This document shows positions 1 to 64,000 of a stretch of 64,000 nucleotides of DNA, piece after piece. The DNA is taken from NCBI GenBank assembly GCA_006503475.1, contig RSEH01000130.1, positions 62,001-126,000 of the forward strand, written 5' to 3'. This DNA comes from Stentor roeselii. Lineage: Eukaryota > Ciliophora > Heterotrichea > Heterotrichida > Stentoridae. The notes under the pieces are model-generated. The model worked only from the letters and a program-made list of their open reading frames with translations. It ran no database searches and was not told the origin of the DNA. Numbering within the stretch: the first letter of the stretch is position 1; each line of letters opens with the position of its first letter. The position numbers were made by a program, and so were the translations under genes.

Positions 1-1513
1 AAACGACACGATTTACTACTTCTACACTGATGAAAAAGGACTTGTAAGGACTGAAGCAGGTGAAAGGTAATCATTAAAAAGTTCGATAAAAGACTTCCTT
101 ACATCGACTGAGATTTCAAAAAACCCTGAAAGTCTTCCGAACTATTTATTTATTGACTCTAAATGCAGAATTTGCCTTAATTCGAAACAAGCTCGTGAGT
201 TTTGGAATGTTTCGAAAAGTGAGAGAAAGATTTTAACAAAATTTGTGAATGTTGGAAGAGAAAAGACTTTTAAACTTAGGGTTTATTGGAAACTCAACTA
301 TGGGATGAGGTTTTTAGCTATTTCGGGTCAAATGCCTTCTTTGAGTAGAAGTGCGAAGATAAGATCTGTTAGGCCTTTGGGGATCTATAAGCATAAAGTC
401 ACTGAGTATAATTTTGCTGGAAGATTACTTAGGACTTCTTTTGATCCCACTTTACCGAATAGAAGCTCGATTATTACTAGATCAGATAGAGGACTACCAA
501 CAAACCTCGGACAAGACCAAGACCTAAGCCAAAAGTTTCTCCTAAAATTTAACGATAAAAAAAACGAAATAGTAGAACTTCCATCAGTCACAGGAATTCC
601 AGAGACCTTCGAAAACATCATAAAATTTCTAAACCAAAACATTCTACAACCTTCCGCAGAAGATTTAAGCCAGCTCAACGGTAAAAGCGAAAACACATTA
701 TCAGAGTTAATCGTTGATTTCATAATGGACAGTTCAGATCACTGGTGGTTTTTAAAGTGCAAGAACTACAAAACCAACTTAAAAGGTCCAAGGTACTCCG
801 AGTTCTACCATTCCAGGTCTCTAAACGAACACCAAATTCTAGCCCAGTCAAAAAAAAGCGAGAAACTTGAAATGGCTTCAATAAAATCAAGACTAAAAAA
901 CTTAGGTGATAAGTCGAAAGAGCTTTTTAATAAACAGAAACTCAAACTAGGAGTAAAAAATCTTTTAGACTTGAATAGAGAGTTTTATATCTCTCATTTC
1001 GGGGAAATTAACTTGGGACATCTTAGAAGTGTCAGTCCACTTTATAGTGAACATCTTGATTTGTACTCGAGGCAGATTGATCGAGTCGCTGCACATTATG
1101 ATGAGGTCAGGAAACAGGCGAAAAAAAATAAAGTCGAGACTAAGAAAAGGCAGAGCTTGATTGAAAATGACCAGAAAATAAAGGTCGTTGTTTTTAATGC
1201 TATTCAAAAAATTCAGACTTATCCTGATTTGATTAAAATTTTGGATATGTCTGAAAGTTTTTTTACGGGATTTTTGAATAAGGTACTGGAAGAAGAAAAA
1301 GCACTTAGCTTTTTTATTAAGTTTCAGTCAGCTTATGAATGGAGTATTAATTTAAAGCAGTTTCGAGTTATTGCTAATATTTTTGCTGAGGAGTGCAAAA
1401 GGTTTGGCTTATTTGCCAATAGGGATTTTTTGATTTTCAATAAATTTTTACAGAAGTATGAAAATTTGATGTTTAGGTCAAATTTTCATCTGTCTACTAA
1501 TGCTGGTAGTTAA
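1..1513 (+). CDS. 5'-partial gene of unknown function, one intron
   Basis: Open from the left window edge in the frame that starts at base 2, interrupted only by a TAA that falls inside a 15-nt intron (67-81). After removal the reading continues without a break to TAA at 1511-1513. The start codon lies outside the window. I do not recognise the protein. An early segment has two short Cys pairs (CRIC, about 35 residues before the first GTG codon). The middle and C-terminal parts are Lys/Glu-rich and mostly helical with no obvious membrane segment. The intron ends in AAG, less usual than TAG or CAG, so the 5' model is less certain than the rest. Bases 475-900 are A+C-rich and 900-1510 are G+T-rich within the same frame. 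Confidence 0.6.
67..81 (+). other. 15-nt intron (unknown gene 1)
   Basis: GTAATCATTAAAAAG. It contains the only in-frame stop between base 2 and 1511, and its removal keeps the frame (phase 2). TAA sits at intron positions 9-11 as in the other introns, but the 3' end is AAG. Confidence 0.5.
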
Positions 1514-2261
1514 GATAAAAGTGAAGATTTTTGATGAATAGTTTTATTGATTTTATCTAATTATTTGAGGTAATATCATGATATATGAATATTTTTAATG
1601 AAATTTTAGCCTAATTAGAAAGTACTCCTGAGATTAAGTTAATTAAAATGGCGCATTAAATTTTTTTTTTATACTATGATAGTTTTGGAATGATTCAGTT
1701 TTTTGATAGATAGAAACTATTTTTTTATAATACTGATAATTGCTAAACTTTAACTTATCTTAGAGAAGATTTTCAATGAAATTTGTTAATCGTATTTTTT
1801 TGAGAATATATTATTTTGGTTAGATTACTCATACTTCATCATGGACAGACTTAAATATAACTCTCAGTAAGAGGGCTAGGATAATCTCTGATCTTTGATA
1901 ATGTATAGTTCTGATTTCCGAATTTATTAAAAATGAATATTGATTCATTTTTATAAGAAATATAATTTAATTTAGATTCTCAAAGTTAATTATGATAAAA
2001 ATCAATATTTTTCAAAAACTAATTCATTCCAGAATCTGAAAATCCAAATCAAACTAAAAAAGAAAACGACTATAACCATATCAAGTTATTTTCAATTAAA
2101 TCCTAAATTGATTTTCGATAATTACTTGAAAATTTTAGGTTTAAAGTAATAAAAGTTTGAAAAAACTAAGAAATACAAGTAATTTTGCAATAAGATCAAT
2201 ATTTTGATATTCTTATTGTGTCACTGAAAAAATGGAAACTTACTGATTTTTTACTGTATAA
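1514..2261. other. AT-rich intergenic stretch
   Basis: About 750 bp, strongly AT-rich, with no open frame of useful length, no tRNA boxes and no repeat I could see. It must contain the 3' end of the upstream gene and the promoter of the ABCA gene; the last bases before the ATG read TGTATAA. Confidence 0.5.
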
Positions 2262-5200
2262 ATGTTTTTTAGGCACTACCGTTGTATGCTATATAAAGAC
2301 CTCTTGCTGGTGAAAAAAAGCCTTGCAGGGTCAGCTCTTTCATTTATATTCCCAATTTTACTTATGATCTTACTTGTGATCCTCCGAAAAACTACAGATT
2401 ATTCGACTTACGATGAAGAATCTTTAAAAGATGTCAACCGTGCGCTTCTGAGCTCCAATGTGACTTTATTGAAAGATTTCTACCAAAACAAAAGTAGCCA
2501 ACCACTGTCATATTGTTTTGATTATATCAACAGAGGGATGGATTTGAAGTATTCGATCATTTCGGATGACCCGGACTTTACTGAATATTTGGATACAAGG
2601 ATTCAAGAACTTTCAAATATGAGGGGAGGGATGAGTTCTTTTAAGAAGCTTGAATTCGCGAAAGAGGGGGATTTAATTGATTATGTGAAAGACTCCGATT
2701 ATAATGACTTGCCTAAAATTTGCTTCGCAGTCATCTTAGAAAAAAAATCAGGGTGGAAACTAAAGCTTCGATACAACTTTACAGAGAGCATCCCTCAAGA
2801 CTACGAGAAAATCGGAAAATACATCCCGATCTTTGACCTATCTGACCAAAACTTCATAAAAGAAGACCTTACAACAGCTCCAACCGACTATCAAGATCTT
2901 TTCATTGAGACAGGATTTTTGCCAATAATGAACTTTTTCGATAACTACATATATCAAGAAATCTACGGCCAGGAAGAAGACCTCAAAGCCTATGTGATAA
3001 AAATGCCATTCCGTGAGTACACCGAAGATTCTTTCAACAATGTGATAAGACAAACTCTTCCATTTTTCATAATCCTTGCAAATCTAATCCCAGTGGCTCG
3101 ACTAGTCTCCCAACTAGTATCCGAGAAAGAAGAAAGAATAAAAGAATTGATGTTGATCATGGGCCTATCATCTAAAGCCTACTGGTTCTCAATATTCACC
3201 ATTTACTTCATATACTACACCCTGGTCTCACTGATCCAAGCAATCATCCTAAAATTCGGAAGCGTTCTTCAATACAGCGACTTCGGCCCAGTCTTCTTAC
3301 TTCTCTGGCTATTCGGCCTGACCTGCATATCCTTCTGCTTTCTCCTCAGTTCTTTCTTCTCCAAGTCCAAGTCAGCAGTAGTCTTCACAATCATGCTCTT
3401 CCTCATAATCTATGTCCTGAACTTCTCAGTTGATGACCCTAAAATTTCAGCAAGTTCGAAAATGGGAGCGTCGATAGTCAGCACAATTTCTTTAAGTCTC
3501 ACTTGTGGCATCTTTGCCGATTTGGAATTGGGACAAATTGGAGTTAGAGCTTCGAATGCTTCTGATATTTTTTCGAATTATTCTTTTAGCATTTTCTGTT
3601 TTTTTATGTTGCTTGATTTTTTTGCGATGATGGGACTTGCGTGGTACTTTTCGAATGTCATTCCAGGAGAGTGGGGGCTTAATAAACCTTGGTACTTTAT
3701 TTTTACAAGAAGGTTTTGGTGTCCTAGGAAAGGAAAAGTTATGGATAATGAGGGAAAGGAAGTGAATTTACAGGAAAACTTTGAAGAAGTTGATTTTGAA
3801 CTGAAAACACAGATTACTGATGGAGATGCTCTTGTGATTAGGCAACTTTTTAAGAGTTTTAATGGAAAAACTGTTGTGGATCAGCTGGATTTAGATATTT
3901 TTGAAGGGCAGATCTTTGCTTTGCTTGGACATAATGGTGCAGGGAAAACCACAACAATTTCAATGCTAACCGGAATGATACCCGTAACAAAAGGTGACGT
4001 TCATTATCAGTCAAGTTCCCTTTCCACTGACATGGAAGGACTACGAAAGTACATCGGTCTATGCCCGCAGCAAAACGTATTATTCAGCAACCTAACCGCC
4101 TCAGAACATCTAAAAATTTTTTCCGAAATCAAAGGTCAAACCGACGCCACCCAAATCGAAAACGAGTCAAAACTTCTCCTAAGCGATTTAGGAATTCTAG
4201 ACCTTTACAACAAGCCATCAAAATTTTACTCAGGGGGTCAGAAAAGAAAATTATGTTTAGCTTTAGCACTGATCGCGAACTCTAAAATCGTTCTTCTTGA
4301 CGAGCCCACTTCAGGAATGGACCTGACAGCCAGACGAAAAATGTGGGACATGTTAAAAAATCAAAAACAAGGAAAAATCATTATCTTGACGACTCATTAC
4401 ATGGAAGAAGCTGATGTCCTCGCTGATCGAATCGCGATTCTTAACCATGGAAAGACTAAATGTTGTGGAAGTCCTTTGTTTTTGAAGAATAAGTATGGAA
4501 CTGGATTTTATATTAAATTATTGAAGACTCAAGATATTAAAGTCAATACTGAAGCTGATTGTGTTGAAAAGTTCTTTGAGGAAAATCTTCCTGAATCGAA
4601 GTTGATCAGTCATGTTCAGGCTGAAATCACTTTTCAGATACCTAAAAGTCTTTCGGAGAATTTGAAGAATTTTTTTGATTTACTGGATCGAAGACTTGAA
4701 GAACTTGGATTACTTAGCTATGGAATTTCTGTTACTACGCTTGAAGAGGTTTTTTTGCAGGTTGCTAAACAGGAGAATCCTGAAGTTGTTGATGGAATTG
4801 AAGGGGGATTGGAGATTAAAAAGAATGAAGGGTCTCAGGATGAGATTTTAGTTGATGAAGGTGCTTCTATGAACTTAAAGTTTAAACTAGAAACGGACAG
4901 GGTCATAAAAAATAAATTTTGCAGTGACTTCTGGGTGTTATCCAAAAAACGTCTGTTGATGACGAAAAGAGACAAGAAAAGCATCTGCATGGAAATAATG
5001 ATCCCAATATGTCTAGTTCTTGTAGGTCTCCTAGTCCGATTCAACAAGCCAGTCCTTCCCGAATTCAGTGCCTATCACCTAACAATAGACAAATTCTCTA
5101 CACCTCAAAAGCTTTTATTCGGTTACGAAGACACGAAACCTCTGATTCAATCATTAGAATACAGTAAAATAGAACTGATAGAAAATAAAGACCTTGAATC

Positions 5201-7334
5201 ATTCACAGATTACTTGACTTCTCACTGGGACATTTCCCCAAAAAGAATGGGTTCATTTTACAAAAAAGACGAAAATTCCGAAGTATTTATATTCAACAAT
5301 CAAACCTCTTTCCAGTCCTCAGCAACTTTTTATACCGCCTACACGACTGAACTAATAAGAAAAGTAGACCCAGAGTACAACTTAAGAGTTTACAATCATC
5401 CTTTTCCCCCAACTCACGACATGGACGACATTTCATTCTTGGGAGACGGGTTCATCGGGTCTTTGTTGGTAGGCATGGGCTGCACTTTTATTCCAGTAGG
5501 CATAATCGGTTTAGTTATGAAAGAAAAAGAGCAGAATATAAAACATCAGCATGTGATAAGCGGCATGTCACTTTGGAGTTACTGGACTTCTTACTTTATG
5601 TGGGATATAATAAAGCATATTCTTCCATCTGTTATGATTCCTGTTCTCACACTTCTCTTTGATTTACAAGCTTTTGTGGATAAAGATATAAAAATTTATG
5701 CCCAGTTTTTGTTGATATTGATATTTGGCTTCGCGATTTTTCCATTCACTTATGCTTCGACTTTTGTTTTCTCGAAGTTTACAACAGCTCAATATGTTAC
5801 TATTGGAGTCCATTTCTTAACTGGCTGCGCACTTCCCAGTGCTCTTTATGTTATGCTCTTCTATAAATCTTTGAGGAATACTGTTAAGGTCCTCGTCTGG
5901 GTTTTCAAGGTCTTTCCTAACTTTTGTCTTGGATGGGGAGTCATGAATATTGGATCAGGAAAAAATATTGCGGCTTTGTATGAGTTGGATGAGGAAATGA
6001 ATCCTTTTAATTTACAGTCTGCTGGAGGGGATATTTTGGTTCTTGGAATTATTTGTCTGGCTTCTACTGGACTTTTGATTTATGCTGAGTACCGGTCAGC
6101 AAACCCAAGATCATCTAAATCATCATCATCAGAACCAAAGCAAGTATCCTCTCTAGACGAAGACGTTCAAAAAGAATACATAAAAGCCCAAAACTCAGAT
6201 CAAAGGCAAGTAAAAATAAACATAAGAGGAATATCCAAGTCCTTCAAGACCTTCACAGCAGTGAACGATTTAGGTTTCAACGTAGAAGACGGTGAATGTT
6301 TCGCCTTACTCGGTATAAACGGAGCAGGTAAGACGACAACCTTCAAGATGCTAACAGGTGAACTCCATCCATCATCAGGTCAAATCTTCATCGGCGGTTC
6401 AGACGTGACCCAAGAGCAGTCAAAAGCCCGTACATTAATCGGATACTGTCCCCAATTCGACTGTTTAAACGAAACCTTATCCGTCCAAGAGCATCTCTTT
6501 CTTTACTCTTCCTTAAAAGGCATTCCAAAGCGCCTTGCCCCAGAGCTAGTCCAAGACATTCTCACAGAACTCGACCTCCAAAGCTACAAAAAACAACTCG
6601 CAGGAAGACTCAGCGGAGGCAATAAAAGAAAACTTTCAGTCGCCATCGCACTTATTGGAAACCCAACCGCAGTCCTTCTTGATGAACCTTCTGCTGGAAT
6701 GGACCCTGGAGCAAGGAAAAAAATGTGGAAGGTTTTGGGAAAGGTGAAAAAAAATGGAGCTGCTGTTATTTTAACTACTCATTCCATGGAAGAAGCTGAA
6801 GCTCTCAGTGATCGAATGGCAATCATGGTCAGGGGACAGTTTAAGTGTATTGGGTCTGCTAGTTGGATTAAGAATAAGTTTGGAGAAGGATTTGAAATTG
6901 AAGTTAAAATCAACTCGCCTGGAGAGAAAAAAGTTAAAAAAATGATGGAAAAAATAGAAAATCTTGAATTTTTAAGTGCTTTGAAAAAACTTAAGGCGGA
7001 GTTTTTAAGTGAAAATATTGGATTTCGAGGGTTTAGAGATGGGACTTCTGATGATTTAAAAGTTTTGGTTGTTAGGGTTTGCATTGAAAAAAGGGGGGAA
7101 AGGTTTAAGAAGTGGCTTTTGGAAAAGTTTGCTTATATTGAAGAAGTTGAACATTTTTTATCTTATTATAAATATAATGTGCAAAAACAGGATATTCAGC
7201 TTGGACATGTTTTTAGTGAAATTCAGGCTAATAAAGAAAAATTGAAAATTTCTGAATACTCTATCAGCCAAACTTCACTTGACCAGATATTCGATACTTT
7301 TGCACGATCAGACATTATCTCAAATCAAGAATAA
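2262..7334 (+). CDS. ABCA-family full-length ABC transporter
   Basis: 1690 residues, a single exon. The order is TMD1-NBD1-TMD2-NBD2, as expected for a full-length ABCA lipid/sterol-type transporter. The start (MFFRHYRCMLYKD) matches the usual ABCA opening with basic residues before the first membrane helix and a large exocytoplasmic loop after it. NBD1: Walker A GHNGAGKTTT near residue 556, signature YSGGQKRKL, Walker B LLDEPTSGMD near 680, H-loop TTHYMEEAD. NBD2: Walker A GINGAGKTTT near 1351, signature LSGGNKRKLS, Walker B LLDEPSAGMD, TTHSMEEAE. All catalytic residues are present, so it should be active. The exact substrate cannot be inferred. The ATG directly follows TGTATAA. Composition switches repeatedly along the gene (see findings). 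Confidence 0.95.
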   Translation: MFFRHYRCMLYKDLLLVKKSLAGSALSFIFPILLMILLVILRKTTDYSTYDEESLKDVNRALLSSNVTLLKDFYQNKSSQPLSYCFDYINRGMDLKYSIISDDPDFTEYLDTRIQELSNMRGGMSSFKKLEFAKEGDLIDYVKDSDYNDLPKICFAVILEKKSGWKLKLRYNFTESIPQDYEKIGKYIPIFDLSDQNFIKEDLTTAPTDYQDLFIETGFLPIMNFFDNYIYQEIYGQEEDLKAYVIKMPFREYTEDSFNNVIRQTLPFFIILANLIPVARLVSQLVSEKEERIKELMLIMGLSSKAYWFSIFTIYFIYYTLVSLIQAIILKFGSVLQYSDFGPVFLLLWLFGLTCISFCFLLSSFFSKSKSAVVFTIMLFLIIYVLNFSVDDPKISASSKMGASIVSTISLSLTCGIFADLELGQIGVRASNASDIFSNYSFSIFCFFMLLDFFAMMGLAWYFSNVIPGEWGLNKPWYFIFTRRFWCPRKGKVMDNEGKEVNLQENFEEVDFELKTQITDGDALVIRQLFKSFNGKTVVDQLDLDIFEGQIFALLGHNGAGKTTTISMLTGMIPVTKGDVHYQSSSLSTDMEGLRKYIGLCPQQNVLFSNLTASEHLKIFSEIKGQTDATQIENESKLLLSDLGILDLYNKPSKFYSGGQKRKLCLALALIANSKIVLLDEPTSGMDLTARRKMWDMLKNQKQGKIIILTTHYMEEADVLADRIAILNHGKTKCCGSPLFLKNKYGTGFYIKLLKTQDIKVNTEADCVEKFFEENLPESKLISHVQAEITFQIPKSLSENLKNFFDLLDRRLEELGLLSYGISVTTLEEVFLQVAKQENPEVVDGIEGGLEIKKNEGSQDEILVDEGASMNLKFKLETDRVIKNKFCSDFWVLSKKRLLMTKRDKKSICMEIMIPICLVLVGLLVRFNKPVLPEFSAYHLTIDKFSTPQKLLFGYEDTKPLIQSLEYSKIELIENKDLESFTDYLTSHWDISPKRMGSFYKKDENSEVFIFNNQTSFQSSATFYTAYTTELIRKVDPEYNLRVYNHPFPPTHDMDDISFLGDGFIGSLLVGMGCTFIPVGIIGLVMKEKEQNIKHQHVISGMSLWSYWTSYFMWDIIKHILPSVMIPVLTLLFDLQAFVDKDIKIYAQFLLILIFGFAIFPFTYASTFVFSKFTTAQYVTIGVHFLTGCALPSALYVMLFYKSLRNTVKVLVWVFKVFPNFCLGWGVMNIGSGKNIAALYELDEEMNPFNLQSAGGDILVLGIICLASTGLLIYAEYRSANPRSSKSSSSEPKQVSSLDEDVQKEYIKAQNSDQRQVKINIRGISKSFKTFTAVNDLGFNVEDGECFALLGINGAGKTTTFKMLTGELHPSSGQIFIGGSDVTQEQSKARTLIGYCPQFDCLNETLSVQEHLFLYSSLKGIPKRLAPELVQDILTELDLQSYKKQLAGRLSGGNKRKLSVAIALIGNPTAVLLDEPSAGMDPGARKKMWKVLGKVKKNGAAVILTTHSMEEAEALSDRMAIMVRGQFKCIGSASWIKNKFGEGFEIEVKINSPGEKKVKKMMEKIENLEFLSALKKLKAEFLSENIGFRGFRDGTSDDLKVLVVRVCIEKRGERFKKWLLEKFAYIEEVEHFLSYYKYNVQKQDIQLGHVFSEIQANKEKLKISEYSISQTSLDQIFDTFARSDIISNQE

Positions 7335-7591
7335 ATACCTCATAATATAAAAAAAATCTTAAAATAGCTTCCTAACCCCATTCCATTTAATCAATCCCTA
7401 AATCCTCCAAATTTCTAAATTTTCCCAAAACAAATAAACCACTTTTTCAATCTAAAATTTTATCAATAAAAAAAATCTTAAATCCCAAAACCAAAACATC
7501 ACCAAAAACACCCTAACACCCAAAAATCCTTCCCAAAATTACCAAAATCCACTCCTCGATTCATCTCCCATTCTCTACACTAAAATTTTCA

Positions 7592-8797
7592 TTAAACATG
7601 CTTCACCTCTGCAGTTCCAATATTAGACCAAGATCCAGAGCTGCTGTGTCCCTTCCTATTACTAAACAAAATCCTTCCAAGAGTATTATGTTTAAACACC
7701 TTGGGCGACTTAAAAGTCTTCATGGAGCCTCGAAGTTCCAGGGCTGAATTCGAGCTTTTAAACGAGTTTTTCCTTGTTTTCGAAAAACTAGTGTCCCGGG
7801 TGAAGTTGACTGAATTTATTACTTCTTTCTTTTTCATCATTTTGCATTTTCCTTCGAGTTGTTTAATGAAATCTTGCTGTTGGCCGATTATGCTTCCTGG
7901 ACGGCAAATTCGCGCCCATGCGATGTACTCTTCGGCGGATATTTCGAACTTTTTCATTGCGAACATCCCTACGAGTGTTTGACTTTTACCTAAACCTGCC
8001 TTGCAGTGGACTCCTATTGGAAATTCTGAGGCTTCTACGATTTCGATGAACTTACTGATTACGTTCATTGGAGGAAGAGGCCCTTTGAAGGGCAGATCAA
8101 AAAAATGAATTCCATTCCTAACAAACCGATCAGGATCATAAGCAAATCCATCAACTCGAATGACAGATTTGACTCCAATTTGATGAAAAACAGCAGAATA
8201 TTTTTCAGGAGTATACTGCATAAGTCCTTCATGATCCCTTGGGTCCGAGCTGGGACAAGGAAAGACGGCAATTTTATTAGGAACAATCCAGGTGATGTCT
8301 CCTTTTTCTAACGAGTGCCGACTTCGGTACTTGCCAATGTCGAAAGATTCATACTTCACCCAGCCTAGTTCAGTGCTTTTTTGAAGGACTGACAAGCAGT
8401 GAAGGATTGAACATTTGTAACTAGAATAACCTGGCGCTGCATCTCGGTAGTTTAGGAATAATAAGGGAAGGTTTTGGAAGATTTCCCAGGCTTGTTGAGC
8501 GGATTTTTTCTGGGATAGGATCAGAAACGCTCCCATTAGATAGGCACCGTTTGATTTTTCTATTGATTTCACTGAACAGTAGTGAGTCACTGGACCTTCT
8601 TGAAGGAGACGGTCTAGGGTCTTGCAGAACTCGATTGTGGTTGATAGGTCTAAGGGACCGGTCTCTGAATGTAAAGGAATGTATGGAAATTCCTATTTAA
8701 ATCTCACCAAATCAGAATTCAAAACTCTACCTGTAGGAGGATACTTTGCAGTGAGCCATGTAAGTCGATGAGGAATGATACTTAAACTAATTTCCAT
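7592..8797 (-). CDS. CDC14: CDC14-type dual-specificity phosphatase
   Basis: 396 residues from two exons; the 15-nt intron is at 8693-8707. The N-terminal exon reads MEISLSIIPHRLTWL, typical of the CDC14 pseudo-phosphatase A domain. The catalytic B domain carries HCKAGLGKS with nucleophile Cys near residue 260. The family loop is usually HCKAGLGRTG, so the R-T after G is K-S here, although the Arg/Lys position is conservatively changed. WARICRPGSIIGQQQ follows, the standard CDC14 segment. The C-terminal tail is basic and Ser-rich. CDC14 removes phosphate from CDK sites at mitotic exit and acts at cilia in some protists. The gene starts only 19 bp after the stop of the upstream gene on the same strand. 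Replacement of the P-loop Arg by Lys could lower activity and is worth checking. Confidence 0.88.
8693..8707 (-). other. 15-nt intron (CDC14 gene)
   Basis: GTGAGATTTAAATAG on the minus strand, phase 0, with an in-frame TAG at its end. Joining restores the CDC14 N-terminus (NSDL-EFPYIPL). It is the only intron here that starts GTG rather than GTA. Confidence 0.85.
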
Positions 8798-8816
8798 CTA
8801 TAGGTAATTTTATATT

Positions 8817-9731
8817 CTAATTCAACGATCTCTTTATAAACTGGTCAATCTTCTTTGAAAACTCAGCTCCTGCTTTCTGCCAAACAAAATTATGATCTCC
8901 ATCAGGTACAACAAGCTAATTACCAAATACAATATCTCTCTTGCCATCCTGAACAGCATCAAAAAGCCTTAACATATGAGAATGCGGAACAATTTCATCT
9001 CGAGCTCCAGCAATAAACAAAACCGGGCATCTCACATTTCTAATCCTCACCAAAGTGGGCCAATAATTCCTAAGAACAATTCCCTTCATCCTCGCGATCC
9101 AAGGCATGACAGAATCAACAACTTCTCCTAAAGACGTAAAAGTATTTTCCAGAATAATCCCTCGAACCTACTTACTTCCTACCTGTTGAAACTTCTCTCC
9201 AGCATAAACAGCGACAGCCCCACCAATAGAAGCTCCATAAATAAAAACCCCTGCATTTTTCAAGTCATTTCTTTCAAAAACATAATTCAAAACCGCATCA
9301 GCATCTCTTAAAAACCCGTTTTCAGAAGGAACACCTTCACTGCATCCATATCCTCTATAATCAACAGCTAAAATATTTACTTTAACTTTGAAGTAAATTT
9401 CGCTGAAGACATCAAGTCGAATTCCGATATTTCCAGCATTTCCATGAAAGTAAATTAACGTCGGGGTATTGACTTCAGGTCTTTTAAGCAACCAGGTTGA
9501 TATCTGGACATTGTCAGTTGTTTTAATGAAAATTTCCTCGAAAGGAATTCCTCGGTCTTCAGGACTTTTGTATCTTTCAGGGTTTTTGAAGTTTTCTTTC
9601 ATGTTGCCGAAAGGGTCGGGTTGGTAGATGATTCTGTCTTGCATCAGGTAAAGCAGTGCCAAGAGAATGACGAACACCCCGGCTAACATCACTGACAAGT
9701 TGTAAAGACTTGAAACGACGTAGGATAACAT
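8817..9731 (-). CDS. BEM46/ABHD13-like alpha/beta hydrolase
   Basis: 294 residues from three exons, with 15-nt introns at 9168-9182 and 8916-8930. There is one N-terminal membrane anchor (about residues 5-32), followed by the hydrolase fold: oxyanion-region YFHGNAGN, nucleophile elbow YGASIGG (Ser near 168), acid in AGARDEIVP and catalytic His in VPDGDHNF. The full triad is seen only after both introns are removed, which is strong support for the splicing model. Family members are membrane-bound serine hydrolases, some with depalmitoylase activity; the substrate is unknown here. The start codon lies 3 bp after the stop of the Misato-like gene (TAA TAA ATG), and the stop is 19 bp before the CDC14 start. 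Confidence 0.9.
8916..8930 (-). other. 15-nt intron 2 (BEM46-like gene)
   Basis: GTATTTGGTAATTAG, phase 0, ending in an in-frame TAG. Joining supplies the catalytic His segment VPDGDHNFVW. Confidence 0.9.
9168..9182 (-). other. 15-nt intron 1 (BEM46-like gene)
   Basis: GTAGGAAGTAAGTAG, phase 0, ending in an in-frame TAG. Joining gives KFQQ-VRGIIL in the hydrolase fold. Confidence 0.9.
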
Positions 9732-9734
9732 TTA

Positions 9735-10721
9735 TTAGTCTAAAAAGTCCAAATCTGAATAAACCTCTTTCAGGGAAAGGATGTAGTTATGAGACTCCAG
9801 GTCTTCTTCACTTACACCCCGGGTTGTCAGGAAGTCACTATAAAAGGACTCCAGGTTTGATGACTGGAATAATTTGCAGAGGTACTGTTGACTTGCTTCT
9901 ACTTTAAACCCTTCTGGTAAAATCAAAGGGTCTGAATCGTCTCGTAGAAAAAAGGCTTCAGTGAAAATAACACCCTGGTTTGAAAAGTTTCTGTTGTTTA
10001 GAGAAATTTCACAGGTGTTGCCGTGAGAGAACCTTAGAAACTTTTCAATGTAAAAAGACATGACTTCGAAGGACCTGTATTGGAAGCTTAAGACTTCTAG
10101 GGCAAGGGCTACTTCTGAAAGGTCTGTCTTGGACTTGACCTCTGTGCAAGGCACTAATAAAGCGTTTCCATATTCGGAAAGGTTCCAAATCGCTTTTCGC
10201 TCTTCCAAGGAAAACTTTTGGTTGAAGGATAAAATAAGGTTTGGGGACTTTGGGTAAAAATCACTTAAAATTTCTATTCCTTGGATGAATAGAGAGGAAA
10301 AAGAAGAGTCTAAAAGAGTGTGAATGCCTTGAAGTCGGTCAGAGGACTCAGAGAAGTAACGGATTTGGTCTTCTAGCTCTTCTAATGGTGAAAAATCTCG
10401 ATAAACTGGTAAAATGTTCTTTCTTGAAATCATTCCTGAGAGAAGGTCTGTCCATTTCTCTTCTGTGCTTTCGTCTTGGTTGATTTTTTGGATTTTTCCT
10501 CCCCAGAGAACTTCTGACTCTTGCTTTGAGGTTTGTACTGGAAAGGAGATGCTTTCTTTTAAGTCGATTCCTAACATTCGGGGGAAGTAACTGTCTTGGG
10601 ATTGGATGAAGCATGACTGGTGGAAGGATAATGGCTTGGATGACATGTCTTGGATTTGCCAGAAATATGATGATGAGAAATTTCCATAAAACCCGAGGTT
10701 AAATGTAAAGATCTCTTTCAT
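9735..10721 (-). CDS. Misato/DML1-like protein
   Basis: 328 residues. The ATG at 10721 was chosen because an upstream TTG is not a likely start; the sequence before it is TTGTTTATT. The N-terminus MKEIFTFNLGFYGNF then YFWQIQD matches the Misato segment-II pattern (R-E-I/V-x-T-x-Q-x-G-x-x-x-N...WN-x-Q), and FPRMLGIDLK follows at the expected place. Misato proteins combine a tubulin-like and a myosin-like segment and act in mitochondrial distribution and, in some organisms, spindle or TRiC function. At 328 residues it is much shorter than animal homologues (over 500), so the C-terminal part is reduced or diverged. It sits 3 bp upstream of the hydrolase gene and 27 bp downstream of another minus-strand gene. 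Confidence 0.65.
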   Translation of the reverse strand: MKEIFTFNLGFYGNFSSSYFWQIQDMSSKPLSFHQSCFIQSQDSYFPRMLGIDLKESISFPVQTSKQESEVLWGGKIQKINQDESTEEKWTDLLSGMISRKNILPVYRDFSPLEELEDQIRYFSESSDRLQGIHTLLDSSFSSLFIQGIEILSDFYPKSPNLILSFNQKFSLEERKAIWNLSEYGNALLVPCTEVKSKTDLSEVALALEVLSFQYRSFEVMSFYIEKFLRFSHGNTCEISLNNRNFSNQGVIFTEAFFLRDDSDPLILPEGFKVEASQQYLCKLFQSSNLESFYSDFLTTRGVSEEDLESHNYILSLKEVYSDLDFLD

Positions 10722-10748
10722 AATAAACAATTATCAATCCCAATTAAT

Positions 10749-11615
10749 TTAATTAATAGCTTCAATCAGCTCATTACATAAAATTCCCTGATTCCCATTA
10801 AAAAGGTCTCCATAGACAATAACAGGACAAGACGAATCAACAGCCATCGGATAAATAAACTGAATAGGATCACGTTCAAACAAAGAATAATTAAAAGTGG
10901 GTCCAACTTGCCTATAAAAGTTGATTTTTTGTTGAGCATAATGAGCATCTGATATAAAAACTCCAGTCGAACTCACCCAATGAACTTGATGCTTGTGCCA
11001 ATTTTTATATCCTGATAAAGTCTTCCGAGCCGACGACTGAGAAGAAAATCCCAAAAGACAAAAATGACTCAAAGTCCCGTTTAAAAGCTCCTTCTCGAAT
11101 TTTATACTTAAAATTCGCTTTGTTTCAAGAAATAATGAAAAAACGTAAGATTTTTCATTGTTACCTTCGAGGTTTAAGATCTTCAAGAATTTTGAAGGAA
11201 AAATTTCAGGTTTTTTTAATGGTTCTGGATTTTTTGAAGGATTTGGAAGAGGTTTTGATTTGGCAAAATCGCTTGAAGGGTTTGGTTCCTGGGTCTTAGA
11301 AGATTCGAGGGTTCTTAGATGGGCTGATTTTTGCTTTTTTTGTGGGTTTTTTGGATTTGGGGTTGATTTTTCGGTTGAGAATGGAACTGATGCTTTTATC
11401 TTTGGAGTTGGGTCGAAGTTTAACTTTAGATGGGAATTTTCATTGACATAAATTCCTTCTACATTTTGATTGGAATGATTTTTAACTTGTTTCTGCTTTG
11501 TTAACTGTTCATCATCAGTCGAATAAGAAGCATACGAAGCACACTCCATCACCATCCTTCTCTTCTTATTTCTTTTCTCAATGAAAACCATGTCCCTTCC
11601 ACATGTCCGAATCAT
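10749..11615 (-). CDS. Hypothetical protein, disordered N-half with compact C-terminal domain
   Basis: 288 residues; function not recognised. The ATG at 11615 follows TTTATAATTAAT. Two later Met codons (in DMVFIEK and RMVMECA) could also start it. Residues ~75-150 are rich in Pro, Ser, Lys and Asn and look disordered (PNPKNPQKK, KNPEPLKKPE). From ~150 the sequence looks folded: KSYVFSLFLE, HWVSSTGVFISDAHYAQQKINFYRQVG, ending DSSCPVIVYGDLFNG. There is no membrane segment or signal peptide. It lies in a tightly packed same-strand run, 27 bp from the Misato-like gene and 30 bp from the NUP50-like gene. Confidence 0.7.
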   Translation of the reverse strand: MIRTCGRDMVFIEKRNKKRRMVMECASYASYSTDDEQLTKQKQVKNHSNQNVEGIYVNENSHLKLNFDPTPKIKASVPFSTEKSTPNPKNPQKKQKSAHLRTLESSKTQEPNPSSDFAKSKPLPNPSKNPEPLKKPEIFPSKFLKILNLEGNNEKSYVFSLFLETKRILSIKFEKELLNGTLSHFCLLGFSSQSSARKTLSGYKNWHKHQVHWVSSTGVFISDAHYAQQKINFYRQVGPTFNYSLFERDPIQFIYPMAVDSSCPVIVYGDLFNGNQGILCNELIEAIN

Positions 11616-11645
11616 ATTAATTATAAATGTAGATTAATTCTAAAG

Positions 11646-12464
11646 CTACTGTCTAAGTTTAGCAAAAGCATCAATCAATTTCCTTTTATCCTCCTTCGCA
11701 ATGCAAACCCTAATTTGATCCGTCACAACTTTCTCAGCATTTTTCTTAAAAACCACAGTTTTCATTTCAACAAATCCTGCATGATCTTCAGTAAGCATTA
11801 AATCATTACATTCAACAATTTCAGCTTTATTCGACAAACTCGCCTGATAAATCAAATTTTTAATTTTGTTTTTCAAAATGAATGAAAAAACTTTTTTTTC
11901 CCCAACTTCCCCAGCAGCGACTTCAACAAACCCTTCTCCACGAGAGACTCCATTGACCGAAGCAGAGCCTTCAACAGAAACTAAAGTTTTCAAGTCACTT
12001 TTGATAGGTTTCAACAGAAAAGAAGTTTGTTTCGGTTCCGGCTTAGAAGCGACTTTCGAGCTGATAAAGCCATCAACGACTTCCGAGTCTTTTTTCGAGA
12101 AGATTGAAGAAAGTATCGAGTTAAACGGGTTGGAAAACTTTGGCCCTTCAAAAGACCTGCAATTAGTTTCAGAGGTTTTTTGCTTTTCAGGTGAGTTTTC
12201 TTTTACTTCATCGTCTTTTATCTCGAAAAAGTTGACTTTTACTGGAGCTGAGTCTTTTAACAAGTCACTTTCAGCGGCTTCGGCGATTAGTTTTGATTTT
12301 AGGATGAAAGGACTTTTTTCTTGCACTGATACTCGCTTGGCTTTGAACATCTTCCGCTTTTGTATCTCTTCAGGAGTTGAGATGTTGGGATCTTCAGGTT
12401 CTGGGGATTTTTGAATGGCTTCTCCGTCTCTGGTGTATTGTGTTTCTGGCCTTCTTTTCAACAT
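11646..12464 (-). CDS. NUP50/Nup2-like nucleoporin
   Basis: 272 residues. The N-terminus (KRRPETQYTRDG ... STPEEIQKRKMFKAKR) resembles the NUP50/Nup2 importin-alpha-binding domain, which has an early KR, an acidic stretch and a conserved 'S-x-E-x-x-x-x-R-x-x-x-A-x-R' block. The centre is Ser/Lys-rich and disordered. The last ~95 residues (RGEGFVEV ... KKVFSFILKNKIKNLIYQASL) fit a diverged Ran-binding domain. This arrangement is that of the mobile nuclear-basket nucleoporin that speeds cargo release and importin recycling. FG repeats are not evident, which weakens the call. The upstream flank (12465-12600) is G-rich on the + strand, i.e. C-rich and G-poor on the coding strand. Confidence 0.5.
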   Translation of the reverse strand: MLKRRPETQYTRDGEAIQKSPEPEDPNISTPEEIQKRKMFKAKRVSVQEKSPFILKSKLIAEAAESDLLKDSAPVKVNFFEIKDDEVKENSPEKQKTSETNCRSFEGPKFSNPFNSILSSIFSKKDSEVVDGFISSKVASKPEPKQTSFLLKPIKSDLKTLVSVEGSASVNGVSRGEGFVEVAAGEVGEKKVFSFILKNKIKNLIYQASLSNKAEIVECNDLMLTEDHAGFVEMKTVVFKKNAEKVVTDQIRVCIAKEDKRKLIDAFAKLRQ

Positions 12465-12594
12465 TTTTTTTGCAGTTAGAAGTTGTTAAGAAGGGCTTCT
12501 GAAAAATGAGATTTTAGTGAATAGGTTGGTTTTAGAAGGAAGGAGAAAAAGGAAATTGAAGGATTTTTTGAGATTTTTTGGATGTGAGAAGGGC

Positions 12595-12598
12595 AAAA
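12595..12598 (-). terminator. Pol III terminator of tRNA-Pro
   Basis: TTTT on the minus strand, starting 5 nt after the tRNA 3' end. This is the minimal RNA polymerase III stop signal. Confidence 0.7.
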
Positions 12599-12603
12599 GA
12601 AAG

Positions 12604-12675
12604 GGCCACTCCGGGAATTGAACCCGGGACCTCTCCGACCCGAACGGAGAATCATACCACTAGACCAAGTAGCCT
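12604..12675 (-). tRNA. tRNA-Pro (CGG)
   Basis: 72-nt cloverleaf on the minus strand with no intron. The acceptor pairs GGCTACT with AGTGGCC; the D-loop contains TAGTGGTAT; the anticodon stem CTCCG/CGGAG encloses loop TTCGGGT, anticodon CGG (reads CCG); the T arm is CCGGG-TTCAATT-CCCGG. It closely resembles eukaryotic tRNA-Pro. CCA is not encoded. Confidence 0.95.
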
Positions 12676-12791
12676 CTCAGGTAAAGGCAAGAGCTTTAGG
12701 TTATATTGAGTGAATACTAATAAGCATAACAAGCTTTTTAATGATAGAGAAACTTTTGAACCTTTCTTAAAACTTCTTTTCTGATATTTAG

Positions 12792-13316
12792 TTAAAACTC
12801 AAACTTGCAGTCTTTTTCTTTCAGTTCTTTTAATAACTTGGAACTTAGTTTTACTGCTTCTTCTAAAGCGGATTTAGTTTTGATACTTTCTTCGTTGATA
12901 TTTTTGCAACTTACACAAGGGTAGAGACCTTTCTTGTGTTTTTCTACTTGAAGAGAGAGATTTTTTGACTCTTTTTTGCAGTCTTCAAGAGTTTTTTTCA
13001 TTTTGCGATATTTTCCTTTGAACTTTTGGAAAACTTGAGCTTGAACTTCAGGCCATTGTCCAAGTTCCAAGTAGTTCTTTTGGAAGTTTTTGATGACTTT
13101 GGGTTCTGAGTACTCGTCGATGTTTTCCTCGACTATTTCTATTGAAAGATCCTCACTTTTTACACCTGACATGCTTAAACCTTTTGAGAACTTTGGGTTT
13201 GAGAGAGATGCTCGGAACATTGAAGCAAGAGATGATTTCAGAGAGGTCGCTGTTGTTACGTTTGTGTATTTGTCGTTAATCTGGTCGTATGAACGGTTTC
13301 CATTCAATGCATCCAT
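12792..13316 (-). CDS. Small coiled-coil protein, unknown function
   Basis: 174 residues. The first ~60 residues are Ser/Asn/Lys-rich and likely disordered. An EYSEPKVIKNFQKNYLELGQWPEVQAQVF segment leads into a charged helical region (KGKYRKMKKTLEDCKKESKNLSLQVEKHKKG), then a CVSCKN Cys pair and a second helix (KSALEEAVKLSSKLLKELKEK). The layout suggests a coiled coil broken by a small loop. I cannot assign a family. The start region is preceded on the coding strand by a 150-nt, almost G-free C/A tract. Confidence 0.65.
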   Translation of the reverse strand: MDALNGNRSYDQINDKYTNVTTATSLKSSLASMFRASLSNPKFSKGLSMSGVKSEDLSIEIVEENIDEYSEPKVIKNFQKNYLELGQWPEVQAQVFQKFKGKYRKMKKTLEDCKKESKNLSLQVEKHKKGLYPCVSCKNINEESIKTKSALEEAVKLSSKLLKELKEKDCKFEF

Positions 13317-13329
13317 GGATTTAAGAATA

Positions 13330-13530
13330 AAGAGGATGGGCTTGGGTGATTAATAGGTTTGGGGTGGTGAGTAGAAAGGTTTAGTGGTTGATTTGGTGGG
13401 CAAGGGGTTTATGGTTTTTAGGGGAGTTGAAGGAGTGTAGATGATTTATTTGGGTTTTTTGGTAATTATTTATAATTTTAGATATTTTTGAACTTTTTTG
13501 GGTGATGAGGGTGATTAAAATGTAGAGTTG
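13330..13530 (-). promoter_or_regulatory. G-free (coding-strand) 5' flank
   Basis: Upstream of the gene starting at 13316. Bases 13381-13440 contain 26 G and 1 C on the + strand, so the coding strand there has 26 C and 1 G. The same polarity is seen upstream of several other genes. A promoter role is inferred from position only. Confidence 0.4.
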
Positions 13531-16409
13531 GGATTTTGTTTTTAAATGATAAATTTTTATGCAGTTGATCGATCTGCTAAATATGCAGAGGTTGACTTGA
13601 TATTAAATAAATTAACCATTCACCTAAAAGTATACTAAACTATCCTAAATTGTATGAAATATACCATATTGATTGAAAAATTTCAGCTTAATTTTTCATT
13701 ATATTGATCATCAGTATTTTACCTGTAATTTTGATTGACAGTAAATTGAATTTTATAAATATTGATAAATATTAAACTATAATGATGCTAAAAGTAAAAT
13801 CGAAGACTGCAGGTAATTTCCAATTTAGGTATAAGATAAAAGAAACTTCAGTCAGATTTTCTAAAAAATATAAAAGAGAAAGAAAAAAACTTAAAGCAAT
13901 TTATAAATCTTTTTAATTTTTATAGTTTGTGTAAGTATGTAGCTAATTTTAGAAAAAAAAAATAAAAACATAAATCTTAAGTATTGAATTAAGTTTAATG
14001 CTTGAGAATAAATTCAATTACTTAGATAAGAGTAAAGGATAACTAAGAGTATGGATAATAGACTAAGCTTTTCAAACGGCATAGTAAGACAAATTGAAAA
14101 TAGAAATATTGATGAAAGATAATAAACTATCAAGCAAAATTTAATAAAAAACAATATTCTCGATCAGGGTTAATTAATGAGAATTATCGCGTTTTTTGAA
14201 CATTATAAATGATCAATTTAACGATTAGTTCATATAGAGAGTCAAATAGCAATTAGATTAATTATAAAATGATACTTATATAGTGTTTATATTTTGTTGA
14301 TAAGGACTCATGTTTCATCTTATAAAACTTCATACTATTTTTAAGGGATTATCGAACTACAACTTAATAAAAATCTTAAAGTGTGGATTTCAATTTCATG
14401 AGTAATCCCATTTCTCCCGATTGATTTAAAAATTGATTTCATCTTTATAATATTTTTTTCTTATCATTTCGTTGTTCTTTCGATTTAAAAATTTCTGACA
14501 GAACAGTAACTAAATCTTCGCTTCATACTTTAACAATAATTTGATTCACCTTTTCATATTGAACATTGTAATCCCACTACTGAACGCCGCTATCATCAGT
14601 AAAAATGCATATTTCTATTTAGAGCTATTTCAAATATTTTTTTTCAGATATTTAAGCCAATTCTGATTATAATTTTTTTCATTTTCAATGAATTTAATTG
14701 TTTACAAATGATGAAATTGAGAAAGATTCATTACTCATTTAAAAAAGATAATTTGACAATTACTTCAAGATTGATAGATGAAAACTTATTAAAGAATTGG
14801 TTTAATCGAATATTAAAATGAATATTTAATATTTGCAACTACACAAAATATTATCCAATTATATGATATATATGTCCCTAAATATTAGTCAAGTTTTATT
14901 AATGGATATGCACCTTTCTTGTTTGTGAGCAGAAAAAGAATCATAGTTCGTTGAATGGCACCTTCTGTGGTATTATGTAGATGGTAGAGGTCTTGATTTG
15001 AAGATAAGGTGTTGAAATCCATTTATAGAGATAGACTTTGAGATAAATTTGTAAAAGAACCACTAATAAATGGAATTACACATTGATTAAATAAAGATTA
15101 TCAAAAGTACCAATATTTTATACTTAGGAATGTTTAGAAATACGAAAATTTATCAATAGCTGGCCAAATAGTTTTTCATAAAAATACTTTCCTTTCATAT
15201 CTTTAATATATTTATCACAGCTAAATAGATTATCATTCAGAGTTTAGTAAGTAACTTTAGTTAAAAATGAAGAACTTTATAAACTTTATTATTTTATCGG
15301 TTAAAATCAGACTTTCAATCACCTTCTTGATGCAGAATGACTTAAATAATTTCAGATTGAATAAGTAGTGCATAAATCTTTAGTATATTGGTATTATCAA
15401 CCCAGATAAAGATAAAATTTTTTATTTATCAGGAATTTATCTATTCAAATCTTAATATTATAAAGAATTTTGAATAGCTAGCTTATAACATCATAAAAGT
15501 CTAAGATTTCATTCAGCCTAAGCCAAATGATATCTTAAGTCTTTATCCTGGCTTTGTGTTCAGAGTAGTGCAAATGATGTATTAAAAAGAGACTCTTTAT
15601 GTGTATAAAACTCAGGATTACAAATATTTAGATTAATGCTGAAAATATAGCTGAGATTCTGAGTTAGTTTTGATCCTACTTGAACAGTACAAGTGTTGAA
15701 ATATCTGTTATAATCAGCAAGCAAATTAATAAACTTCTAAATTTGCATGAATTATCAAGATAAGCAACAGACACAAGCATATAATAAAATGTATACCTTT
15801 AAGAAAAAAGGATTGCAGTTTTATTATTTTATAAGAATAAAAATTATTTTAGATTGGTTTTAGAGTATTTTTATTATTAAAGTCCTTAATTCCTTTAATA
15901 TTCGCCCAAACTTTATGAAAAACTGCGATTTAAAACATAACTTTGTATGAAGAATCCATATTTGCAACCAAGTTTCCTTTTCACAATTAAAGTCGGTGCT
16001 AACTATTCAAAGTATAAAATAAATTATTTATCTTTCAGTATAACAATATATTGAGATATAATTATCCACTACCACTTTATACCTTCTTCTTTTGTTGAAA
16101 ACCTTATCAAGAATCTTAAGCATTAACTTGCAGATACCAAAATTTAAAAGAATCAGAAATAATGTTGAAATTCGATTCCAAACAGTTAATATGAGGTTTA
16201 GATGACTGCTAGTCTGTGTTAAGTTGATTACTTAATCAAGATATTTTTAAAATTACTTATATTATTTTTGCTTCCGATTAAGGCACTTATTTATATATAT
16301 AACAACTGAAAATAGCTATCATTAGATTATTGATTATTTCGATAGACCTTCCACATTCGAAACTAGGTCTTTTAAGGTTTTCTTCGCAGCAAATTTAAAA
16401 AACGATACT

Positions 16410-16720
16410 TGATTTTTCCTAAACTGATCAATAAACCCACTCTCCTAAATCAATCCAAAAACCACCTGTCTCAAAATACCCTCCAAAATCACCAAAAAGC
16501 CCCATCATTCCCACTCCTCAAAAAAACCCAAAAAATCCCATCCCTATCACTCCCTTTCAAACCCCAAAAAATCCATTCCCAAATCCCACAACCCCAAAAA
16601 AACCAAAAAATATCCAATTCCTAAACAAAAAAAAACCCCCTTCTCCAAAATCTTAAAACCACCCAAACCAACCTCAACATTCCCTTCAAAAACCCTTCCA
16701 TATACAAAAATTTAAAATAT
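16410..16720 (+). promoter_or_regulatory. G-depleted C/A-rich 5' flank of the centrin-like gene
   Basis: On the coding strand 16561-16620 has 21 C and 0 G; 16441-16500 has 21 C and 2 G. A 71-codon open frame runs through it but encodes only a Pro/Lys/Asn/Ser-rich low-complexity string, so it is not called as a gene. A promoter role is inferred from position. Confidence 0.4.
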
Positions 16721-16736
16721 GGATGGCTTATAAAAA

Positions 16737-17279
16737 ATGTCTAGGAAAACTAAGTACTTTTCAGAGGCCCAGTTCAAAGGTAAAGAAAGAGGAGCTTCAA
16801 GAGGAAAATCCCCAGACAAAAGAGGCCCAGACGACGCTTTGACATTAACCGATGAAGAAATAAAAGACATCAAAGAAGCCTTTGATCTCTTCGACTCCGA
16901 CAACTCCGGAACGATCGACCCTAAAGAAATCAACGCGGCCCTCGCTTCACTCGGAAACGACAGGTCTCAGACCATCTTCAGACTTTTGGCAGGAGTTGAA
17001 GAACTCGGAGCTGCCATCACTTTTGATGATTTCCTTGCTCATATCAACTCAAGACTTGGAAACAGAAGCAGTAGAGCTGGAATCGACAGGATTTTCGACC
17101 TGTTCGATGATGGAAGAGGAGTCATTGATGTCAAGAATCTTACTCGAGTTGCTAGAGAGTTGGGAGAGAGCATGACTGAAGATGAACTCTTGGAAGCTAT
17201 TAAGAGAGTTGCTGGAGATAAGACCGAGATTAATGCAGATGATTTCTACAAGGTTATGACTAAAAAGGTATACGGTTAA
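16737..17279 (+). CDS. Centrin-like EF-hand protein
   Basis: 180 residues: a basic N-terminal tail of ~35 residues, then four EF-hand positions in the centrin arrangement. EF1 is canonical (DSDNSGTIDPKE, with the centrin-typical FDLFDSDNSGTID context). EF2 (VEELGAAITFDDF), EF3 (DDGRGVIDVKNL) and EF4 (AGDKTEINADDF) lack key acidic ligands and probably do not bind calcium well. Centrins are components of basal bodies and, in ciliates, of contractile filaments together with Sfi1-like proteins. A contractile or filament role in a heterotrich is plausible but inferred. The first ATG (16720) is followed at once by a stop, so the start is 16737. Confidence 0.85.
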   Translation: MSRKTKYFSEAQFKGKERGASRGKSPDKRGPDDALTLTDEEIKDIKEAFDLFDSDNSGTIDPKEINAALASLGNDRSQTIFRLLAGVEELGAAITFDDFLAHINSRLGNRSSRAGIDRIFDLFDDGRGVIDVKNLTRVARELGESMTEDELLEAIKRVAGDKTEINADDFYKVMTKKVYG

Positions 17280-17432
17280 GTAATTTTAGGATTGCTTGAT
17301 AATTAGGTGGAAAAATTTGATGTTGATTTAAAAATTGGGGTTTTTTGAGAAGGGTTTTTTTTGTGGAGATTTGTTTGTTGTGGGATGGGTGTTAGTCACT
17401 TAAATCAAGGAAAAGAGTTTAAAAAGAGATAT

Positions 17433-17476
17433 GGTTGTTTGGCCGAGTGGTCTAAGGCGGTAGCTTTAGGCGCTAT

Positions 17477-17507
<31 letters not shown>

Positions 17508-17512
17508 AGCCA
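17433..17512 (+). tRNA. tRNA-Leu (TAG)
   Basis: 80-nt class-II tRNA. The acceptor pairs GGTTGTT with AGCAGCC, discriminator A; the D-loop contains GGTCTAAGGC; the anticodon stem GTAGC/GCTAT encloses TTTAGGC, anticodon TAG (reads CUA); the variable arm is TCCGAAAGGG and the T arm GTGGG-TTCAAAT-CCCAC. No intron. It lies 15 bp before the ATG of the MORN gene. Confidence 0.95.
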
Positions 17513-17519
17513 TTTTTTT
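17513..17519 (+). terminator. Pol III terminator of tRNA-Leu
   Basis: Seven T residues directly after the tRNA discriminator base. They also lie within the 15 bp that separate the tRNA from the next start codon. Confidence 0.85.
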
Positions 17520-17527
17520 ATAATCAA

Positions 17528-18379
17528 ATGGCAGAAGCGCAGGAGTTAGAAACATCGGGTTATGGTGAGTTTGACTATATGAACGGAGATGTTTATATTG
17601 GTCAGTGGGAAATTTTGGATAAGGTGAAAAAGCGTCACGGCCACGGTAAGTTCCTTCACAATTTAACAGGAGTGACAGAAGAATACGAAGGAGAATGGAC
17701 CAATGACCAAATGGAAGGCTACGGGGTTTACAAGTACCTATCCGGAGCCAGATATGAAGGCAACTGGAGCAAAAACAAGCATCACGGTCAAGGGTCTTAC
17801 TTTTTTCCAAACGGCGCGAGGTACTCAGGCCAATGGGAACATCACAAAATGTCTGGCCGAGGAGTATACACTGATCCTTACGGCGTCAACTGGGAAGGCG
17901 TCTTCATAAACGGAACTTTTGACTCCACAATCCAAAAGAGGCTCAAAGCCGAATACGAAGAAGAACAAAAAGTTGCCGCCTTGAAAATTGTTGCCTCTTC
18001 TCAAATGGCTGAAATGAAAAAAGTCTTCAGTCTCGAGAAAAAAACTTGGAAAGAACAGTTTTCGAAGTTTATTGTCAGCAATTTAGAAGATGTTGATAGA
18101 CTTGTTGGAGAACCTTTTGCTAGATGGGAAGATAGGAATGGAGATAAGTGGAATGATGTCCTTTCTCAGCTTTTAGATGTTGAGGTTAGGATTTTAAGGA
18201 ATAAGGAAGAGTCGAAAATACTAGGGGAAAGGATTTTTGCTAGTCAACTTCAGGGAACTGGGCAGGTGTTGGAGTTTATTAAACATACGGATACAAGGAA
18301 GATTGAACTTGCACTTGTTCATAGTGAAAGTGGGAAGTGGATGATTGCTACATGCACGGATTTAGCTCAAAAACCTTAA
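17528..18379 (+). CDS. MORN-repeat protein
   Basis: 283 residues. The N-terminal ~130 residues hold about five MORN repeats (YIGQWEI.., YEGEWTNDQMEGYG, YEGNWSKNKHHGQG, YSGQWEHHKMSGRG, WEGVFINGTF), a fold that forms flat membrane- or cytoskeleton-associated hairpins. The rest (from ~145) is helical and charged, with KKTWKEQFSKFIV and a final segment ending ATCTDLAQKP that I cannot assign. In ciliates MORN proteins are often ciliary or cortical. The ATG follows TTTTTATAATCAA, which overlaps the T-run of the tRNA-Leu terminator. The next gene starts 8 bp after its stop. Confidence 0.85.
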   Translation: MAEAQELETSGYGEFDYMNGDVYIGQWEILDKVKKRHGHGKFLHNLTGVTEEYEGEWTNDQMEGYGVYKYLSGARYEGNWSKNKHHGQGSYFFPNGARYSGQWEHHKMSGRGVYTDPYGVNWEGVFINGTFDSTIQKRLKAEYEEEQKVAALKIVASSQMAEMKKVFSLEKKTWKEQFSKFIVSNLEDVDRLVGEPFARWEDRNGDKWNDVLSQLLDVEVRILRNKEESKILGERIFASQLQGTGQVLEFIKHTDTRKIELALVHSESGKWMIATCTDLAQKP

Positions 18380-18387
18380 GTTATAAT

Positions 18388-19128
18388 ATGGAAATTAGTA
18401 GAACTTGTCTCAATTGTTCTCAAAATGAACACCTTGCACATAGATTCCCTTGTGGAAAGACTTATTGTAGAAAATGTATTGTTAAGTGGAATTATGCGAA
18501 ATTTAAGGTTTTTGAAACGAAACTTTTGAATGATCTTGAGGCGCTGAAGAATCAAGCTTCTTATATTTCGTGTCTTGAAGACTGTGGAGAATGCCGAGTC
18601 AGTATGAGTGTTGAGACCCTTCAATCATTTCTTCCTGACTCAAATTTGAATGAAGAAGAGAAAAGAAATTTCATGAGATTGTCTACAATCGGAAAATCAT
18701 ATTTTTCAGGTATAAAAATAAATTTCTACAATTGTTTGAACTGCAACGAATTTATTACTTACGTTAAAAGTATTCAGTTTTTATGTAAAAATTGCATTAT
18801 TAACATGCTTCGAGACAGAGTTTCATTCATAGCAACAGGAATCAAAATAGTATGGTGGAATACTTTAGAATCGATATCAGAATCTCATTGGATGGGCCAA
18901 AATTTTCATTTAGTTTGCTTCGATGGACGAAATCAAACTTATTATCATCAGCCACATGTAGATGAAAATGGTGACCCATGCCTCAAAATTTTAAAACTTT
19001 GGACAATAGATAAAAATCAAGAATTTATGATTGTAAGAGCACTTGAAATGCATTCTGATGATAATTACTTGGTGGTTGATAATCATGCTCAAGATGTTAA
19101 ACTGATATGTGTAGCTGTTCCTCTATGA
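18388..19128 (+). CDS. Cys-rich RING-like protein, copy 1 of tandem pair
   Basis: 246 residues. The ATG at 18388 (after TTATAAT) is preferred to an in-frame ATG inside the previous gene. N-terminal ligands: CLNC, PCGKTYC, RKC, suggesting a reduced RING-like site; then SCLEDCGEC and, after LSTIGKSYFSGI, YNCLNC and LCKNC. The C-terminal ~100 residues look like a folded beta-rich domain (NFHLVCFD, YLVVDNHAQD). Zinc binding is likely. It is clearly related in layout and sequence to the next gene. An E3-ligase role is possible but unproven, as the second half of a RING is not convincing. Confidence 0.75.
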   Translation: MEISRTCLNCSQNEHLAHRFPCGKTYCRKCIVKWNYAKFKVFETKLLNDLEALKNQASYISCLEDCGECRVSMSVETLQSFLPDSNLNEEEKRNFMRLSTIGKSYFSGIKINFYNCLNCNEFITYVKSIQFLCKNCIINMLRDRVSFIATGIKIVWWNTLESISESHWMGQNFHLVCFDGRNQTYYHQPHVDENGDPCLKILKLWTIDKNQEFMIVRALEMHSDDNYLVVDNHAQDVKLICVAVPL

Positions 19129-19212
19129 ATTTAAAAGAATTAATAATTCTAACTTAGAAATTTATCATTACTAAAGTCTGTAGGCAAATGATTTGATCTA
19201 AGTAATATAAAT

Positions 19213-19971
19213 ATGGAAAAAAAATGTGAAAAATGCAGCGAACGTAATACAGAATTAATTGAATACCCTTGTCGTAGAATGTATTGTTTTAATTGCATAT
19301 ATTTAGACACTCTCAGCAAACTAAACCATCTGAGTGAAGACCTTCGAGTAAATATAAATCAATATCAAAATAAATCATCTTATTTATCCTGCTTAAACAG
19401 ATGTCAAAAATGTAACTTAAGTGTATGTTTTGATAGAATTTCAGAAAGTGTTGAAACTTTAGACTTGGATAACTTCGCAAAAGATGAATTCAAATTATTA
19501 TCAGAACTTGGAAGAACTTTTTTCAGTGGATTAAATACAATATTTGGTAGATGTCTCAGATGTGAGAGAATTTCTTCTGCACTTGAATGTTATCCTCTAG
19601 TCTGTAAAACCTGCGTGATAGACCTGGTGAAAAGTCAAACTAATCAGGATCTTGCTGATGTTATCTACATTTCAAATCCTGAATCTCCAATGGTTTACCC
19701 AGGAATTCTTGAAGAACAAGAAATGTCAAATGAACTTCACCTGATTTCTTATCGACATAGTCCTCGAATTAATTATCACTTTGAACATATAAGACTTGAT
19801 GACCGAAACTACAAAAGAGTGTTTAAAGTAAGTCATTTGGATAATGAAGAATATTTTCTCATTGCAAGATTTCATAGAAATATCGATGTTTCAGATAAAT
19901 TTGTAATGATTTCATATCCAGAAAAGCACGATATGCAAATATTACTTATTCTAACTGCGATCCATAACTAA
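19213..19971 (+). CDS. Cys-rich RING-like protein, copy 2 of tandem pair
   Basis: 252 residues, same strand and 84 bp after copy 1. It shares the order CEKC, YPCRRMYCFNC, SYLSCLNRCQKC, LSELGRTFFSGL, RCLRC, VCKTCV and a C-terminal beta-rich domain (NELHLISYRH, YFLIARFHRN). Shared blocks with copy 1 include SY-x-SCL-x-x-C and LS-x-x-G-x-x-[FY]FSG. Overall identity is low, so the duplication is old. I do not know a named family with this arrangement. The ATG follows GTAATATAAAT. Confidence 0.75.
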   Translation: MEKKCEKCSERNTELIEYPCRRMYCFNCIYLDTLSKLNHLSEDLRVNINQYQNKSSYLSCLNRCQKCNLSVCFDRISESVETLDLDNFAKDEFKLLSELGRTFFSGLNTIFGRCLRCERISSALECYPLVCKTCVIDLVKSQTNQDLADVIYISNPESPMVYPGILEEQEMSNELHLISYRHSPRINYHFEHIRLDDRNYKRVFKVSHLDNEEYFLIARFHRNIDVSDKFVMISYPEKHDMQILLILTAIHN

Positions 19972-20034
19972 AAAAACTAAAAATCCTTAAATTATAATCT
20001 CATTCAAATTCACCATGAAACCATTGAAATTCTA

Positions 20035-22890
20035 TTATTCCCTAAACACTTTTTGTTCTGCTTCTTTAAAAAGTCTTTCTGAATAGGAGCGAGTTCTTCT
20101 TAAGTCTTCATGAAGCTTGACCCATTGTTTCAAGTTGTTATCTTGGATGTTTTTCGCTTGAACAAACTTGACTGCCGGGTCATCTTCACTGATTCCAACG
20201 TACCAGACGTAAGGGTTGAACTCTTCTTTTTTCTTCTTAATCGCCAAGCATTCCTGGGGAAGTTCATCAAACGCGACTTGGGCAATCACTTCTTTTTTTT
20301 TGATGTCTTTCAAAAGACTTTCTAGTTCTTCAACAAATGTCTGGAATTCTGAACCTTTTGACTTGAATTCCTTAGAAATGCTTTCGAGTCTCTGTAGTAA
20401 TATACGAGACATTACTTCATTTTCAAGGAAACTCACTAAAATATGAGCGGAAATACTTGCGAAGACCATTGCTAATGAAAAGTCTCTCAATGAAGCGTAT
20501 CGACTGGTCAAAGATACACAAATTATCGCTAAAACTGAAGTGAATTCCTTTGTTTTCATTGAAATGTCATCGTTTTCTAGGTCATTTAACTCACTATTAA
20601 ACATCAACAACTTGAAAGCATCGACGAATCTTTCATTCAACAACATTTTGATAAAAACTGTGAAAATCTCAGCAATTGAAGTGATTTCAACAAATTTCTT
20701 CGCATTTTTTTCAATGTTTTCTTTGTCTTGATTTGTTAAAGTTAGGTAGTTTTTATAAGCTCCTTCTAACTTATGGAGAAGAGGAGAGGCTAATTTCAAG
20801 TCGTTCAAGTTTTCTCCAGTGATTTGCTTGTAAGCCTCATGGAGGAGGAACTTTTGATAAAGATTCTGAGAATTTTCATTAAGTTTCAGGTAAAAAGGAA
20901 AGTTCACAAGGATAAATCGAACGTTTTCATTACCTTTATTGTTGTTTTCTTTGTAGATCTTATCGATTTCTGAATTCCAACTTTCATAAAGATTTGAAAT
21001 TTTCGAGAAGGTTTGAGTTGAGTTGAAAGAAATGATTTCTTCTTCGAGTTTTGAGTTATCTTCTCTGATTTCTTTTAAAATAGTTTCAGGAATTAATGAG
21101 AAATAATGACTGTTCTCAACTGTTTCAAGGCTGTAGTCCCAAAGTTTAATCATTTTTTTTTCAAGAAGTTCAGATTTGATGTAAAAAAGACAGTAGGCAT
21201 TAGCAAGACCATTCCCTCCGACAGAGTCATGAATAACTTGTTCAAAAGACACTTCATTAATAGCCAAGTCGCTATATTTCCTCCAGACATTATTTTCAAA
21301 GTCATAAACAAATGTATAATAATGGCCACTACCAGCATACCCATCATGAACCAACAAAGAATGAAGACGATAAGATTGTTGTTTCAAGACCTTCACATCA
21401 TACAAGTTTTCAATCTTCAAATAAATTTCCTCAAGTTCCCCATTCAAACTTTTCACTTTTTTCATGACTTTTTCCTTGAAACCCTTTAAAACTTCAGGAC
21501 TTTGATAAAAATTAACACCTTCTAAAAGTTGACTATCAGGAGTGTAACATCCGTCCAAGTCCATCCCAGTCGGATTTCCTTGTTTTTGCAAGAAATTCAA
21601 AGTATTCTCAATAACAATCTCTAAAGAAATCCCACTTTCCTTATAATTCGAAAACTTTTCAATCTGTGCTTCAATAAACCTCGCTTTAGCCTTCAAAGCC
21701 AGCATTTCATTTCGAAGTTCCAATGAAAGTTCTCGATTAGCTTTTAAAAATCGATCAGGATAAATTTCTAAAGGAAAAGAAAACTTCGAGTTGATTTTAA
21801 CAGTGCTACTTGCGACACGGTCATATTTAACTCTTTGAATTTGAAACAAAAGAACACCCGGGAAGGTTTCAGGCCAGATCTCCTGTGAAGCTTTAGTGGT
21901 CTGATGATTTTCCAGCAGATAATCTTCGATTTCACTGAAGTAGCTTGCATCCCAAGCGCTGTACAAGTCTTTTTCCTCTACATCCAGAATAATCTGCCCG
22001 AAGACGACTTCATTGACGACAGGGGCTGATGTGCCTTGAGCTGAAAGGTATTCTCTTTGTTTGCCGTAGAAAAGTTTCGACATGATTGACTTTTCATTCA
22101 CCTTCAGACCAACGAAATTCGCAGTTTCACTTCTTTTTATTGGAGACCCTTCATGTGAGTCGTCTGAAGGCTCTGCAGGGCCTGATGTTCGAAGACCTTC
22201 TTCAATTCGAGCCACGAGGATCAGGTGAAACTCGCCGACGTCTTTTTGCTCGCCAACGCGAATTATGTTGCCGAAGTCGTCGACGAGGGACGAGAGGACT
22301 TTTGAAGGGTCGATGTACTTTCGGTTGCTTAGGATCATGTGGCCGAAAAGGCTTTTTAAAGCTTCTACTAAAGATATGCTTGCTTTTTTTGTCTTGTTTT
22401 CTAATTCTTCGGATTGGTGAGATGGGTGAGTTGAGTATTTGAGAATTTCTTCAACTAGAGAAGGGATCATGAAGTAGGTTTGGATTAAAGAGTTGAAGTA
22501 ACAGGTGTTTCCGATGTTTTTTAAACCTACTGGAAGACCTGACTTTCGCTTTAGACTTTCTGGGTTGAAAGGCTCGAAGGAACTTACGTCGATACCCGCT
22601 TCTTTTATTGAGTTTTCGATTGCTCGGTTCATTTCGATGTCGTGGATCATGACCATCTCATCTGCGGTGGGGTCTTTTAAGCTCTCAGCCACTGTTTATC
22701 TATTACAAGCCCTAGCAAGTTCAGGGTCATTTTCATCATGACTCGATAACAAATGGTTCAAAGCTGCTTCTTTGCTATTATTGAACCGATTGAGAGCATC
22801 CTTAACCCTATGTTCTGGAAATCCCATATCCTTGAGTTCTTCAATCACAGCAAAATGCTCAGACAGCTGACCCTGACTATTTAAACTCAT
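20035..22890 (-). CDS. USP25/USP28-like ubiquitin-specific protease
   Basis: 946 residues from two exons; intron 22692-22706. Order: UBA-like domain (~12-50, IEELKDMGFPEHRVKDAL), a UIM-like helix across the splice junction (ELARALAESLKD), a second UIM (MNRAIENSIKEAG), then the USP catalytic core. The Cys box is GLKNIGNTCYFNS (Cys near 125) and the His box is HDGYAGSGHYYTF with KYSDLAINE. UBA plus two UIMs before a USP domain is the plan of USP25/28. The catalytic domain contains a long insertion, also known from that family. The C-terminal ~350 residues are helical. The enzyme should remove ubiquitin chains. The start follows TAATAA, 3 bp after the stop of the PEX14-N/LRR gene. Confidence 0.88.
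22692..22706 (-). other. 15-nt intron (USP gene)
   Basis: GTAATAGATAAACAG, phase 1, with in-frame TAA at its positions 9-11. Joining creates the UIM-like ELARALAESLKD. Confidence 0.9.
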
Positions 22891-22893
22891 TTA

Positions 22894-23622
22894 TTAGACT
22901 AAAAGACTTTTCAACTTACTGATAGACTCAAAAGAAGCTTTCAAAACCTCATCAGGCAAAGGGTTCCCAACCAAAACCACTTTACTCAAATCTGAATTCA
23001 AAAACAAGCTTCCAGGGACCTTCTTTATCTGATTAAAGCTCAAAATCAAAACCTGCAGGGGCAGATGTCCAAGTTCCTCAGGAATTTCTAGAATTTCATT
23101 GTTATTCACGAAGAGTTTTTCAAGATTCACCAGATTTGCAAAGCCAAACAAGGAAGTCAAGTTGTTAAACCCGAGATTCAGCACTTTTAATGAGAAAAGA
23201 GAGAAAAAACACTTGGGAAGTCCATCATTTTTCAACTTGTTGAATGAAAGGTCAAGTACTTCTAATGTGGTTAAAGATATGATCTCGGGTGGAACTTGAG
23301 TTAGTTGGTTGTGACTTAAAAGGAGAAGCTTCAATGATTGATATGCGCGAAGGTCTGGAAATGAGGAAAGGCTTTTGTTGCTTTGGTTTAGAAATGATGA
23401 GGAAACTGGAGAACTGAATGGCTTTGGTGGAGGAGCTGAGGACTCTAAGGATGGTGGAAATGATGGAACTGATGGGGAGTCTACTCTTTTAAATGCTTCT
23501 TTTATCTCTTCGTCGTTTAGACCTTTGCCTTTCAGAAATTGAACTAGTTTTTCTTTGTCTGTTCCTGATACTTTAGGGTTTTTTAAGAACTGGACTGCGT
23601 TTTTGATGAGATTTTCTTGCAT
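22894..23622 (-). CDS. PEX14 N-terminal domain fused to leucine-rich repeats
   Basis: 242 residues. Residues ~4-48 match the PEX14 N-terminal three-helix domain: LIKNAVQFL, KVSGT, then FLKGKGLNDEEIKEAFKRV (human PEX14 has LI-x-x-AV-x-FL and FLKKKGLTDEEI-x-x-AF). In peroxisomes this domain binds WxxxF motifs of the PEX5 receptor. A Pro/Ser-rich linker follows (~49-85). From ~95 to 240 there are about six leucine-rich repeats (LKLLLLSHNQLTQVP, LEVLDLSFNKL, LKVLNLGFNNL, LEKLFVNNNEILEIP, LQVLILSFNQIKKVP). The membrane segment and coiled coil of normal PEX14 are absent. Whether it acts in peroxisomal import or reuses the domain is unknown. Its stop is 3 bp before the USP start. Confidence 0.82.
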   Translation of the reverse strand: MQENLIKNAVQFLKNPKVSGTDKEKLVQFLKGKGLNDEEIKEAFKRVDSPSVPSFPPSLESSAPPPKPFSSPVSSSFLNQSNKSLSSFPDLRAYQSLKLLLLSHNQLTQVPPEIISLTTLEVLDLSFNKLKNDGLPKCFFSLFSLKVLNLGFNNLTSLFGFANLVNLEKLFVNNNEILEIPEELGHLPLQVLILSFNQIKKVPGSLFLNSDLSKVVLVGNPLPDEVLKASFESISKLKSLLV

Positions 23623-23891
23623 TTATAGGGTTTTATGAAAAGATGGTTTTGGATGAATTGATTGTAATTAGTAAAGGTTTTAGAATTTTAAGTATTATTT
23701 TTGAAAGATTTCAATGAAATTGATCTTAAATTACTAGAAATAAGCGAAACTTTCTCATATATTATTTAATCTTTTGCAAGTTATCAGCAAAAATAAGTGA
23801 AATCCTATCAAAGTAAAAATATCCAAACAATAATTTCATTTTCTAACCTTTATACCTAGACCCAATTATAACTTTCATTACAGTTATTAAA

Positions 23892-24605
23892 TTACTTATT
23901 ATTCCCAAGCAGCAGCATTTTCCGAGGTCTTCCAGTGACAACAGGCACCGGGTTTTTCTTTAAAATAAAAGCCTCAATCAACGCAGCTTCATCAACATCA
24001 CAATCATAAATTTCACTTTCCGCCGTAGTAAGCGCCCTATCAATATCCAATACATTTCCCTCATTAATCTTCGTAATTGCAAGCATTTCTCTCAAATGTT
24101 TATTTTCCCTAATAAGATGTTCAACATTCATATGATCTTCTTTTTCCTGTTCACTAATCTCAAAAGCAGCCTGTCTGAGTACCTCAAGCATATTCATATA
24201 TTTTTCCTTAATCTTCGAGTTACTCTCTTGAAGTTGCTCACATTTCACCTTTTCCAACCTAAGCTGTTCTTCTAAAAACTCAATTTTCATTCCTCGAAGT
24301 CTTTCTTTTTCAAGACTTCTCCTCACTTCTTTAAAATCCGCGACAATAGTTTCAAGAGCAGCTCTAAAGTCTTCAACATCTTCATGAAGACTTCGATTAT
24401 CAGATATAAGACTGTCAATCAAACTCTTGGAATAATTCAAGTCTGTCCGGGAAATTTCATTTGGAATCACTTTCTTTGAATTTTCTGAAGAATCTGTCGT
24501 TGTTCGCATTAAGGCCCTGGTTTTTAGTTTGTTTGTTTGTTCTTTGATTGAAGTGATCAGAGATTCCATGTTATCACTTTCAGGGATTTTGCTTTTTCCT
24601 TCCAT
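23892..24605 (-). CDS. SIKE/FGFR1OP2-family coiled-coil protein
   Basis: 237 residues, almost all helical. Two segments align by eye with human FGFR1OP2/SIKE1: NRSLHEDVEDFRAALETIV (human NKELRTSLEEHQSALELIM) and RQAAFEISEQEK...LIRENKHLREMLAIT (human RKAIEIDEQQ...LEQENKGLREILQIT). Family members are subunits of the STRIPAK phosphatase-kinase complex, which contains PP2A. The PP2A scaffold gene is encoded ~2 kb away. The start codon is 6 bp from that of the divergent kinase gene. The C-terminus (VTGRPRKMLLLGNNK) is basic. Confidence 0.72.
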   Translation of the reverse strand: MEGKSKIPESDNMESLITSIKEQTNKLKTRALMRTTTDSSENSKKVIPNEISRTDLNYSKSLIDSLISDNRSLHEDVEDFRAALETIVADFKEVRRSLEKERLRGMKIEFLEEQLRLEKVKCEQLQESNSKIKEKYMNMLEVLRQAAFEISEQEKEDHMNVEHLIRENKHLREMLAITKINEGNVLDIDRALTTAESEIYDCDVDEAALIEAFILKKNPVPVVTGRPRKMLLLGNNK

Positions 24606-24611
24606 TTAATT
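24606..24611. promoter_or_regulatory. 6-bp gap between two divergent start codons
   Basis: Only TTTAAT-type sequence (CAT-TTAATT-ATG) separates the ATG of the minus gene (24605) from that of the kinase (24612). Promoters and any 5' UTR must overlap the neighbouring coding region. Regulatory function is inferred. Confidence 0.4.
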
Positions 24612-25577
24612 ATGGAAAGCACGGAATTCACTCCTGGAGTCAGGCAGAAAATCGGCAATGTTAAAAAAATCAATGATTATTGTATTGTCAGGCAAATTGG
24701 AGAAGGGGCTTCTGCTAGTGTTTTTTTGTGTGAAAGGAATGGTGATGCTTTTGTAAGGACTGAGTAGGCTGCTAAGGTTATTAAGAAGGATATGCTGAAG
24801 AGGAAGAGGGATTATGTTAATGTTGGAAATTCTACTGTTGTGAGAACTGCTCTTGATGATGTGTTTAAGGAAATTCAGGTTATGAGGAATTTGGGATCTG
24901 AGCATGTGCTCAGGTTGTTTGAAGTCATTGATTTGCCGGATAAGGATAAACTTTATATTAGTAGAGACTAAACAGTCACCGAGTATTGTGGAAAAGGTTC
25001 TTTGCTAGACTGGGACTCAAGCCTAAAGCGTTTCAAATGTTCCTGGCATTCAGGCGACTTCAACGAATCCCTTCTGCGTAAAATAATAAAACAACTAGCA
25101 GCAGGTCTTCACCAAATCCACAGTCAGCAAATAGTTCACTGTGACCTAAAGCCATCAAACATTTTAATAACAGATTCTCTGGACGTGAAAATCGCTGACT
25201 TCGGCCAAGCAGTTTACCTTCAAGGTTCAGAGCAAATAACGCGAACTCACGGGACATACCAGTTCATGTCTCCTGAGTCAGTGATTTGTAAGAGCTATTC
25301 AGCCACCTCGACATTCTCAGGAGTCACTTCAGACATCTGGGCCTTTGGAGTGTGTCTTTACGCTTGCATCTATAAAGTATTGCCTTTCGACTCAAGCAAT
25401 ATTCATGGATTGCTACAAACGATAGAAAAATCACGGTATTCTTTAAAAAGTGTGAAATTTCCATCAAAACCAAAAGTTTCAAAGCAAATTAAGCAGATCT
25501 TAGAAAGTCTTCTTGATAAGAACCCTGCTACAAGAGTCACTTTAGAGGAACTTATTAGAAGTCCTTATTTGAACTAG
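24612..25577 (+). CDS. Ser/Thr protein kinase, CaMKK-like, non-RD
   Basis: 311 residues, three exons; 15-nt introns 24753-24767 and 24961-24975. Kinase landmarks in order: G-loop IGEGASASVF, catalytic Lys in FAAKVIKK (the first intron lies directly before this AAK), EIQVMRNL, hinge YIITEYCGKGSL, catalytic loop VHCDLKPSN, DFGQA, and activation end FMSPES, then TSDIWAFGVCLY. The catalytic loop has Cys where most kinases have Arg (HCD), so it is a non-RD kinase. The KIADFGQ...GTYQFMSPES and SDIWAFGV arrangement and a basic insert before the C-helix resemble CaMKK/LKB1-group kinases. It ends right after the kinase domain, with no regulatory tail. It converges on the carrier gene, stops 16 bp apart. 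Confidence 0.85.
24753..24767 (+). other. 15-nt intron 1 (CaMKK-like gene)
   Basis: GTAAGGACTGAGTAG, phase 0, ends with an in-frame TAG. It splits the catalytic-lysine motif (GDAF-AAKVIKK). The A of TGA at positions 9-11 may replace the usual TAA. Confidence 0.9.
24961..24975 (+). other. 15-nt intron 2 (CaMKK-like gene)
   Basis: GTAGAGACTAAACAG, phase 1. Joining gives KLYIITEYCGKG, the expected hinge. Confidence 0.9.
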
Positions 25578-25593
25578 ATTGCATGAAGCTTAT

Positions 25594-26511
25594 CTAACTA
25601 TCTAATAATCTTTTGATGTACTCGTATGAACTCCAGGATATCGCAGCACCTGGCAAGAAAATCATCATTCTGGGAACTAGGCCTCTGTAAAAGCCTTTGA
25701 GACCTTCAGTTTGCCAGATGTGCTTGAAAGTTGACCTGATGCCCAGGTACTTTGCCTGACCTTGTGTCTCTACAATCTTTTCTTTCATAACCAGCTTACT
25801 TTCTTCATGCTGAGTCTGCAGTCGTGTTTTAATAACATCAAAAGGTGTAGTGAGTCCAGCAGAAACTGATCCAGCAATTCCCGCACAAGTGAAATATCCA
25901 GCCATAGACACTTTTCCATCAGGAAACAAGAAACTTTTCAAGTTTTCATAAAAAGTCATAAAAAGTGCTGACTGTGGAACATTCATCGCAATAGTAATCG
26001 GAAGACTTCGATATAAACTCGATGCTCCTTCAGTTCTGATTAAATGTCTTAACATGGGAATAGGACTCAGTTCTCGAGTTAACTGAATTCTTTGTTTAAC
26101 AACTGCTTAGATGATACCATCCATCGGGGTCATTATTGAATCGTGAACAATGGTCGCGAAGACTCCTGTGATTGATGTGGAGAAAAAGTACCAGCTGCTA
26201 TTTGACTCGATTTTGAAGTACTTTCGAGACAATTCGTATACGGAAAAATAAAGAGCATGAGCTGGAATACATCCGTAAAAAACTGTGGTCACTCCTTTCC
26301 AGGTTTCGAGAAAACCCATTTTACGAAGTAGGGAAATTGAACCTGATAAAGTCGAAACTTGAGTTGACTCTGCTTGAGCGAACGTTCGAAGGGTATCGAA
26401 GGGAAAGGATACTGCGTGCTCTGCTACTCCTGCTAGTGAACCTGCGATCATGTGCTTGTAAAATGGGAGATTTTGTGTGTTGTCTTCCCAGTCTAGTAGC
26501 TCTTCTTCCAT
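25594..26511 (-). CDS. Mitochondrial carrier (SLC25), mitoferrin-like
   Basis: 300 residues from two exons; intron 26103-26117. Three repeats with the carrier motif PxD/ExxR/K: FPFDTLRT, TPMDVVKQR (formed only after splicing) and TPFDVIKTR. GxxxG-type helices (AGSLAGVAEH, GIAGSVSAGL) and LKGFYRGLVPRM are present. AGSLAGVAEHAVSFPFD and PMDVVKQRIQ resemble mitoferrin/MRS3-4, which carry iron into the mitochondrion, but substrate is not certain from these motifs. The ATG at 26511 (after AAAATAAA) is used; an in-frame TTG lies upstream. Inner mitochondrial membrane. Confidence 0.85.
26103..26117 (-). other. 15-nt intron (mitoferrin-like gene)
   Basis: GTATCATCTAAGCAG, phase 1 with TAA in frame. 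Removal creates the carrier signature PMDVVKQR. Confidence 0.93.
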
Positions 26512-26676
26512 TTTATTTTGGGTTTTAATGAGAAACGACAAATCTAAGTTTGAATGGTAGTGTCTCTCTTTTCGATAATTAATTATTAAACTGGAAACTT
26601 ATCATTAATTAAATGTTCCATTGATCACTATTTAATCCTTTACATCTCATAATTGATTCCAAGACTTTATACCTTA

Positions 26677-28407
26677 TTAAGTAAAATTCCTAATATTCTG
26701 TTCAGCGTAGAACCTAACATCCACATCTTCATCCTTATTGAGTATTCTAAGACAGTACTTAAGCGAGTCCCTAGCCTGTTGATCCTTAACAACTCCAGCG
26801 ATTTCCTTAATCGACTTGACAACATTAAGTCGAATATTAGCGACTTTATCACTAGACAACTGATTTAAAACAGGTACAATATCACTAGCCAAGAACTCCT
26901 GAGACAACACAAAAGCAATACTTTTAACCATAAGAACAAGTGTAAGTCTTTTGCTATACTCATCCGAATTTTCATTCTCACACATGACTTTAACAATTTC
27001 ATTTTCAACCCACTTGACTCCAAACACATTAATCAAGTCCTTACTAGCAGCAATGGCAGCTTCTCTAACACTATAATAACTGTCAAAAAGCATTTTCAAG
27101 ACCATTCCTAAAAAATGCTCTTCAAAAAAGTCCTTCCCCAGTTGTTTGCCAAGTAAAGGAAAGCTTTGAAGTACCTTGACCTTGATTCTCCACTGTTTGT
27201 CCTCAACCAGTTCATTTAAATAAGGCATGATGATCTGTGAAAGACTTTCCGCTCCGACTGCCATGAAAAGTCCTTCCAAGTCTCCCAATACACAGACCTT
27301 GATTTCAGCGGAGTTATCCCTAAGCAGTTCTAAAACCAAAGGAAGAATATTAGAACTTGCAACATTCTTCGTAACAAGAGACATCAACTTCACAATATTA
27401 CTTGCAAGAGTCGCTTTAATATACTCCAAATCATTGATCAGAGGAGGCAATAAAGGAACAATCGAGTTCAAAATCTCATCAGAAGATATCAACTTACAGA
27501 AATCAACAAGTCTCTGACAAGAACCAGTGCGGACTTCAGGTTCACTATCTTGCAAGAACTTCGCCATTGCCGAGACTAAAACTCCAGATCTCTGTTCAGG
27601 TGCCATTGCTGAAGCGAATTCAGGAAGTTTTTCCGCAACTAAATAACGAACTCTCCAGCTTTTGTCATCCATCAACATTCGGAAAACTGGCATAAGAGAC
27701 GAGTTAGTCTTTGGAGTTAAATGTTTGAAGTAACTCAAAAGGTCCTCTACTGCGATTAAACGGACTGAGTCGTCTTTGTCGACTCCGATAAGACCTAAGA
27801 ACTCTTGAAGACTGCTTTCAAGTCGAGGCAGGACCTTGCCGATGAAATGTTTGAAGTTGTCGGCTGACTTCTTCCGGACTGAAGAGTTGGAATGAGTTAT
27901 CAGTGACCTGAACGTGTCGAGCACCATGCTTTGACCGTCACTTGAGAAGTCTTTCACGAGACTTGGAAGAATCGTGCAAAGGGCTAATCTTGAATTAAGC
28001 CATTCAGAAGAGTTCATTCGATTGATTTGTTCTAAAAGAATGATCTCGATCTTGCTGCAGTCGAGTTTTTGAGTTATTGAAAGATAGCTATTCACAGATG
28101 CTGTACAAACAGAGGTGTCTTCAATTGCACTTAGCTTTTCAAGAACTTCTAAAAGTAAATAAGCGTAATTTTTTCCTCCTACTAAGTCGAATAATGTTGG
28201 AACTACTTCAGCCATTGCGACTAGGACTTCTTCTTCGTCATCGAGAAACTCTCCTAGATAAGGAATTAACTCATTTCGACAACGATCAGTGCTTAAGGCT
28301 GCTCCGATGGTTCCTATGTTTTTCATTGCGTTCGCTTTTTTACTTGTTTCGTCACTTTTGAGGTCTTCGAAGATTGCTTCGAGAGAAGAGGCTGGAGTTT
28401 CTGCCAT
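26677..28407 (-). CDS. PPP2R1: PP2A scaffolding subunit A (PR65)
   Basis: 576 residues, close to the 589 of human PR65. Built throughout of HEAT repeats of ~39 residues (e.g. ELIPYLGEFLDDEEEVLVAMAE, DDKSWRVRYLVAEKLPEFA, EDKQWRIKVKVLQSFPLLG). The DDE-VLxAxAE first repeat and the W-R-V-R intra-repeat signatures are those of the A subunit. It holds the catalytic C and regulatory B subunits of protein phosphatase 2A in cytosol and nucleus. The ATG follows ACTTTATAA. Its 5' flank is G-depleted on the coding strand (28441-28500: 19 C, 1 G on the minus strand). Confidence 0.93.
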   Translation of the reverse strand: MAETPASSLEAIFEDLKSDETSKKANAMKNIGTIGAALSTDRCRNELIPYLGEFLDDEEEVLVAMAEVVPTLFDLVGGKNYAYLLLEVLEKLSAIEDTSVCTASVNSYLSITQKLDCSKIEIILLEQINRMNSSEWLNSRLALCTILPSLVKDFSSDGQSMVLDTFRSLITHSNSSVRKKSADNFKHFIGKVLPRLESSLQEFLGLIGVDKDDSVRLIAVEDLLSYFKHLTPKTNSSLMPVFRMLMDDKSWRVRYLVAEKLPEFASAMAPEQRSGVLVSAMAKFLQDSEPEVRTGSCQRLVDFCKLISSDEILNSIVPLLPPLINDLEYIKATLASNIVKLMSLVTKNVASSNILPLVLELLRDNSAEIKVCVLGDLEGLFMAVGAESLSQIIMPYLNELVEDKQWRIKVKVLQSFPLLGKQLGKDFFEEHFLGMVLKMLFDSYYSVREAAIAASKDLINVFGVKWVENEIVKVMCENENSDEYSKRLTLVLMVKSIAFVLSQEFLASDIVPVLNQLSSDKVANIRLNVVKSIKEIAGVVKDQQARDSLKYCLRILNKDEDVDVRFYAEQNIRNFT

Positions 28408-28516
28408 TTATAAAGTGGTGACTGGGATTTTGAATATTTGATGAGAAAAACGGAGATTTTGGGAAAAGAGGGAAGATTTTAGTGAATATGATTGGGAATA
28501 GTTTGATAGTGAAAGA

Positions 28517-28960
28517 TTAAAAAATTAAACATTTACAGGTGTTGTTGGTCATTATGATGCTGCTGGATGTTGTTAATTCAGAGATTTTGCTTGGGCTGGT
28601 CTCTGATTCTTCATCTTTTTTGTATTCTATTTCTTGTAATTTATATTTATCGGAATGGAGATCTTGGTACCTCTTCCAGTACTCGTCATCTAGTGATAAT
28701 TCGAAAATCTCTACTTTTGTTTGTAAGTCGTCTATGTGAGAGTTTAGTTTTGTTAACACTTGGATGTTGGATTGGGTTTTTGATAATAGGGATAGTTTTC
28801 TTGATATACGCTCCTCGAGAGATATGAATTTGTTCAAAGTTTTCAGTTGTTTTTGTGTGTTTTGACGGTGGAGATGGTGTTTTTTCAGTTTGCTGGATAA
28901 GTTTTGAATTTTCTTGAGGGATTTGTCTACTTCGGTTAGTTCTTCTTGAATTTCAGACAT
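28517..28960 (-). CDS. Small coiled-coil protein with C-terminal CaaX box
   Basis: 147 residues. Two long charged helices (ELTEVDKSLKKIQNLSSKLKKHH; NKFISLEERISRKLSLLSK) predict a coiled coil. A Ser/Thr-rich linker leads to the C-terminus NTCKCLIF. C-L-I-F fits a CaaX prenylation signal (terminal F is accepted by geranylgeranyl- and farnesyltransferases), and a second Cys two residues upstream could be palmitoylated. Membrane anchoring is therefore likely. I do not recognise a family; the fold could be a small trafficking or scaffold protein. Confidence 0.72.
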   Translation of the reverse strand: MSEIQEELTEVDKSLKKIQNLSSKLKKHHLHRQNTQKQLKTLNKFISLEERISRKLSLLSKTQSNIQVLTKLNSHIDDLQTKVEIFELSLDDEYWKRYQDLHSDKYKLQEIEYKKDEESETSPSKISELTTSSSIIMTNNTCKCLIF

Positions 28961-29066
28961 ATTATTAACCAGTCAGATCGTTTCAAATAACTTCAAAACC
29001 TCTAAATACCCAACAATAAACCTCTAAATAAATTAATCTTCTAACAACCTCTCTTAATTACCGAAA

Positions 29067-29734
29067 TTATTTATTATTTTTCGTACAATCAACTTTAACA
29101 GCAATTTTCAACACATCTATAATCTCATCATCAGGAACCACCCCGACATCAATTCTAAACCTTTGCCCAGCCAAAAACACACAAGTCTCAGAAATCCTTG
29201 AAACTTTCTTAACCAGTGGAACAGAAGTCCTAAAAAAATCATTCGCGAACCCAAAGGCCAGTCTCAAAAAGTTGTTTTTAAAATTGTTATTAATTTCAAG
29301 ACAATCAACCAACTTTTGAATCTTCTTAAATGGAAGAGGGACCTCAACATTAAACCCGATTTCATTCAAAAGTAAAAATTCATGAAAAAATAGTTTTTGT
29401 TTAGACTCAGAAAGCATGGCAGGGGACATTGGAGGGACTTGCAAGTTAGGAAGGACTTTGCTTTTCCGAGACATTCTGATTTGATACATTTTCCTGCAGA
29501 TCAGTTCAGAATGTCTTCCCTGTTCTAAAGTCTTACAAGCAACGAAAAGACAAGCACCTGCTAAATGGTAAGACTTGGTCTTCTCATTGCATAATACTTT
29601 ATACTAAGCTTATTTATTACTTTTTGGAAGTAAACGTTGGAAGTTGCCAAACATTCTTTGGAAACTCGCAATAGAACCGCGAGTTCTTGAATTAAAGATA
29701 AACCTTTTAGGATGTCTTGTCTTGAACCTTCCAT
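29067..29734 (-). CDS. Cyclin L/K/T-type cyclin
   Basis: 216 residues, two exons; a 17-nt intron at 29604-29620. The start is the ATG at 29734 after GATTATAA. The first cyclin fold contains NVYFQKY (across the junction) and SYHLAGACLFVACKTLE; then the second has LLNEIGFNVEVPLPFKKI and NDFFRTSVPLVKKVSRISETCVFLAGQ, which aligns with cyclin L (GFCVHVKHPHK and NDSLRTDVFVRFQPE). Transcriptional cyclins of this group partner CDK9/11/12-type kinases in transcription and splicing. There is no RS-rich tail as in animal cyclin L, and the cyclin core is almost the entire protein. Confidence 0.8.
29604..29620 (-). other. 17-nt intron (cyclin gene)
   Basis: GTAATAAATAAGCTTAG, phase 0. TAA is at positions 9-11 as in the 15-nt introns; two extra bases separate it from the AG. 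Joining gives NVYFQKYKVLCNEK. It is the only non-15-nt intron found. Its length is not a multiple of 3, so retention would shift the frame. Confidence 0.75.
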
Positions 29735-29931
29735 TTATAATCTTCTGCTGGAAATACCTTTGCTTGAAGATTGACTGAAGGATGAGATTGACCTGGTTGT
29801 TTTAAGAATTTTAGTTAATTTCACCTTCAAATTTCAATAATTACTGAAAATTTTTCAAATTTTAAAAAAAAACAGCAGAGTTTATTTGTTTTTCAGAAAA
29901 AAATGATGGGAGAGTAGTTTCATTTAAGTAA

Positions 29932-30843
29932 ATGCAAACTGTTTTAAATGTACCTCTGCGTTTTGGAGACCCAGTGGTTTCTCTAGCACAGAACTCGTCT
30001 TTCACTGCTTATGGAACAGCTTTTGGGAAAGTCGATATCGTTCATTTGAACACTGAAGAGGTCCAGACCATCACTGAGATCTCAGAAGAATACATCGCGT
30101 CAATCTACCTTTCACAAGCCGGGACTTTAACCTACTCTGTCGGAGACTTTTACGTCTACCAACTCGAGTTCCCCTTCCTCAAAACAAAATCAATCGGGCA
30201 GTCCTATTCAAGGATCCACACAATGGAAGACTGTTCAAATTCTTTAACTTTTCTTCATGATTCTATTTCATGTCTAGTGCCTACAAACGGAAGCAATATT
30301 TATTTACTCGATGTTTCTGATAGAAGCTGCAAACTTCAGAACCCTCTTCCTCCGAACTCGATTCCTCTCGGTTTTTACAAAGACATGATTTTGATTGAGC
30401 AGTTTTCTAGTTCTGGGTCTCGACAGTTCTTGCATTTTTTCTTTGAAAAAGGAATTTCTGAGGTCATTTTTGAGATCAGTCAAAAGTCGCATATAAGTCA
30501 CTTAAAGATACTGAAAACTGGAATTTGTTTCATAGAAGACAATAAGCATCTCAATGTTTATCATTACTTGTCTGAGTACTTTGAAACGATTTTCACTTGT
30601 TTTCATGAAATCGTCACTTTTGCTGTTTTTGAAGAAAATGATTGTGTGTGGGGTGTTGTCGTTGATTGCAATGGAGGGGTTTGTGTTTTTAAAGACTGGA
30701 AAGAAGTAGTAACCGGGGAAGTTCATTACCAAGGCGAAGTGATTCAAGATTTCGAGCAGGGCTACCCTTACTATTCCGCGATTTGTCCTCCTTTCGTTTC
30801 ACTTTCTTCAGACCATTTTGTGCACATTTTAAAGTTTTCTTAA
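29932..30843 (+). CDS. Beta-propeller-like protein, unknown function
   Basis: 303 residues of mainly short beta strands with irregular spacing, no signal peptide and no membrane segment. Repeating 'x-x-h-x-h-x-G-x-h' blocks (FTAYGTAFGKVDIVHL, GTLTYSVGDFYVYQL, GSNIYLLDVSD, VWGVVVDCNGGVCVFKDW, SSDHFVHILKF) suggest a WD40-like propeller without clear WD dipeptides. I cannot assign a family. Start: ATG at 29932 after TTTAAGTAA. Converges with the minus-strand gene ending at 30861 (17 bp). Confidence 0.65.
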   Translation: MQTVLNVPLRFGDPVVSLAQNSSFTAYGTAFGKVDIVHLNTEEVQTITEISEEYIASIYLSQAGTLTYSVGDFYVYQLEFPFLKTKSIGQSYSRIHTMEDCSNSLTFLHDSISCLVPTNGSNIYLLDVSDRSCKLQNPLPPNSIPLGFYKDMILIEQFSSSGSRQFLHFFFEKGISEVIFEISQKSHISHLKILKTGICFIEDNKHLNVYHYLSEYFETIFTCFHEIVTFAVFEENDCVWGVVVDCNGGVCVFKDWKEVVTGEVHYQGEVIQDFEQGYPYYSAICPPFVSLSSDHFVHILKFS

Positions 30844-30860
30844 ATTTAGATTAAATCATA

Positions 30861-31304
30861 CTAACTCATCATAAACCTTTTCGTCAAAGAAGGTCGAAAC
30901 ATCGGTGAATAGTCTTCAGTATCATCAGTAGAAGTACATTCTCTAACTTCCTGTGAAATCGTCACCAGATGTTCCCCAAGTACAGTCTTTTTGTTATTAA
31001 TGCACCGAATATAAGAGATTAAAAAAGTTTCACTGTCATCTGGGAACGTGACTCGAGAAACACCTGAAAGGTTTCCAGGTTCTTTCGATATAAAAATCCT
31101 GAATTTGTATTACTTTTGATTTGAAGCAATTTCTCCAGGTTTATTGATCACCAGGTAGTCCGAGTCGAATATAAAAGTCTTGTCAACTTGAATGAAAACA
31201 TCTGCGTAAGGCCTTGACCCTTGCTCAATTTTCGAAACGAAAAAAGTCGCACAAGGCATCGGGCGGATGCAGCAAAAAAGCTCTGAAAATCCACAGTTCA
31301 TCAT
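30861..31304 (-). CDS. Hypothetical 142-residue protein, one intron
   Basis: 142 residues, two exons; intron 31099-31113. No family recognised. N-terminal Cys-rich stretch MMNCGFSELFCCIRPMPC, then FFVSKIEQGSRPYADVFIQVDKTFIFDSDY and beta-rich C-half (SRVTFPDDSETFLISYIRC). The polar tail ends FRPSLTKRFMMS. It could start at either of two adjacent ATGs. The start is 24 bp from that of the divergent MOG1 gene. Confidence 0.6.
31099..31113 (-). other. 15-nt intron (hypothetical gene)
   Basis: GTAATACAAATTCAG, phase 2, with TAA immediately in frame. Joining gives SNQKIFISKEP and opens an 80-residue downstream exon. Confidence 0.8.
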
Positions 31305-31328
31305 TTTTTATTGATTTAAGTATAATAG
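31305..31328. promoter_or_regulatory. 24-bp gap between divergent start codons
   Basis: Lies between the 142-residue gene (31304, minus) and MOG1 (31329, plus). The sequence is AT-rich and reads ...TTTAAGTATAATAG before the MOG1 ATG. A shared mini-promoter is inferred. Confidence 0.4.
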
Positions 31329-31802
31329 ATGGATGGCTTTACAATTAGACAGCTGTATGGAGGCGCGGTTGAAGTTTTATTACCGGCTAGACTGCAAAGT
31401 TTAGCTGATATGATTCCTGTACCTGATAATCAAGAAGTCTTTAGTGACCCAGATAATAGAAGATCTTATTTTGTGGAATTGTTGCAAATGGAAGAGATTG
31501 AAAATGATGAGAAAGCTGTTCAGGTTATTTATCAGGACTTGATTGATAATAATCAGGCAAGTGATAATAAATTCATTGAAGTTAATAGAACTTGCCATGG
31601 AAGTTTCTTGGTTAAGGCTCAAATGATGGTTGATCAACGATGGGTTAATTTATTTGCTTGTGTTAAAAGGATTAGAGAGTTTATGACGGATGTTTTGTTT
31701 TATATCTCGCAACCGGATAATGATAACTTTGAGGAAATTTCGAGGATTTTAAATGAATTTGATAGGAGCTTTGTGGTTAAAGATAGTGGGTTGTTTGTGT
31801 AA
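31329..31802 (+). CDS. MOG1: MOG1/RANGRF homologue
   Basis: 157 residues, near the usual ~186. The N-terminal block LYGGAVEVLLPARLQSLAD-x-I-PVPDNQEVF is the MOG1 signature (human: PLFGGAFSAILPP...RPVPDNQEVF). It binds Ran and stimulates nucleotide release during nuclear transport. It is a soluble nuclear/cytosolic protein with a PsbP-like fold. The middle part (HGSFLVKAQMMVDQRWVN) is more diverged. The NUP50-like gene in this window acts in the same Ran pathway, but they are far apart and likely not co-regulated. Confidence 0.92.
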   Translation: MDGFTIRQLYGGAVEVLLPARLQSLADMIPVPDNQEVFSDPDNRRSYFVELLQMEEIENDEKAVQVIYQDLIDNNQASDNKFIEVNRTCHGSFLVKAQMMVDQRWVNLFACVKRIREFMTDVLFYISQPDNDNFEEISRILNEFDRSFVVKDSGLFV

Positions 31803-31930
31803 TGATGTTAGAGTTAGGATTATCTTCTGATTTTAGTTCACTATATCCCCACACCTTGCTATCCTAAAATTTTCACTAAATATCCCAATCATCACCTAAA
31901 TCTCTTCCACACTAATAAACAATTCACAAA

Positions 31931-33817
31931 ATGGATAAAAAGTTCTTCCTATACCTTCGATTCCGTCCAAGCGAGAACCCAGAAAAAGGTTTAATAAGTG
32001 AGTCCTCAAAATGGCCTTTAGACTACATCTTCACCCCAAACGCTTCACAAGAAGAAGTCTACACAAAATTCAAATATCTTGCAGACAACATTCACCAGCA
32101 AAAGAACGGCTGCTTAATTGTGATGGGCGCGCAGGACTCAGGCCGAAGATACTCAATTTTCGGCCGCTTTCCAACGCACAACGGAATAATCACAAAAATC
32201 ACTGAAGAAGCGATCCAGGCTGTTGATGACTACAAAATTATTCTGACTGTCACTGATGTCAACAACAAGTCACTTATTGCACCGAAAAAAACTTCTGAGA
32301 ATAAACAAGTCAACCGATTTGAGACTAACTTACTTGAAATCTCTCAGAATATTACTGGAGATACTTTTAATACTGATTTTATACTTTTCAAACTTATGCT
32401 TAAGGATGTTTCCACTGGAGAGGAAAATTTTGTTAATATTGTGCAGTTGAGTGATTCTGAGGAAAATGTTAGGGTTTTGAATCATCTTGTTAATGGAAAG
32501 ATGCTTCTGGAGTCGAAGGTTTTTAATGTTATCAATGGTTTAACTGCTTCTCTTGGAAAAGTTTCGGTTTTATTAACCTGCAAAGAATCAAAATCCGATT
32601 CTTTAAAACTAAAACAAATCTTTTTCCCTTCAACAACAGATCACCTAGAAGAAACCCCTTCAGAAGAGACAACAAAGTTAAAATCCAAAATAAAAGATCT
32701 AGAAAAAGAACTAAAAAACCTAAAACTAGCACTAATCGAATCAGAGCGAAGATCCCACGAGTACTACGAAAACTACCACCGAACCCTTCTCCTAATAAAC
32801 AAAGACACGGCTCAAAACGTTTTCCTAAACAGTCAAAACGAGAGCCTAATCCGTCAAATCCGAAAAGAAACAGGTCTTCTTCAGTCTCTAGAAGCAAAAT
32901 ACCAGACCTTAATAGAAAACTGTGCAAAAAGTCACGAATCCACCCACATCGAATTCGACAGCTGCATCGACTCCTTTGTCAAGTCCGACTCTTCAATTGA
33001 ACTGAACGCGACAGACACTTTGAACCTGGGAATAAGCCAAGTGAAGCTTGCCTTAGAGCCAGACACTTTCATCAACTCGCCTTACGCAAGCGAACTCAAC
33101 CAAGCACTTGAAGGAAACAGCGAGTTGAACAAAGAAGTGAAAATTCTTCAGCTTAAGAACCAACTCATTGAAGCCAGCGTGATTAATGCGAACTTGTCAA
33201 GGATGTTAAGCACTTTTGATTGGAAGTTCTCAATGATCAAACATAGATATGACATGAAACGACTACTCACTAAACAACAGCAGGAAAGAATTAAATCTTT
33301 AGAAGATATGATTGAACATCTTCATGAGTCTTTTGAATCTTTGAAAAAAAATACCTCTGCTGATGTGAGAGATGCGGAAAAGTTGTTTGAAAAGTATTGT
33401 TATAAAAGTATTGTTGACTCTCAGAGACTTGTTGCTGAAAGCAAGAAAAATATGCAGGAAGTTGAGAAAAAAGCGACTGAAAGCTTTAAGAGAGAAAGTC
33501 AGAAATGGATGGATTTACTTACTGAACATAAGGAAAATTATGAAAGAGAACTTAATAGAAAACAAGCTGAAGTTATTCGGCTTAATGAGTTACTTGGAAA
33601 ATGGATCAATAAGTATATGGAACTTCAGGAAGGTATTAGTGGAACTAAACCTTTGAGTATCATGTATTATAGTCAGATTCAGGATATTATTAGAGAAACT
33701 TTAAGCTCACCTTTTGAGAGATGTAAAGAAAAGAGCTTGACACCTAAGGCGAAACCTAATTCTGTCAGTCAAAAATTTATGATGAACTCTGGAGATGTCA
33801 GTTCTCCTCTTGGTTAG
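31931..33817 (+). CDS. Kinesin-like protein with degenerate motor domain
   Basis: 628 residues. The N-terminal ~240 residues follow the kinesin motor plan: WPLDYIFTPNASQEEVYTKF (kinesin: FxFDxVFxxxASQxEVY) and, at the P-loop place, CLIVMGAQDSGRRYSIFG, where active kinesins have GQTGSGKTYTMxG. The essential Lys-Thr of the P-loop is Arg-Arg, and switch motifs (SSRSH, DLAGSE) are not recognisable (nearest VNIVQLSDSE). From ~250 it is a coiled coil to ~600. The protein probably cannot hydrolyse ATP and may act as a cargo adaptor or partner of an active kinesin. The 5' flank (31855-31930) is C/A-rich. Confidence 0.72.
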   Translation: MDKKFFLYLRFRPSENPEKGLISESSKWPLDYIFTPNASQEEVYTKFKYLADNIHQQKNGCLIVMGAQDSGRRYSIFGRFPTHNGIITKITEEAIQAVDDYKIILTVTDVNNKSLIAPKKTSENKQVNRFETNLLEISQNITGDTFNTDFILFKLMLKDVSTGEENFVNIVQLSDSEENVRVLNHLVNGKMLLESKVFNVINGLTASLGKVSVLLTCKESKSDSLKLKQIFFPSTTDHLEETPSEETTKLKSKIKDLEKELKNLKLALIESERRSHEYYENYHRTLLLINKDTAQNVFLNSQNESLIRQIRKETGLLQSLEAKYQTLIENCAKSHESTHIEFDSCIDSFVKSDSSIELNATDTLNLGISQVKLALEPDTFINSPYASELNQALEGNSELNKEVKILQLKNQLIEASVINANLSRMLSTFDWKFSMIKHRYDMKRLLTKQQQERIKSLEDMIEHLHESFESLKKNTSADVRDAEKLFEKYCYKSIVDSQRLVAESKKNMQEVEKKATESFKRESQKWMDLLTEHKENYERELNRKQAEVIRLNELLGKWINKYMELQEGISGTKPLSIMYYSQIQDIIRETLSSPFERCKEKSLTPKAKPNSVSQKFMMNSGDVSSPLG

Positions 33818-34063
33818 GTAGTAATTAGCACGATTTTATATATCTAAGGGATTCATTAAATTGGTGGGAATTTAATGATAACTTTAAAGTATCTAAAATA
33901 ATAACCAAAAGGCTCTGATGAAAAATATCACAACAAAGCCCAACGATATAAACCATCCAAATTTCCCATACACTTAAAAAACCCCTAAAAATCTTCTCTA
34001 CTTCAATCTTCTCACAATAATTCAAACATCAAGTCCTCGACATCTTCATTAATAAAGTACTCC

Positions 34064-34453
34064 ATGGAAAGCAGTTCATTCAGCATCCACCGTCTAACAA
34101 TCGATCCAGAAGTATCGGATCTGGGGGGTCCAGTGCGTATTCAAATGGAATTCATCAGTCCCCAGCCTCTATCCTCTGCAATCTGGCGAGTATTCTACAT
34201 AGTAGACACAATCCGAAAGCGTAAAAAGTTAGAAGTCACTTCCCTATCAAACCTCAATTACGAGGCAGGTTTAAATTCCTTAGACCTTCAGATCCCAAGC
34301 ATAGACGTAGATTCTCTTTCAACAGTGACAGCAGGAGTGCTTCTTCTCGAGCTCACACATCAAGATGAAGAGCTTCTCGCAATAAACATGATCGTCCAAG
34401 TGATGTTAAAAGACGGGAGAAAAATGAAGACTATCTTTAGTCCTCTTGAATAG
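34064..34453 (+). CDS. Small conserved-looking protein of unknown function
   Basis: 129 residues with regular beta-strand alternation and no membrane segment: DPEVSDLGGPVRIQMEF, SAIWRVFYIVDTIRKRKKLEV, SLDLQIPSID, GVLLLELTHQDEELLAINMIVQV, ending FSPLE. The pattern (strand-W-x-V-x-Y) suggests an immunoglobulin-like sandwich, as in ASF1-type proteins, but I cannot place it in a family. It is followed 20 bp later by CCDC47 on the same strand. The upstream 150 nt are C/A-rich. Confidence 0.6.
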   Translation: MESSSFSIHRLTIDPEVSDLGGPVRIQMEFISPQPLSSAIWRVFYIVDTIRKRKKLEVTSLSNLNYEAGLNSLDLQIPSIDVDSLSTVTAGVLLLELTHQDEELLAINMIVQVMLKDGRKMKTIFSPLE

Positions 34454-34473
34454 AAATAGTCTAATGAATATAA

Positions 34474-35583
34474 ATGCTGTCTTTCTTGTTCTTTCACCTT
34501 GCACAGGCTGACACTTCAGATGACGGCGAACTTGACTATGGAGAGGACATTGAGGACTATCTCCCGCCTGTAAGTCAGCCTGAAAGCACCCCTTTGCAGG
34601 TAACTCGACCTGATTATAATGTGGAAATTTTAATGCTTGGCTTGCTGCTGCTTTTCTTGTTGAATTTCTTCGTTGGCAAGCAGAAAAATGAGAAAATTGC
34701 GACTGATTGGTTGTATCTTCTGAAACCTTTATTTCAAGAAAATTTTAGCCATACTGGAGCTGCTGAAAAAGAAGGTGAAGGTGAAATGATGTAAGATTTA
34801 AGCAGGAAAGAGGCTTATCATGTGTTTAAGTATTATGCTACTGGAAGGTATAATATTGGGTATATTCTTACCACCCTGGAACTTGCGAAAAGGCAGGATT
34901 TGTTTAATGTCGTGTTTTTAAGTCTTTTGTTTAAAGAGCAGGAAAAAGTCGCTTATGAAGTTCCTATTAAACAAGAAAGTACGAATCCGGTTGTTATGCT
35001 TTTGTGCAAAACTTCAGCAGTTAAGAGTCTTAGGAATCAGTATAATGATGTTAAGACTTTGACAACGGTTTTTGATGTTGGACTGCCTGAACAGTACACA
35101 CTTCTTGCAGAGAACTCAGAAGCGGCTAGTTTTATTATTTCGAGCTCGGTCATTAGGATTATCTCGGCTCTTGGCAACTCGATTGAGTTTATCTATATTT
35201 CTGACCAGCTGACAAATAACTCAAACTACGGAGTTCTCCTAAACGCATCATTTTTATACCCAAGCAGTGCAGAGCAAGTAAGTTTCGTTTCAATTCAAGC
35301 ACAACTAGTAATCCAAATAAGCGACTTAGTAAGTAAACTGAGCCTTCCAAGCAAAATAAAGTCAATATGCGAGAAAGAGCGAGTTTCAATGAACAAAGAA
35401 AAAATCAAAGAAATCAAACAAAAGCGAGAAGAAGAAAGACAACAGAAAAAATATGAAGACCAAAAGAAAAAAGAAGAAAAATTGCAAAATCTCAGCATTG
35501 AGAAGAAGCGAAAACTCGAAGAAAAAGAATACAAAAAAGAACTGAAGAAGAAAGGGCTGAAATTTAAGATGATTAAAGGATAG
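34474..35583 (+). CDS. CCDC47: CCDC47 homologue (PAT complex, ER)
   Basis: 364 residues, two exons; intron 34791-34805. Signal peptide (MLSFLFFHLAQA), an acidic lumenal stretch (DDGELDYGEDIEDYLPP), a single membrane helix (~50-65, ILMLGLLLLFLLNFF), then the cytosolic CCDC47 domain: WLYLLKPLFQENFSHTG, YHVFKYYATGRYN, TLELAKRQDL, PEQYTLLAENSEAA, and a final basic coiled coil (KIKEIKQKREEERQQKK) ending KKGLKFKMIKG. Human CCDC47 (483 aa) partners Asterix in the PAT complex, which helps multi-pass membrane protein insertion. The protein is shorter at the acidic N-terminus. Confidence 0.9.
34791..34805 (+). other. 15-nt intron (CCDC47 gene)
   Basis: GTAAGATTTAAGCAG, phase 2. Joining gives EMMKEAYHVFKYYATGR, which matches the family. 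Confidence 0.93.
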
Positions 35584-35634
35584 TTAGTATTTCCATCCAA
35601 ACCTGAAACTTCCAGTAAGATTTGAATTCAATAA

Positions 35635-36861
35635 ATGTCACGAACTCAAAAGTCACTCAAATATTTTTCCTCGAGCAAAAGAGTGGCTTCTTCTCCCAGG
35701 CAACTTGAAGAAAACCCTCCACCTCCTGATGATGCACTTGAAAACTTTTACAGTCTTGGAAAAAACTCACCGTCTAATAGTAGAGGAACTCTTGTTGCTC
35801 AGTGGCCGAAACAAGGGTACAAGCCAAGGTTTCCTACTTCTAGGCCGAATACTGGACAGGAAAAATTTGATAATGTTCCGCCTAAGCCCAGCAAGTCAGG
35901 CTTGTCAAACACTCCAGTCATTCTCCATTCCCCTCCACCCCCTGCTCAATCACTAACTCCAAGTTCTCAGTCAAAAAGTGCAAAATCCCTTCCTCGTGCA
36001 GAGGACCGAAAGTTAGACCTAACTTCAATGATAACACGAGTAAAATCCTCAGGAGAATCAACCAAGCGTCGTCCAGAGTTAACATCCGAAGAAGTCCTGG
36101 CGCGCAGCGAAATGTTTTACCGAGAGCATCTTTTCCAGACGTTTCAGGCTCTGAAGTTCGTGAAAAATCTTCCTCCTGTAGACATGAACCAGCTGCGTCA
36201 AAAGCGTTTGAACCTTCCAAAGAAGTCAGGATTCGAGAACAAGAAAACAATAGTCTTTGACCTTGACGAGACTCTTGTTCATTGTGTTGACGACCTTTCA
36301 AATCACCCTGATGTTATCCTTGCAGTTACTTTTCCTTCTGGCGAGTCAGTCAATGCAGGAATCAACATCAGGCCTTATGCTCGTGATGTACTCGCAGAAG
36401 CTGTTAAGTACTTCGAGGTTATTATTTTCACTGCTTCTCATAAATGTTACGCTGATGTTGTTTTAGACTATCTTGACCCTACTCATGAACTTATTCATCA
36501 TCGCCTTTATCGTGAAAATTGTCTTGTTATTGAAGGAGTCTTTATGAAAGATTTACGAGTTTTTAATAATCGCAGGATTCAGGATATTGTTATTGTTGAT
36601 AATGCTGCGTATAGCTTTGGGTATCAACTTGATAATGGAATTCCTATCATTTCTTGGCATGATGATCCTTATGATAAGGAATTGTTTAACTTGATGAATT
36701 ATTTGAAAATACTTGCTCAGGCTGAGGATGTCAGGGAAGTCAATCGACAAATTTTTCATTTGAGGACTTTTTATGAGGATTATATTCAAGAGTTTCTTAG
36801 TGGCGATCGAGTCAAGGCTTTGTCACCCAGACCACAGGTTCGATCTCCAAGAGGTTTTTAA
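35635..36861 (+). CDS. SCP/NLI-interacting-type protein phosphatase (HAD)
   Basis: 408 residues. The first ~195 are Pro/Ser-rich and disordered. The C-terminal ~200 form the FCP1/SCP catalytic domain: TIVFDLDETLVHC (DxDxT, catalytic Asp), FTASHKCYADVVLDYLDP, DLRVFNNRRIQDIVIVDNAAYSF, IPIISWHDDPYDKEL. The SCP/Dullard group removes phosphate from Ser in substrates such as RNA polymerase II CTD or lipin. No BRCT or membrane segment is seen, so it is SCP-like rather than FCP1- or Dullard-like. The large disordered N-terminus may carry regulatory sites. NEK kinase follows. Confidence 0.88.
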   Translation: MSRTQKSLKYFSSSKRVASSPRQLEENPPPPDDALENFYSLGKNSPSNSRGTLVAQWPKQGYKPRFPTSRPNTGQEKFDNVPPKPSKSGLSNTPVILHSPPPPAQSLTPSSQSKSAKSLPRAEDRKLDLTSMITRVKSSGESTKRRPELTSEEVLARSEMFYREHLFQTFQALKFVKNLPPVDMNQLRQKRLNLPKKSGFENKKTIVFDLDETLVHCVDDLSNHPDVILAVTFPSGESVNAGINIRPYARDVLAEAVKYFEVIIFTASHKCYADVVLDYLDPTHELIHHRLYRENCLVIEGVFMKDLRVFNNRRIQDIVIVDNAAYSFGYQLDNGIPIISWHDDPYDKELFNLMNYLKILAQAEDVREVNRQIFHLRTFYEDYIQEFLSGDRVKALSPRPQVRSPRGF

Positions 36862-36909
36862 TTAGTGTAAGTAATGAATTCTTACATTTTCAAATCGTTA
36901 AAGTTTAAA

Positions 36910-38568
36910 ATGGACAAATACGAAATCCTCGAGCAGGTGGGTAAAGGTTCCTTCGGGGCAGTGACGAAAATCCGCCGAAAAGCCGACAGTAAGCTTCTAG
37001 TCTGGAAAGAAATCTGCTACGGCCGGATGAAAGAAAAGGAAAAGCAGCAGCTAGTAAGCGAGGTGAACATACTTCGCGAGTTCCGACATCCTTATATCGT
37101 AAAGTACTACGACAGAATCGTCGACAAAGCAAACTGCAAGATTTTCATCGTGATGGAATTCTGTGAAAAAGGAGACCTCGGTCTCTTGATCAAGAAGTTC
37201 AAAAGAGAAAATAATTTCATTCAAGAAGAATTGATTTGGAAACTTTTTGTGCAGATTTTAAATGCTTTGCACGCTTGTCATAATCGATCTGCTGGGAAAA
37301 TCTTGCATCGAGATATTAAACCTGGGAATATTTTACTTGATTCTAATTTAAATGCGAAACTTGCGGATTTTGGGTTGAGTAGAATCATGGGAGAAAATTC
37401 GGTTTATGCTGAAACTAAGGTAGGGACTCCGTATTATATGTCGCCTGAACAGATTGCTGACTTGAAGTATAATGAAAAGTCTGATATTTGGAGCGCGGGA
37501 TGTCTTTTATTTGAAATGGCTGCCCTTCATCCTCCATTTCAAGCCAAGTCTCACGCAGAACTTGCAAGCAAAATAAACAAAGGTCAAATCGAGCCTCTTC
37601 CAGGCCGATACTCGGACGACCTAAAAAGACTAGTGAACTGGATGATGGCTCTAGACCCAGGCCAACGTCCAAACGTTTCAGACATTCTTTCCCTTCCACA
37701 CATCGTATCCAGAGTCGCGAAGCCCGCCAAAGACGAAGCATCACGTTTGAAAGACCTTGAAAAGAGACTTTTAGAGCGAGAAGAAAAACTGAGAAACGAT
37801 GAAAACGATCTCAGAAAACGAGAAGAAGAACTCATTAAAAGAGAAAAAAAAGTAAAAGAATTAGAAGAAAAGTTCCTGAAACTTGAAGAAAGACAAGAAA
37901 ATCTCATTCATCTGGTCCCTGTCGAAACTGACGTGAAAACAGACCAGTCTAAAGATATCGACCGGATCTATGCAAGGAGACCTGCAGCTGAAAAGGAAAA
38001 TTTGAATGAAAAAAACAAGGACTGCGCTCCTAGAAGAGTTTTAAAGGCTGAGAAAGTCTTTGAAAATCTACAAAATGACTTCTATCCTAGAAGAGAAGAA
38101 GAAAAAGCCAGAACTCCGAATATGATACCGAAGTCTCCAAATTTCCCTGTGAGAGAGTCGCCTGGGGAGAGAAGGAATGAAAATAACTTTAAGGCCCGAG
38201 CTTCACCTGGAAATCCTTTAGTGAGAAAAGAAAATGAAAGACAAAATCCTTTTAAAAGACCTGGAGAACCTGCTTTCAATCGGTACTCACCAGAAGCTTA
38301 TGATCGGTGGGTTGGAGCTAAGGAAAGGATCGGACGGCCTCAGAGTCGTGAAGCCAGAAGACCTCAAACTGCAAATGTTGATAATAGAAAAGAGGAGGTT
38401 TATAGGTACTCTCCTGATATTGGATATTATCAAAGGAAAGAAATTTTGGCTAGAAGATGTGCGTCTGCGGAAAGGAGATATGGTCAGGTAAAATATTCTC
38501 CCGAAGTAGTATATGCAGAAAGAAAACAATTTCCATTGAAATATGCGCAAGATAACAGATTCTTATAA
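36910..38568 (+). CDS. NEK-family protein kinase
   Basis: 552 residues from the ATG at 36910 (after TTAAAGTTTAAA), where the kinase domain begins (MDKYEILEQVGKGSFG). An in-frame ATG at 36874 would add 12 residues. Kinase landmarks: WKEI (catalytic Lys), LHRDIKPGN, ADFGLSR, YYMSPEQ, SDIWSAGCLLFEMA. NEK-typical features include the HPYIVKYYD strand and the long C-tail. Then comes a coiled coil (~290-345, RKREEELIKREKKVKELEEK), and a basic disordered tail with three repeats of an [RK]YSP[ED] motif (RYSPEAYDRW, RYSPDIGYYQRK, KYSPEVVYAERK). NEKs in ciliates control cilia and basal bodies. Confidence 0.9.
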   Translation: MDKYEILEQVGKGSFGAVTKIRRKADSKLLVWKEICYGRMKEKEKQQLVSEVNILREFRHPYIVKYYDRIVDKANCKIFIVMEFCEKGDLGLLIKKFKRENNFIQEELIWKLFVQILNALHACHNRSAGKILHRDIKPGNILLDSNLNAKLADFGLSRIMGENSVYAETKVGTPYYMSPEQIADLKYNEKSDIWSAGCLLFEMAALHPPFQAKSHAELASKINKGQIEPLPGRYSDDLKRLVNWMMALDPGQRPNVSDILSLPHIVSRVAKPAKDEASRLKDLEKRLLEREEKLRNDENDLRKREEELIKREKKVKELEEKFLKLEERQENLIHLVPVETDVKTDQSKDIDRIYARRPAAEKENLNEKNKDCAPRRVLKAEKVFENLQNDFYPRREEEKARTPNMIPKSPNFPVRESPGERRNENNFKARASPGNPLVRKENERQNPFKRPGEPAFNRYSPEAYDRWVGAKERIGRPQSREARRPQTANVDNRKEEVYRYSPDIGYYQRKEILARRCASAERRYGQVKYSPEVVYAERKQFPLKYAQDNRFL

Positions 38569-38806
38569 GAGTTATTGGTAGTTTAAATAATTTAGTCACA
38601 AAGTGAATATCAAAACCTTCCAAATAATCATGAAATCAATTATTTTCAATCTAATCATAACTTAAACCTCCAAGTATTTCCCACCTAAAAACATATCTTA
38701 ATTCTAAATATTCAAACTATTCCATAATCATCAAAAATTCCATTTTTCAATCAATAAAAACTTAACCTCAAAAATAAAACCATACAAACCCAAATTCTAA
38801 TCTAAA

Positions 38807-39424
38807 TCAAGTACGACCCAACACAAACGCGACTACCACAACTCCAATAAAAAGCAGCAAAGACAACAAAACAATAATAACACAAGTTGTTTTACGATAT
38901 GACTGCTTTTTCTTTGTTTTTTCTAGTTCCTGGGTAGTTTGTTTTGAGTTATTCCTGGTTTCTTCCATTTCAGCATCAATTCTATCCAACACTACCCCTT
39001 GTTCAATTGTTATTTTTGAGCACTCATCCATTAATTCTTTAGCACTTTTCATCTTAGCTTCCAATTTGACCGTCTGCTGATTCCTTAGCAAGAGTAAATC
39101 ATTATCAAGCTCTTGAAATAAAGTTTGTTTTGAGTCAAATTCATTTTTTTCAAGTTTTTCAACGATTTCTTCGAATCTTTTACGAAGTTGAGGGACTTTT
39201 ATCGACTGGCTCCGAGTTTCTTGGTTGTTTGAAGGGATGAATTCATTTAAATGTCTCAAAGACTCTTCGATTCTCTCACAAAGGTCGTTGATGGTCTCTT
39301 CGGATGAATGCTTTGACGATAAATTTTCAAGTTCTTCCAACATCTGCTCTGTTGAAGAGGTTAAAGTTGAGAAAGTAGAGGGGAGTAAAGGGGTCTAAAT
39401 CATTCTTACTTGGGTTTTAGACAT
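38807..39424 (-). CDS. Syntaxin-type SNARE (Qa)
   Basis: 200 residues, two exons; intron 39395-39409. The N-terminus is MSKTQ then TPLLPSTFSTLTSS. A helical N-domain leads to the SNARE motif around 120-170 (LMDECSKITIEQGVVLDRIDAEMEET, whose Gln before Gly marks the Q layer), and a C-terminal membrane anchor (TCVIIVLLSLLLFIGVVVV). EQG-x-x-x-D-x-I is typical of Qa SNAREs (syntaxins). The N-terminal Habc bundle is short, so it may be a diverged syntaxin. Likely acts in vesicle fusion. Confidence 0.78.
39395..39409 (-). other. 15-nt intron (syntaxin gene)
   Basis: GTAAGAATGATTTAG, phase 0 with an in-frame TAG at its end. It comes only five codons after the ATG. It connects MSKTQ to TPLLPSTFS in frame. 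Confidence 0.8.
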
Positions 39425-40024
39425 GTGATTTGGGAATAAGGTTATTTATTAAATAATGAAGGTTTAAACTTTAGATGACTGTTTATTTGTACCTTAGGAA
39501 AAATTTTATATGATTAGAGGGAATTAATTTAAGATAATATTTTTTTTAGGTTGATTGAGGGAATTATTCAAGTTTATGTTGTAACTTTGATAAAGAATAT
39601 TCAAAATGTTAAAAAAACTATTACTCAATGTTTTTATCATCAAGAGTGTTAAAATTCCTTAAATGTTGTAGATATTTTTCGTAAGTGATTATATATTATC
39701 TTATATAATAATTTTATAAGTAAAACAATAGAATTTATTTAACATTGTGTGAAGACCATTAATCCAAAATTTTAAAATTGATCTATTGATTTAAGATAGT
39801 TACTAAACATCAATATTTATTCGACTAATATTTGATGCTTAATTATCCAATTAATCAAAAATTTTTATTATCTTAAAATTCGATACAACTATATTTCCAG
39901 GTATTAATTATAAAATCAATAATAAAAAAACAAATAATCCTTAAGTTTATAATAAACCAAAAGATTTTATGAAAAGTTCTTTAGCATAAAACATCCCATA
40001 AAAAAAAATTCTAAAACATTCTTA
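39425..40024. other. AT-rich intergenic stretch
   Basis: 600 bp, very AT-rich, between the start of the syntaxin gene and the end of the RING/zinc gene, both on the minus strand. No open frame, tRNA or repeat was seen. It should hold the syntaxin promoter. Confidence 0.5.
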
Positions 40025-41692
40025 TTAGCTAACTCTATTCACTAACACATAGGCGCATCTGATACACACATCATATATGCATTCTGAACAATTAAAACTT
40101 CCACAACTTTCGTATTCCATTCCACAACTACTGCAGTAATACGAATAATTGTACTTTGCAGTAGTATTAAAACTCCACGAAAGTTGATGTCCATAGAAAC
40201 AATATGCAGAGATTCCTTGATAAGCCCCTAGAAGAATAGTTCCATAGCAAGTATCACAAAGGTCGAACTCACATCGTCGACAATGATAGTTCGAAATGGT
40301 TTCAACATGCGCCTTGCATCCATTGCATTGAAATTTTCTAGATGAATATCTGAGTTCATATAAATCGAGCTGATCTTTCGAGTACACCAAAGCATGTCCT
40401 TGAATACAAGTAACATGCAAATATTCACTTCTGTTGAAGTACTCTTTGCAACTGGCACAAATCGCAAACCTGCACCATTCACACCAGACTCCTGAGTCAT
40501 TTGAGTATAACTTGCATACTGAGCAAGTGAATCCTTGGTTCGAATAGGCCAAATTAATAACTTTTAAAGGGTGGTTCTTATTACACCATCCTAGATCCTT
40601 CTTAGTTTTTGGTTTGCAGTTTAAGCAGAGATCATATGAGCAGACCCTGCACGACCAAGAAGGTCCTAAAAAATTATTCGAGCAAGCATGGCAGACGATA
40701 TTCTGAAATCTTTGAAACTTTCGCTTATAAAATTCAACTGAATCTGTATAATAACTCAGAGGGTGTCTTTGACTACAAACCCATTCAATCTTATCTGCTT
40801 CTTCTCGAGGTTGAGATGAACTTTCATAACAATCCTTACACAAGAAAAACAAGCAAATTTCACAAGAAGCGAACTCTGCAAATCCAGAACTCTTGCAATG
40901 AGAGCATATTTTAGTTGAAGTCTCTTCAGAATTTTCAGAATTTAATTGAAGTTCATGTCCTTTAAGACAATATTTTTTAATACCAGAATTTTTTAATTCC
41001 TCTATTTTTTCATTCCAGTTATTTTTACAGCAATCATCACAAACATGAAAAGAACAAATTTTGCAAGCGTTAGCAGTTTTATCTAACAGCCTTAAACAAA
41101 AGATGCATTCTAATTTTAAGATCTGTGAGTTTTTCCTTAAAGAAAACTTGTCAAAATCATAATAATTGAAGATAAGATGATTACTAGGACATTTTCTGAC
41201 TTGATCAGAAATAACGACTTGTTTAGAATAAAGCTGCTCAGTCAAGCATCTTTCACATAAATCAAAATCGCACTTTCCGCACGAATAAGAAAAATTCAAG
41301 GCAGAGATTCCACAATGTCTGCAAACAATTAAAGAATTTATCGCTTTACCAAAAAATAGATTTTTTTCTTTTGATTTTCGAAAATTTTTTAAATGATGGC
41401 CTGATGAACAGACTAATGAAGATCCTTGTTCTTCGTCTTGGGAGTTTAGGAGAGATCTGTTAATTTCAATTTGTTTAAGGGATTGATAATCATTGATTAG
41501 TTCAAGTAGAGCAAAATTTTGTTTGAGGTTTTGTAATCTTTGAGTTAGTGGATTTCGGTCGAAAGGACATTTAGGAGAAAATTTTGAATAAATACTTTTA
41601 GTGCAGGTGTAACATAACGTGTGCCCACACTCTAAGATTATAGGACAATAGTTAGTGTCGTTATGGTCATTGAAGCAAACTAAGCATTCCAT
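40025..41692 (-). CDS. RING finger protein with seven DC1-like zinc repeats
   Basis: 555 residues. N-terminal RING-HC (~3-45): CLVCFND...CPIILECGHTLCYTC...CPFD. After a helical linker there are seven repeats of the form C-x4-H-x-[LI]...C-x2-C...C-x2-C-x[FYL]-x-[LVI]C-x2-C: e.g. CSSGHHLKNF...CGKCDFDLCERC; CLKGHELQL...CEICLFFLCKDC; CFYGHQLSWS...CSECIYDVCIRC. This resembles plant DC1 (C1-like) or ZZ zinc modules. RING plus DC1-like repeats is an unusual architecture. It is probably an E3 ligase with an unknown binding partner. The ATG follows CTATAAATATAAA. Confidence 0.85.
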   Translation of the reverse strand: MECLVCFNDHNDTNYCPIILECGHTLCYTCTKSIYSKFSPKCPFDRNPLTQRLQNLKQNFALLELINDYQSLKQIEINRSLLNSQDEEQGSSLVCSSGHHLKNFRKSKEKNLFFGKAINSLIVCRHCGISALNFSYSCGKCDFDLCERCLTEQLYSKQVVISDQVRKCPSNHLIFNYYDFDKFSLRKNSQILKLECIFCLRLLDKTANACKICSFHVCDDCCKNNWNEKIEELKNSGIKKYCLKGHELQLNSENSEETSTKICSHCKSSGFAEFASCEICLFFLCKDCYESSSQPREEADKIEWVCSQRHPLSYYTDSVEFYKRKFQRFQNIVCHACSNNFLGPSWSCRVCSYDLCLNCKPKTKKDLGWCNKNHPLKVINLAYSNQGFTCSVCKLYSNDSGVWCEWCRFAICASCKEYFNRSEYLHVTCIQGHALVYSKDQLDLYELRYSSRKFQCNGCKAHVETISNYHCRRCEFDLCDTCYGTILLGAYQGISAYCFYGHQLSWSFNTTAKYNYSYYCSSCGMEYESCGSFNCSECIYDVCIRCAYVLVNRVS

Positions 41693-42000
41693 TTTATATT
41701 TATAGATAATTTATTAACCATATTAATGAGTGCTACATTTTTTTTAGTTAATCTTTAGACTAAAATATTGGTAAACTAAGCATTTAAGGACTTAAACCAT
41801 GACTGAACTATTAAAATATCGATAGACTACTCATTTAAAGCTGTAAACGATGATAGAATGATTAAAACCACAAAACTCAAAAACAATAAATTTAAAAACC
41901 AATTAAAATACCTAATCTTATCCAAACTTTCAACCATTCAAGAATCATCATTCTCCCCAATCTCATAAAAAATTCCATAAACCTTCCGAAATCCTTAAAA
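41693..42000. other. Shared 5' region of two divergent genes
   Basis: 308 bp between the RING/zinc gene (minus) and the helicase gene (plus). The right part (41941-42000) is 17 C to 2 G on the coding strand of the helicase. No gene seen. Confidence 0.5.
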
Positions 42001-43632
42001 ATGATTTTAGACAAAACTTCATTTTTCGAAGATCTTGACGACCCGATTCAAGTTCACAACTGGAGTTTCAAAAACCCAAACGTAAGCAGCGAATCATCCA
42101 CAGGTCAGAAAAGACAGCGAAAAGATGTAGTTTTGCAAGAGTCCGACATGTCCTTCGGCGAGTTAGGCCTTTCCAAGCCATTAGTAAAAGCCTGCAGCGA
42201 CCTCGGTTTTCTAAACCCGACAGAGATCCAAGAAAAAGTGATTCCTTTAATCCTAAAGAACTCAGACGTGATGATCTGCGCAAAGACAGGTTCAGGAAAG
42301 ACAGGGGCATTTTCCCTTCCTATTCTTCACAAGTTAACCAGAAGAGACAGGTTCAGCAAAGCGACACGTTGCATAATTCTCAGTCCAACTCGAGAACTAT
42401 GCCAACAAATTCACTCAATGATTGAAAATTACATAAAATACACTGACCTTGTCGCTCGCGTTGTTTTTGGAGGAGCGAATTCTGCAAAGGAACAAAAACA
42501 ATTGCAAGAAAATCCTGATATTATTGTTGGAACTCCTGGAAGGGTACTTGATCATATTTTGAATACTAAGGACTTTTCTTTTGAACATGTCGAATTCCTG
42601 GTTTTAGATGAAGCTGACAGGCTTCTTGACATGGGCTTCACTGACGAGTTGACTGAAATTATTAAAGAACTGCCGAAAGATCGACAAACTGTACTCGCTT
42701 CTGCTACTTTAGGAGAAAGGGTTAAAGGATTAGTAAACCTTGCACTGAAAAATCCCGTTCGGGTTGGAAAAGAAGGAATTCCTGATAGTCTTAAACAGGT
42801 TATTGTTCGAATGAAGGAAGACTGGACTAGAGAGTCAGTTGTAGTTCATTTACTTAGTGATCAGGTGAAAGGAAATGTGATTGTCTTCTGCAGGACTAAA
42901 GCTGACTGTCATCGAATGTTTAAGTTACTTGAACTTTTAGGGTTTTCAGTTGGAGAACTTCATGGACACTTACCACAATCAGCGCGGTTGAAAGCTTTGG
43001 AAGACTTTCAAAATGGAGTCTTTACTATTCTCATTGCAACTGACCTGGCTTCACGAGGACTGGACCTTCCAGTCGACACAGTGATAAACATGCACATTCC
43101 AGAAGAACTCAGCAAGTTAAAGCATCGAATTGGAAGAACAGCGAGGGCAGGTCAAGACGGCATCAGCATCAATCTTTGCAACGAAGACGAAAGAACCTTG
43201 GTGAGAAAAACGATTAAAAAAAGCACCGTCGGCCTTGCCCTTGACAGTGAAAAACTCGCAAAGGTCAGAGAAAAAGTTGAGAAAAAGATGAACAAGGTCA
43301 GAGAAGTCATCAAGGAAGAAATGATTGAAAAAGAATTGGCAAGAGCTGAGATCGAGGCGAGTAAAGCGAAAAATTTGATTGACTATGCAGATGAGATTTA
43401 CAATAAACCGAAAAAAGAATGGATTGTCAAGAAAAAAGATATAAAAAAAACACAGGATATTGAAAATCTTGGAAGTAAAAAAGATAAACGAGAACTTCAT
43501 GGAAAGATTTTAAAGCATAAACTCATGATGGAAGGATATAAAAATGCTGCAAAGGGGATTAAAAATATAGAAAAACATATCAGCAAGGCACAGAAGAAAA
43601 ACAACAAGAAACAAAGAAGCAAGTCTAAATAA
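42001..43632 (+). CDS. DEAD-box RNA helicase, DDX27/Drs1-like
   Basis: 543 residues. All DEAD-box motifs are present: PTEIQ (Q), AKTGSGKT (I), PTREL (Ia), GGA, TPGR (Ib), DEAD (II), SAT (III), VFCRT (IV), TDLASRGLD (V), HRIGRTARAG (VI). The short N-terminus (~50 residues), LDEADRLLDMGF and the basic C-tail with KPKKEWIV and a run of Lys are as in Drs1/DDX27, which work in 60S ribosome assembly in the nucleolus. Subfamily assignment is by these features, not by a tree. ATG at 42001. Confidence 0.9.
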   Translation: MILDKTSFFEDLDDPIQVHNWSFKNPNVSSESSTGQKRQRKDVVLQESDMSFGELGLSKPLVKACSDLGFLNPTEIQEKVIPLILKNSDVMICAKTGSGKTGAFSLPILHKLTRRDRFSKATRCIILSPTRELCQQIHSMIENYIKYTDLVARVVFGGANSAKEQKQLQENPDIIVGTPGRVLDHILNTKDFSFEHVEFLVLDEADRLLDMGFTDELTEIIKELPKDRQTVLASATLGERVKGLVNLALKNPVRVGKEGIPDSLKQVIVRMKEDWTRESVVVHLLSDQVKGNVIVFCRTKADCHRMFKLLELLGFSVGELHGHLPQSARLKALEDFQNGVFTILIATDLASRGLDLPVDTVINMHIPEELSKLKHRIGRTARAGQDGISINLCNEDERTLVRKTIKKSTVGLALDSEKLAKVREKVEKKMNKVREVIKEEMIEKELARAEIEASKAKNLIDYADEIYNKPKKEWIVKKKDIKKTQDIENLGSKKDKRELHGKILKHKLMMEGYKNAAKGIKNIEKHISKAQKKNNKKQRSKSK

Positions 43633-43731
43633 TGATTAAATGATTTTAGTTATTCAATATTCATGTTTTAAAATATCTCTAATAAGTCTTTCACTTAACC
43701 AAGAACCCCTAAACCCATTAATCCTAAATTT

Positions 43732-45729
43732 TCAAAACTTCGCTAAAAACTTATCATTGAACTTTTTATACCTTCTCCAGTTTTCAATCCTCTCTTCAAT
43801 TTTCTGATATCTTTTCCTGATCTGCTGTCCTTCATCCACCGCGATCTGAAGCATTTCCTGAATTTCCGAAAGTGGGTTCCGATCAGCGAATTCTAAAGAA
43901 ATCATTTGAATTTCCTCTTTAATATTAATTTTCAAGTCCTTCGACCTGATTTTTCCAATTTGTCCCTGAACATTGACTTGAAGTAAGACCTTCATTTCCG
44001 CAAGTGACCTGATAAGAGTCCTTTGTTTTTTATTGACTTCTTCAGTTATTTCATTCCAAATTTTCGAAAAGTCGTGTTTAACCTTGTTGATCATGCCCAT
44101 GCCCATGCCAAGCAAAAAGCTTTCATGAGGAGAAATGACTGAAAACATTCTTCTCGTATGCTTTACTATTTCAATATCTCCAAAGTACTCCCCAGGGCTT
44201 AAAACTCGAAAAGTCGTGTTATTTTCACCGAAAATATAATGAACCACTCCTTGACCAATGAAGTAAATATAGTCCGCATAGTCATTTTCCGCATAAATCA
44301 CCTCGTTTTCAATGAAATAATGCGCTTCTAATAATGGAAAAATCGTAGAAACAAAAATCTGATCTTTATTATTGAAAAATTTCAGAGATTTGAGAATTCC
44401 TGAATACATTCTCGTCGCTATTTTAAATTTTAAATTACCTGAAAGGTCTTGAATTACTTCATTTTTTAAAGAAGATGAATAAGTTGACCTCATGATTCCG
44501 AGTTTTATTTCGTTTTCGATTTTGGACTTGGTGAACTTGTCAAGACCCAGTTCGTCGACGAAGTTGTCTAAAAGAGAAAGCTTTTGGTCCATCAGGGCTC
44601 TTTTCATGTCGTATTGGGAAAGGGAGGTTGAGAGAGAACTGATCACAAAGGATAAAAAGTAAGTACTTATGCACATCCAGACGAAAACTATGCATTTTTC
44701 TAGGATTGTTGATGGAGTTATCTCACCGTATCCTATTGTTGCTAGTGTCACGAATGAGTAGTATATGCATGTCAGGTATATATCTCCTAGAGGCTTGTCT
44801 TCGTAACCGTATCTTACTATCCAGCAGTCGTAGGAAAATTCAGAGAATACGCAGGTGTAGTAGAAGAAACAAGCGAATATGTGGATTGATATGATTATGG
44901 AGAGAATTGTGGTTATTGCTCTTCTGACAGTGTAAGTCACTTTAAAGAAATTCTGAATGCCAGACAAAAGACTATCTTTCTTCGAATACCTGAACAACTT
45001 GACAGCTCTCGTAACTTTAAGCAGTCTTCCAACATTCCTCAACTTAACCAGCCTGATAATATTATCATACCTCGGGTAACTCGAGTTGTCATCTAAAACA
45101 ATATCAATGATACCAGAAGGAAAAGATGCAAGAAGATCAAGTAAAAACCAACTCTTCAAATAATTCAAAGCAATTTCTTTATTTCCTAGATGAATAGCGC
45201 CTTCATTATCATAAAATCCAGTGAAAAAGTTGATAATCACATCAACCAAAAAGCTAAAATCAATAATCATGTCAACTACAAACAGCGGGTCCCCTGGCTT
45301 TGTCTCTAAAAACGCGAGGTTGACAGGAGTAACAATACAAGAATAAATCAGCCAAACACTCAAATAAAAATCCCAAAGATTCCTAAAGAAATTCTCAGGA
45401 TTAATTGAAAATCTACACTCAGACCCTTGAAACGTTTGCTCTGAATCCCCTTTTCTGCTTGAAATGAAAAACTTTTTCAAATCTGCAGTGTTAAAAGACT
45501 CTTTTCTCAAGTTTAAAGCATTTTCTGACCGAATGATCATTCTTTTAATTCTGATCTGGCTGACGATTTTCGCTTTAACCCTCTTCCAAACTGATAAATA
45601 TTTAAAATTTTTGTTTAAAAGGCTTTTTTCTTCATATTTATCAAGTTTTCCACTTTCATCAGTGATTCCGATATCATGATTCGGTAGAACTTTCTGTTGT
45701 TTTTGAAACATTTTGAGTAACACAGACAT
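43732..45729 (-). CDS. CNBD-type voltage-gated potassium channel
   Basis: 665 residues from the ATG at 45729 (after AATAACTTGAAA). The six membrane segments include S4 with regular basic residues (RLVKLRNVGRLLKVTRAVKLFRYS) and a pore TLATIGYGEITPS (GYG, K+ selective). The cytosolic C-part holds a C-linker and a cyclic-nucleotide-binding domain (FPLLEAHYFIENEVIY ... LSPGEYFGDIEIV). The phosphate-binding cassette is changed: GD in place of GE and TRRMFSV in place of the usual R-T/S-A, so ligand binding is doubtful, as in EAG/Erg channels. Such channels are many in ciliates and set membrane excitability. It ends with TGA. An in-frame ATG at 45765 overlaps the divergent gene. Confidence 0.9.
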   Translation of the reverse strand: MSVLLKMFQKQQKVLPNHDIGITDESGKLDKYEEKSLLNKNFKYLSVWKRVKAKIVSQIRIKRMIIRSENALNLRKESFNTADLKKFFISSRKGDSEQTFQGSECRFSINPENFFRNLWDFYLSVWLIYSCIVTPVNLAFLETKPGDPLFVVDMIIDFSFLVDVIINFFTGFYDNEGAIHLGNKEIALNYLKSWFLLDLLASFPSGIIDIVLDDNSSYPRYDNIIRLVKLRNVGRLLKVTRAVKLFRYSKKDSLLSGIQNFFKVTYTVRRAITTILSIIISIHIFACFFYYTCVFSEFSYDCWIVRYGYEDKPLGDIYLTCIYYSFVTLATIGYGEITPSTILEKCIVFVWMCISTYFLSFVISSLSTSLSQYDMKRALMDQKLSLLDNFVDELGLDKFTKSKIENEIKLGIMRSTYSSSLKNEVIQDLSGNLKFKIATRMYSGILKSLKFFNNKDQIFVSTIFPLLEAHYFIENEVIYAENDYADYIYFIGQGVVHYIFGENNTTFRVLSPGEYFGDIEIVKHTRRMFSVISPHESFLLGMGMGMINKVKHDFSKIWNEITEEVNKKQRTLIRSLAEMKVLLQVNVQGQIGKIRSKDLKINIKEEIQMISLEFADRNPLSEIQEMLQIAVDEGQQIRKRYQKIEERIENWRRYKKFNDKFLAKF

Positions 45730-45745
45730 TTTCAAGTTATTTATA
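45730..45745. promoter_or_regulatory. 16-bp gap between divergent start codons
   Basis: Between the K+ channel gene (45729, minus) and the RING-CH gene (45746, plus). The sequence TTTCAAGTTATTTATA is AT-rich; TTTATA directly precedes the plus-strand ATG. A bidirectional start region is inferred. Confidence 0.4.
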
Positions 45746-46927
45746 ATGAAACAAGTAGTTTCCAAAGGCTACGCCCAAGGCCTATCAAATCACAGCAGCA
45801 TGCAACATTCCTCCGCGATTTTCAACCAATCCGAGGAATTCGACGTGTCTTCCATCAGCAAGAACCCAAACAAGTCCCTTTCCAGAAGTTCCGGGTTTCC
45901 AGACGTTCTGAGTTTAAACTGTCGCTTTTGCGGTAGGAACAACAAGGCCTTCAAATTGTTTCCAGTCTGCAAATGCCCAGACAAGTTCCTGGGCCATGAA
46001 AAATGCCTAAACGGCCAAGCTGAAGGAAAATGCAAAAAATGCGGAGTGAAGTGGTTGTCAGTGTCTGACTTGCAAATGTCTCCAGAGATCCTCATTGATA
46101 ATTCGAATAACCTGAGTCGTTTAAATGAAAGTGAAGGCGAGTTTAAAATGAGAAATACGATAAAAGCCGCTCTTGAAAGACCTAAATGCAGGTTTTGTGG
46201 ATCGGAAAGTGAAAATGAAAACAATAAAATTATTTATCCTTGTCAATGTCATACTCTTGACTATAAACTTGCAAGGGCTCATCGCAAGTGCGTGTTTGAC
46301 AGAGCTTTGTACTTGCATAGTGACGAGTGTGAGAACTGCAAAGTTCGGTTTAACTTTTCACCTGTTTTTAAAAGTATCTGGGTCTGCAGAGATCAACAGG
46401 CACTTAACAGGTACTTCGCTGATTCTTTTAAACTTTTTTTATTTGGAGCTGCACTTTTTGGACTTGCTTTTTTCTTGTTTGCTGTTGAAGAGTTTTATGA
46501 GGATGATTGGGCAATGTGGACTTGGAGTGTTGTTTTAAGGGTTTTTTTACTTTTGCTTGCGACGGTTTTTTGGATTTTACTGGTTTTTGGGTTTTTTAGT
46601 GTCAGGAGGAAAGTCGTGGAAAGTCTTGAAGTTCTTTGTCAAAAACAAGAAATCGCTCGAATGTCAAGTTCCAGTCATGAGACTTTTTTAACTTTTTTAC
46701 AGGGACTTATAGAAAAAGGAACTATTCCTAAAGTCCCAGCTTTAATCAAGCGAGTCGTTGTAAAGAAAAATGAAAATGGAACCCGTAGAATAGTTGAACT
46801 TGACACGAATGGAGAAAACATCGAATCTGAGATGTTAAGAGAATTTTCTAGTAAAATGAGTAAATCAATTGAAAATAGTGAAGATTTTAAAGAAGAAGAT
46901 ATAAACGAGCACAGTTTTAGTGAATAA
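45746..46927 (+). CDS. Membrane protein with two RING-CH (RINGv) domains
   Basis: 393 residues. The ATG at 45746 follows TTTATA. Two Cys/His modules: CRFCGRNNKAFKLFPVCKCPDKFLGHEKC...CKKC (~58-103) and CRFCGSESENENNKIIYPCQC...AHRKC...CENC (~150-200). Both fit the C4HC3 RING-CH pattern of MARCH E3 ligases. Two membrane helices follow (~230-250 and ~265-290), then a cytosolic tail. MARCH proteins ubiquitinate membrane proteins. A tandem RING-CH pair is unusual. The PDI gene starts 10 bp after the stop. Confidence 0.82.
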   Translation: MKQVVSKGYAQGLSNHSSMQHSSAIFNQSEEFDVSSISKNPNKSLSRSSGFPDVLSLNCRFCGRNNKAFKLFPVCKCPDKFLGHEKCLNGQAEGKCKKCGVKWLSVSDLQMSPEILIDNSNNLSRLNESEGEFKMRNTIKAALERPKCRFCGSESENENNKIIYPCQCHTLDYKLARAHRKCVFDRALYLHSDECENCKVRFNFSPVFKSIWVCRDQQALNRYFADSFKLFLFGAALFGLAFFLFAVEEFYEDDWAMWTWSVVLRVFLLLLATVFWILLVFGFFSVRRKVVESLEVLCQKQEIARMSSSSHETFLTFLQGLIEKGTIPKVPALIKRVVVKKNENGTRRIVELDTNGENIESEMLREFSSKMSKSIENSEDFKEEDINEHSFSE

Positions 46928-46937
46928 TGTAATAATA

Positions 46938-48347
46938 ATGATTTCTAGAATCCTATCTTTTTTATTTCTCGCTTTTTCCCTTGCAGAGATTAAAGAAGAA
47001 GACTCAGTCTGGGTGTTAACCGACGAGAACTTCGAAGACGCTTTTTTACTTCAAGCAGAGATTTTAGTTGAGTTTTACGCTCCTTGGTGCGGCCATTGCA
47101 AGAAGCTAGCTCCGGAGTACTCAAAAGCAGCGAAGCGTTTAAAATCCCATTCGATCCAAATAGCGAAGGTAGACGGGACCACATCTCAGAACTTGACGAA
47201 AAAATACGATATTCAAGGGTACCCAACTTTGAAGTACTTCATCGGTTCTAAGCCGGTGGAGTACACAGGAGGAAGGACTGAAGACTCAATTGTGAGCTGG
47301 ATTCTTAAAAAAACTGGAAATTCTTTGATAGTGATCCAGGACTTGGATAGTCTTAAGGCGAAACTGGCAAAGACAAAGGTGGCGGCAGTGCTTTTCTCGC
47401 AGACTGACTCGAAAGAACATACTTTGTTTGGAATTGTTTCGAAAAGTGTTGATGATCTCACTTTTTACTCTTGTCCTGACCCTCAGGCACTTGTTGAGTT
47501 TCAAGTCAAACCTGCCACTGTTGTGGTCTTCAAACAATTCGATGATAAACGTGTGGACTACTCTGGGGTTTTCAGTACTAATGAAATTATTAAGTTTGTG
47601 GAGAAGAATAAACGACCTTGGGTTGTTCGGTATGATGAAAATGTTGATCAGGTGGTTCATGAACAGAAAAAAAACTGTCTTATTGTTTTTCGACATGAAT
47701 CTGAAGGAAGGGAAATTGAAAAAGTATTGAAAAAAATTAGTAGACAATTGGAAGGAAAAGTTATTTTTGCTGTTTCTGACCTGTCTACTGAAGAAAACCG
47801 GAAACTCGTTGGTCAGTTCGGAATCCCAGGAAAAAAACAACCCGCTGCCCTTCTTCTAGACTCATCAAACGAGGCGAAGTACTTCAAAGACGGTCCAATC
47901 AGTGAGGAGAGTTTGAAACAATTTCTAAAAGACTGGAAAGCAAAAAAGCTTGACCCTCTACTAAAGTCTCAAGACCCTCCTGCTAAGGATATTGAGAACT
48001 TTGTCAAGGTTCTTGTTGGGAAAACCTTTGAAAGTATTGTCATGGATAATAAGAAAGATGTTCTTGTTGAGTTTTACGCTCCTTGGTGCAAACATTGCAA
48101 GGACTTAGCTCCGAAATATGAACAACTCGCTAAGCGGCTTAGGAATGTTGAATCAGTTGTTATTTGCAAAATTGATGCCACTGCTAATGAAGTGAAGGGG
48201 ATTAAAATTGAAGGATATCCTACAATTAAGTTCTTTCCCGCGAATAATAAGAAGGGCTTGGACTATCGGGGAGATCATGAGGTTGAGTCTTTGATGAACT
48301 TTATTAAGGCTAGGGCAACCTTTCCAATTAATAAGGAGGAACTTTAG
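46938..48347 (+). CDS. Protein disulfide isomerase
   Basis: 469 residues. The ATG at 46938 (after AATAATA) begins a signal peptide (MISRILSFLFLAFSLAEI); an upstream GTG in the same frame is not used. Thioredoxin-like a-domains at both ends: active site APWCGHCKKL near 50 and APWCKHCKDL near 375, with b and b' domains between. The second active site is CKHC rather than CGHC, which would alter redox potential. It ends in KEEL, a weaker variant of the KDEL ER-retention signal. It oxidises and reshuffles disulfides in the ER lumen. The stop is 3 bp from the stop of the next, convergent gene. Confidence 0.95.
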   Translation: MISRILSFLFLAFSLAEIKEEDSVWVLTDENFEDAFLLQAEILVEFYAPWCGHCKKLAPEYSKAAKRLKSHSIQIAKVDGTTSQNLTKKYDIQGYPTLKYFIGSKPVEYTGGRTEDSIVSWILKKTGNSLIVIQDLDSLKAKLAKTKVAAVLFSQTDSKEHTLFGIVSKSVDDLTFYSCPDPQALVEFQVKPATVVVFKQFDDKRVDYSGVFSTNEIIKFVEKNKRPWVVRYDENVDQVVHEQKKNCLIVFRHESEGREIEKVLKKISRQLEGKVIFAVSDLSTEENRKLVGQFGIPGKKQPAALLLDSSNEAKYFKDGPISEESLKQFLKDWKAKKLDPLLKSQDPPAKDIENFVKVLVGKTFESIVMDNKKDVLVEFYAPWCKHCKDLAPKYEQLAKRLRNVESVVICKIDATANEVKGIKIEGYPTIKFFPANNKKGLDYRGDHEVESLMNFIKARATFPINKEEL

Positions 48348-48350
48348 TAG

Positions 48351-48962
48351 TTAAAACATCAAACACAAATCGCAATCTCTTTTGTTTTGCTTTTCACTAA
48401 TACTTGGAGTAGAATACATCTCAGCTTCTTGATTCACCTTCGCAAATAAATCTAAATTCTCCCTTTTTGATTCAGGTCCGCGACTGATGCGAGTTAACGA
48501 GATTGCGATTTCCTGTAAATCCAGAAGTTTCTTGGAAATCTTGTCCTGTGATGCTGGAGGAATCTCTTCCATAGCCTTTTGTGGATCTCTAACACTTTCA
48601 TAAATTTCCCAGTACTCAGGTGACCACTCTTCTTGAAAATCATAAGAAAGTTTATTGAAAACTCCAGCTGCGTCTAAAAGCCGATCTTGTGCATCTTTCA
48701 TAGTAGCTGCCCTTCCTAGTTTTTCCAATCCTTCAAATATTGAGTCTTCCATATAGATGTACTTGGCCATGTGCTGAATGCCTAATACTCTGCTTATATC
48801 ACTTCTTTTAAGGTCTGGAGTTTGCAGTTCTTGAACGACCATAGACAAGACTTCCAGACAGTCTTCCAAATCATAAATATCTTGCTGTTTGTGTCTTACA
48901 ATATCGTAGCTCACAGCTTCTGGACCTGCAGGCAGAAAAGAGCGTCTTTCGTATTCGACCAT
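48351..48962 (-). CDS. Helical protein with C-terminal CaaX box
   Basis: 203 residues, mostly helical: QQDIYDLEDCLEVLSMVVQELQ, DISRVLGIQHMAKYIYMEDSIFEGLEKLG, KDAQDRLLDAAGVFNKL. No family recognised. The C-terminus reads RDCDLCLMF: C-L-M-F is a CaaX-type signal and Cys three residues upstream could be palmitoylated. Prenyl anchoring to a membrane is inferred. The ATG at 48962 follows ATTCCCA. The CaaX protein at 28517-28960 has the same ending type (CLIF). Confidence 0.7.
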   Translation of the reverse strand: MVEYERRSFLPAGPEAVSYDIVRHKQQDIYDLEDCLEVLSMVVQELQTPDLKRSDISRVLGIQHMAKYIYMEDSIFEGLEKLGRAATMKDAQDRLLDAAGVFNKLSYDFQEEWSPEYWEIYESVRDPQKAMEEIPPASQDKISKKLLDLQEIAISLTRISRGPESKRENLDLFAKVNQEAEMYSTPSISEKQNKRDCDLCLMF

Positions 48963-49271
48963 TGGGAATATTAGTGAAAAACTGATAAATATCGATGATT
49001 TATACTAAAAATTTAAGTTATTAAAGAAATCTTGAAAATTTGAGGTAAAAGTGAGATTATCTTGGAATTTTAAATGAAAGATTAAAATTATTAAATATTA
49101 AAGTTTTACTCGTTTGAAGTTTATTTATTTTTTTGGATTATTTTGAAGGTCATCGGGTTCAATCAGAATCTAAGTGTTTTTGATTATTTTTAAATGATTT
49201 TTCTTTGGGTTGGGAAAATTTATTGAATTTTTACAAATCTTATACCATATTATTGTATCCTTTAAGATACT
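48963..49271. other. AT-rich intergenic stretch
   Basis: 309 bp between divergent genes. Nothing recognisable; the plus-strand start follows CCTTTAAGATACT. Confidence 0.45.
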
Positions 49272-49706
49272 ATGCTCGATCCACGCAAAACTTTCATTGA
49301 ATTCTGCTGTATGGGCCATGAAACTTACTTCACTGAGGACTTTCAAAGTGATGATGAGGATAGGATTTCGAGAGTTGATCATCGGATTAGTTTTCCAATT
49401 TCATTCATGCCAGGCCCGTATGACGATGTCCAAACTGAACTAAATTCAGGGAAGGATCATGAAGAAGTATCGACTCAATGTGAGAACCCAGCAAAAACTT
49501 CTTTGTCCAACTACAGTCTCATGCCAGTCATCAGTTGCAACCCAAACGAAAAAATAATTTACCCGAATCCCCTGCCTTACAATTTATCCCATACTGCTCG
49601 AATTTTTTTTCCTGAAGTTAAAATAGAAAAATTCAAATGTAAGTCTTGTGGATTAGCTTTCAAGAACTCTCAAGCATTGGGTGGTCATTTATCACGTAAG
49701 CATTAA
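49272..49706 (+). CDS. C2H2 zinc-finger protein with QALGGH motif
   Basis: 144 residues. The C-terminus holds one C2H2 finger, CKSCGLAFKNSQALGGHLSRKH, including the exact QALGGH sequence that is typical of plant EPF-type fingers. The first 115 residues are unstructured or unassigned, with SFMPGPYDD and an acidic N-part (FTEDFQSDDEDR). DNA binding by a single such finger is known in plants (SUPERMAN type) and inferred here. Stop immediately after the finger. Confidence 0.72.
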   Translation: MLDPRKTFIEFCCMGHETYFTEDFQSDDEDRISRVDHRISFPISFMPGPYDDVQTELNSGKDHEEVSTQCENPAKTSLSNYSLMPVISCNPNEKIIYPNPLPYNLSHTARIFFPEVKIEKFKCKSCGLAFKNSQALGGHLSRKH

Positions 49707-50158
49707 GGTAAATACTTATAATTGATATCGAGTTTGATTTTAAAAATAAGTTTTCAAGGTAATGATAAAAAAATATTTAATCACTATTGAAACTTGTAGG
49801 TAAATATGCGATTATATGAATAGGCTCAAATTTATTCGATATCAAGAAACTTCTATACCAAGATACCTTAGTGTTAACTTTCTTTAATCTTTGATTATTG
49901 CTGACTGCTACTGGCATACTCAAAGTATATGCATCAAAAGACTCTTTGACAGAAGTAGACACTAGCTCTGATTAAGATACTTTCAGGTTAGAGTTATTTA
50001 TCAGCTAATGGTTTGCTTATACCGACCTTGGTTTCTCACTTTTCTTGAAGATAAAGTATATGGTAATCGTTTTTCATTTGATTTCAACGTTCTTCGCACT
50101 ACTGCATATCTTTTTATAAATTACTATTTAAAACTATAGATATTCAGATATTAACTAA
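49707..50158. other. Intergenic stretch, no supported gene
   Basis: 452 bp. A 61-codon minus-strand frame (49777-49962, starting MSTSVKESFDAYTL) is present but has no recognisable family, no supporting start context and no intron that extends it. I leave it uncalled. The region holds the 3' ends of two convergent genes. Confidence 0.4.
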
Positions 50159-51364
50159 CTAATTGAAGAGCAGTGTCTGGGAGTCTCTCAATATAATTCT
50201 TTCATCATAAACTGAAAGAATCGATGTAAAAGTGAAAATCTGCACAAAGCTATAAGGTATTGAAGGGTAAATTTCAAATGAATTCAAAATCAACCTAAGA
50301 GATACTTCAAAAATAAGAAAGAAAATAAATCCAAGCCAGTACACAAAAACTACTGAAATAGTCCTGCACTCATTCTTCTGAGTTTGAAGACACAGTAGTT
50401 TAAGTAGTGGAATTAAAGAAACCATAGTAAACCCAAGGATCAAGACAAGAAAATAATTAAATATCGGTCCTCTAAACACAAAGTTCAATAAAAACATCAA
50501 CAAAATAGATAATCCCATATAAATTTTTGCCAGTAATCCTCTTGTCATCCCTTCACCAATTTTATCAATCAAGAATGCTCCAAGAAAAATCATAAGAATA
50601 AAAAATATCATATGAATCCTTATAAGAAATGCCTTATGTTTCAACAGTAAATACAATAATCCATACATATCAAAAATCACTATAAAACTAAGCCCAAATT
50701 GACAACTCATTGAAAAATAAAAAATAAAATCATCACTGTTTTTAATTAAATTTTTACAATCAGTGTAAAAATTTTCTGCGCCACTTGTTGAAAAGTTCTC
50801 TTTATGAAAAGTTATATACCCTAAAAAGGCCACACCAATAAAAATTCCTTCAAATAATTGAAAATCATTTCTTTCTATTATTGAATGATAATCATCATCC
50901 ATAAGGCAAAATATCTGTTTTATTGAAAAAGCCGATGCGAAGCTTACCATCAATTTGTTGAATAAGGAGAAAATTTTTTTGTGATCTTCGAATTGGACGA
51001 TATAATGAGTGCTTCCAATTAAGGCTATTATCAAAGAGATCAATAATAGAATATTTGCGGGAATGATGAGCAGAGATGTTGAATCACTTAAAATTTTTAT
51101 CCAAATTGAGACTAGTAAAGAAAGCCAGGCTATTATATTAAATCCACCTCTTAGATAAGAGATTAGGTTATATATGATTGGCATCAACAAGAAGTATAAT
51201 ATAGGATATGATATCTGGAAATACTGCGAAATAGACCATGGTTCAGATGATTTTAGTGGTCCAAGTATAATCAGAAGTGATGCTGGAACTCGGTACAGTT
51301 CGAAGGCTAGCAAAGTAAATAATATGCAATTGAAGAATAGAAAGGTAGTCTGAGATTTAGCCAT
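50159..51364 (-). CDS. Multi-pass membrane protein, unknown function
   Basis: 401 residues with about 11-12 hydrophobic helices spread over the whole length (e.g. TFLFFNCILFTLLAFEL, IIAWLSLLVSIWIKIL, MGLSILLMFLLNFVF, VFVYWLGFIFFLIFEV). No signature motif of a known transporter family is visible. Few charged residues lie in helices. Candidates are a lipid or solute transporter. The start codon is 19 bp from that of the divergent GPCR gene. Confidence 0.68.
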   Translation of the reverse strand: MAKSQTTFLFFNCILFTLLAFELYRVPASLLIILGPLKSSEPWSISQYFQISYPILYFLLMPIIYNLISYLRGGFNIIAWLSLLVSIWIKILSDSTSLLIIPANILLLISLIIALIGSTHYIVQFEDHKKIFSLFNKLMVSFASAFSIKQIFCLMDDDYHSIIERNDFQLFEGIFIGVAFLGYITFHKENFSTSGAENFYTDCKNLIKNSDDFIFYFSMSCQFGLSFIVIFDMYGLLYLLLKHKAFLIRIHMIFFILMIFLGAFLIDKIGEGMTRGLLAKIYMGLSILLMFLLNFVFRGPIFNYFLVLILGFTMVSLIPLLKLLCLQTQKNECRTISVVFVYWLGFIFFLIFEVSLRLILNSFEIYPSIPYSFVQIFTFTSILSVYDERIILRDSQTLLFN

Positions 51365-51383
51365 TTATTAAGTTTCTAAGTAA
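51365..51383. promoter_or_regulatory. 19-bp gap between divergent start codons
   Basis: Between the multi-pass gene (51364) and the GPCR gene (51384). Sequence TATTAAGTTTCTAAGTAA; TTAATAA precedes the minus start. A shared start region is inferred. Confidence 0.4.
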
Positions 51384-52190
51384 ATGCTTCAACTGTATTA
51401 CACCAGCTTGATATCATCATCACTTTCCTTCTTAGGGTGTATCTTTATAATATCGTCAATCCTTCTATTGAGGGATCTTCAATCCTATATGTTCCGTTTG
51501 ATATTTTATATGGCGATCGCTAACTTAATCACTTGTGTTTCGCTGATGATACCTGATTTAAACTCAGTTTTTTGTAAGACTCAAGGTTTTATTCTGACTT
51601 TCGGATCATATTCAAGTATTCTGTGGACAGCCTGTATTATGTACTCTCTTTACAAACTTATTGTATATGAAGTAAAAGACAACAAGAAATTCGAAATATT
51701 ATCCAGTATTTTTATCTGGATTTCTGCGCTAGTCCTTTCATTTCTGGGCTTAAACCATTACGAATATGATTCAGGCTTTTGCTGGATCACACAAAAACAT
51801 TACTATTACCTAATGTTTCTCGAATTTCACGGCCCTTTCATACTTGTTCTAATTTTCGACCTTATAATCAGTCTCAAAATGAGAAGATTTTTGAAAACTT
51901 GCAGAGAAAGTGCAGAAATTGTTGAATTGAAATACTCTGCCTTAAAAAAGTTCTTAGCATACCCATTCATTCTAATAATCTGCTACACTCCAGTGATAAT
52001 CCACAGGTTCCTCAAGAATTTTATCCCTACAACTCCTGTCATCGACTACTTAGCAGTGATCGGGGACTCCATAGTTGGATTTGCTTGTTTTTTGGTTTTT
52101 GTCTCTAATAAGTCAGTCCGGTCAGCAGTTTGGAAGAGCTGTTCAAGAAAAGAAGACTTGGATGATGTATCGATGCTGATCAGGCCTTAG
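51384..52190 (+). CDS. cAMP-receptor-like GPCR
   Basis: 268 residues, seven hydrophobic helices. Features of the Dictyostelium cAR/class E-like group: short N-terminus, CKTQGFILTFGSYSSILWTACIMYSL at helix 3, GFCWI in the second extracellular loop (disulfide partner of CKTQ), and helix 7 with NKSVRSAVWKSC then an acidic tail. The tail is short. Ligand and G protein are unknown. Putative chemosensory receptor in the plasma membrane or an internal membrane. Confidence 0.8.
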   Translation: MLQLYYTSLISSSLSFLGCIFIISSILLLRDLQSYMFRLIFYMAIANLITCVSLMIPDLNSVFCKTQGFILTFGSYSSILWTACIMYSLYKLIVYEVKDNKKFEILSSIFIWISALVLSFLGLNHYEYDSGFCWITQKHYYYLMFLEFHGPFILVLIFDLIISLKMRRFLKTCRESAEIVELKYSALKKFLAYPFILIICYTPVIIHRFLKNFIPTTPVIDYLAVIGDSIVGFACFLVFVSNKSVRSAVWKSCSRKEDLDDVSMLIRP

Positions 52191-52255
52191 TGCGGATTTC
52201 CTTAATAAATTATGTTATTCAGCCATCTGACTTAGATTTGAAAGTAATTATCAAA

Positions 52256-52591
52256 ATGAATGATGAATATAAAGCTAACCATACCAAGAAAGGACGATGG
52301 ACTAAAGAAGAACAGGACCTTTTCTACCTTGCGTATCAATGGCATGGGAAAGACTGGAAAAAATTAGGAGAAATCATTCAGACAAGATCTGTTATCCAAA
52401 TTCGGTCGCATGCCCAGAAAATTCAGAAGAAACTGGACAAAACACACACTGGAGCGATACAGACTCAAAAAGTTTACATTCTCGGGACTGCTCTTGATGA
52501 TCTTAACAATTATATCACAAAGAGCTGCTCGGAATCTTATAAGAAATATATTGAATGTCAGAACAACCTGATGTACTCAAGGACATCTTAG
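52256..52591 (+). CDS. Single-repeat SHAQKYF-class MYB
   Basis: 111 residues. The ATG at 52256 (after TTATCAAA) is chosen rather than a GTG that overlaps the previous stop. One MYB repeat, GRWTKEEQDLFYLAYQWHGKDWKKLGEIIQTRSVIQIRSHAQKIQKK, with the SHAQK[YI] signature. Such proteins bind DNA as single repeats (LHY/CCA1-like in plants, also present in protists). The C-terminal ~45 residues are unassigned. Likely a transcription factor in the nucleus. Confidence 0.82.
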   Translation: MNDEYKANHTKKGRWTKEEQDLFYLAYQWHGKDWKKLGEIIQTRSVIQIRSHAQKIQKKLDKTHTGAIQTQKVYILGTALDDLNNYITKSCSESYKKYIECQNNLMYSRTS

Positions 52592-52946
52592 TTAAAATTA
52601 AGATTATTAAAATAGTGAAACTAAAGGAGTTTCATCTAGTAATGAAAGTTCTTTTTGAAGTTGTCAAAACTTCATTTTAGATGATTTTGTGTGTTTCATT
52701 CATAAAATTTTTAGTAAAATTATCTGTAATACTAGAAATAATCTTGCTTATGGTATTCAATCTCAAAGATCCCAAATAAGAAACTTAAAATCAAACAAAA
52801 AACCTAAATTTAAAATAAAATTAACCTCCTACTTTCAATCTCTTCATCAAATCCAACCATCATCCAAGTCTTGCTCAAACCCAATTCCAAATCCCAAAAA
52901 CAAAATCCCTAAAAACCTAAAAGATTTTCTCGATTCTTCAATAATA
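52592..52946. other. 5' flank of the MAPK-like gene
   Basis: 355 bp. The in-frame upstream extension (52689-52946) is open but low-complexity, rich in Lys, Asn, Ser, Pro, with strongly A/C-biased bases typical of 5' flanks in this window. It is treated as promoter/leader rather than coding. Confidence 0.5.
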
Positions 52947-54215
52947 ATGGCTAAAAAAAACCTATCCCTTCCAAAGCATGATATAAACTGGAAAGTAGGT
53001 CCAGACTACGAAATCATCAAACAACTCGGAGCAGGAAGTTACGGAATGGTTTGTGAAGCCCGTCACATTCCAACAGGAGAAAGAGTGGCGATCAAGCACG
53101 TATCCAAGATCTTCGACGACATCGTCGACTGCAAGCGTTTACTTCGAGAAATTTCTATATTGCGTTATTTGAACCACCCGAACGTTGTGAAGATCCGAGA
53201 AATAATAAAGCCTGACAACTTCGAAACTTTCAACGAGCTTTACGTGGTGATGGAGCATGCACAGTCAGACCTCAAGAAGCTGGTGAAAAGTTCGATTCAT
53301 TTAAGCCATGAGCACATCCAGATGATAGTCTACAACACTATTGCTGGACTTTCTTACATTCATTCTGCGAATGTCCTGCATCGTGATCTGAAACCTGCGA
53401 ATATTCTTATCAATGAGGACTGTGAAGTAAAAATCTGTGACTTTGGACTTGCGAGAAGTGTGGTTGAGGAGAGCAAGGATACTATCATGGATATTGATGA
53501 AGAGCCTTTACCTCCAGCTGCTGCACATAATTTAGAACCGAAAAAACAAGGAAAACTTCAAAGGTCCAAAGGTGGCCTGCAGACGAAAAAGGAACTCACT
53601 GGACATGTTGTTACAAGATGGTATCGAGCTCCTGAATTGATTTTACTTGAAAGAGAATACACAAAATCAATCGATGTCTGGAGTCTTGGATGTGTTATTG
53701 CCGAACTCTGTGGAATGCTTAAAGAAAATTTTTCAACTTTTATGGATCGAAGTCCTTTGTTCCCTGGGAACTCTTGCTTTCCATTATCTCCTGATCATCA
53801 CACGAAAGTTAGAAGGGCTGGATTTCCTTCGAGTAATAGTGATCAACTTAATATTATTTTTGAAGTCATTGGCACTCCTGATGATCAAGACTTGCAATTG
53901 ATTACTGATGAAAAAGCATTGGTTTATATTCGCAGCTTTGGGAAGAGGGAAAAGAAAAGCTTGAGTCTTATTTATCCACATTCGCATCATGAACTGATTA
54001 GTTTGATGGAGTCTATGATTATTTTCAATAGTAACAAAAGGATTGATTGTGAAATGGCACTTTCTCATCCTTACTTTGATAGTATTCGTGATGTGAATAA
54101 GGAGAAAAAGGCTGAAGTACCCGCGGACTTTGAGTTTGAGCATATTCCTGATATCACAATCGCTCGAATGCGAGAATTTTTCATAACAGAAATACTAAAA
54201 TATCACAATCACTAG
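52947..54215 (+). CDS. Atypical MAP kinase with TGH activation motif
   Basis: 422 residues from the ATG at 52947 (after CAATAATA). Kinase landmarks: LGAGSYGMV, VAIKHVSK, YVVMEHAQSDLKKL, LHRDLKPANIL, DFGLARS, TRWYRAPELIL, SIDVWSLGCVIAEL. The activation loop has a ~50-residue insertion between DFG and TGHVVTRWYRAPE, and the usual TxY phosphorylation motif is TGH. Plasmodium MAP2 has TSH at this place and a similar FPGNSCFPLSPD segment, so this looks like an alveolate MAP2-type kinase. Such kinases are not activated by a dual Thr/Tyr MAPKK in the usual way. Role unknown. Confidence 0.88.
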   Translation: MAKKNLSLPKHDINWKVGPDYEIIKQLGAGSYGMVCEARHIPTGERVAIKHVSKIFDDIVDCKRLLREISILRYLNHPNVVKIREIIKPDNFETFNELYVVMEHAQSDLKKLVKSSIHLSHEHIQMIVYNTIAGLSYIHSANVLHRDLKPANILINEDCEVKICDFGLARSVVEESKDTIMDIDEEPLPPAAAHNLEPKKQGKLQRSKGGLQTKKELTGHVVTRWYRAPELILLEREYTKSIDVWSLGCVIAELCGMLKENFSTFMDRSPLFPGNSCFPLSPDHHTKVRRAGFPSSNSDQLNIIFEVIGTPDDQDLQLITDEKALVYIRSFGKREKKSLSLIYPHSHHELISLMESMIIFNSNKRIDCEMALSHPYFDSIRDVNKEKKAEVPADFEFEHIPDITIARMREFFITEILKYHNH

Positions 54216-54369
54216 GTAGTTAAATATTTGCCCATTTAGGAGGATTTAAGATTTTAATTTTTTATCTAAGGACTTGCTTTCAACCTGTTTCTTTAAGTGA
54301 AGAATGATTTAAATGTTTACCCTAAATATGAAACTATTAATAAATATCTAACAAGATTCTATGCCTTGA

Positions 54370-55629
54370 TTATATGCATAAGTTCATCATTTTTTTCACT
54401 TCTGAATTGTTTATATCAAACACATAAAAACTCATGGCTTCAGTCAACACGTAAACTCTTGCAAAATGATCTACTTCATTTACATTTAGACCGAAAATCC
54501 TTGAATCTAGATTAAAAGTCATTTCCAATACAAAGCTGTAATCCCACCCAAGAATACTTTTTGGATTTCTTGACTTGCAAAGTCTTAAGAATATTACTTC
54601 CGATCCGAACTGGTTGCCGATTATGCATAGTGAGAATTTTTCGATGTAGTTTAAAAGAGACAAACGGGAAAAATTCCCGACGTTTATTTCGAGATTTGGG
54701 ACGTAAACTGCTAAGACATGCATTTTTTTACCTTTGTTGCAAGCAGTCAGTCCAGGGTCAATCAAATGAACCGAGCCCTTCGAAGTCTGTATCAAAAGAT
54801 GTTCATCAAAATCCTTCGAACCCTCAACAATAATCTTCTCTTCCACCTCCATAAAACTCTCACTATCATCATCAAAGTCACTACCGGATTCTGGAATTCC
54901 ATCAACTGTTCTCGTGATTCTTCTAAAATATTCCAAATATTCACTAACATTAAAAGTTCCACTAATAGCGAAACTGCCATTGATATAAGTAGTCGGCAGG
55001 TTAGACTTATACCGATTATGCAAATTCTGAATATTCGAAGGGTGAAGTTTCTTTGCATGAATAATCGCAGAGCGAGAAATCCAGACCACCCCCCAGCCCC
55101 ATTCCGTGCAGGGCCGACAAAAAATTGACCCGCTCTGCATTGAAGAGACTTGAACTGATGTGTCGATGCTTGTGCTTGCAAGGAAACCTTTACTGTTGAA
55201 ACTGAGACTTGGGATGTTGTGAGAGTGCTCGATTATCTTCACAGTTGAATAAGTGTCTAGGTCCCAGATTCGGATTTGGTGGGTGTTTGAACCAACTGCT
55301 AAATGGTTTTGGTATAGGGAGCAACTCCAAACTGAACAGTCTTCGAAGTCTTCAGAGAAGTTGTCGAGCTTTATCGGACTTCTCGCCCAATTTTCCGGAA
55401 AAAACACAAAAATCATTCCACTATGAGTCAAAACAACCAGAAGCTGCTCTGACTTATACCAACCAATCATCAAATGATTGATCCTCGAGTCAATCCCATG
55501 AGAATCTTCAAGCTGTAAAGTATGTTTTCCACAATATCTAAAGTTATCCGGAAAGTCAATAACCTTGAGTTTATTTTCATCAGAAATATAGATTTCTTTA
55601 AGTATTTCATTGACAACCAAGACACTCAT
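54370..55629 (-). CDS. WD40-repeat protein, CRT10-like
   Basis: 419 residues. WD-type blades are visible: SEQLLVVLTHSGMIFVF, NHLAVGSNTHQIRIWDLD, HSHNIPSLSFNSKGFLASTSIDTSVQV. The sequence DCSVWSCSLYQNHLAVGSNTH and HNIPSLSF with the following EWGWGVVWI resembles the CRT10 family (regulators of ribonucleotide reductase in yeast), but the match is from motifs only. An acidic Asp/Ser/Glu linker occurs near 255. Start 55629 after TTTAGAGT. Confidence 0.6.
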   Translation of the reverse strand: MSVLVVNEILKEIYISDENKLKVIDFPDNFRYCGKHTLQLEDSHGIDSRINHLMIGWYKSEQLLVVLTHSGMIFVFFPENWARSPIKLDNFSEDFEDCSVWSCSLYQNHLAVGSNTHQIRIWDLDTYSTVKIIEHSHNIPSLSFNSKGFLASTSIDTSVQVSSMQSGSIFCRPCTEWGWGVVWISRSAIIHAKKLHPSNIQNLHNRYKSNLPTTYINGSFAISGTFNVSEYLEYFRRITRTVDGIPESGSDFDDDSESFMEVEEKIIVEGSKDFDEHLLIQTSKGSVHLIDPGLTACNKGKKMHVLAVYVPNLEINVGNFSRLSLLNYIEKFSLCIIGNQFGSEVIFLRLCKSRNPKSILGWDYSFVLEMTFNLDSRIFGLNVNEVDHFARVYVLTEAMSFYVFDINNSEVKKMMNLCI

Positions 55630-55759
55630 ACTCTAAATAATCCTTACCCAAGTCCTAATCTCACTAATTTTCAGCTTTTGCTTATCAACCAAAGTTACAT
55701 CAAAGGACCCTTGGACATTATGAACAGGGGGATTCACATGTTCAAACTTCATTATTATA

Positions 55760-58700
55760 ATGAAATCCTTCAAAGCTCACTCGCCTGTAGTCCAGCCAAA
55801 AAAATCTCAACTCGTGCCCCTCAAGCAAAAATTTTCCAAAACTTCAGTCAAAGAAGTCCCGGGCTGGCGACTTCCATCTTCACTCTCGCCGACATCAATG
55901 AAAATAACACCTTCTAAACTCTCAAAAGTTTCTAACAAGCGAGATTTTCATTCTCCTCTTCTTTTCGCAACTGATGAACGACTTCCAGTTATTTTAAGCC
56001 CGGCCAGTCACAAGCAATTAACTCAAAAGCGAAACCTAAACAAGCAGACTTTAGAAGTTCCAAGCATGAAAAATGAAAAATTTCTAAAAAAAGACGGCAG
56101 GTTTAAAGAGGCCTTATTGAAAAAAGCGAAAAATTTTCAGTCTTCTGTTCAGGATCTTCCGACTTTTGATAAAACTTGTGAGGACCAGAACAAATCAACT
56201 CCTCAAAAAAGTGCTCAAGTTGTCAATATGAATAACTTTACAAATGACAGTCTCAGTGCGTTGAGTCCAAGCAAAAACCAGTCATTAAGTCCTTCTTTGA
56301 GTACCAAGTTCACTTTAAGTGACCGACTCTTGAAAGACTCACTTTTAGACGTTAAGGTCAAGTCAGACTCAGGAAAAGTCCTCAACAGGAGAAAGTCAGA
56401 TACTCTTGCCCGTCCTAGACTTAGAATTGAAAGTAAAAAAATGACTGCTGAAGCTTTTAAAAACTTTTCTAAGTCGAAAAGTTTTGAATCTGATTCAGAA
56501 AGCGAAATTTCAGAGACGGTTTCTTCGGAAAGTCAAGAAAATCCAGGGGAAGAAATTCAGGTCTTGCGTAAAAGACTTGAACCTCTTGGAATTAGAAGTG
56601 ATCTTTCAAGAAGGTCTTTTCAGGGAAGGATTAGACCTAGCGTTTTTTTAGTTCCAGGAAAGCAGATTGATGAGTTGAAGAATGGGAAACGATCAGCGAG
56701 TTTTCAGAATTCGTCGAATAGCAGGTCTAGCTATGGTCTTGGTAATGAGGATGAGAATGAAAAAAGTATTAAAAAGTTAACACCCAGAAAATCTGCTACT
56801 AAGGAAATTGCTTCTGGGAATTTTTTAACACTTGGTGGTGAAGTTAGGAGAAGTGTTACTGAAAGGAAGTCGGTGAAAAAGGATTCACGTCAGGCCACTC
56901 TCTTCGCGAACGACCACATCACAACAAACCCAGGCCACCTTCAATCCAGTCTGAGCCCATCCCAAACCCTTCGAAAGTCATCAGGTCATCCATCTTTAAA
57001 CCCATCAAAATCACCAAGAGTAAGTCGAAACCAGACTCAAAAGCCATTAGAGCCTCTTCAAGACTTCGAACAACCCAGCCCTTCCTCAAAGCCCTCGGAA
57101 AAAGACGCCAAGTCGCCCCACCCATCAAATCCTTCATTACCTCTGCGAAGGTCTCCAACAGTGAACCTTGACCAAGAAAAGCATTCTCAAGTCTTCACCT
57201 TAAAAAAGTTCAAATCAGAAAAGCAAATAAAAAACCCTCGAAACCCCAAAAGTAAAAAAGCGACATTAAAAGAAGATCTTGGAACATCAGAGGAAAAAAT
57301 GATGAAAATGATGATAAGAATCACTGAAGCACCTGACAATGATAAAAATGTTTATTATCAGAATAATAACTACCTGGTTTCAATGAGTCCTGAAGGGAAC
57401 ACTGTGGAAGACGACCCGCATCATTTGAATATTTTGAACAGTTACGCGAAACATAGAGGGAAAAAGTCAGATTTGCCTTCAAGATCACGAGCGAGTAGTC
57501 ATGAATGGTCTAAGGACCCGGTTTCTACAGACTTGGCAAAGACAAAGATGAACATCAAGAAAAACTTCCGAAAAACTGAAGCCAATATTCAAGATATGAG
57601 CAAAAAGTACTCTCTTAGTCCAAGACAAAGTAAAAACGAGTCAAGTTCAGATAGTGATGATATTTACAGCATCGTCTCAAATGAATCTGGGCAGTCGAAA
57701 CGATCAACAACAAGAAAAACAACTGAAACTCGAAAAGCAGGGAAAAAACCTTCAAACCCTCCTTTTCGTAAAAGCACTTTGAAGAACCCGATGTCTTTAA
57801 AGTTCTTCAAATCCTTCATCATCAGCGAGGTTCAGAAAAAACTAGGGACTTTAGACCCGGTGACCAATTTTCTCTACAACTTCTCTTTTTCGATACTAAA
57901 ATGCATTCAAACACTCTCTCACATCACTCTTCTCAGAAATAACAAAAAGGTCCAAATGAAAAGAATAGCAAAACCCGCAGGTCTTGAATATCTCGAAAAA
58001 GATTCACTTTTAAGAGACAAACTAAAAGTAAATAAAATGAAAAGCAGAGAATCACGATTTTTTTCTACTCTTGTAATTCCTGTAACCATCAAAAATAAAT
58101 CACATAAAAAAAGCGAATCTCGAAAAAGTTTAAAAAAATTCAGGTCTGTTAAAAATAAAGAAAAAAATCCCAGATGCTCTTCTGAACTAGAAAAACTTGA
58201 AGAACTTGAAGAAATCTCTGATTTTTCCAGTTCTCAGACAAGTTCAAGCAGTGAAGAAGAGGAAAACTTAGTGACTCGCACAAGAAAAAGCATTTTATAT
58301 GAACTAGCAAAACAAGAACTCACCCTTCAAATCGCTCGACAAATTCTTGAAGTCAAAGACGATGAAGACGAGCCAAGTCCTGAAAAAGACCTTCAAAAAA
58401 GTGAATCTGAAGAAACTGATGAAGAAATCGAGGATGAACTCGCTTTATTATCAAAAAAACTCAAAACTTCTACTTCGAACTTCGCCTTCGGACCTGATAT
58501 TAACTTCAAACAAATGCAGAAAAATCTCATGATTTTCAGCTTTAAAGAACTTGAAGAAGGGTGCTTTGAAATTGATATGGAAAACTTGATGAGGGAGTCA
58601 CAGAAGAGAAAATTTATTGAAAAAAAAATATTGGAAAATGAACTTCAAAGTCATGAACGGAAAGACTTTCAAGTCGCTGCTGAGGGAAATATGACTGAAG

Positions 58701-58936
58701 AACAAATGTATCGTGCTCGCATTCAGAAGGTCAGGGTTATTGGGAAAAAACTTAGGAAAAGAAGGGAAAAAATGGAAGGGTTTACTGGAATTCGAGTGGA
58801 TCAAATGGAAAAAAAGGTGATTAGGGAAACTAGAGATTTTTTTAATATTCAGTCTGTTGGAGATAATTTTGAAGAAAGGGTTTATTTCAGATTGAAGGGG
58901 TCTAATTCTCAGTTTTTTATGAAGGGATTGAAATAG
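55760..58936 (+). CDS. Large basic, mostly disordered protein
   Basis: 1058 residues; no family recognised. The first ~670 residues are Ser/Lys/Pro/Asn-rich and disordered, with Ser-Pro sites and an acidic Ser run (SESDSESEISETVSSES). Around 685-740 there is a hydrophobic folded stretch (SLKFFKSFIISEV, NFLYNFSFSILKCIQTLSHITLL), then Lys-rich and acidic segments (SSQTSSSSEEEENL) and a charged C-terminal helical part ending FFMKGLK. Scaffold, cytoskeletal or nuclear roles are all possible. The 3' flank (58981-59040) has 18 G and 3 C. The ATG is preceded by TTATTATA. Confidence 0.68.
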   Translation: MKSFKAHSPVVQPKKSQLVPLKQKFSKTSVKEVPGWRLPSSLSPTSMKITPSKLSKVSNKRDFHSPLLFATDERLPVILSPASHKQLTQKRNLNKQTLEVPSMKNEKFLKKDGRFKEALLKKAKNFQSSVQDLPTFDKTCEDQNKSTPQKSAQVVNMNNFTNDSLSALSPSKNQSLSPSLSTKFTLSDRLLKDSLLDVKVKSDSGKVLNRRKSDTLARPRLRIESKKMTAEAFKNFSKSKSFESDSESEISETVSSESQENPGEEIQVLRKRLEPLGIRSDLSRRSFQGRIRPSVFLVPGKQIDELKNGKRSASFQNSSNSRSSYGLGNEDENEKSIKKLTPRKSATKEIASGNFLTLGGEVRRSVTERKSVKKDSRQATLFANDHITTNPGHLQSSLSPSQTLRKSSGHPSLNPSKSPRVSRNQTQKPLEPLQDFEQPSPSSKPSEKDAKSPHPSNPSLPLRRSPTVNLDQEKHSQVFTLKKFKSEKQIKNPRNPKSKKATLKEDLGTSEEKMMKMMIRITEAPDNDKNVYYQNNNYLVSMSPEGNTVEDDPHHLNILNSYAKHRGKKSDLPSRSRASSHEWSKDPVSTDLAKTKMNIKKNFRKTEANIQDMSKKYSLSPRQSKNESSSDSDDIYSIVSNESGQSKRSTTRKTTETRKAGKKPSNPPFRKSTLKNPMSLKFFKSFIISEVQKKLGTLDPVTNFLYNFSFSILKCIQTLSHITLLRNNKKVQMKRIAKPAGLEYLEKDSLLRDKLKVNKMKSRESRFFSTLVIPVTIKNKSHKKSESRKSLKKFRSVKNKEKNPRCSSELEKLEELEEISDFSSSQTSSSSEEEENLVTRTRKSILYELAKQELTLQIARQILEVKDDEDEPSPEKDLQKSESEETDEEIEDELALLSKKLKTSTSNFAFGPDINFKQMQKNLMIFSFKELEEGCFEIDMENLMRESQKRKFIEKKILENELQSHERKDFQVAAEGNMTEEQMYRARIQKVRVIGKKLRKRREKMEGFTGIRVDQMEKKVIRETRDFFNIQSVGDNFEERVYFRLKGSNSQFFMKGLK

Positions 58937-59226
58937 GGTAATTTTAGCGAGTTGGTAATTGTTTAGAGGTTTTTTGATTGGTTTTTAGGAGAACTGGTTG
59001 AGTATGATGATTTTATCTGGTGGATTTTTGGATCATTTGGATTTTTGGGTTTTTATACTTAATGCTGTTTAAGTTATTCATATATAGGAAAATTTGAACA
59101 TTTCTGAAATTTTCGTATATCAAAGTCATATATTTTAATTATTTGCTCATCTTATAAACGAGAACTAATAAATATTTATCAAACAATATATTTTCGAGTA
59201 ATAGTTTAGCATTAAGATTATAATAA

Positions 59227-60285
59227 CTAAGTAGTTGTGGCCTTTTCAGAAAACATATCGATACCGATTCTTTGATTTGGCTTCACATCTAATACCCTGT
59301 TAATATTCTTTTCTCTAAAAATGCTTAAAACTTCAATATTAGGATCTATTTTTCTCGAAATCGAGTCAGAAATTTGTTTAGCCAATCCTTCAAAACCAGT
59401 TTCTCCATAATCATAAATCTCCATCTCAAAAGCATAAAGAATCAATGCCAAGGAATAGCAATCACTTGTTTTCGCATTATAAACAGGATTCTTAAATGTT
59501 TCAGGAGCTCTAAATGACGTTGACCTGGTAAAAAGGCTGTTTATTTTATATCCATCCTTAACCTCCATTTCATTGAATTCTCTAGCCCTAGAAAAATCGT
59601 AAAAACTCAAAATAAGTTCTCCACTTTGATTAAAAGTCGCACGAACACTAGATGTATCAATATCATCATGGCAAATATTCTTAGAATGCATTTGTTTCAA
59701 AAATTCAATAATCCCAGAATAAGCCTTCATTCGACGACTAACATCTGTCAAGCTATTAATTGCATCTCGAGGATCAAAGACTTTATTTGTAACAAGCTGG
59801 AATTCAAGATGATCAATATTAAAATTGACAAGCATGAAATGAGTATAAATAGCAAATCCATTTTTTCTAAAGTAAAACATGTAATGAATTGATCTCAGGA
59901 CTTTATATATAAGTCTCATGTCAAATATTTCATATTTTTTCACAGAATATTGATCCAGGTTAATAATTTTTTCATTGTGAAACAAGTCATTTCTCTCATC
60001 ATCCCAGGCAAGTTCGTAGTACTCAGTGAAAACTCTGAAGTTTCTATAAATAATCTTCATTTGAGAGCCATTCAAATTTCCCTGAGGCTTTCTGCAGTTT
60101 GTCTCATTTTTCACAAAGATCTTTATCAAGTTCCCATTATCCCATTGTCCAAAAAAGTACTGTTCCCAGTTCTCAAAGTAAATCCCAATTCCATGCGCAG
60201 TAACAATTCCTGTTCTTATCTTCCGATTCAAGACTTCTCCGAAATAAAAGTCTCTTTCACCAATTTGACAAAACCTCCACTTCAT
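59227..60285 (-). CDS. MORN-like domain fused to a pseudokinase
   Basis: 352 residues. The N-terminal ~60 residues carry MORN-like strands (GIVTAHGIGIYFENWEQYFFGQW). From ~130 a protein-kinase fold can be followed by its landmarks: MHSKNICHDDIDTSSV (place of HRDLKxxN, with Asp present but Lys replaced by Thr), FYDFSRA (place of DFG, Gly replaced by Ser), SFRAPETF (APE), TSDCYSLALILYAFEM (DxWSxG). The glycine loop and catalytic Lys are not recognisable. It is most likely a pseudokinase. The ATG follows TCTATAA. Confidence 0.7.
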   Translation of the reverse strand: MKWRFCQIGERDFYFGEVLNRKIRTGIVTAHGIGIYFENWEQYFFGQWDNGNLIKIFVKNETNCRKPQGNLNGSQMKIIYRNFRVFTEYYELAWDDERNDLFHNEKIINLDQYSVKKYEIFDMRLIYKVLRSIHYMFYFRKNGFAIYTHFMLVNFNIDHLEFQLVTNKVFDPRDAINSLTDVSRRMKAYSGIIEFLKQMHSKNICHDDIDTSSVRATFNQSGELILSFYDFSRAREFNEMEVKDGYKINSLFTRSTSFRAPETFKNPVYNAKTSDCYSLALILYAFEMEIYDYGETGFEGLAKQISDSISRKIDPNIEVLSIFREKNINRVLDVKPNQRIGIDMFSEKATTT

Positions 60286-60327
60286 TTATAGACCATTCTA
60301 TGTCAACTAACCCAACACGAAGTTAAT
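60286..60327. promoter_or_regulatory. 42-bp gap between divergent start codons
   Basis: Between the MORN-pseudokinase gene (60285) and the KCC gene (60328). It holds TATAGACC near the minus start and GAAGTTAAT before the plus ATG. A shared promoter is inferred. Confidence 0.35.
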
Positions 60328-62736
60328 ATGGATGAAAGAGAGATCAAACTAGAAGAAACTAAAGAAGAAAAGACTAGATATGGCATGTGGGCAGGAGTAG
60401 TCGTGCCCTGCATTCAAAATATGATTGGAATCACTTTATTTGTGAGAATGCCGTGGATTGTAGGAGAAGCAGGAATTGGAATGACTCTGGCCATTCTTGG
60501 AGTTTGTCTTAGCACCTCGCTGATCACCACGCTTAGTATGAATGCAGTGGTCACTAATGGTAAGCTATCGACCGGTGGGTGCTACTACGTCCTTGCCCGC
60601 TCACTGGGCGCTTCAATCGGAGGCTCAGTGGGTACTTTATACTTCTTCGGCCAAGCCACTTCCTCCTCTCTCTACCTAATCGGAACTGTAGAAATCTTCA
60701 TCGACAGCACAGGGGACGAGATAGTCAGCAAAGCAGCTGACATTCGCATTCTAGGAATCGTTTTATGCGTAATTCTCTGGCTAATCAATGTCGGATTTCA
60801 AAAACACATAAAAAAAATCACGATTTTCTGTATATTTATGTTGATTCTTGCACTACTCACAGTTTACATCGGGTTATTCACAGCAGGGGCACGTGGAGGG
60901 CTTCCAAATGATATAAAAGGTCTGGACTCTCATCATTTTTCTTCAAATTTCGACCCTGAGTACTCCTCAAACGTGCGTTTTCATGAACTTATCACGATTT
61001 TCTACCCGGCAGTCATCGGGTTCTTTGCAGGGACGTCGAAATCGAAAGAACTTCGAAATCCGAATACAGGAGTGCCGAAAGGAACAATGATTGCGATTTT
61101 AATAGCTTCTTCTGTTTATCTTTCTGTTATTTTACTCGTTGGAGGTGTTACTTTAAGACCTGAGTTAAAGGAAAACTTTGCTATTTTGTTTACTGTTGCT
61201 TGGCCTACTCCTTTTTTGACTACTGCTTGTGTTTTAATTGTTTCTTCTGGAGCAGCTCTTCAGTGCATGGCTGGCGCTAGTGAAGTACTTTTTTCTATTG
61301 CGAATGATGATATTTTGCCTTTGGGATGGATTAAAAGTGAACTAAGAGCACTTCATTTGACTACTTTTTTAGTTTCTTGCTTGGTTTTAATTGGAAGTTT
61401 GGATGATGTGGCACCTGTTATTACGATGTTTTTTCTATTGTTTGATGCTTCTATCAACTTTGCTTGTGCTTTGCTGAGTCTTTTGAATAATCCCAGCTGG
61501 AGACCTACTTGGCCTTATTTTCACTGGACTATTGCGATTTGTGGAAGTATTTTGTGTATTGTTATCATGCTTTATATTAGCTGGTGGGCTGCACTTATTG
61601 CTTATATGCTTGCTATTGCTTTGTATTTGTAAGGGGTATTCAGGTATATTGATATGAAAAATCAGGCGAAGAATTGGGGAGATGGGTTGACAGGTCTACG
61701 TCAAGAGCGTGCAAAACGAGCAATGTTAGGAGTACACCCAAAGCTAATGGACCACGTAAAGAACTGGAAGCCTCAACTCCTCATAATCGACAGCCTAACC
61801 GATTCAGGTATCCCTCTCCACCCAGGTTTAATCTCCATAGCAGACCAGTTAAAAAAAGGCAACGGTCTGATTATCTTCGCAGGTATCCAAGTGGATTCCG
61901 AAAACTCTAAAAATTTCCGAAAAGCAAAAGAAAACCGAAACAACCTCCACGACTACTTCTTCAACAATCGCCTTGAGGTGATAAGCAAGGTGATCCTAAC
62001 AAAAAAGGCTTCAAAAGGTATAAAAAACGTTCTTCAAACAGCAGGTTTAGGAGTCTTAGAGCCCAACTGTCTCCTTATTCCCTGGCCAGAAAGCTTTTCA
62101 AGTACTGAGTCCTTCGAAAAGATTTTAAGTTATTCAAGAAAAGTCGGCCTTACAACTCTTTGCGCGAAGCCTTTGGAGTTATTTGAAGACCGTAAGTCAA
62201 GTTTAATAGGAACGATTGACATTTGGTGGATTTACTACGATGGAGGCATTATGGGACTCATCACTTTTTTACTTACTAAACATAAAACCTGGAAAAATTG
62301 CTCACCTCGCATTTTTTTAGTAGTTCCTGCGGAACTTGCTGAACTTGGAGAAAGTTGTTTAAAGGCTTTGAAGGAATGGCTCAGTAATAATCGTGTTTTA
62401 GTCAATGTTTATACGGAAGTTGTTTATGTGCCGATGGTTTTACTTAGTGGGTACACTGCATATGGCATTAGGATTAAGGAGAAAGGAGCGAATTATGAAC
62501 CGTTTTTTTTTCCGGTGGATGGCGCTTATGAAATACCTGCTGATCCTAGAGAACTTAATTCACAGATCATGGGAATGAGCGCTCATAGTGAATTGGTTGT
62601 CACTGTCATGCCTTGTAAACTCAAGTCACAGACTTCTGAAGACTTTTTGAAGTATGTGGATGGAGTTATTTATGGAATTAAAAGAGTCATTATGGTCGTT
62701 CCTACTACTTCTTCGGTTGTTACGGATTATAATTAG
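60328..62736 (+). CDS. Potassium-chloride cotransporter (KCC, SLC12)
   Basis: 797 residues, two exons; intron 61629-61643. Twelve hydrophobic helices. SLC12 landmarks: MWAGVVVPCIQNMIGITLFVRMPWIVGEAG at helix 1, LSTGGCYYVLARSLGASIGG, FYPAVIGFFAGTSKSKELRNP, ISWWAALIAYMLAIALYLYID, and in the C-domain KNWGDGLTGLRQERAKRAML and KNWKPQLLII. These are those of KCC rather than NKCC: short N-terminus and IDMKNQAKNWGDG. It exports K+ with Cl- for volume and osmotic control, plausible for a freshwater cell. Splicing joins the membrane and cytosolic parts. Confidence 0.93.
61629..61643 (+). other. 15-nt intron (KCC gene)
   Basis: GTAAGGGGTATTCAG, phase 2. Joining gives IALYLYIDMKNQAKNWGDG, which matches KCC. 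Confidence 0.93.
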
Positions 62737-62806
62737 GATTCACGGTTTTTATTTGGTTTTGGATTTAGAAAGTCATTAATTTATGGAATTTTTTATGTTG
62801 CAGGGA

Positions 62807-64000
62807 TTAGACTTTGTTTGGAAATTGAAACTCTTTTAGCTCGGTTTCGAGGGTTTGGATTATTTCTTCGAGGTTTTCTTTTTCTTTTAGCATTATGTCT
62901 TTTTCGGATTGGAAGTCTTCTTGGCATTTATCATAGCGCTCCTGCAATATCTTCAACTTCTCAGTATCTTCAACAAGATACTCCATATCACTTCCAGAAG
63001 CCCGACTAACTTTTTCAGATTTCCTTTCATACCCTTTAACTTTATTCTGTAGCCCTTCCAAACTTCTTTCATATCTCCTTTCATTCCCTTTCAAATAATC
63101 AATTTCCTCATTTTTCTCCTTCAATACCTGTTCCAGCACCTTAACTCTATTCTTAAGACTTTTATTTTCACTTGCAAATCTCAAATTTTCCTTATTTAAA
63201 TCAGCCAACTCAACACTTAACTTAAAAATTTCCTCATTAAACAAATTTTCTCTTTCTTCAATTTCCAAATAAACCTTCTTAATCTCCTTCTGATGTTTTT
63301 CATTCAAGTTATAAATAATTAATTCAAGTTCTTTCGTATAATGTTCATCAGACTTCGATATTTCCAGTTGTCTGCTCAATTCAACATCATCAGATTCTGA
63401 AAGTCGATAAGAAATTTCTATTTTTATTGCAGAATCTGGAGAAATCGGTGAAATTTCAGGAGAATTCGAAAGTTTAGCAAAAGTTGAGATCGGTTTTTCA
63501 AGTTCATTTAAAATCAGAAGGATTTTTTCCAGGTAAGACGTGGGAACTGCTGAGAAATAAAAGAATTTATTTGGAATTTTTGAGTCTTTAGGCGGTTTTG
63601 AACGGTTTTCGATGAGTTTTTGGAAAAGATTTACAAGTTTTGAAAGCTTTGGGTAAGAAATTTGGAGTTTTTGTAAGTTGCATAGTAAAAAGTCGTGATT
63701 TTCAAGAAGGTGGAAAGGTAGAACTGAGGACTCTTGTAAGGCATGTCCTGAATTTAGCGGGTTTGAATTGGGAGGAAGTGAGCTGAGGTAGATAATCGAG
63801 TCTTCTAAGGACTTAGGGTTATTTTTAAAACTATTTTTTTTACTCACGATGATTTCAATTAATGACGAAAGCTGATTTTCAACTTTTAAAGTCAAAGCAG
63901 CGAATTTTTCCTCTACTTTTTCAGCGAAAGTCTGAAAAAGACTTAAAATGTCCTGGGCTTTATTTTCTAAAATCGTTTTAAGTTCAGAGGCGTTTAGATC
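62807..64000 (-). CDS. 5'-partial coiled-coil protein
   Basis: Open from the right window edge (the reading is GAT CTA AAC ... on the minus strand, DLNASELKTILENKA) to TAA at 62807-62809, about 397 residues visible. The start is outside the window. The C-terminal ~220 residues are a coiled coil (EDTEKLKILQERYDKCQEDFQSEKD, LEEIIQTLETELKEF). The middle contains a Ser/Pro linker (SNSPEISPISPDS). No domain recognised; centrosomal or trafficking coiled coils are possible. Confidence 0.75.
   Translation of the reverse strand, partial: DLNASELKTILENKAQDILSLFQTFAEKVEEKFAALTLKVENQLSSLIEIIVSKKNSFKNNPKSLEDSIIYLSSLPPNSNPLNSGHALQESSVLPFHLLENHDFLLCNLQKLQISYPKLSKLVNLFQKLIENRSKPPKDSKIPNKFFYFSAVPTSYLEKILLILNELEKPISTFAKLSNSPEISPISPDSAIKIEISYRLSESDDVELSRQLEISKSDEHYTKELELIIYNLNEKHQKEIKKVYLEIEERENLFNEEIFKLSVELADLNKENLRFASENKSLKNRVKVLEQVLKEKNEEIDYLKGNERRYERSLEGLQNKVKGYERKSEKVSRASGSDMEYLVEDTEKLKILQERYDKCQEDFQSEKDIMLKEKENLEEIIQTLETELKEFQFPNKV

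Follow-up and report, generated by a model that had tools for sequence, protein, structure and literature searches.

Skew patterns in described systems

Replication origins, gene ends and break hotspots are all known to carry strand skews. We know of no skew jump as large as the one described here (at selected steps, about 1.0 where the scale spans 2) that repeats about every kilobase within single reading frames. In Candida albicans there is one centromere per chromosome, while in Stentor roeselii the points at which the skew jumps lie about every 1.2 kb and reach about 0.5 kb. In the accessible part of PMC3459929, these centromeres show, as here, an abrupt and very large jump (74%) with a short return of about 3 kb, and yeast origins share with our data the abrupt sign change, the gradual return and the A+C-rich right side; the yeast jump, however, is ~9% with a return over about 20 kb, compared with ~1.0 and half a kilobase here.

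Most unicellular fungi have a C-to-G change along genes (McLean and Tirosh 2011, PMC3315797, in the portion available). As in our data, their coding strand is C-biased at the 5' end and G-biased at the 3' end, and the bias reaches beyond the ORFs. Unlike here, their AT skew is largely constant and gene middles are intermediate; in Stentor, third-position T-A and G-C skews move together and the jump recurs about every kilobase in long ORFs. At human meiotic breaks, the available sections of PMC7615360 place the mutated single strand on the forward strand to the left of the break and on the reverse strand to its right, which is the geometry found here, and C>T in CpG context is among the raised types. 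The human signal, however, consists of new mutations at PRDM9 hotspots, also C>G and A>G, rather than of genome-wide composition, and human resection extends 1-2 kb per side. For an internal repeating skew pattern, a titles-level search found no literature description, as the original prediction had supposed, but the gene-end version in fungi was already known from that part of PMC3315797.

Shape and spacing of the alternation

In the Stentor roeselii stretches examined, the + strand alternates, inside and between genes, between a G+T-rich state (K) and an A+C-rich state (M), and the switches are written K-to-M and M-to-K. The window is the whole stretch of 64,000 nucleotides analysed, and its mapped features are given in Table 1. 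Third-position keto (G/T vs A/C) autocorrelation in the 30 window ORFs of at least 250 aa was compared with within-gene shuffles of synonymous codons, the test named in advance as the refutation of the original prediction. The autocorrelation lies far outside these shuffles, with z of +43 at lags of 1-20 codons, about -17 at 161-200 codons (~500-600 nt) and +6.4 at 361-380 codons; with the same kind of code, 50-kb controls from E. coli and from phage T4 gave absolute z of at most 2.6 in 10 of 10 bins. The alternation is also present in 13 further 10-kb pieces (pooled) of the 44.4-Mb genome. A mononucleotide HMM was noisy owing to protein coding, and a codon-aware HMM was used instead.

The flips occur within genes and not at gene edges alone, as had been claimed. 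When 600 nt were cut from each end of 19 long ORFs, the autocorrelation of C among pyrimidines in the interiors was -0.042 near 490 nt and back to +0.011 near 940 nt, and each of three dynein reading frames of 10 kb holds several K/M cycles. All seven of the G and C line counts given with the original prediction were exact, and its eight domains in the ABCA-type transporter gene each had the correct sign of GC skew (third-position values in order: -0.53, +0.48, -0.38, +0.50, -0.31, +0.17, -0.60, +0.49). In the same eight domains the third-position T-A skew always has the sign of the G-C skew. Over all bases of the pooled 260 kb, the oscillation is clear for G-C and keto skew. T-A skew alone, over the same bases, does not oscillate and its autocorrelation is slightly positive throughout, despite the third-position sign changes in ABCA.

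The HMM placed 210 K-to-M points in the 260 kb, or one per 1.24 kb, and the distance from one to the next has a mean of 1.2 kb, a median of 1.1 kb and a CV of 0.49. Since the spacing is this irregular, the predicted repeat of 1.0-1.2 kb holds as an average and not as a fixed period. The fixed-period idea is further weakened by the dynein frames, whose autocorrelation does not peak positively around 1.1 kb (z is 0.7 at 1125 nt and 6.6 at 1755 nt). The window contains 40 K-to-M and 39 M-to-K steps with a score of at least 30.

The two kinds of switch differ in shape. K-to-M is sharp and M-to-K is gradual (32 steps vs 1 with a score above 60; Mann-Whitney p 9e-12), and the slope skewness is 0.59 (bootstrap 0.44-0.70). 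The alternation is a sawtooth, in which an abrupt K-to-M switch is followed by a slow drift back. This difference, which the original prediction missed while describing the alternation correctly, is the main mechanistic clue. Values at called steps are selection-biased, and with this bias the third-position GC skew at selected K-to-M steps goes from +0.57 to -0.45, a jump of about 1.0. For steps found at pyrimidine sites and cross-validated on purines, G among purines changed from 0.40 to 0.21 at K-to-M (n=111) and from 0.31 to 0.41 at M-to-K (n=83); for steps found at purine sites and cross-validated on pyrimidines, T among pyrimidines changed from 0.76 to 0.63 at K-to-M (n=168) and from about 0.62 to 0.70 at M-to-K (n=147).

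The sawtooth bears directly on the idea that the gene order of the germline is scrambled, with inverted segments that each carry a long-range germline skew. Inversion would, by reasoning, yield segments of alternating sign inside genes, but it predicts that both switch types are equally sharp, and only K-to-M is sharp. The simple form of such a mosaic is ruled out by the sawtooth, and inversion as a whole is scarcely credible to us.

Table 1. Mapped genes, domains and switch steps of the window. Steps are drawn about 18 bp either side (K-to-M steps have a median width of 33 bp within 3 score units). All 16 window K-to-M steps with a score of at least 60, three of which are ABCA domain edges, and the weaker ABCA edges are mapped.
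Feature	Start	End	Strand	Basis and remarks
ORF, 480 aa	71	1513	+	one K-to-M step at 493, one M-to-K step at 909
K-to-M step, score 62	475	511		step calls
ABCA-type transporter ORF, 1690 aa	2262	7334	+	Pfam ABC_tran, ABC2_membrane_3, R1_ABCA1
M domain in ABCA	2753	3429		step calls
K domain in ABCA	3429	3936		step calls
M domain in ABCA, starts at K-to-M step (score 66)	3936	4381		step calls
K domain in ABCA	4381	4869		step calls
M domain in ABCA	4869	5529		step calls
K domain in ABCA	5529	6087		step calls
M domain in ABCA, starts at K-to-M step (score 67)	6087	6670		step calls
K domain, ends at K-to-M step (score 68) at ABCA 3' end	6670	7304		step calls
K-to-M step, score 68	10662	10698		step calls
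K-to-M step, score 63, outside called ORFs	16415	16451		step calls
Ubiquitin hydrolase (UCH/USP) ORF	20035	22695	-	Pfam UCH 6.1e-42; line counts at 21421, 22441 confirmed
K-to-M step, score 66, outside called ORFs	24949	24985		step calls
K-to-M step, score 64, outside called ORFs	28939	28975		step calls
K-to-M step, score 67, outside called ORFs	31819	31855		step calls
K-to-M step, score 70	32554	32590		step calls
K-to-M step, score 66, in protein kinase ORF	37505	37541		step calls
K-to-M step, score 72, in ion-channel ORF	44915	44951		step calls
K-to-M step, score 60	55359	55395		step calls
K-to-M step, score 60	56867	56903		step calls
K-to-M step, score 72	61674	61710		step calls
K-to-M step, score 66	62912	62948		step calls

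Bases, sites and genes affected

Left of the K-to-M point C is depleted on the + strand, and right of it on the - strand, as predicted for an exposed strand. The depletion is mainly on one strand, is strongest beside the point and fades over about 500 bp. In ORFs, at most 120 bp from called steps, C on the low-C strand is 0.16 at K-to-M vs 0.27 at M-to-K, a change of 0.62 logits (CI 0.47-0.78), while the opposite strand changes by -0.21 logits (CI -0.34 to -0.09; n=100 and 115 in both cases). The C gradient is therefore mainly a one-strand gradient.

This asymmetry has to be weighed against the possibility that K-to-M points are where the germline nucleus starts replication, at very dense and efficient origins with bidirectional forks, an A+C-rich leading strand and M-to-K switches as fork meeting zones. 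Origins with diffuse termination are expected to make one type of switch sharp and the other gradual, which is the form seen, and the absence of a motif at K-to-M points also suits them. The leading strand is A+C-rich in S. cerevisiae, K. lactis and C. albicans, according to the part of PMC3459929 available. On the other hand, mixed fork directions predict an equal change on both strands, but in logits the change on the low-C strand is about threefold that on the other, and the third-position GC-skew jump of about 1.0 at selected K-to-M steps contrasts with the 9% reported for yeast origins in the same part of that source. Extrapolation from 210 K-to-M points in 260 kb would require the 44 Mb to contain ~36,000 efficient origins at a spacing of 1.2 kb. 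To our knowledge, no origin spacing anywhere near as dense as 1.2 kb has been described. We consider origins possible but doubtful.

The signal is mostly C/T exchange, and the complementary G/A part is weaker. The mean order of 3'-neighbour contexts is G > A > C > T, both for C and, on the other strand, for G, and pyrimidine sites respond in all four 3'-neighbour contexts. Codon positions 1 and 2 shift as well, although the third position is affected most strongly, and noncoding DNA tracks the state of the adjoining coding DNA (rho 0.48, p 1.6e-9, n=143). The alternating strand-specific C-to-T pressure that had been proposed is supported by these matching contexts, by the predominance of C/T exchange and by the involvement of the first two codon positions and of noncoding DNA. 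The response of Glu and Lys codons is very small (odds ratio 0.92 for GAG and 1.22 for AAG). Between beta-tubulins L008 and L009, whose states differ over codons 100-190, C/T differences run 15:1 with only 2 A/G sites; since C content was the criterion for choosing this region, the C/T ratio is partly built in, and what is informative is how few A/G changes there are.

Selection on codon choice, RNA structure or protein domains would agree with third codon positions being affected most. It would be favoured by a K/M state shared at homologous positions of independent paralogs together with noncoding DNA free of state, and the opposite was observed: the state extends to noncoding DNA and codon positions 1-2, a 3' neighbour across the codon boundary has an effect, the phase differs among dynein paralogs (state correlations of 0.01, -0.10 and -0.25), and beta-tubulin stretches that are 100% identical lie in different states. 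Tubulins that are closer, within one subfamily, share their state in part (r 0.51-0.73). We regard selection as highly improbable.

The alternation is not "independent of genes" as originally worded, because frames tend to start A+C-rich (59/78 on the coding strand, with which the ATG-anchored profile agrees) and to end G+T-rich (59/76). Of 66 gene pairs that lie close together, 28 switch K-to-M and 8 M-to-K, while 13 have K and 17 have M on both sides; divergent pairs have M on both sides in 10 of 19 cases. This pattern is a tendency and not a rule. Such gene starts and ends resemble the C-to-G change along fungal genes (PMC3315797, in the portion available) and would suit divergent transcription from K-to-M points (promoters, 3'-end antisense and cryptic internal starts), with a mutational bias at start sites that leaves the coding strand C-rich where transcripts begin. 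For the switches inside the dynein genes, however, cryptic bidirectional starts would be demanded about every kilobase, and the fungal AT skew is largely constant in the available text of that paper, whereas here third-position T-A flips with G-C in 8/8 ABCA domains. We consider such transcription an unlikely source.

By the HMM, 41% of K-to-M points lie outside called ORFs vs 28% of bases in general. A second step finder, which gives noncoding bases more weight, placed 48% of K-to-M and 40% of M-to-K inside ORFs vs 75% of bases; since both types then lie mostly outside ORFs, the intergenic preference of K-to-M is method-dependent. Introns of 15 nt suggest a heterotrich ciliate. Among 52 intron candidates (21 of 15 nt and 31 of 16 nt), all of the 16-nt ones were discarded because they are likely chance frameshifts; one 15-nt candidate was discarded for lacking a GTA start, which left 20. 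K-to-M points have no clear tie to these 20 introns (median distance 697 vs 577 nt for random points; fraction within 50 nt 0.15 vs 0.05).

No motif that explains the K-to-M positions was found by 6-mer tests near the points, in the whole data or inside ORFs. The 6-mer GGTCAG/CTGACC was observed 10 times vs 1.6 expected near 150 K-to-M points, but it was rejected as it is absent from the 14 top 6-mers shown for the whole-data test, which is headed by TA- and AT-rich words. Inside ORFs, TA-containing words lead weakly, with no focal peak at the step.

Possible sources of the switch points

Working from the assembled sequence alone, we find it most plausible, though still short of probable, that the alternation is a germline mutational imprint radiating from position-stable K-to-M points. 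At these points, one per ~1.1-1.2 kb, the duplex would be opened or cut again and again in the germline micronucleus, and about 0.5 kb on each side would become single-stranded, the + strand on the left and the - strand on the right. Cytosines of the exposed strand would turn into thymine more than elsewhere, most beside the point and less with distance, which over evolution would leave the + strand G+T-rich to the left and A+C-rich to the right. Where the fields of neighbouring points meet, the sign would flip gradually and a sawtooth would result. The exposure may come from double-strand breaks that are resected 5' to 3', or from an equivalent single-strand gap, and break ends with 5' resection fit best among sources of exposure. 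We infer C-to-T mutation as the cause, as well as the resection, the micronuclear setting and whatever fixes the points.

One Spo11/TopoVIA-like gene was found. No C5-methyltransferase match was obtained, whereas 10/14 control genomes were positive in the same search; CpG methylation as the sole cause is rejected on this ground and because all four 3'-neighbour contexts respond. Several points count against the imprint. Intragenic points would have to persist long enough to rebuild synonymous composition, and no motif accounts for such persistence. The -0.21 logits of the other strand are not predicted by a pure one-strand model, Glu and Lys codons are barely responsive, and a meiotic source would need an unusually large mutational input from rare sex.

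The imprint would imply a strand-polar mutational process that acts from fixed points on the kilobase scale in the germline, and it may mark the sites of repeated opening or cutting of germline DNA. Otherwise hidden events of the germline, be they breaks, origins or eliminated inserts, may then be mapped from somatic sequence. The alternation shapes codon use as well as first and second codon positions, and the local strand state distorts analyses of codon usage, gene prediction and synonymous divergence in this lineage.

K-to-M points may also be germline IES insertion sites, which are invisible in the somatic assembly. This is compatible with the other readings, and we think it rather doubtful; equally doubtful is its extension, in which the inserts would fix the positions and be the source of breaks, forks or transcripts. 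Insertion sites would account for stable, motif-free intragenic positions that differ between deep paralogs. In the parts of PMC9942856 and PMC9942806 available, about 40,000 IESs are given for the 41-Mb somatic genome of Blepharisma, about 70% of them intragenic, a density similar to one K-to-M point per 1.24 kb here. Three quarters of the Blepharisma IESs are TA-bound. Against the IES reading, excision occurs in the developing soma, so that a heritable effect needs a further step. A search with the PiggyBac excisase profile PF13843 gave no match, but the control likewise gave none, so the search carries no weight either way. A broader picture, to which we give only a little more credence, takes the somatic genome as a fossil of tens of thousands (by extrapolation) of motif-free germline initiation points, one per ~1.1 kb and possibly sites of eliminated inserts, with a bidirectional strand-polar process, either break resection or replication; if true, a germline insert or break map would be readable from somatic sequence alone.

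TA counts at the points bear on the IES reading. At K-to-M steps in ORFs (78 of 150 steps) there is no focal rise in TA, which may speak against TA-bound IESs there: the two 20-bp bins flanking the step have 0.062 and 0.055, within the range of 0.047-0.069 of all 20 bins. Within 30 bp of 103 points of all kinds, 504 TA were counted, a mild rise compared with 437 +- 44 in the flanks, and 514 would be expected if 75% of the points carry an extra TA.

Strand composition along the window and inside single genes

According to the original prediction, the plus strand alternates between G+T-rich (K) and A+C-rich (M) stretches about every half kilobase, irrespective of genes. On recount, the base counts given per line were exact in 7/7 cases, and the eight domains placed in the ABCA transporter ORF were all correct. 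The autocorrelation expected above synonymous shuffling was also found: in 30 window ORFs, with synonymous codons shuffled within each gene as the null, third-position keto content gave z values of +43 at lags of 1-20 codons, about -17 at 161-200 codons and +6.4 at 361-380 codons. Of the 44-Mb genome, our sample covers 290 kb and, in addition, short tubulin loci; ORFs below 200 aa were counted as noncoding. The C fraction of pyrimidine-ending codons and the G fraction of purine-ending codons are anticorrelated (r of -0.42 in 284 fifty-codon windows; -0.04 +- 0.04 in shuffles), and in the E. coli and T4 controls the absolute z stayed within 2.6. Over 260 kb (contig C37 and 13 other 10-kb pieces), the GC-skew autocorrelation has a trough near 550 bp, as has the keto skew pooled over those 13 pieces; T-A skew alone, over all bases of the 260 kb, showed no oscillation.

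The cycles are visible inside single genes. In L034, one of three dynein heavy chain loci (L034-L036; 10-kb open frames, 3 of 28 dynein matches), a sample run of the C fraction of pyrimidine-ending codons per 150 nt reads 0.12, 0.20, 0.13 and, across the switch, 0.81, 0.56, 0.42, 0.28, 0.12, 0.13, 0.07. Pooled over these three frames, the autocorrelation reaches z = +83 at a lag of 45 nt and z = -28 at 585 nt; around 1.1 kb it shows no positive peak. Phase is not common to the aligned paralogs, which are 39-43% identical (r of 0.01, -0.10 and -0.25). The beta-tubulins L002 and L009 encode the same protein over 190 aa with only 48% of codons in common, and their state differs; three tubulins of one subfamily share it partly (r of 0.51-0.73), and for other pairs r lies between -0.63 and +0.83. 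From these comparisons of sequence, the state seems to be a property of the DNA locus rather than of the protein, with slow turnover.

Polarity and position of the switches

Over 290 kb, our step finder, which uses codon-aware log-odds, called 150 K-to-M and 135 M-to-K steps scoring at least 30, of which 32 and 1, respectively, scored above 60. Calling steps biases the values measured at them by selection, and for this reason tests by cross-validation and by slope are reported too. The distribution of slopes, which needs no called steps, has a skewness of 0.59 at 120 nt (bootstrap 0.44-0.70). With steps detected at pyrimidine sites and purines measured, the G fraction changes from 0.40 to 0.21 at K-to-M (n = 111) and from about 0.31 to 0.41 at M-to-K (n = 83); in the reverse test, the T fraction of pyrimidine-ending codons changes from 0.76 to 0.63 (n = 168) and from about 0.62 to 0.70 (n = 147). 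Reading the other strand does not swap the two kinds of switch, so the polarity is genuine. K-to-M points, with a median width of 33 bp (within 3 score units), look like sources, and M-to-K zones look like meeting places of neighbouring fields. By a codon-aware HMM, K-to-M spacing has a mean of 1.2 kb, a median of 1.1 kb and a CV of 0.49.

In stop-to-stop frames not shorter than 900 nt, the coding strand begins with 300 nt of A+C-rich sequence in 59/78 and finishes with 300 nt of G+T-rich sequence in 59/76; an ATG-anchored profile shows this bias as well. Between 66 closely spaced gene pairs, K-to-M occurs in 28, M-to-K in 8 and neither in 30. By the HMM, 59% of K-to-M and 77% of M-to-K points lie inside called ORFs, which hold 72% of all bases; a finder weighting noncoding bases more gives 48% and 40% against 75% of bases. 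Since the two finders disagree, the K-to-M preference for positions outside ORFs is method-dependent. A gene-end version of the pattern has been published for unicellular fungi (PMC3315797); there, AT skew is mostly constant, and the part of that source consulted does not describe internal repeats. In the literature searched, which included ciliate replication and left most subscription papers outside, no description of internal repeating skews was found.

Base chemistry and candidate mechanisms

The original prediction likened the pattern to strand-specific C-to-T pressure, and the chemistry results jointly fit it: shifts are C/T-weighted and context-dependent, and extend to codon positions 1 and 2 (C of 0.137 versus 0.196 and 0.160 versus 0.208 between states) and to noncoding DNA, where 100-nt stretches track the adjoining coding state (rho 0.48, n = 143). 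The T-over-C odds ratio between states depends on the following base (G 10.9, A 6.1, C 3.7, T 2.6); for purine-ending codons, read on the opposite strand, the neighbours rank the same way on average, with a weaker effect. Across the sampled 290 kb, the ORF codons GAA/GAG (Glu) and AAA/AAG (Lys) barely respond to state (odds ratios of 0.92 and 1.22), whereas purine-ending Gln, Leu, Ser and Pro codons do; part of this fits the 3'-neighbour effect and part is without explanation. Beta-tubulins L008 (end of contig C201) and L009 (start of C305) agree at 99% of residues over 190 aa and have only 72% of codons in common. Their third positions differ at 32 C/T and 8 A/G sites. In codons 100-190, where states differ, the A+C-rich copy has C against T at 15 sites and T against C at 1, and 2 sites are A/G; as this stretch was picked by C content, what is informative is how few A/G changes it holds. 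Codons 1-100 have C/T counts of 11 and 5. The genome had no C5-methyltransferase match by a search positive in 10/14 control genomes, and one match each to uracil-DNA glycosylase and Spo11/TopoVIA-like proteins.

Three bidirectional processes have the correct handedness: break resection, replication, and transcription from gene starts. Resection exposes the plus strand left of a break and the minus strand right of it; at human meiotic breaks the resected single strand is forward on the left and reverse on the right (PMC7615360). Within ORFs, up to 120 bp from called steps, C on the low-C strand is 0.16 at K-to-M and 0.27 at M-to-K, and on the opposite strand 0.52 and 0.47; the levels cross about 525 bp from K-to-M. 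The gradient at called steps is mainly one-strand (0.62 logits versus -0.21), which is better matched by exposure of a single strand that weakens away from the point than by mixed fork directions; resection of breaks, or a single-strand gap of equivalent effect, is therefore tentatively placed first. Replication, whose leading strand is A+C-rich in yeasts (PMC3459929), is ranked second and rather unlikely: mixed fork directions should shift both strands equally, contrary to these values. Transcription, whose published parallel is the C bias at gene starts in fungi (PMC3315797), comes fourth and is improbable.

What holds intragenic points in place is the weakest link of the mechanism, because no sequence motif was found at K-to-M points. 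Germline-only insertions would do so, and internally eliminated sequences (IESs) as position holders are ranked third, a doubtful reading though compatible with the others. IES density in Blepharisma, about 40,000 per 41 Mb (PMC9942856, PMC9942806), is similar to the 210 K-to-M points per 260 kb here, or some 36,000 genome-wide by extrapolation, but a TA test within ORFs gave no support for TA-bound inserts.

Genes, introns and genetic code

The genome (44.4 Mb in 522 contigs) is densely packed with eukaryotic genes in the window, and 6/7 long ORFs scanned have Pfam matches: ABCA transporter, ubiquitin hydrolase, ion channel, microtubule-binding, HEAT-repeat and protein kinase.

Coordinates of features in the window (on C37) and on contig C390
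Feature	Position	Strand	Remark
Window	C37:62001-126000		
ABCA transporter ORF	2262-7334	+	
Readable 15-nt intron	near 9180	-	same gene as next
Readable 15-nt intron	near 8930	-	
tRNA-Pro (CGG)	12603-12674	-	
Low-GC stretch	13501-16500		GC 0.22-0.28 per 500 nt (window about 0.36); no listed ORF of at least 150 aa
tRNA-Leu (TAG)	17432-17513	+	
Dynein heavy chain match	C390:74083-75312		frame 4289 aa; one TAG within matched domain

Introns are 15 nt long, GT..AG, with a GTA start in 20/21 candidates of that length. With the standard stops, dynein heavy chains read as single long frames: 22/28 DHC_N2 matches are stop-free and lie in frames of 3,856-4,658 aa. Since long frames stay open with UGA as a stop, the code is probably standard, unlike that of the heterotrich Blepharisma, where UGA is tryptophan and introns, similarly short, are mostly 15 and 16 bp (PMC9942806). 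The source is probably a heterotrich ciliate other than Blepharisma. The TAG in the C390 dynein domain may mark an intron, or the copy may be broken.
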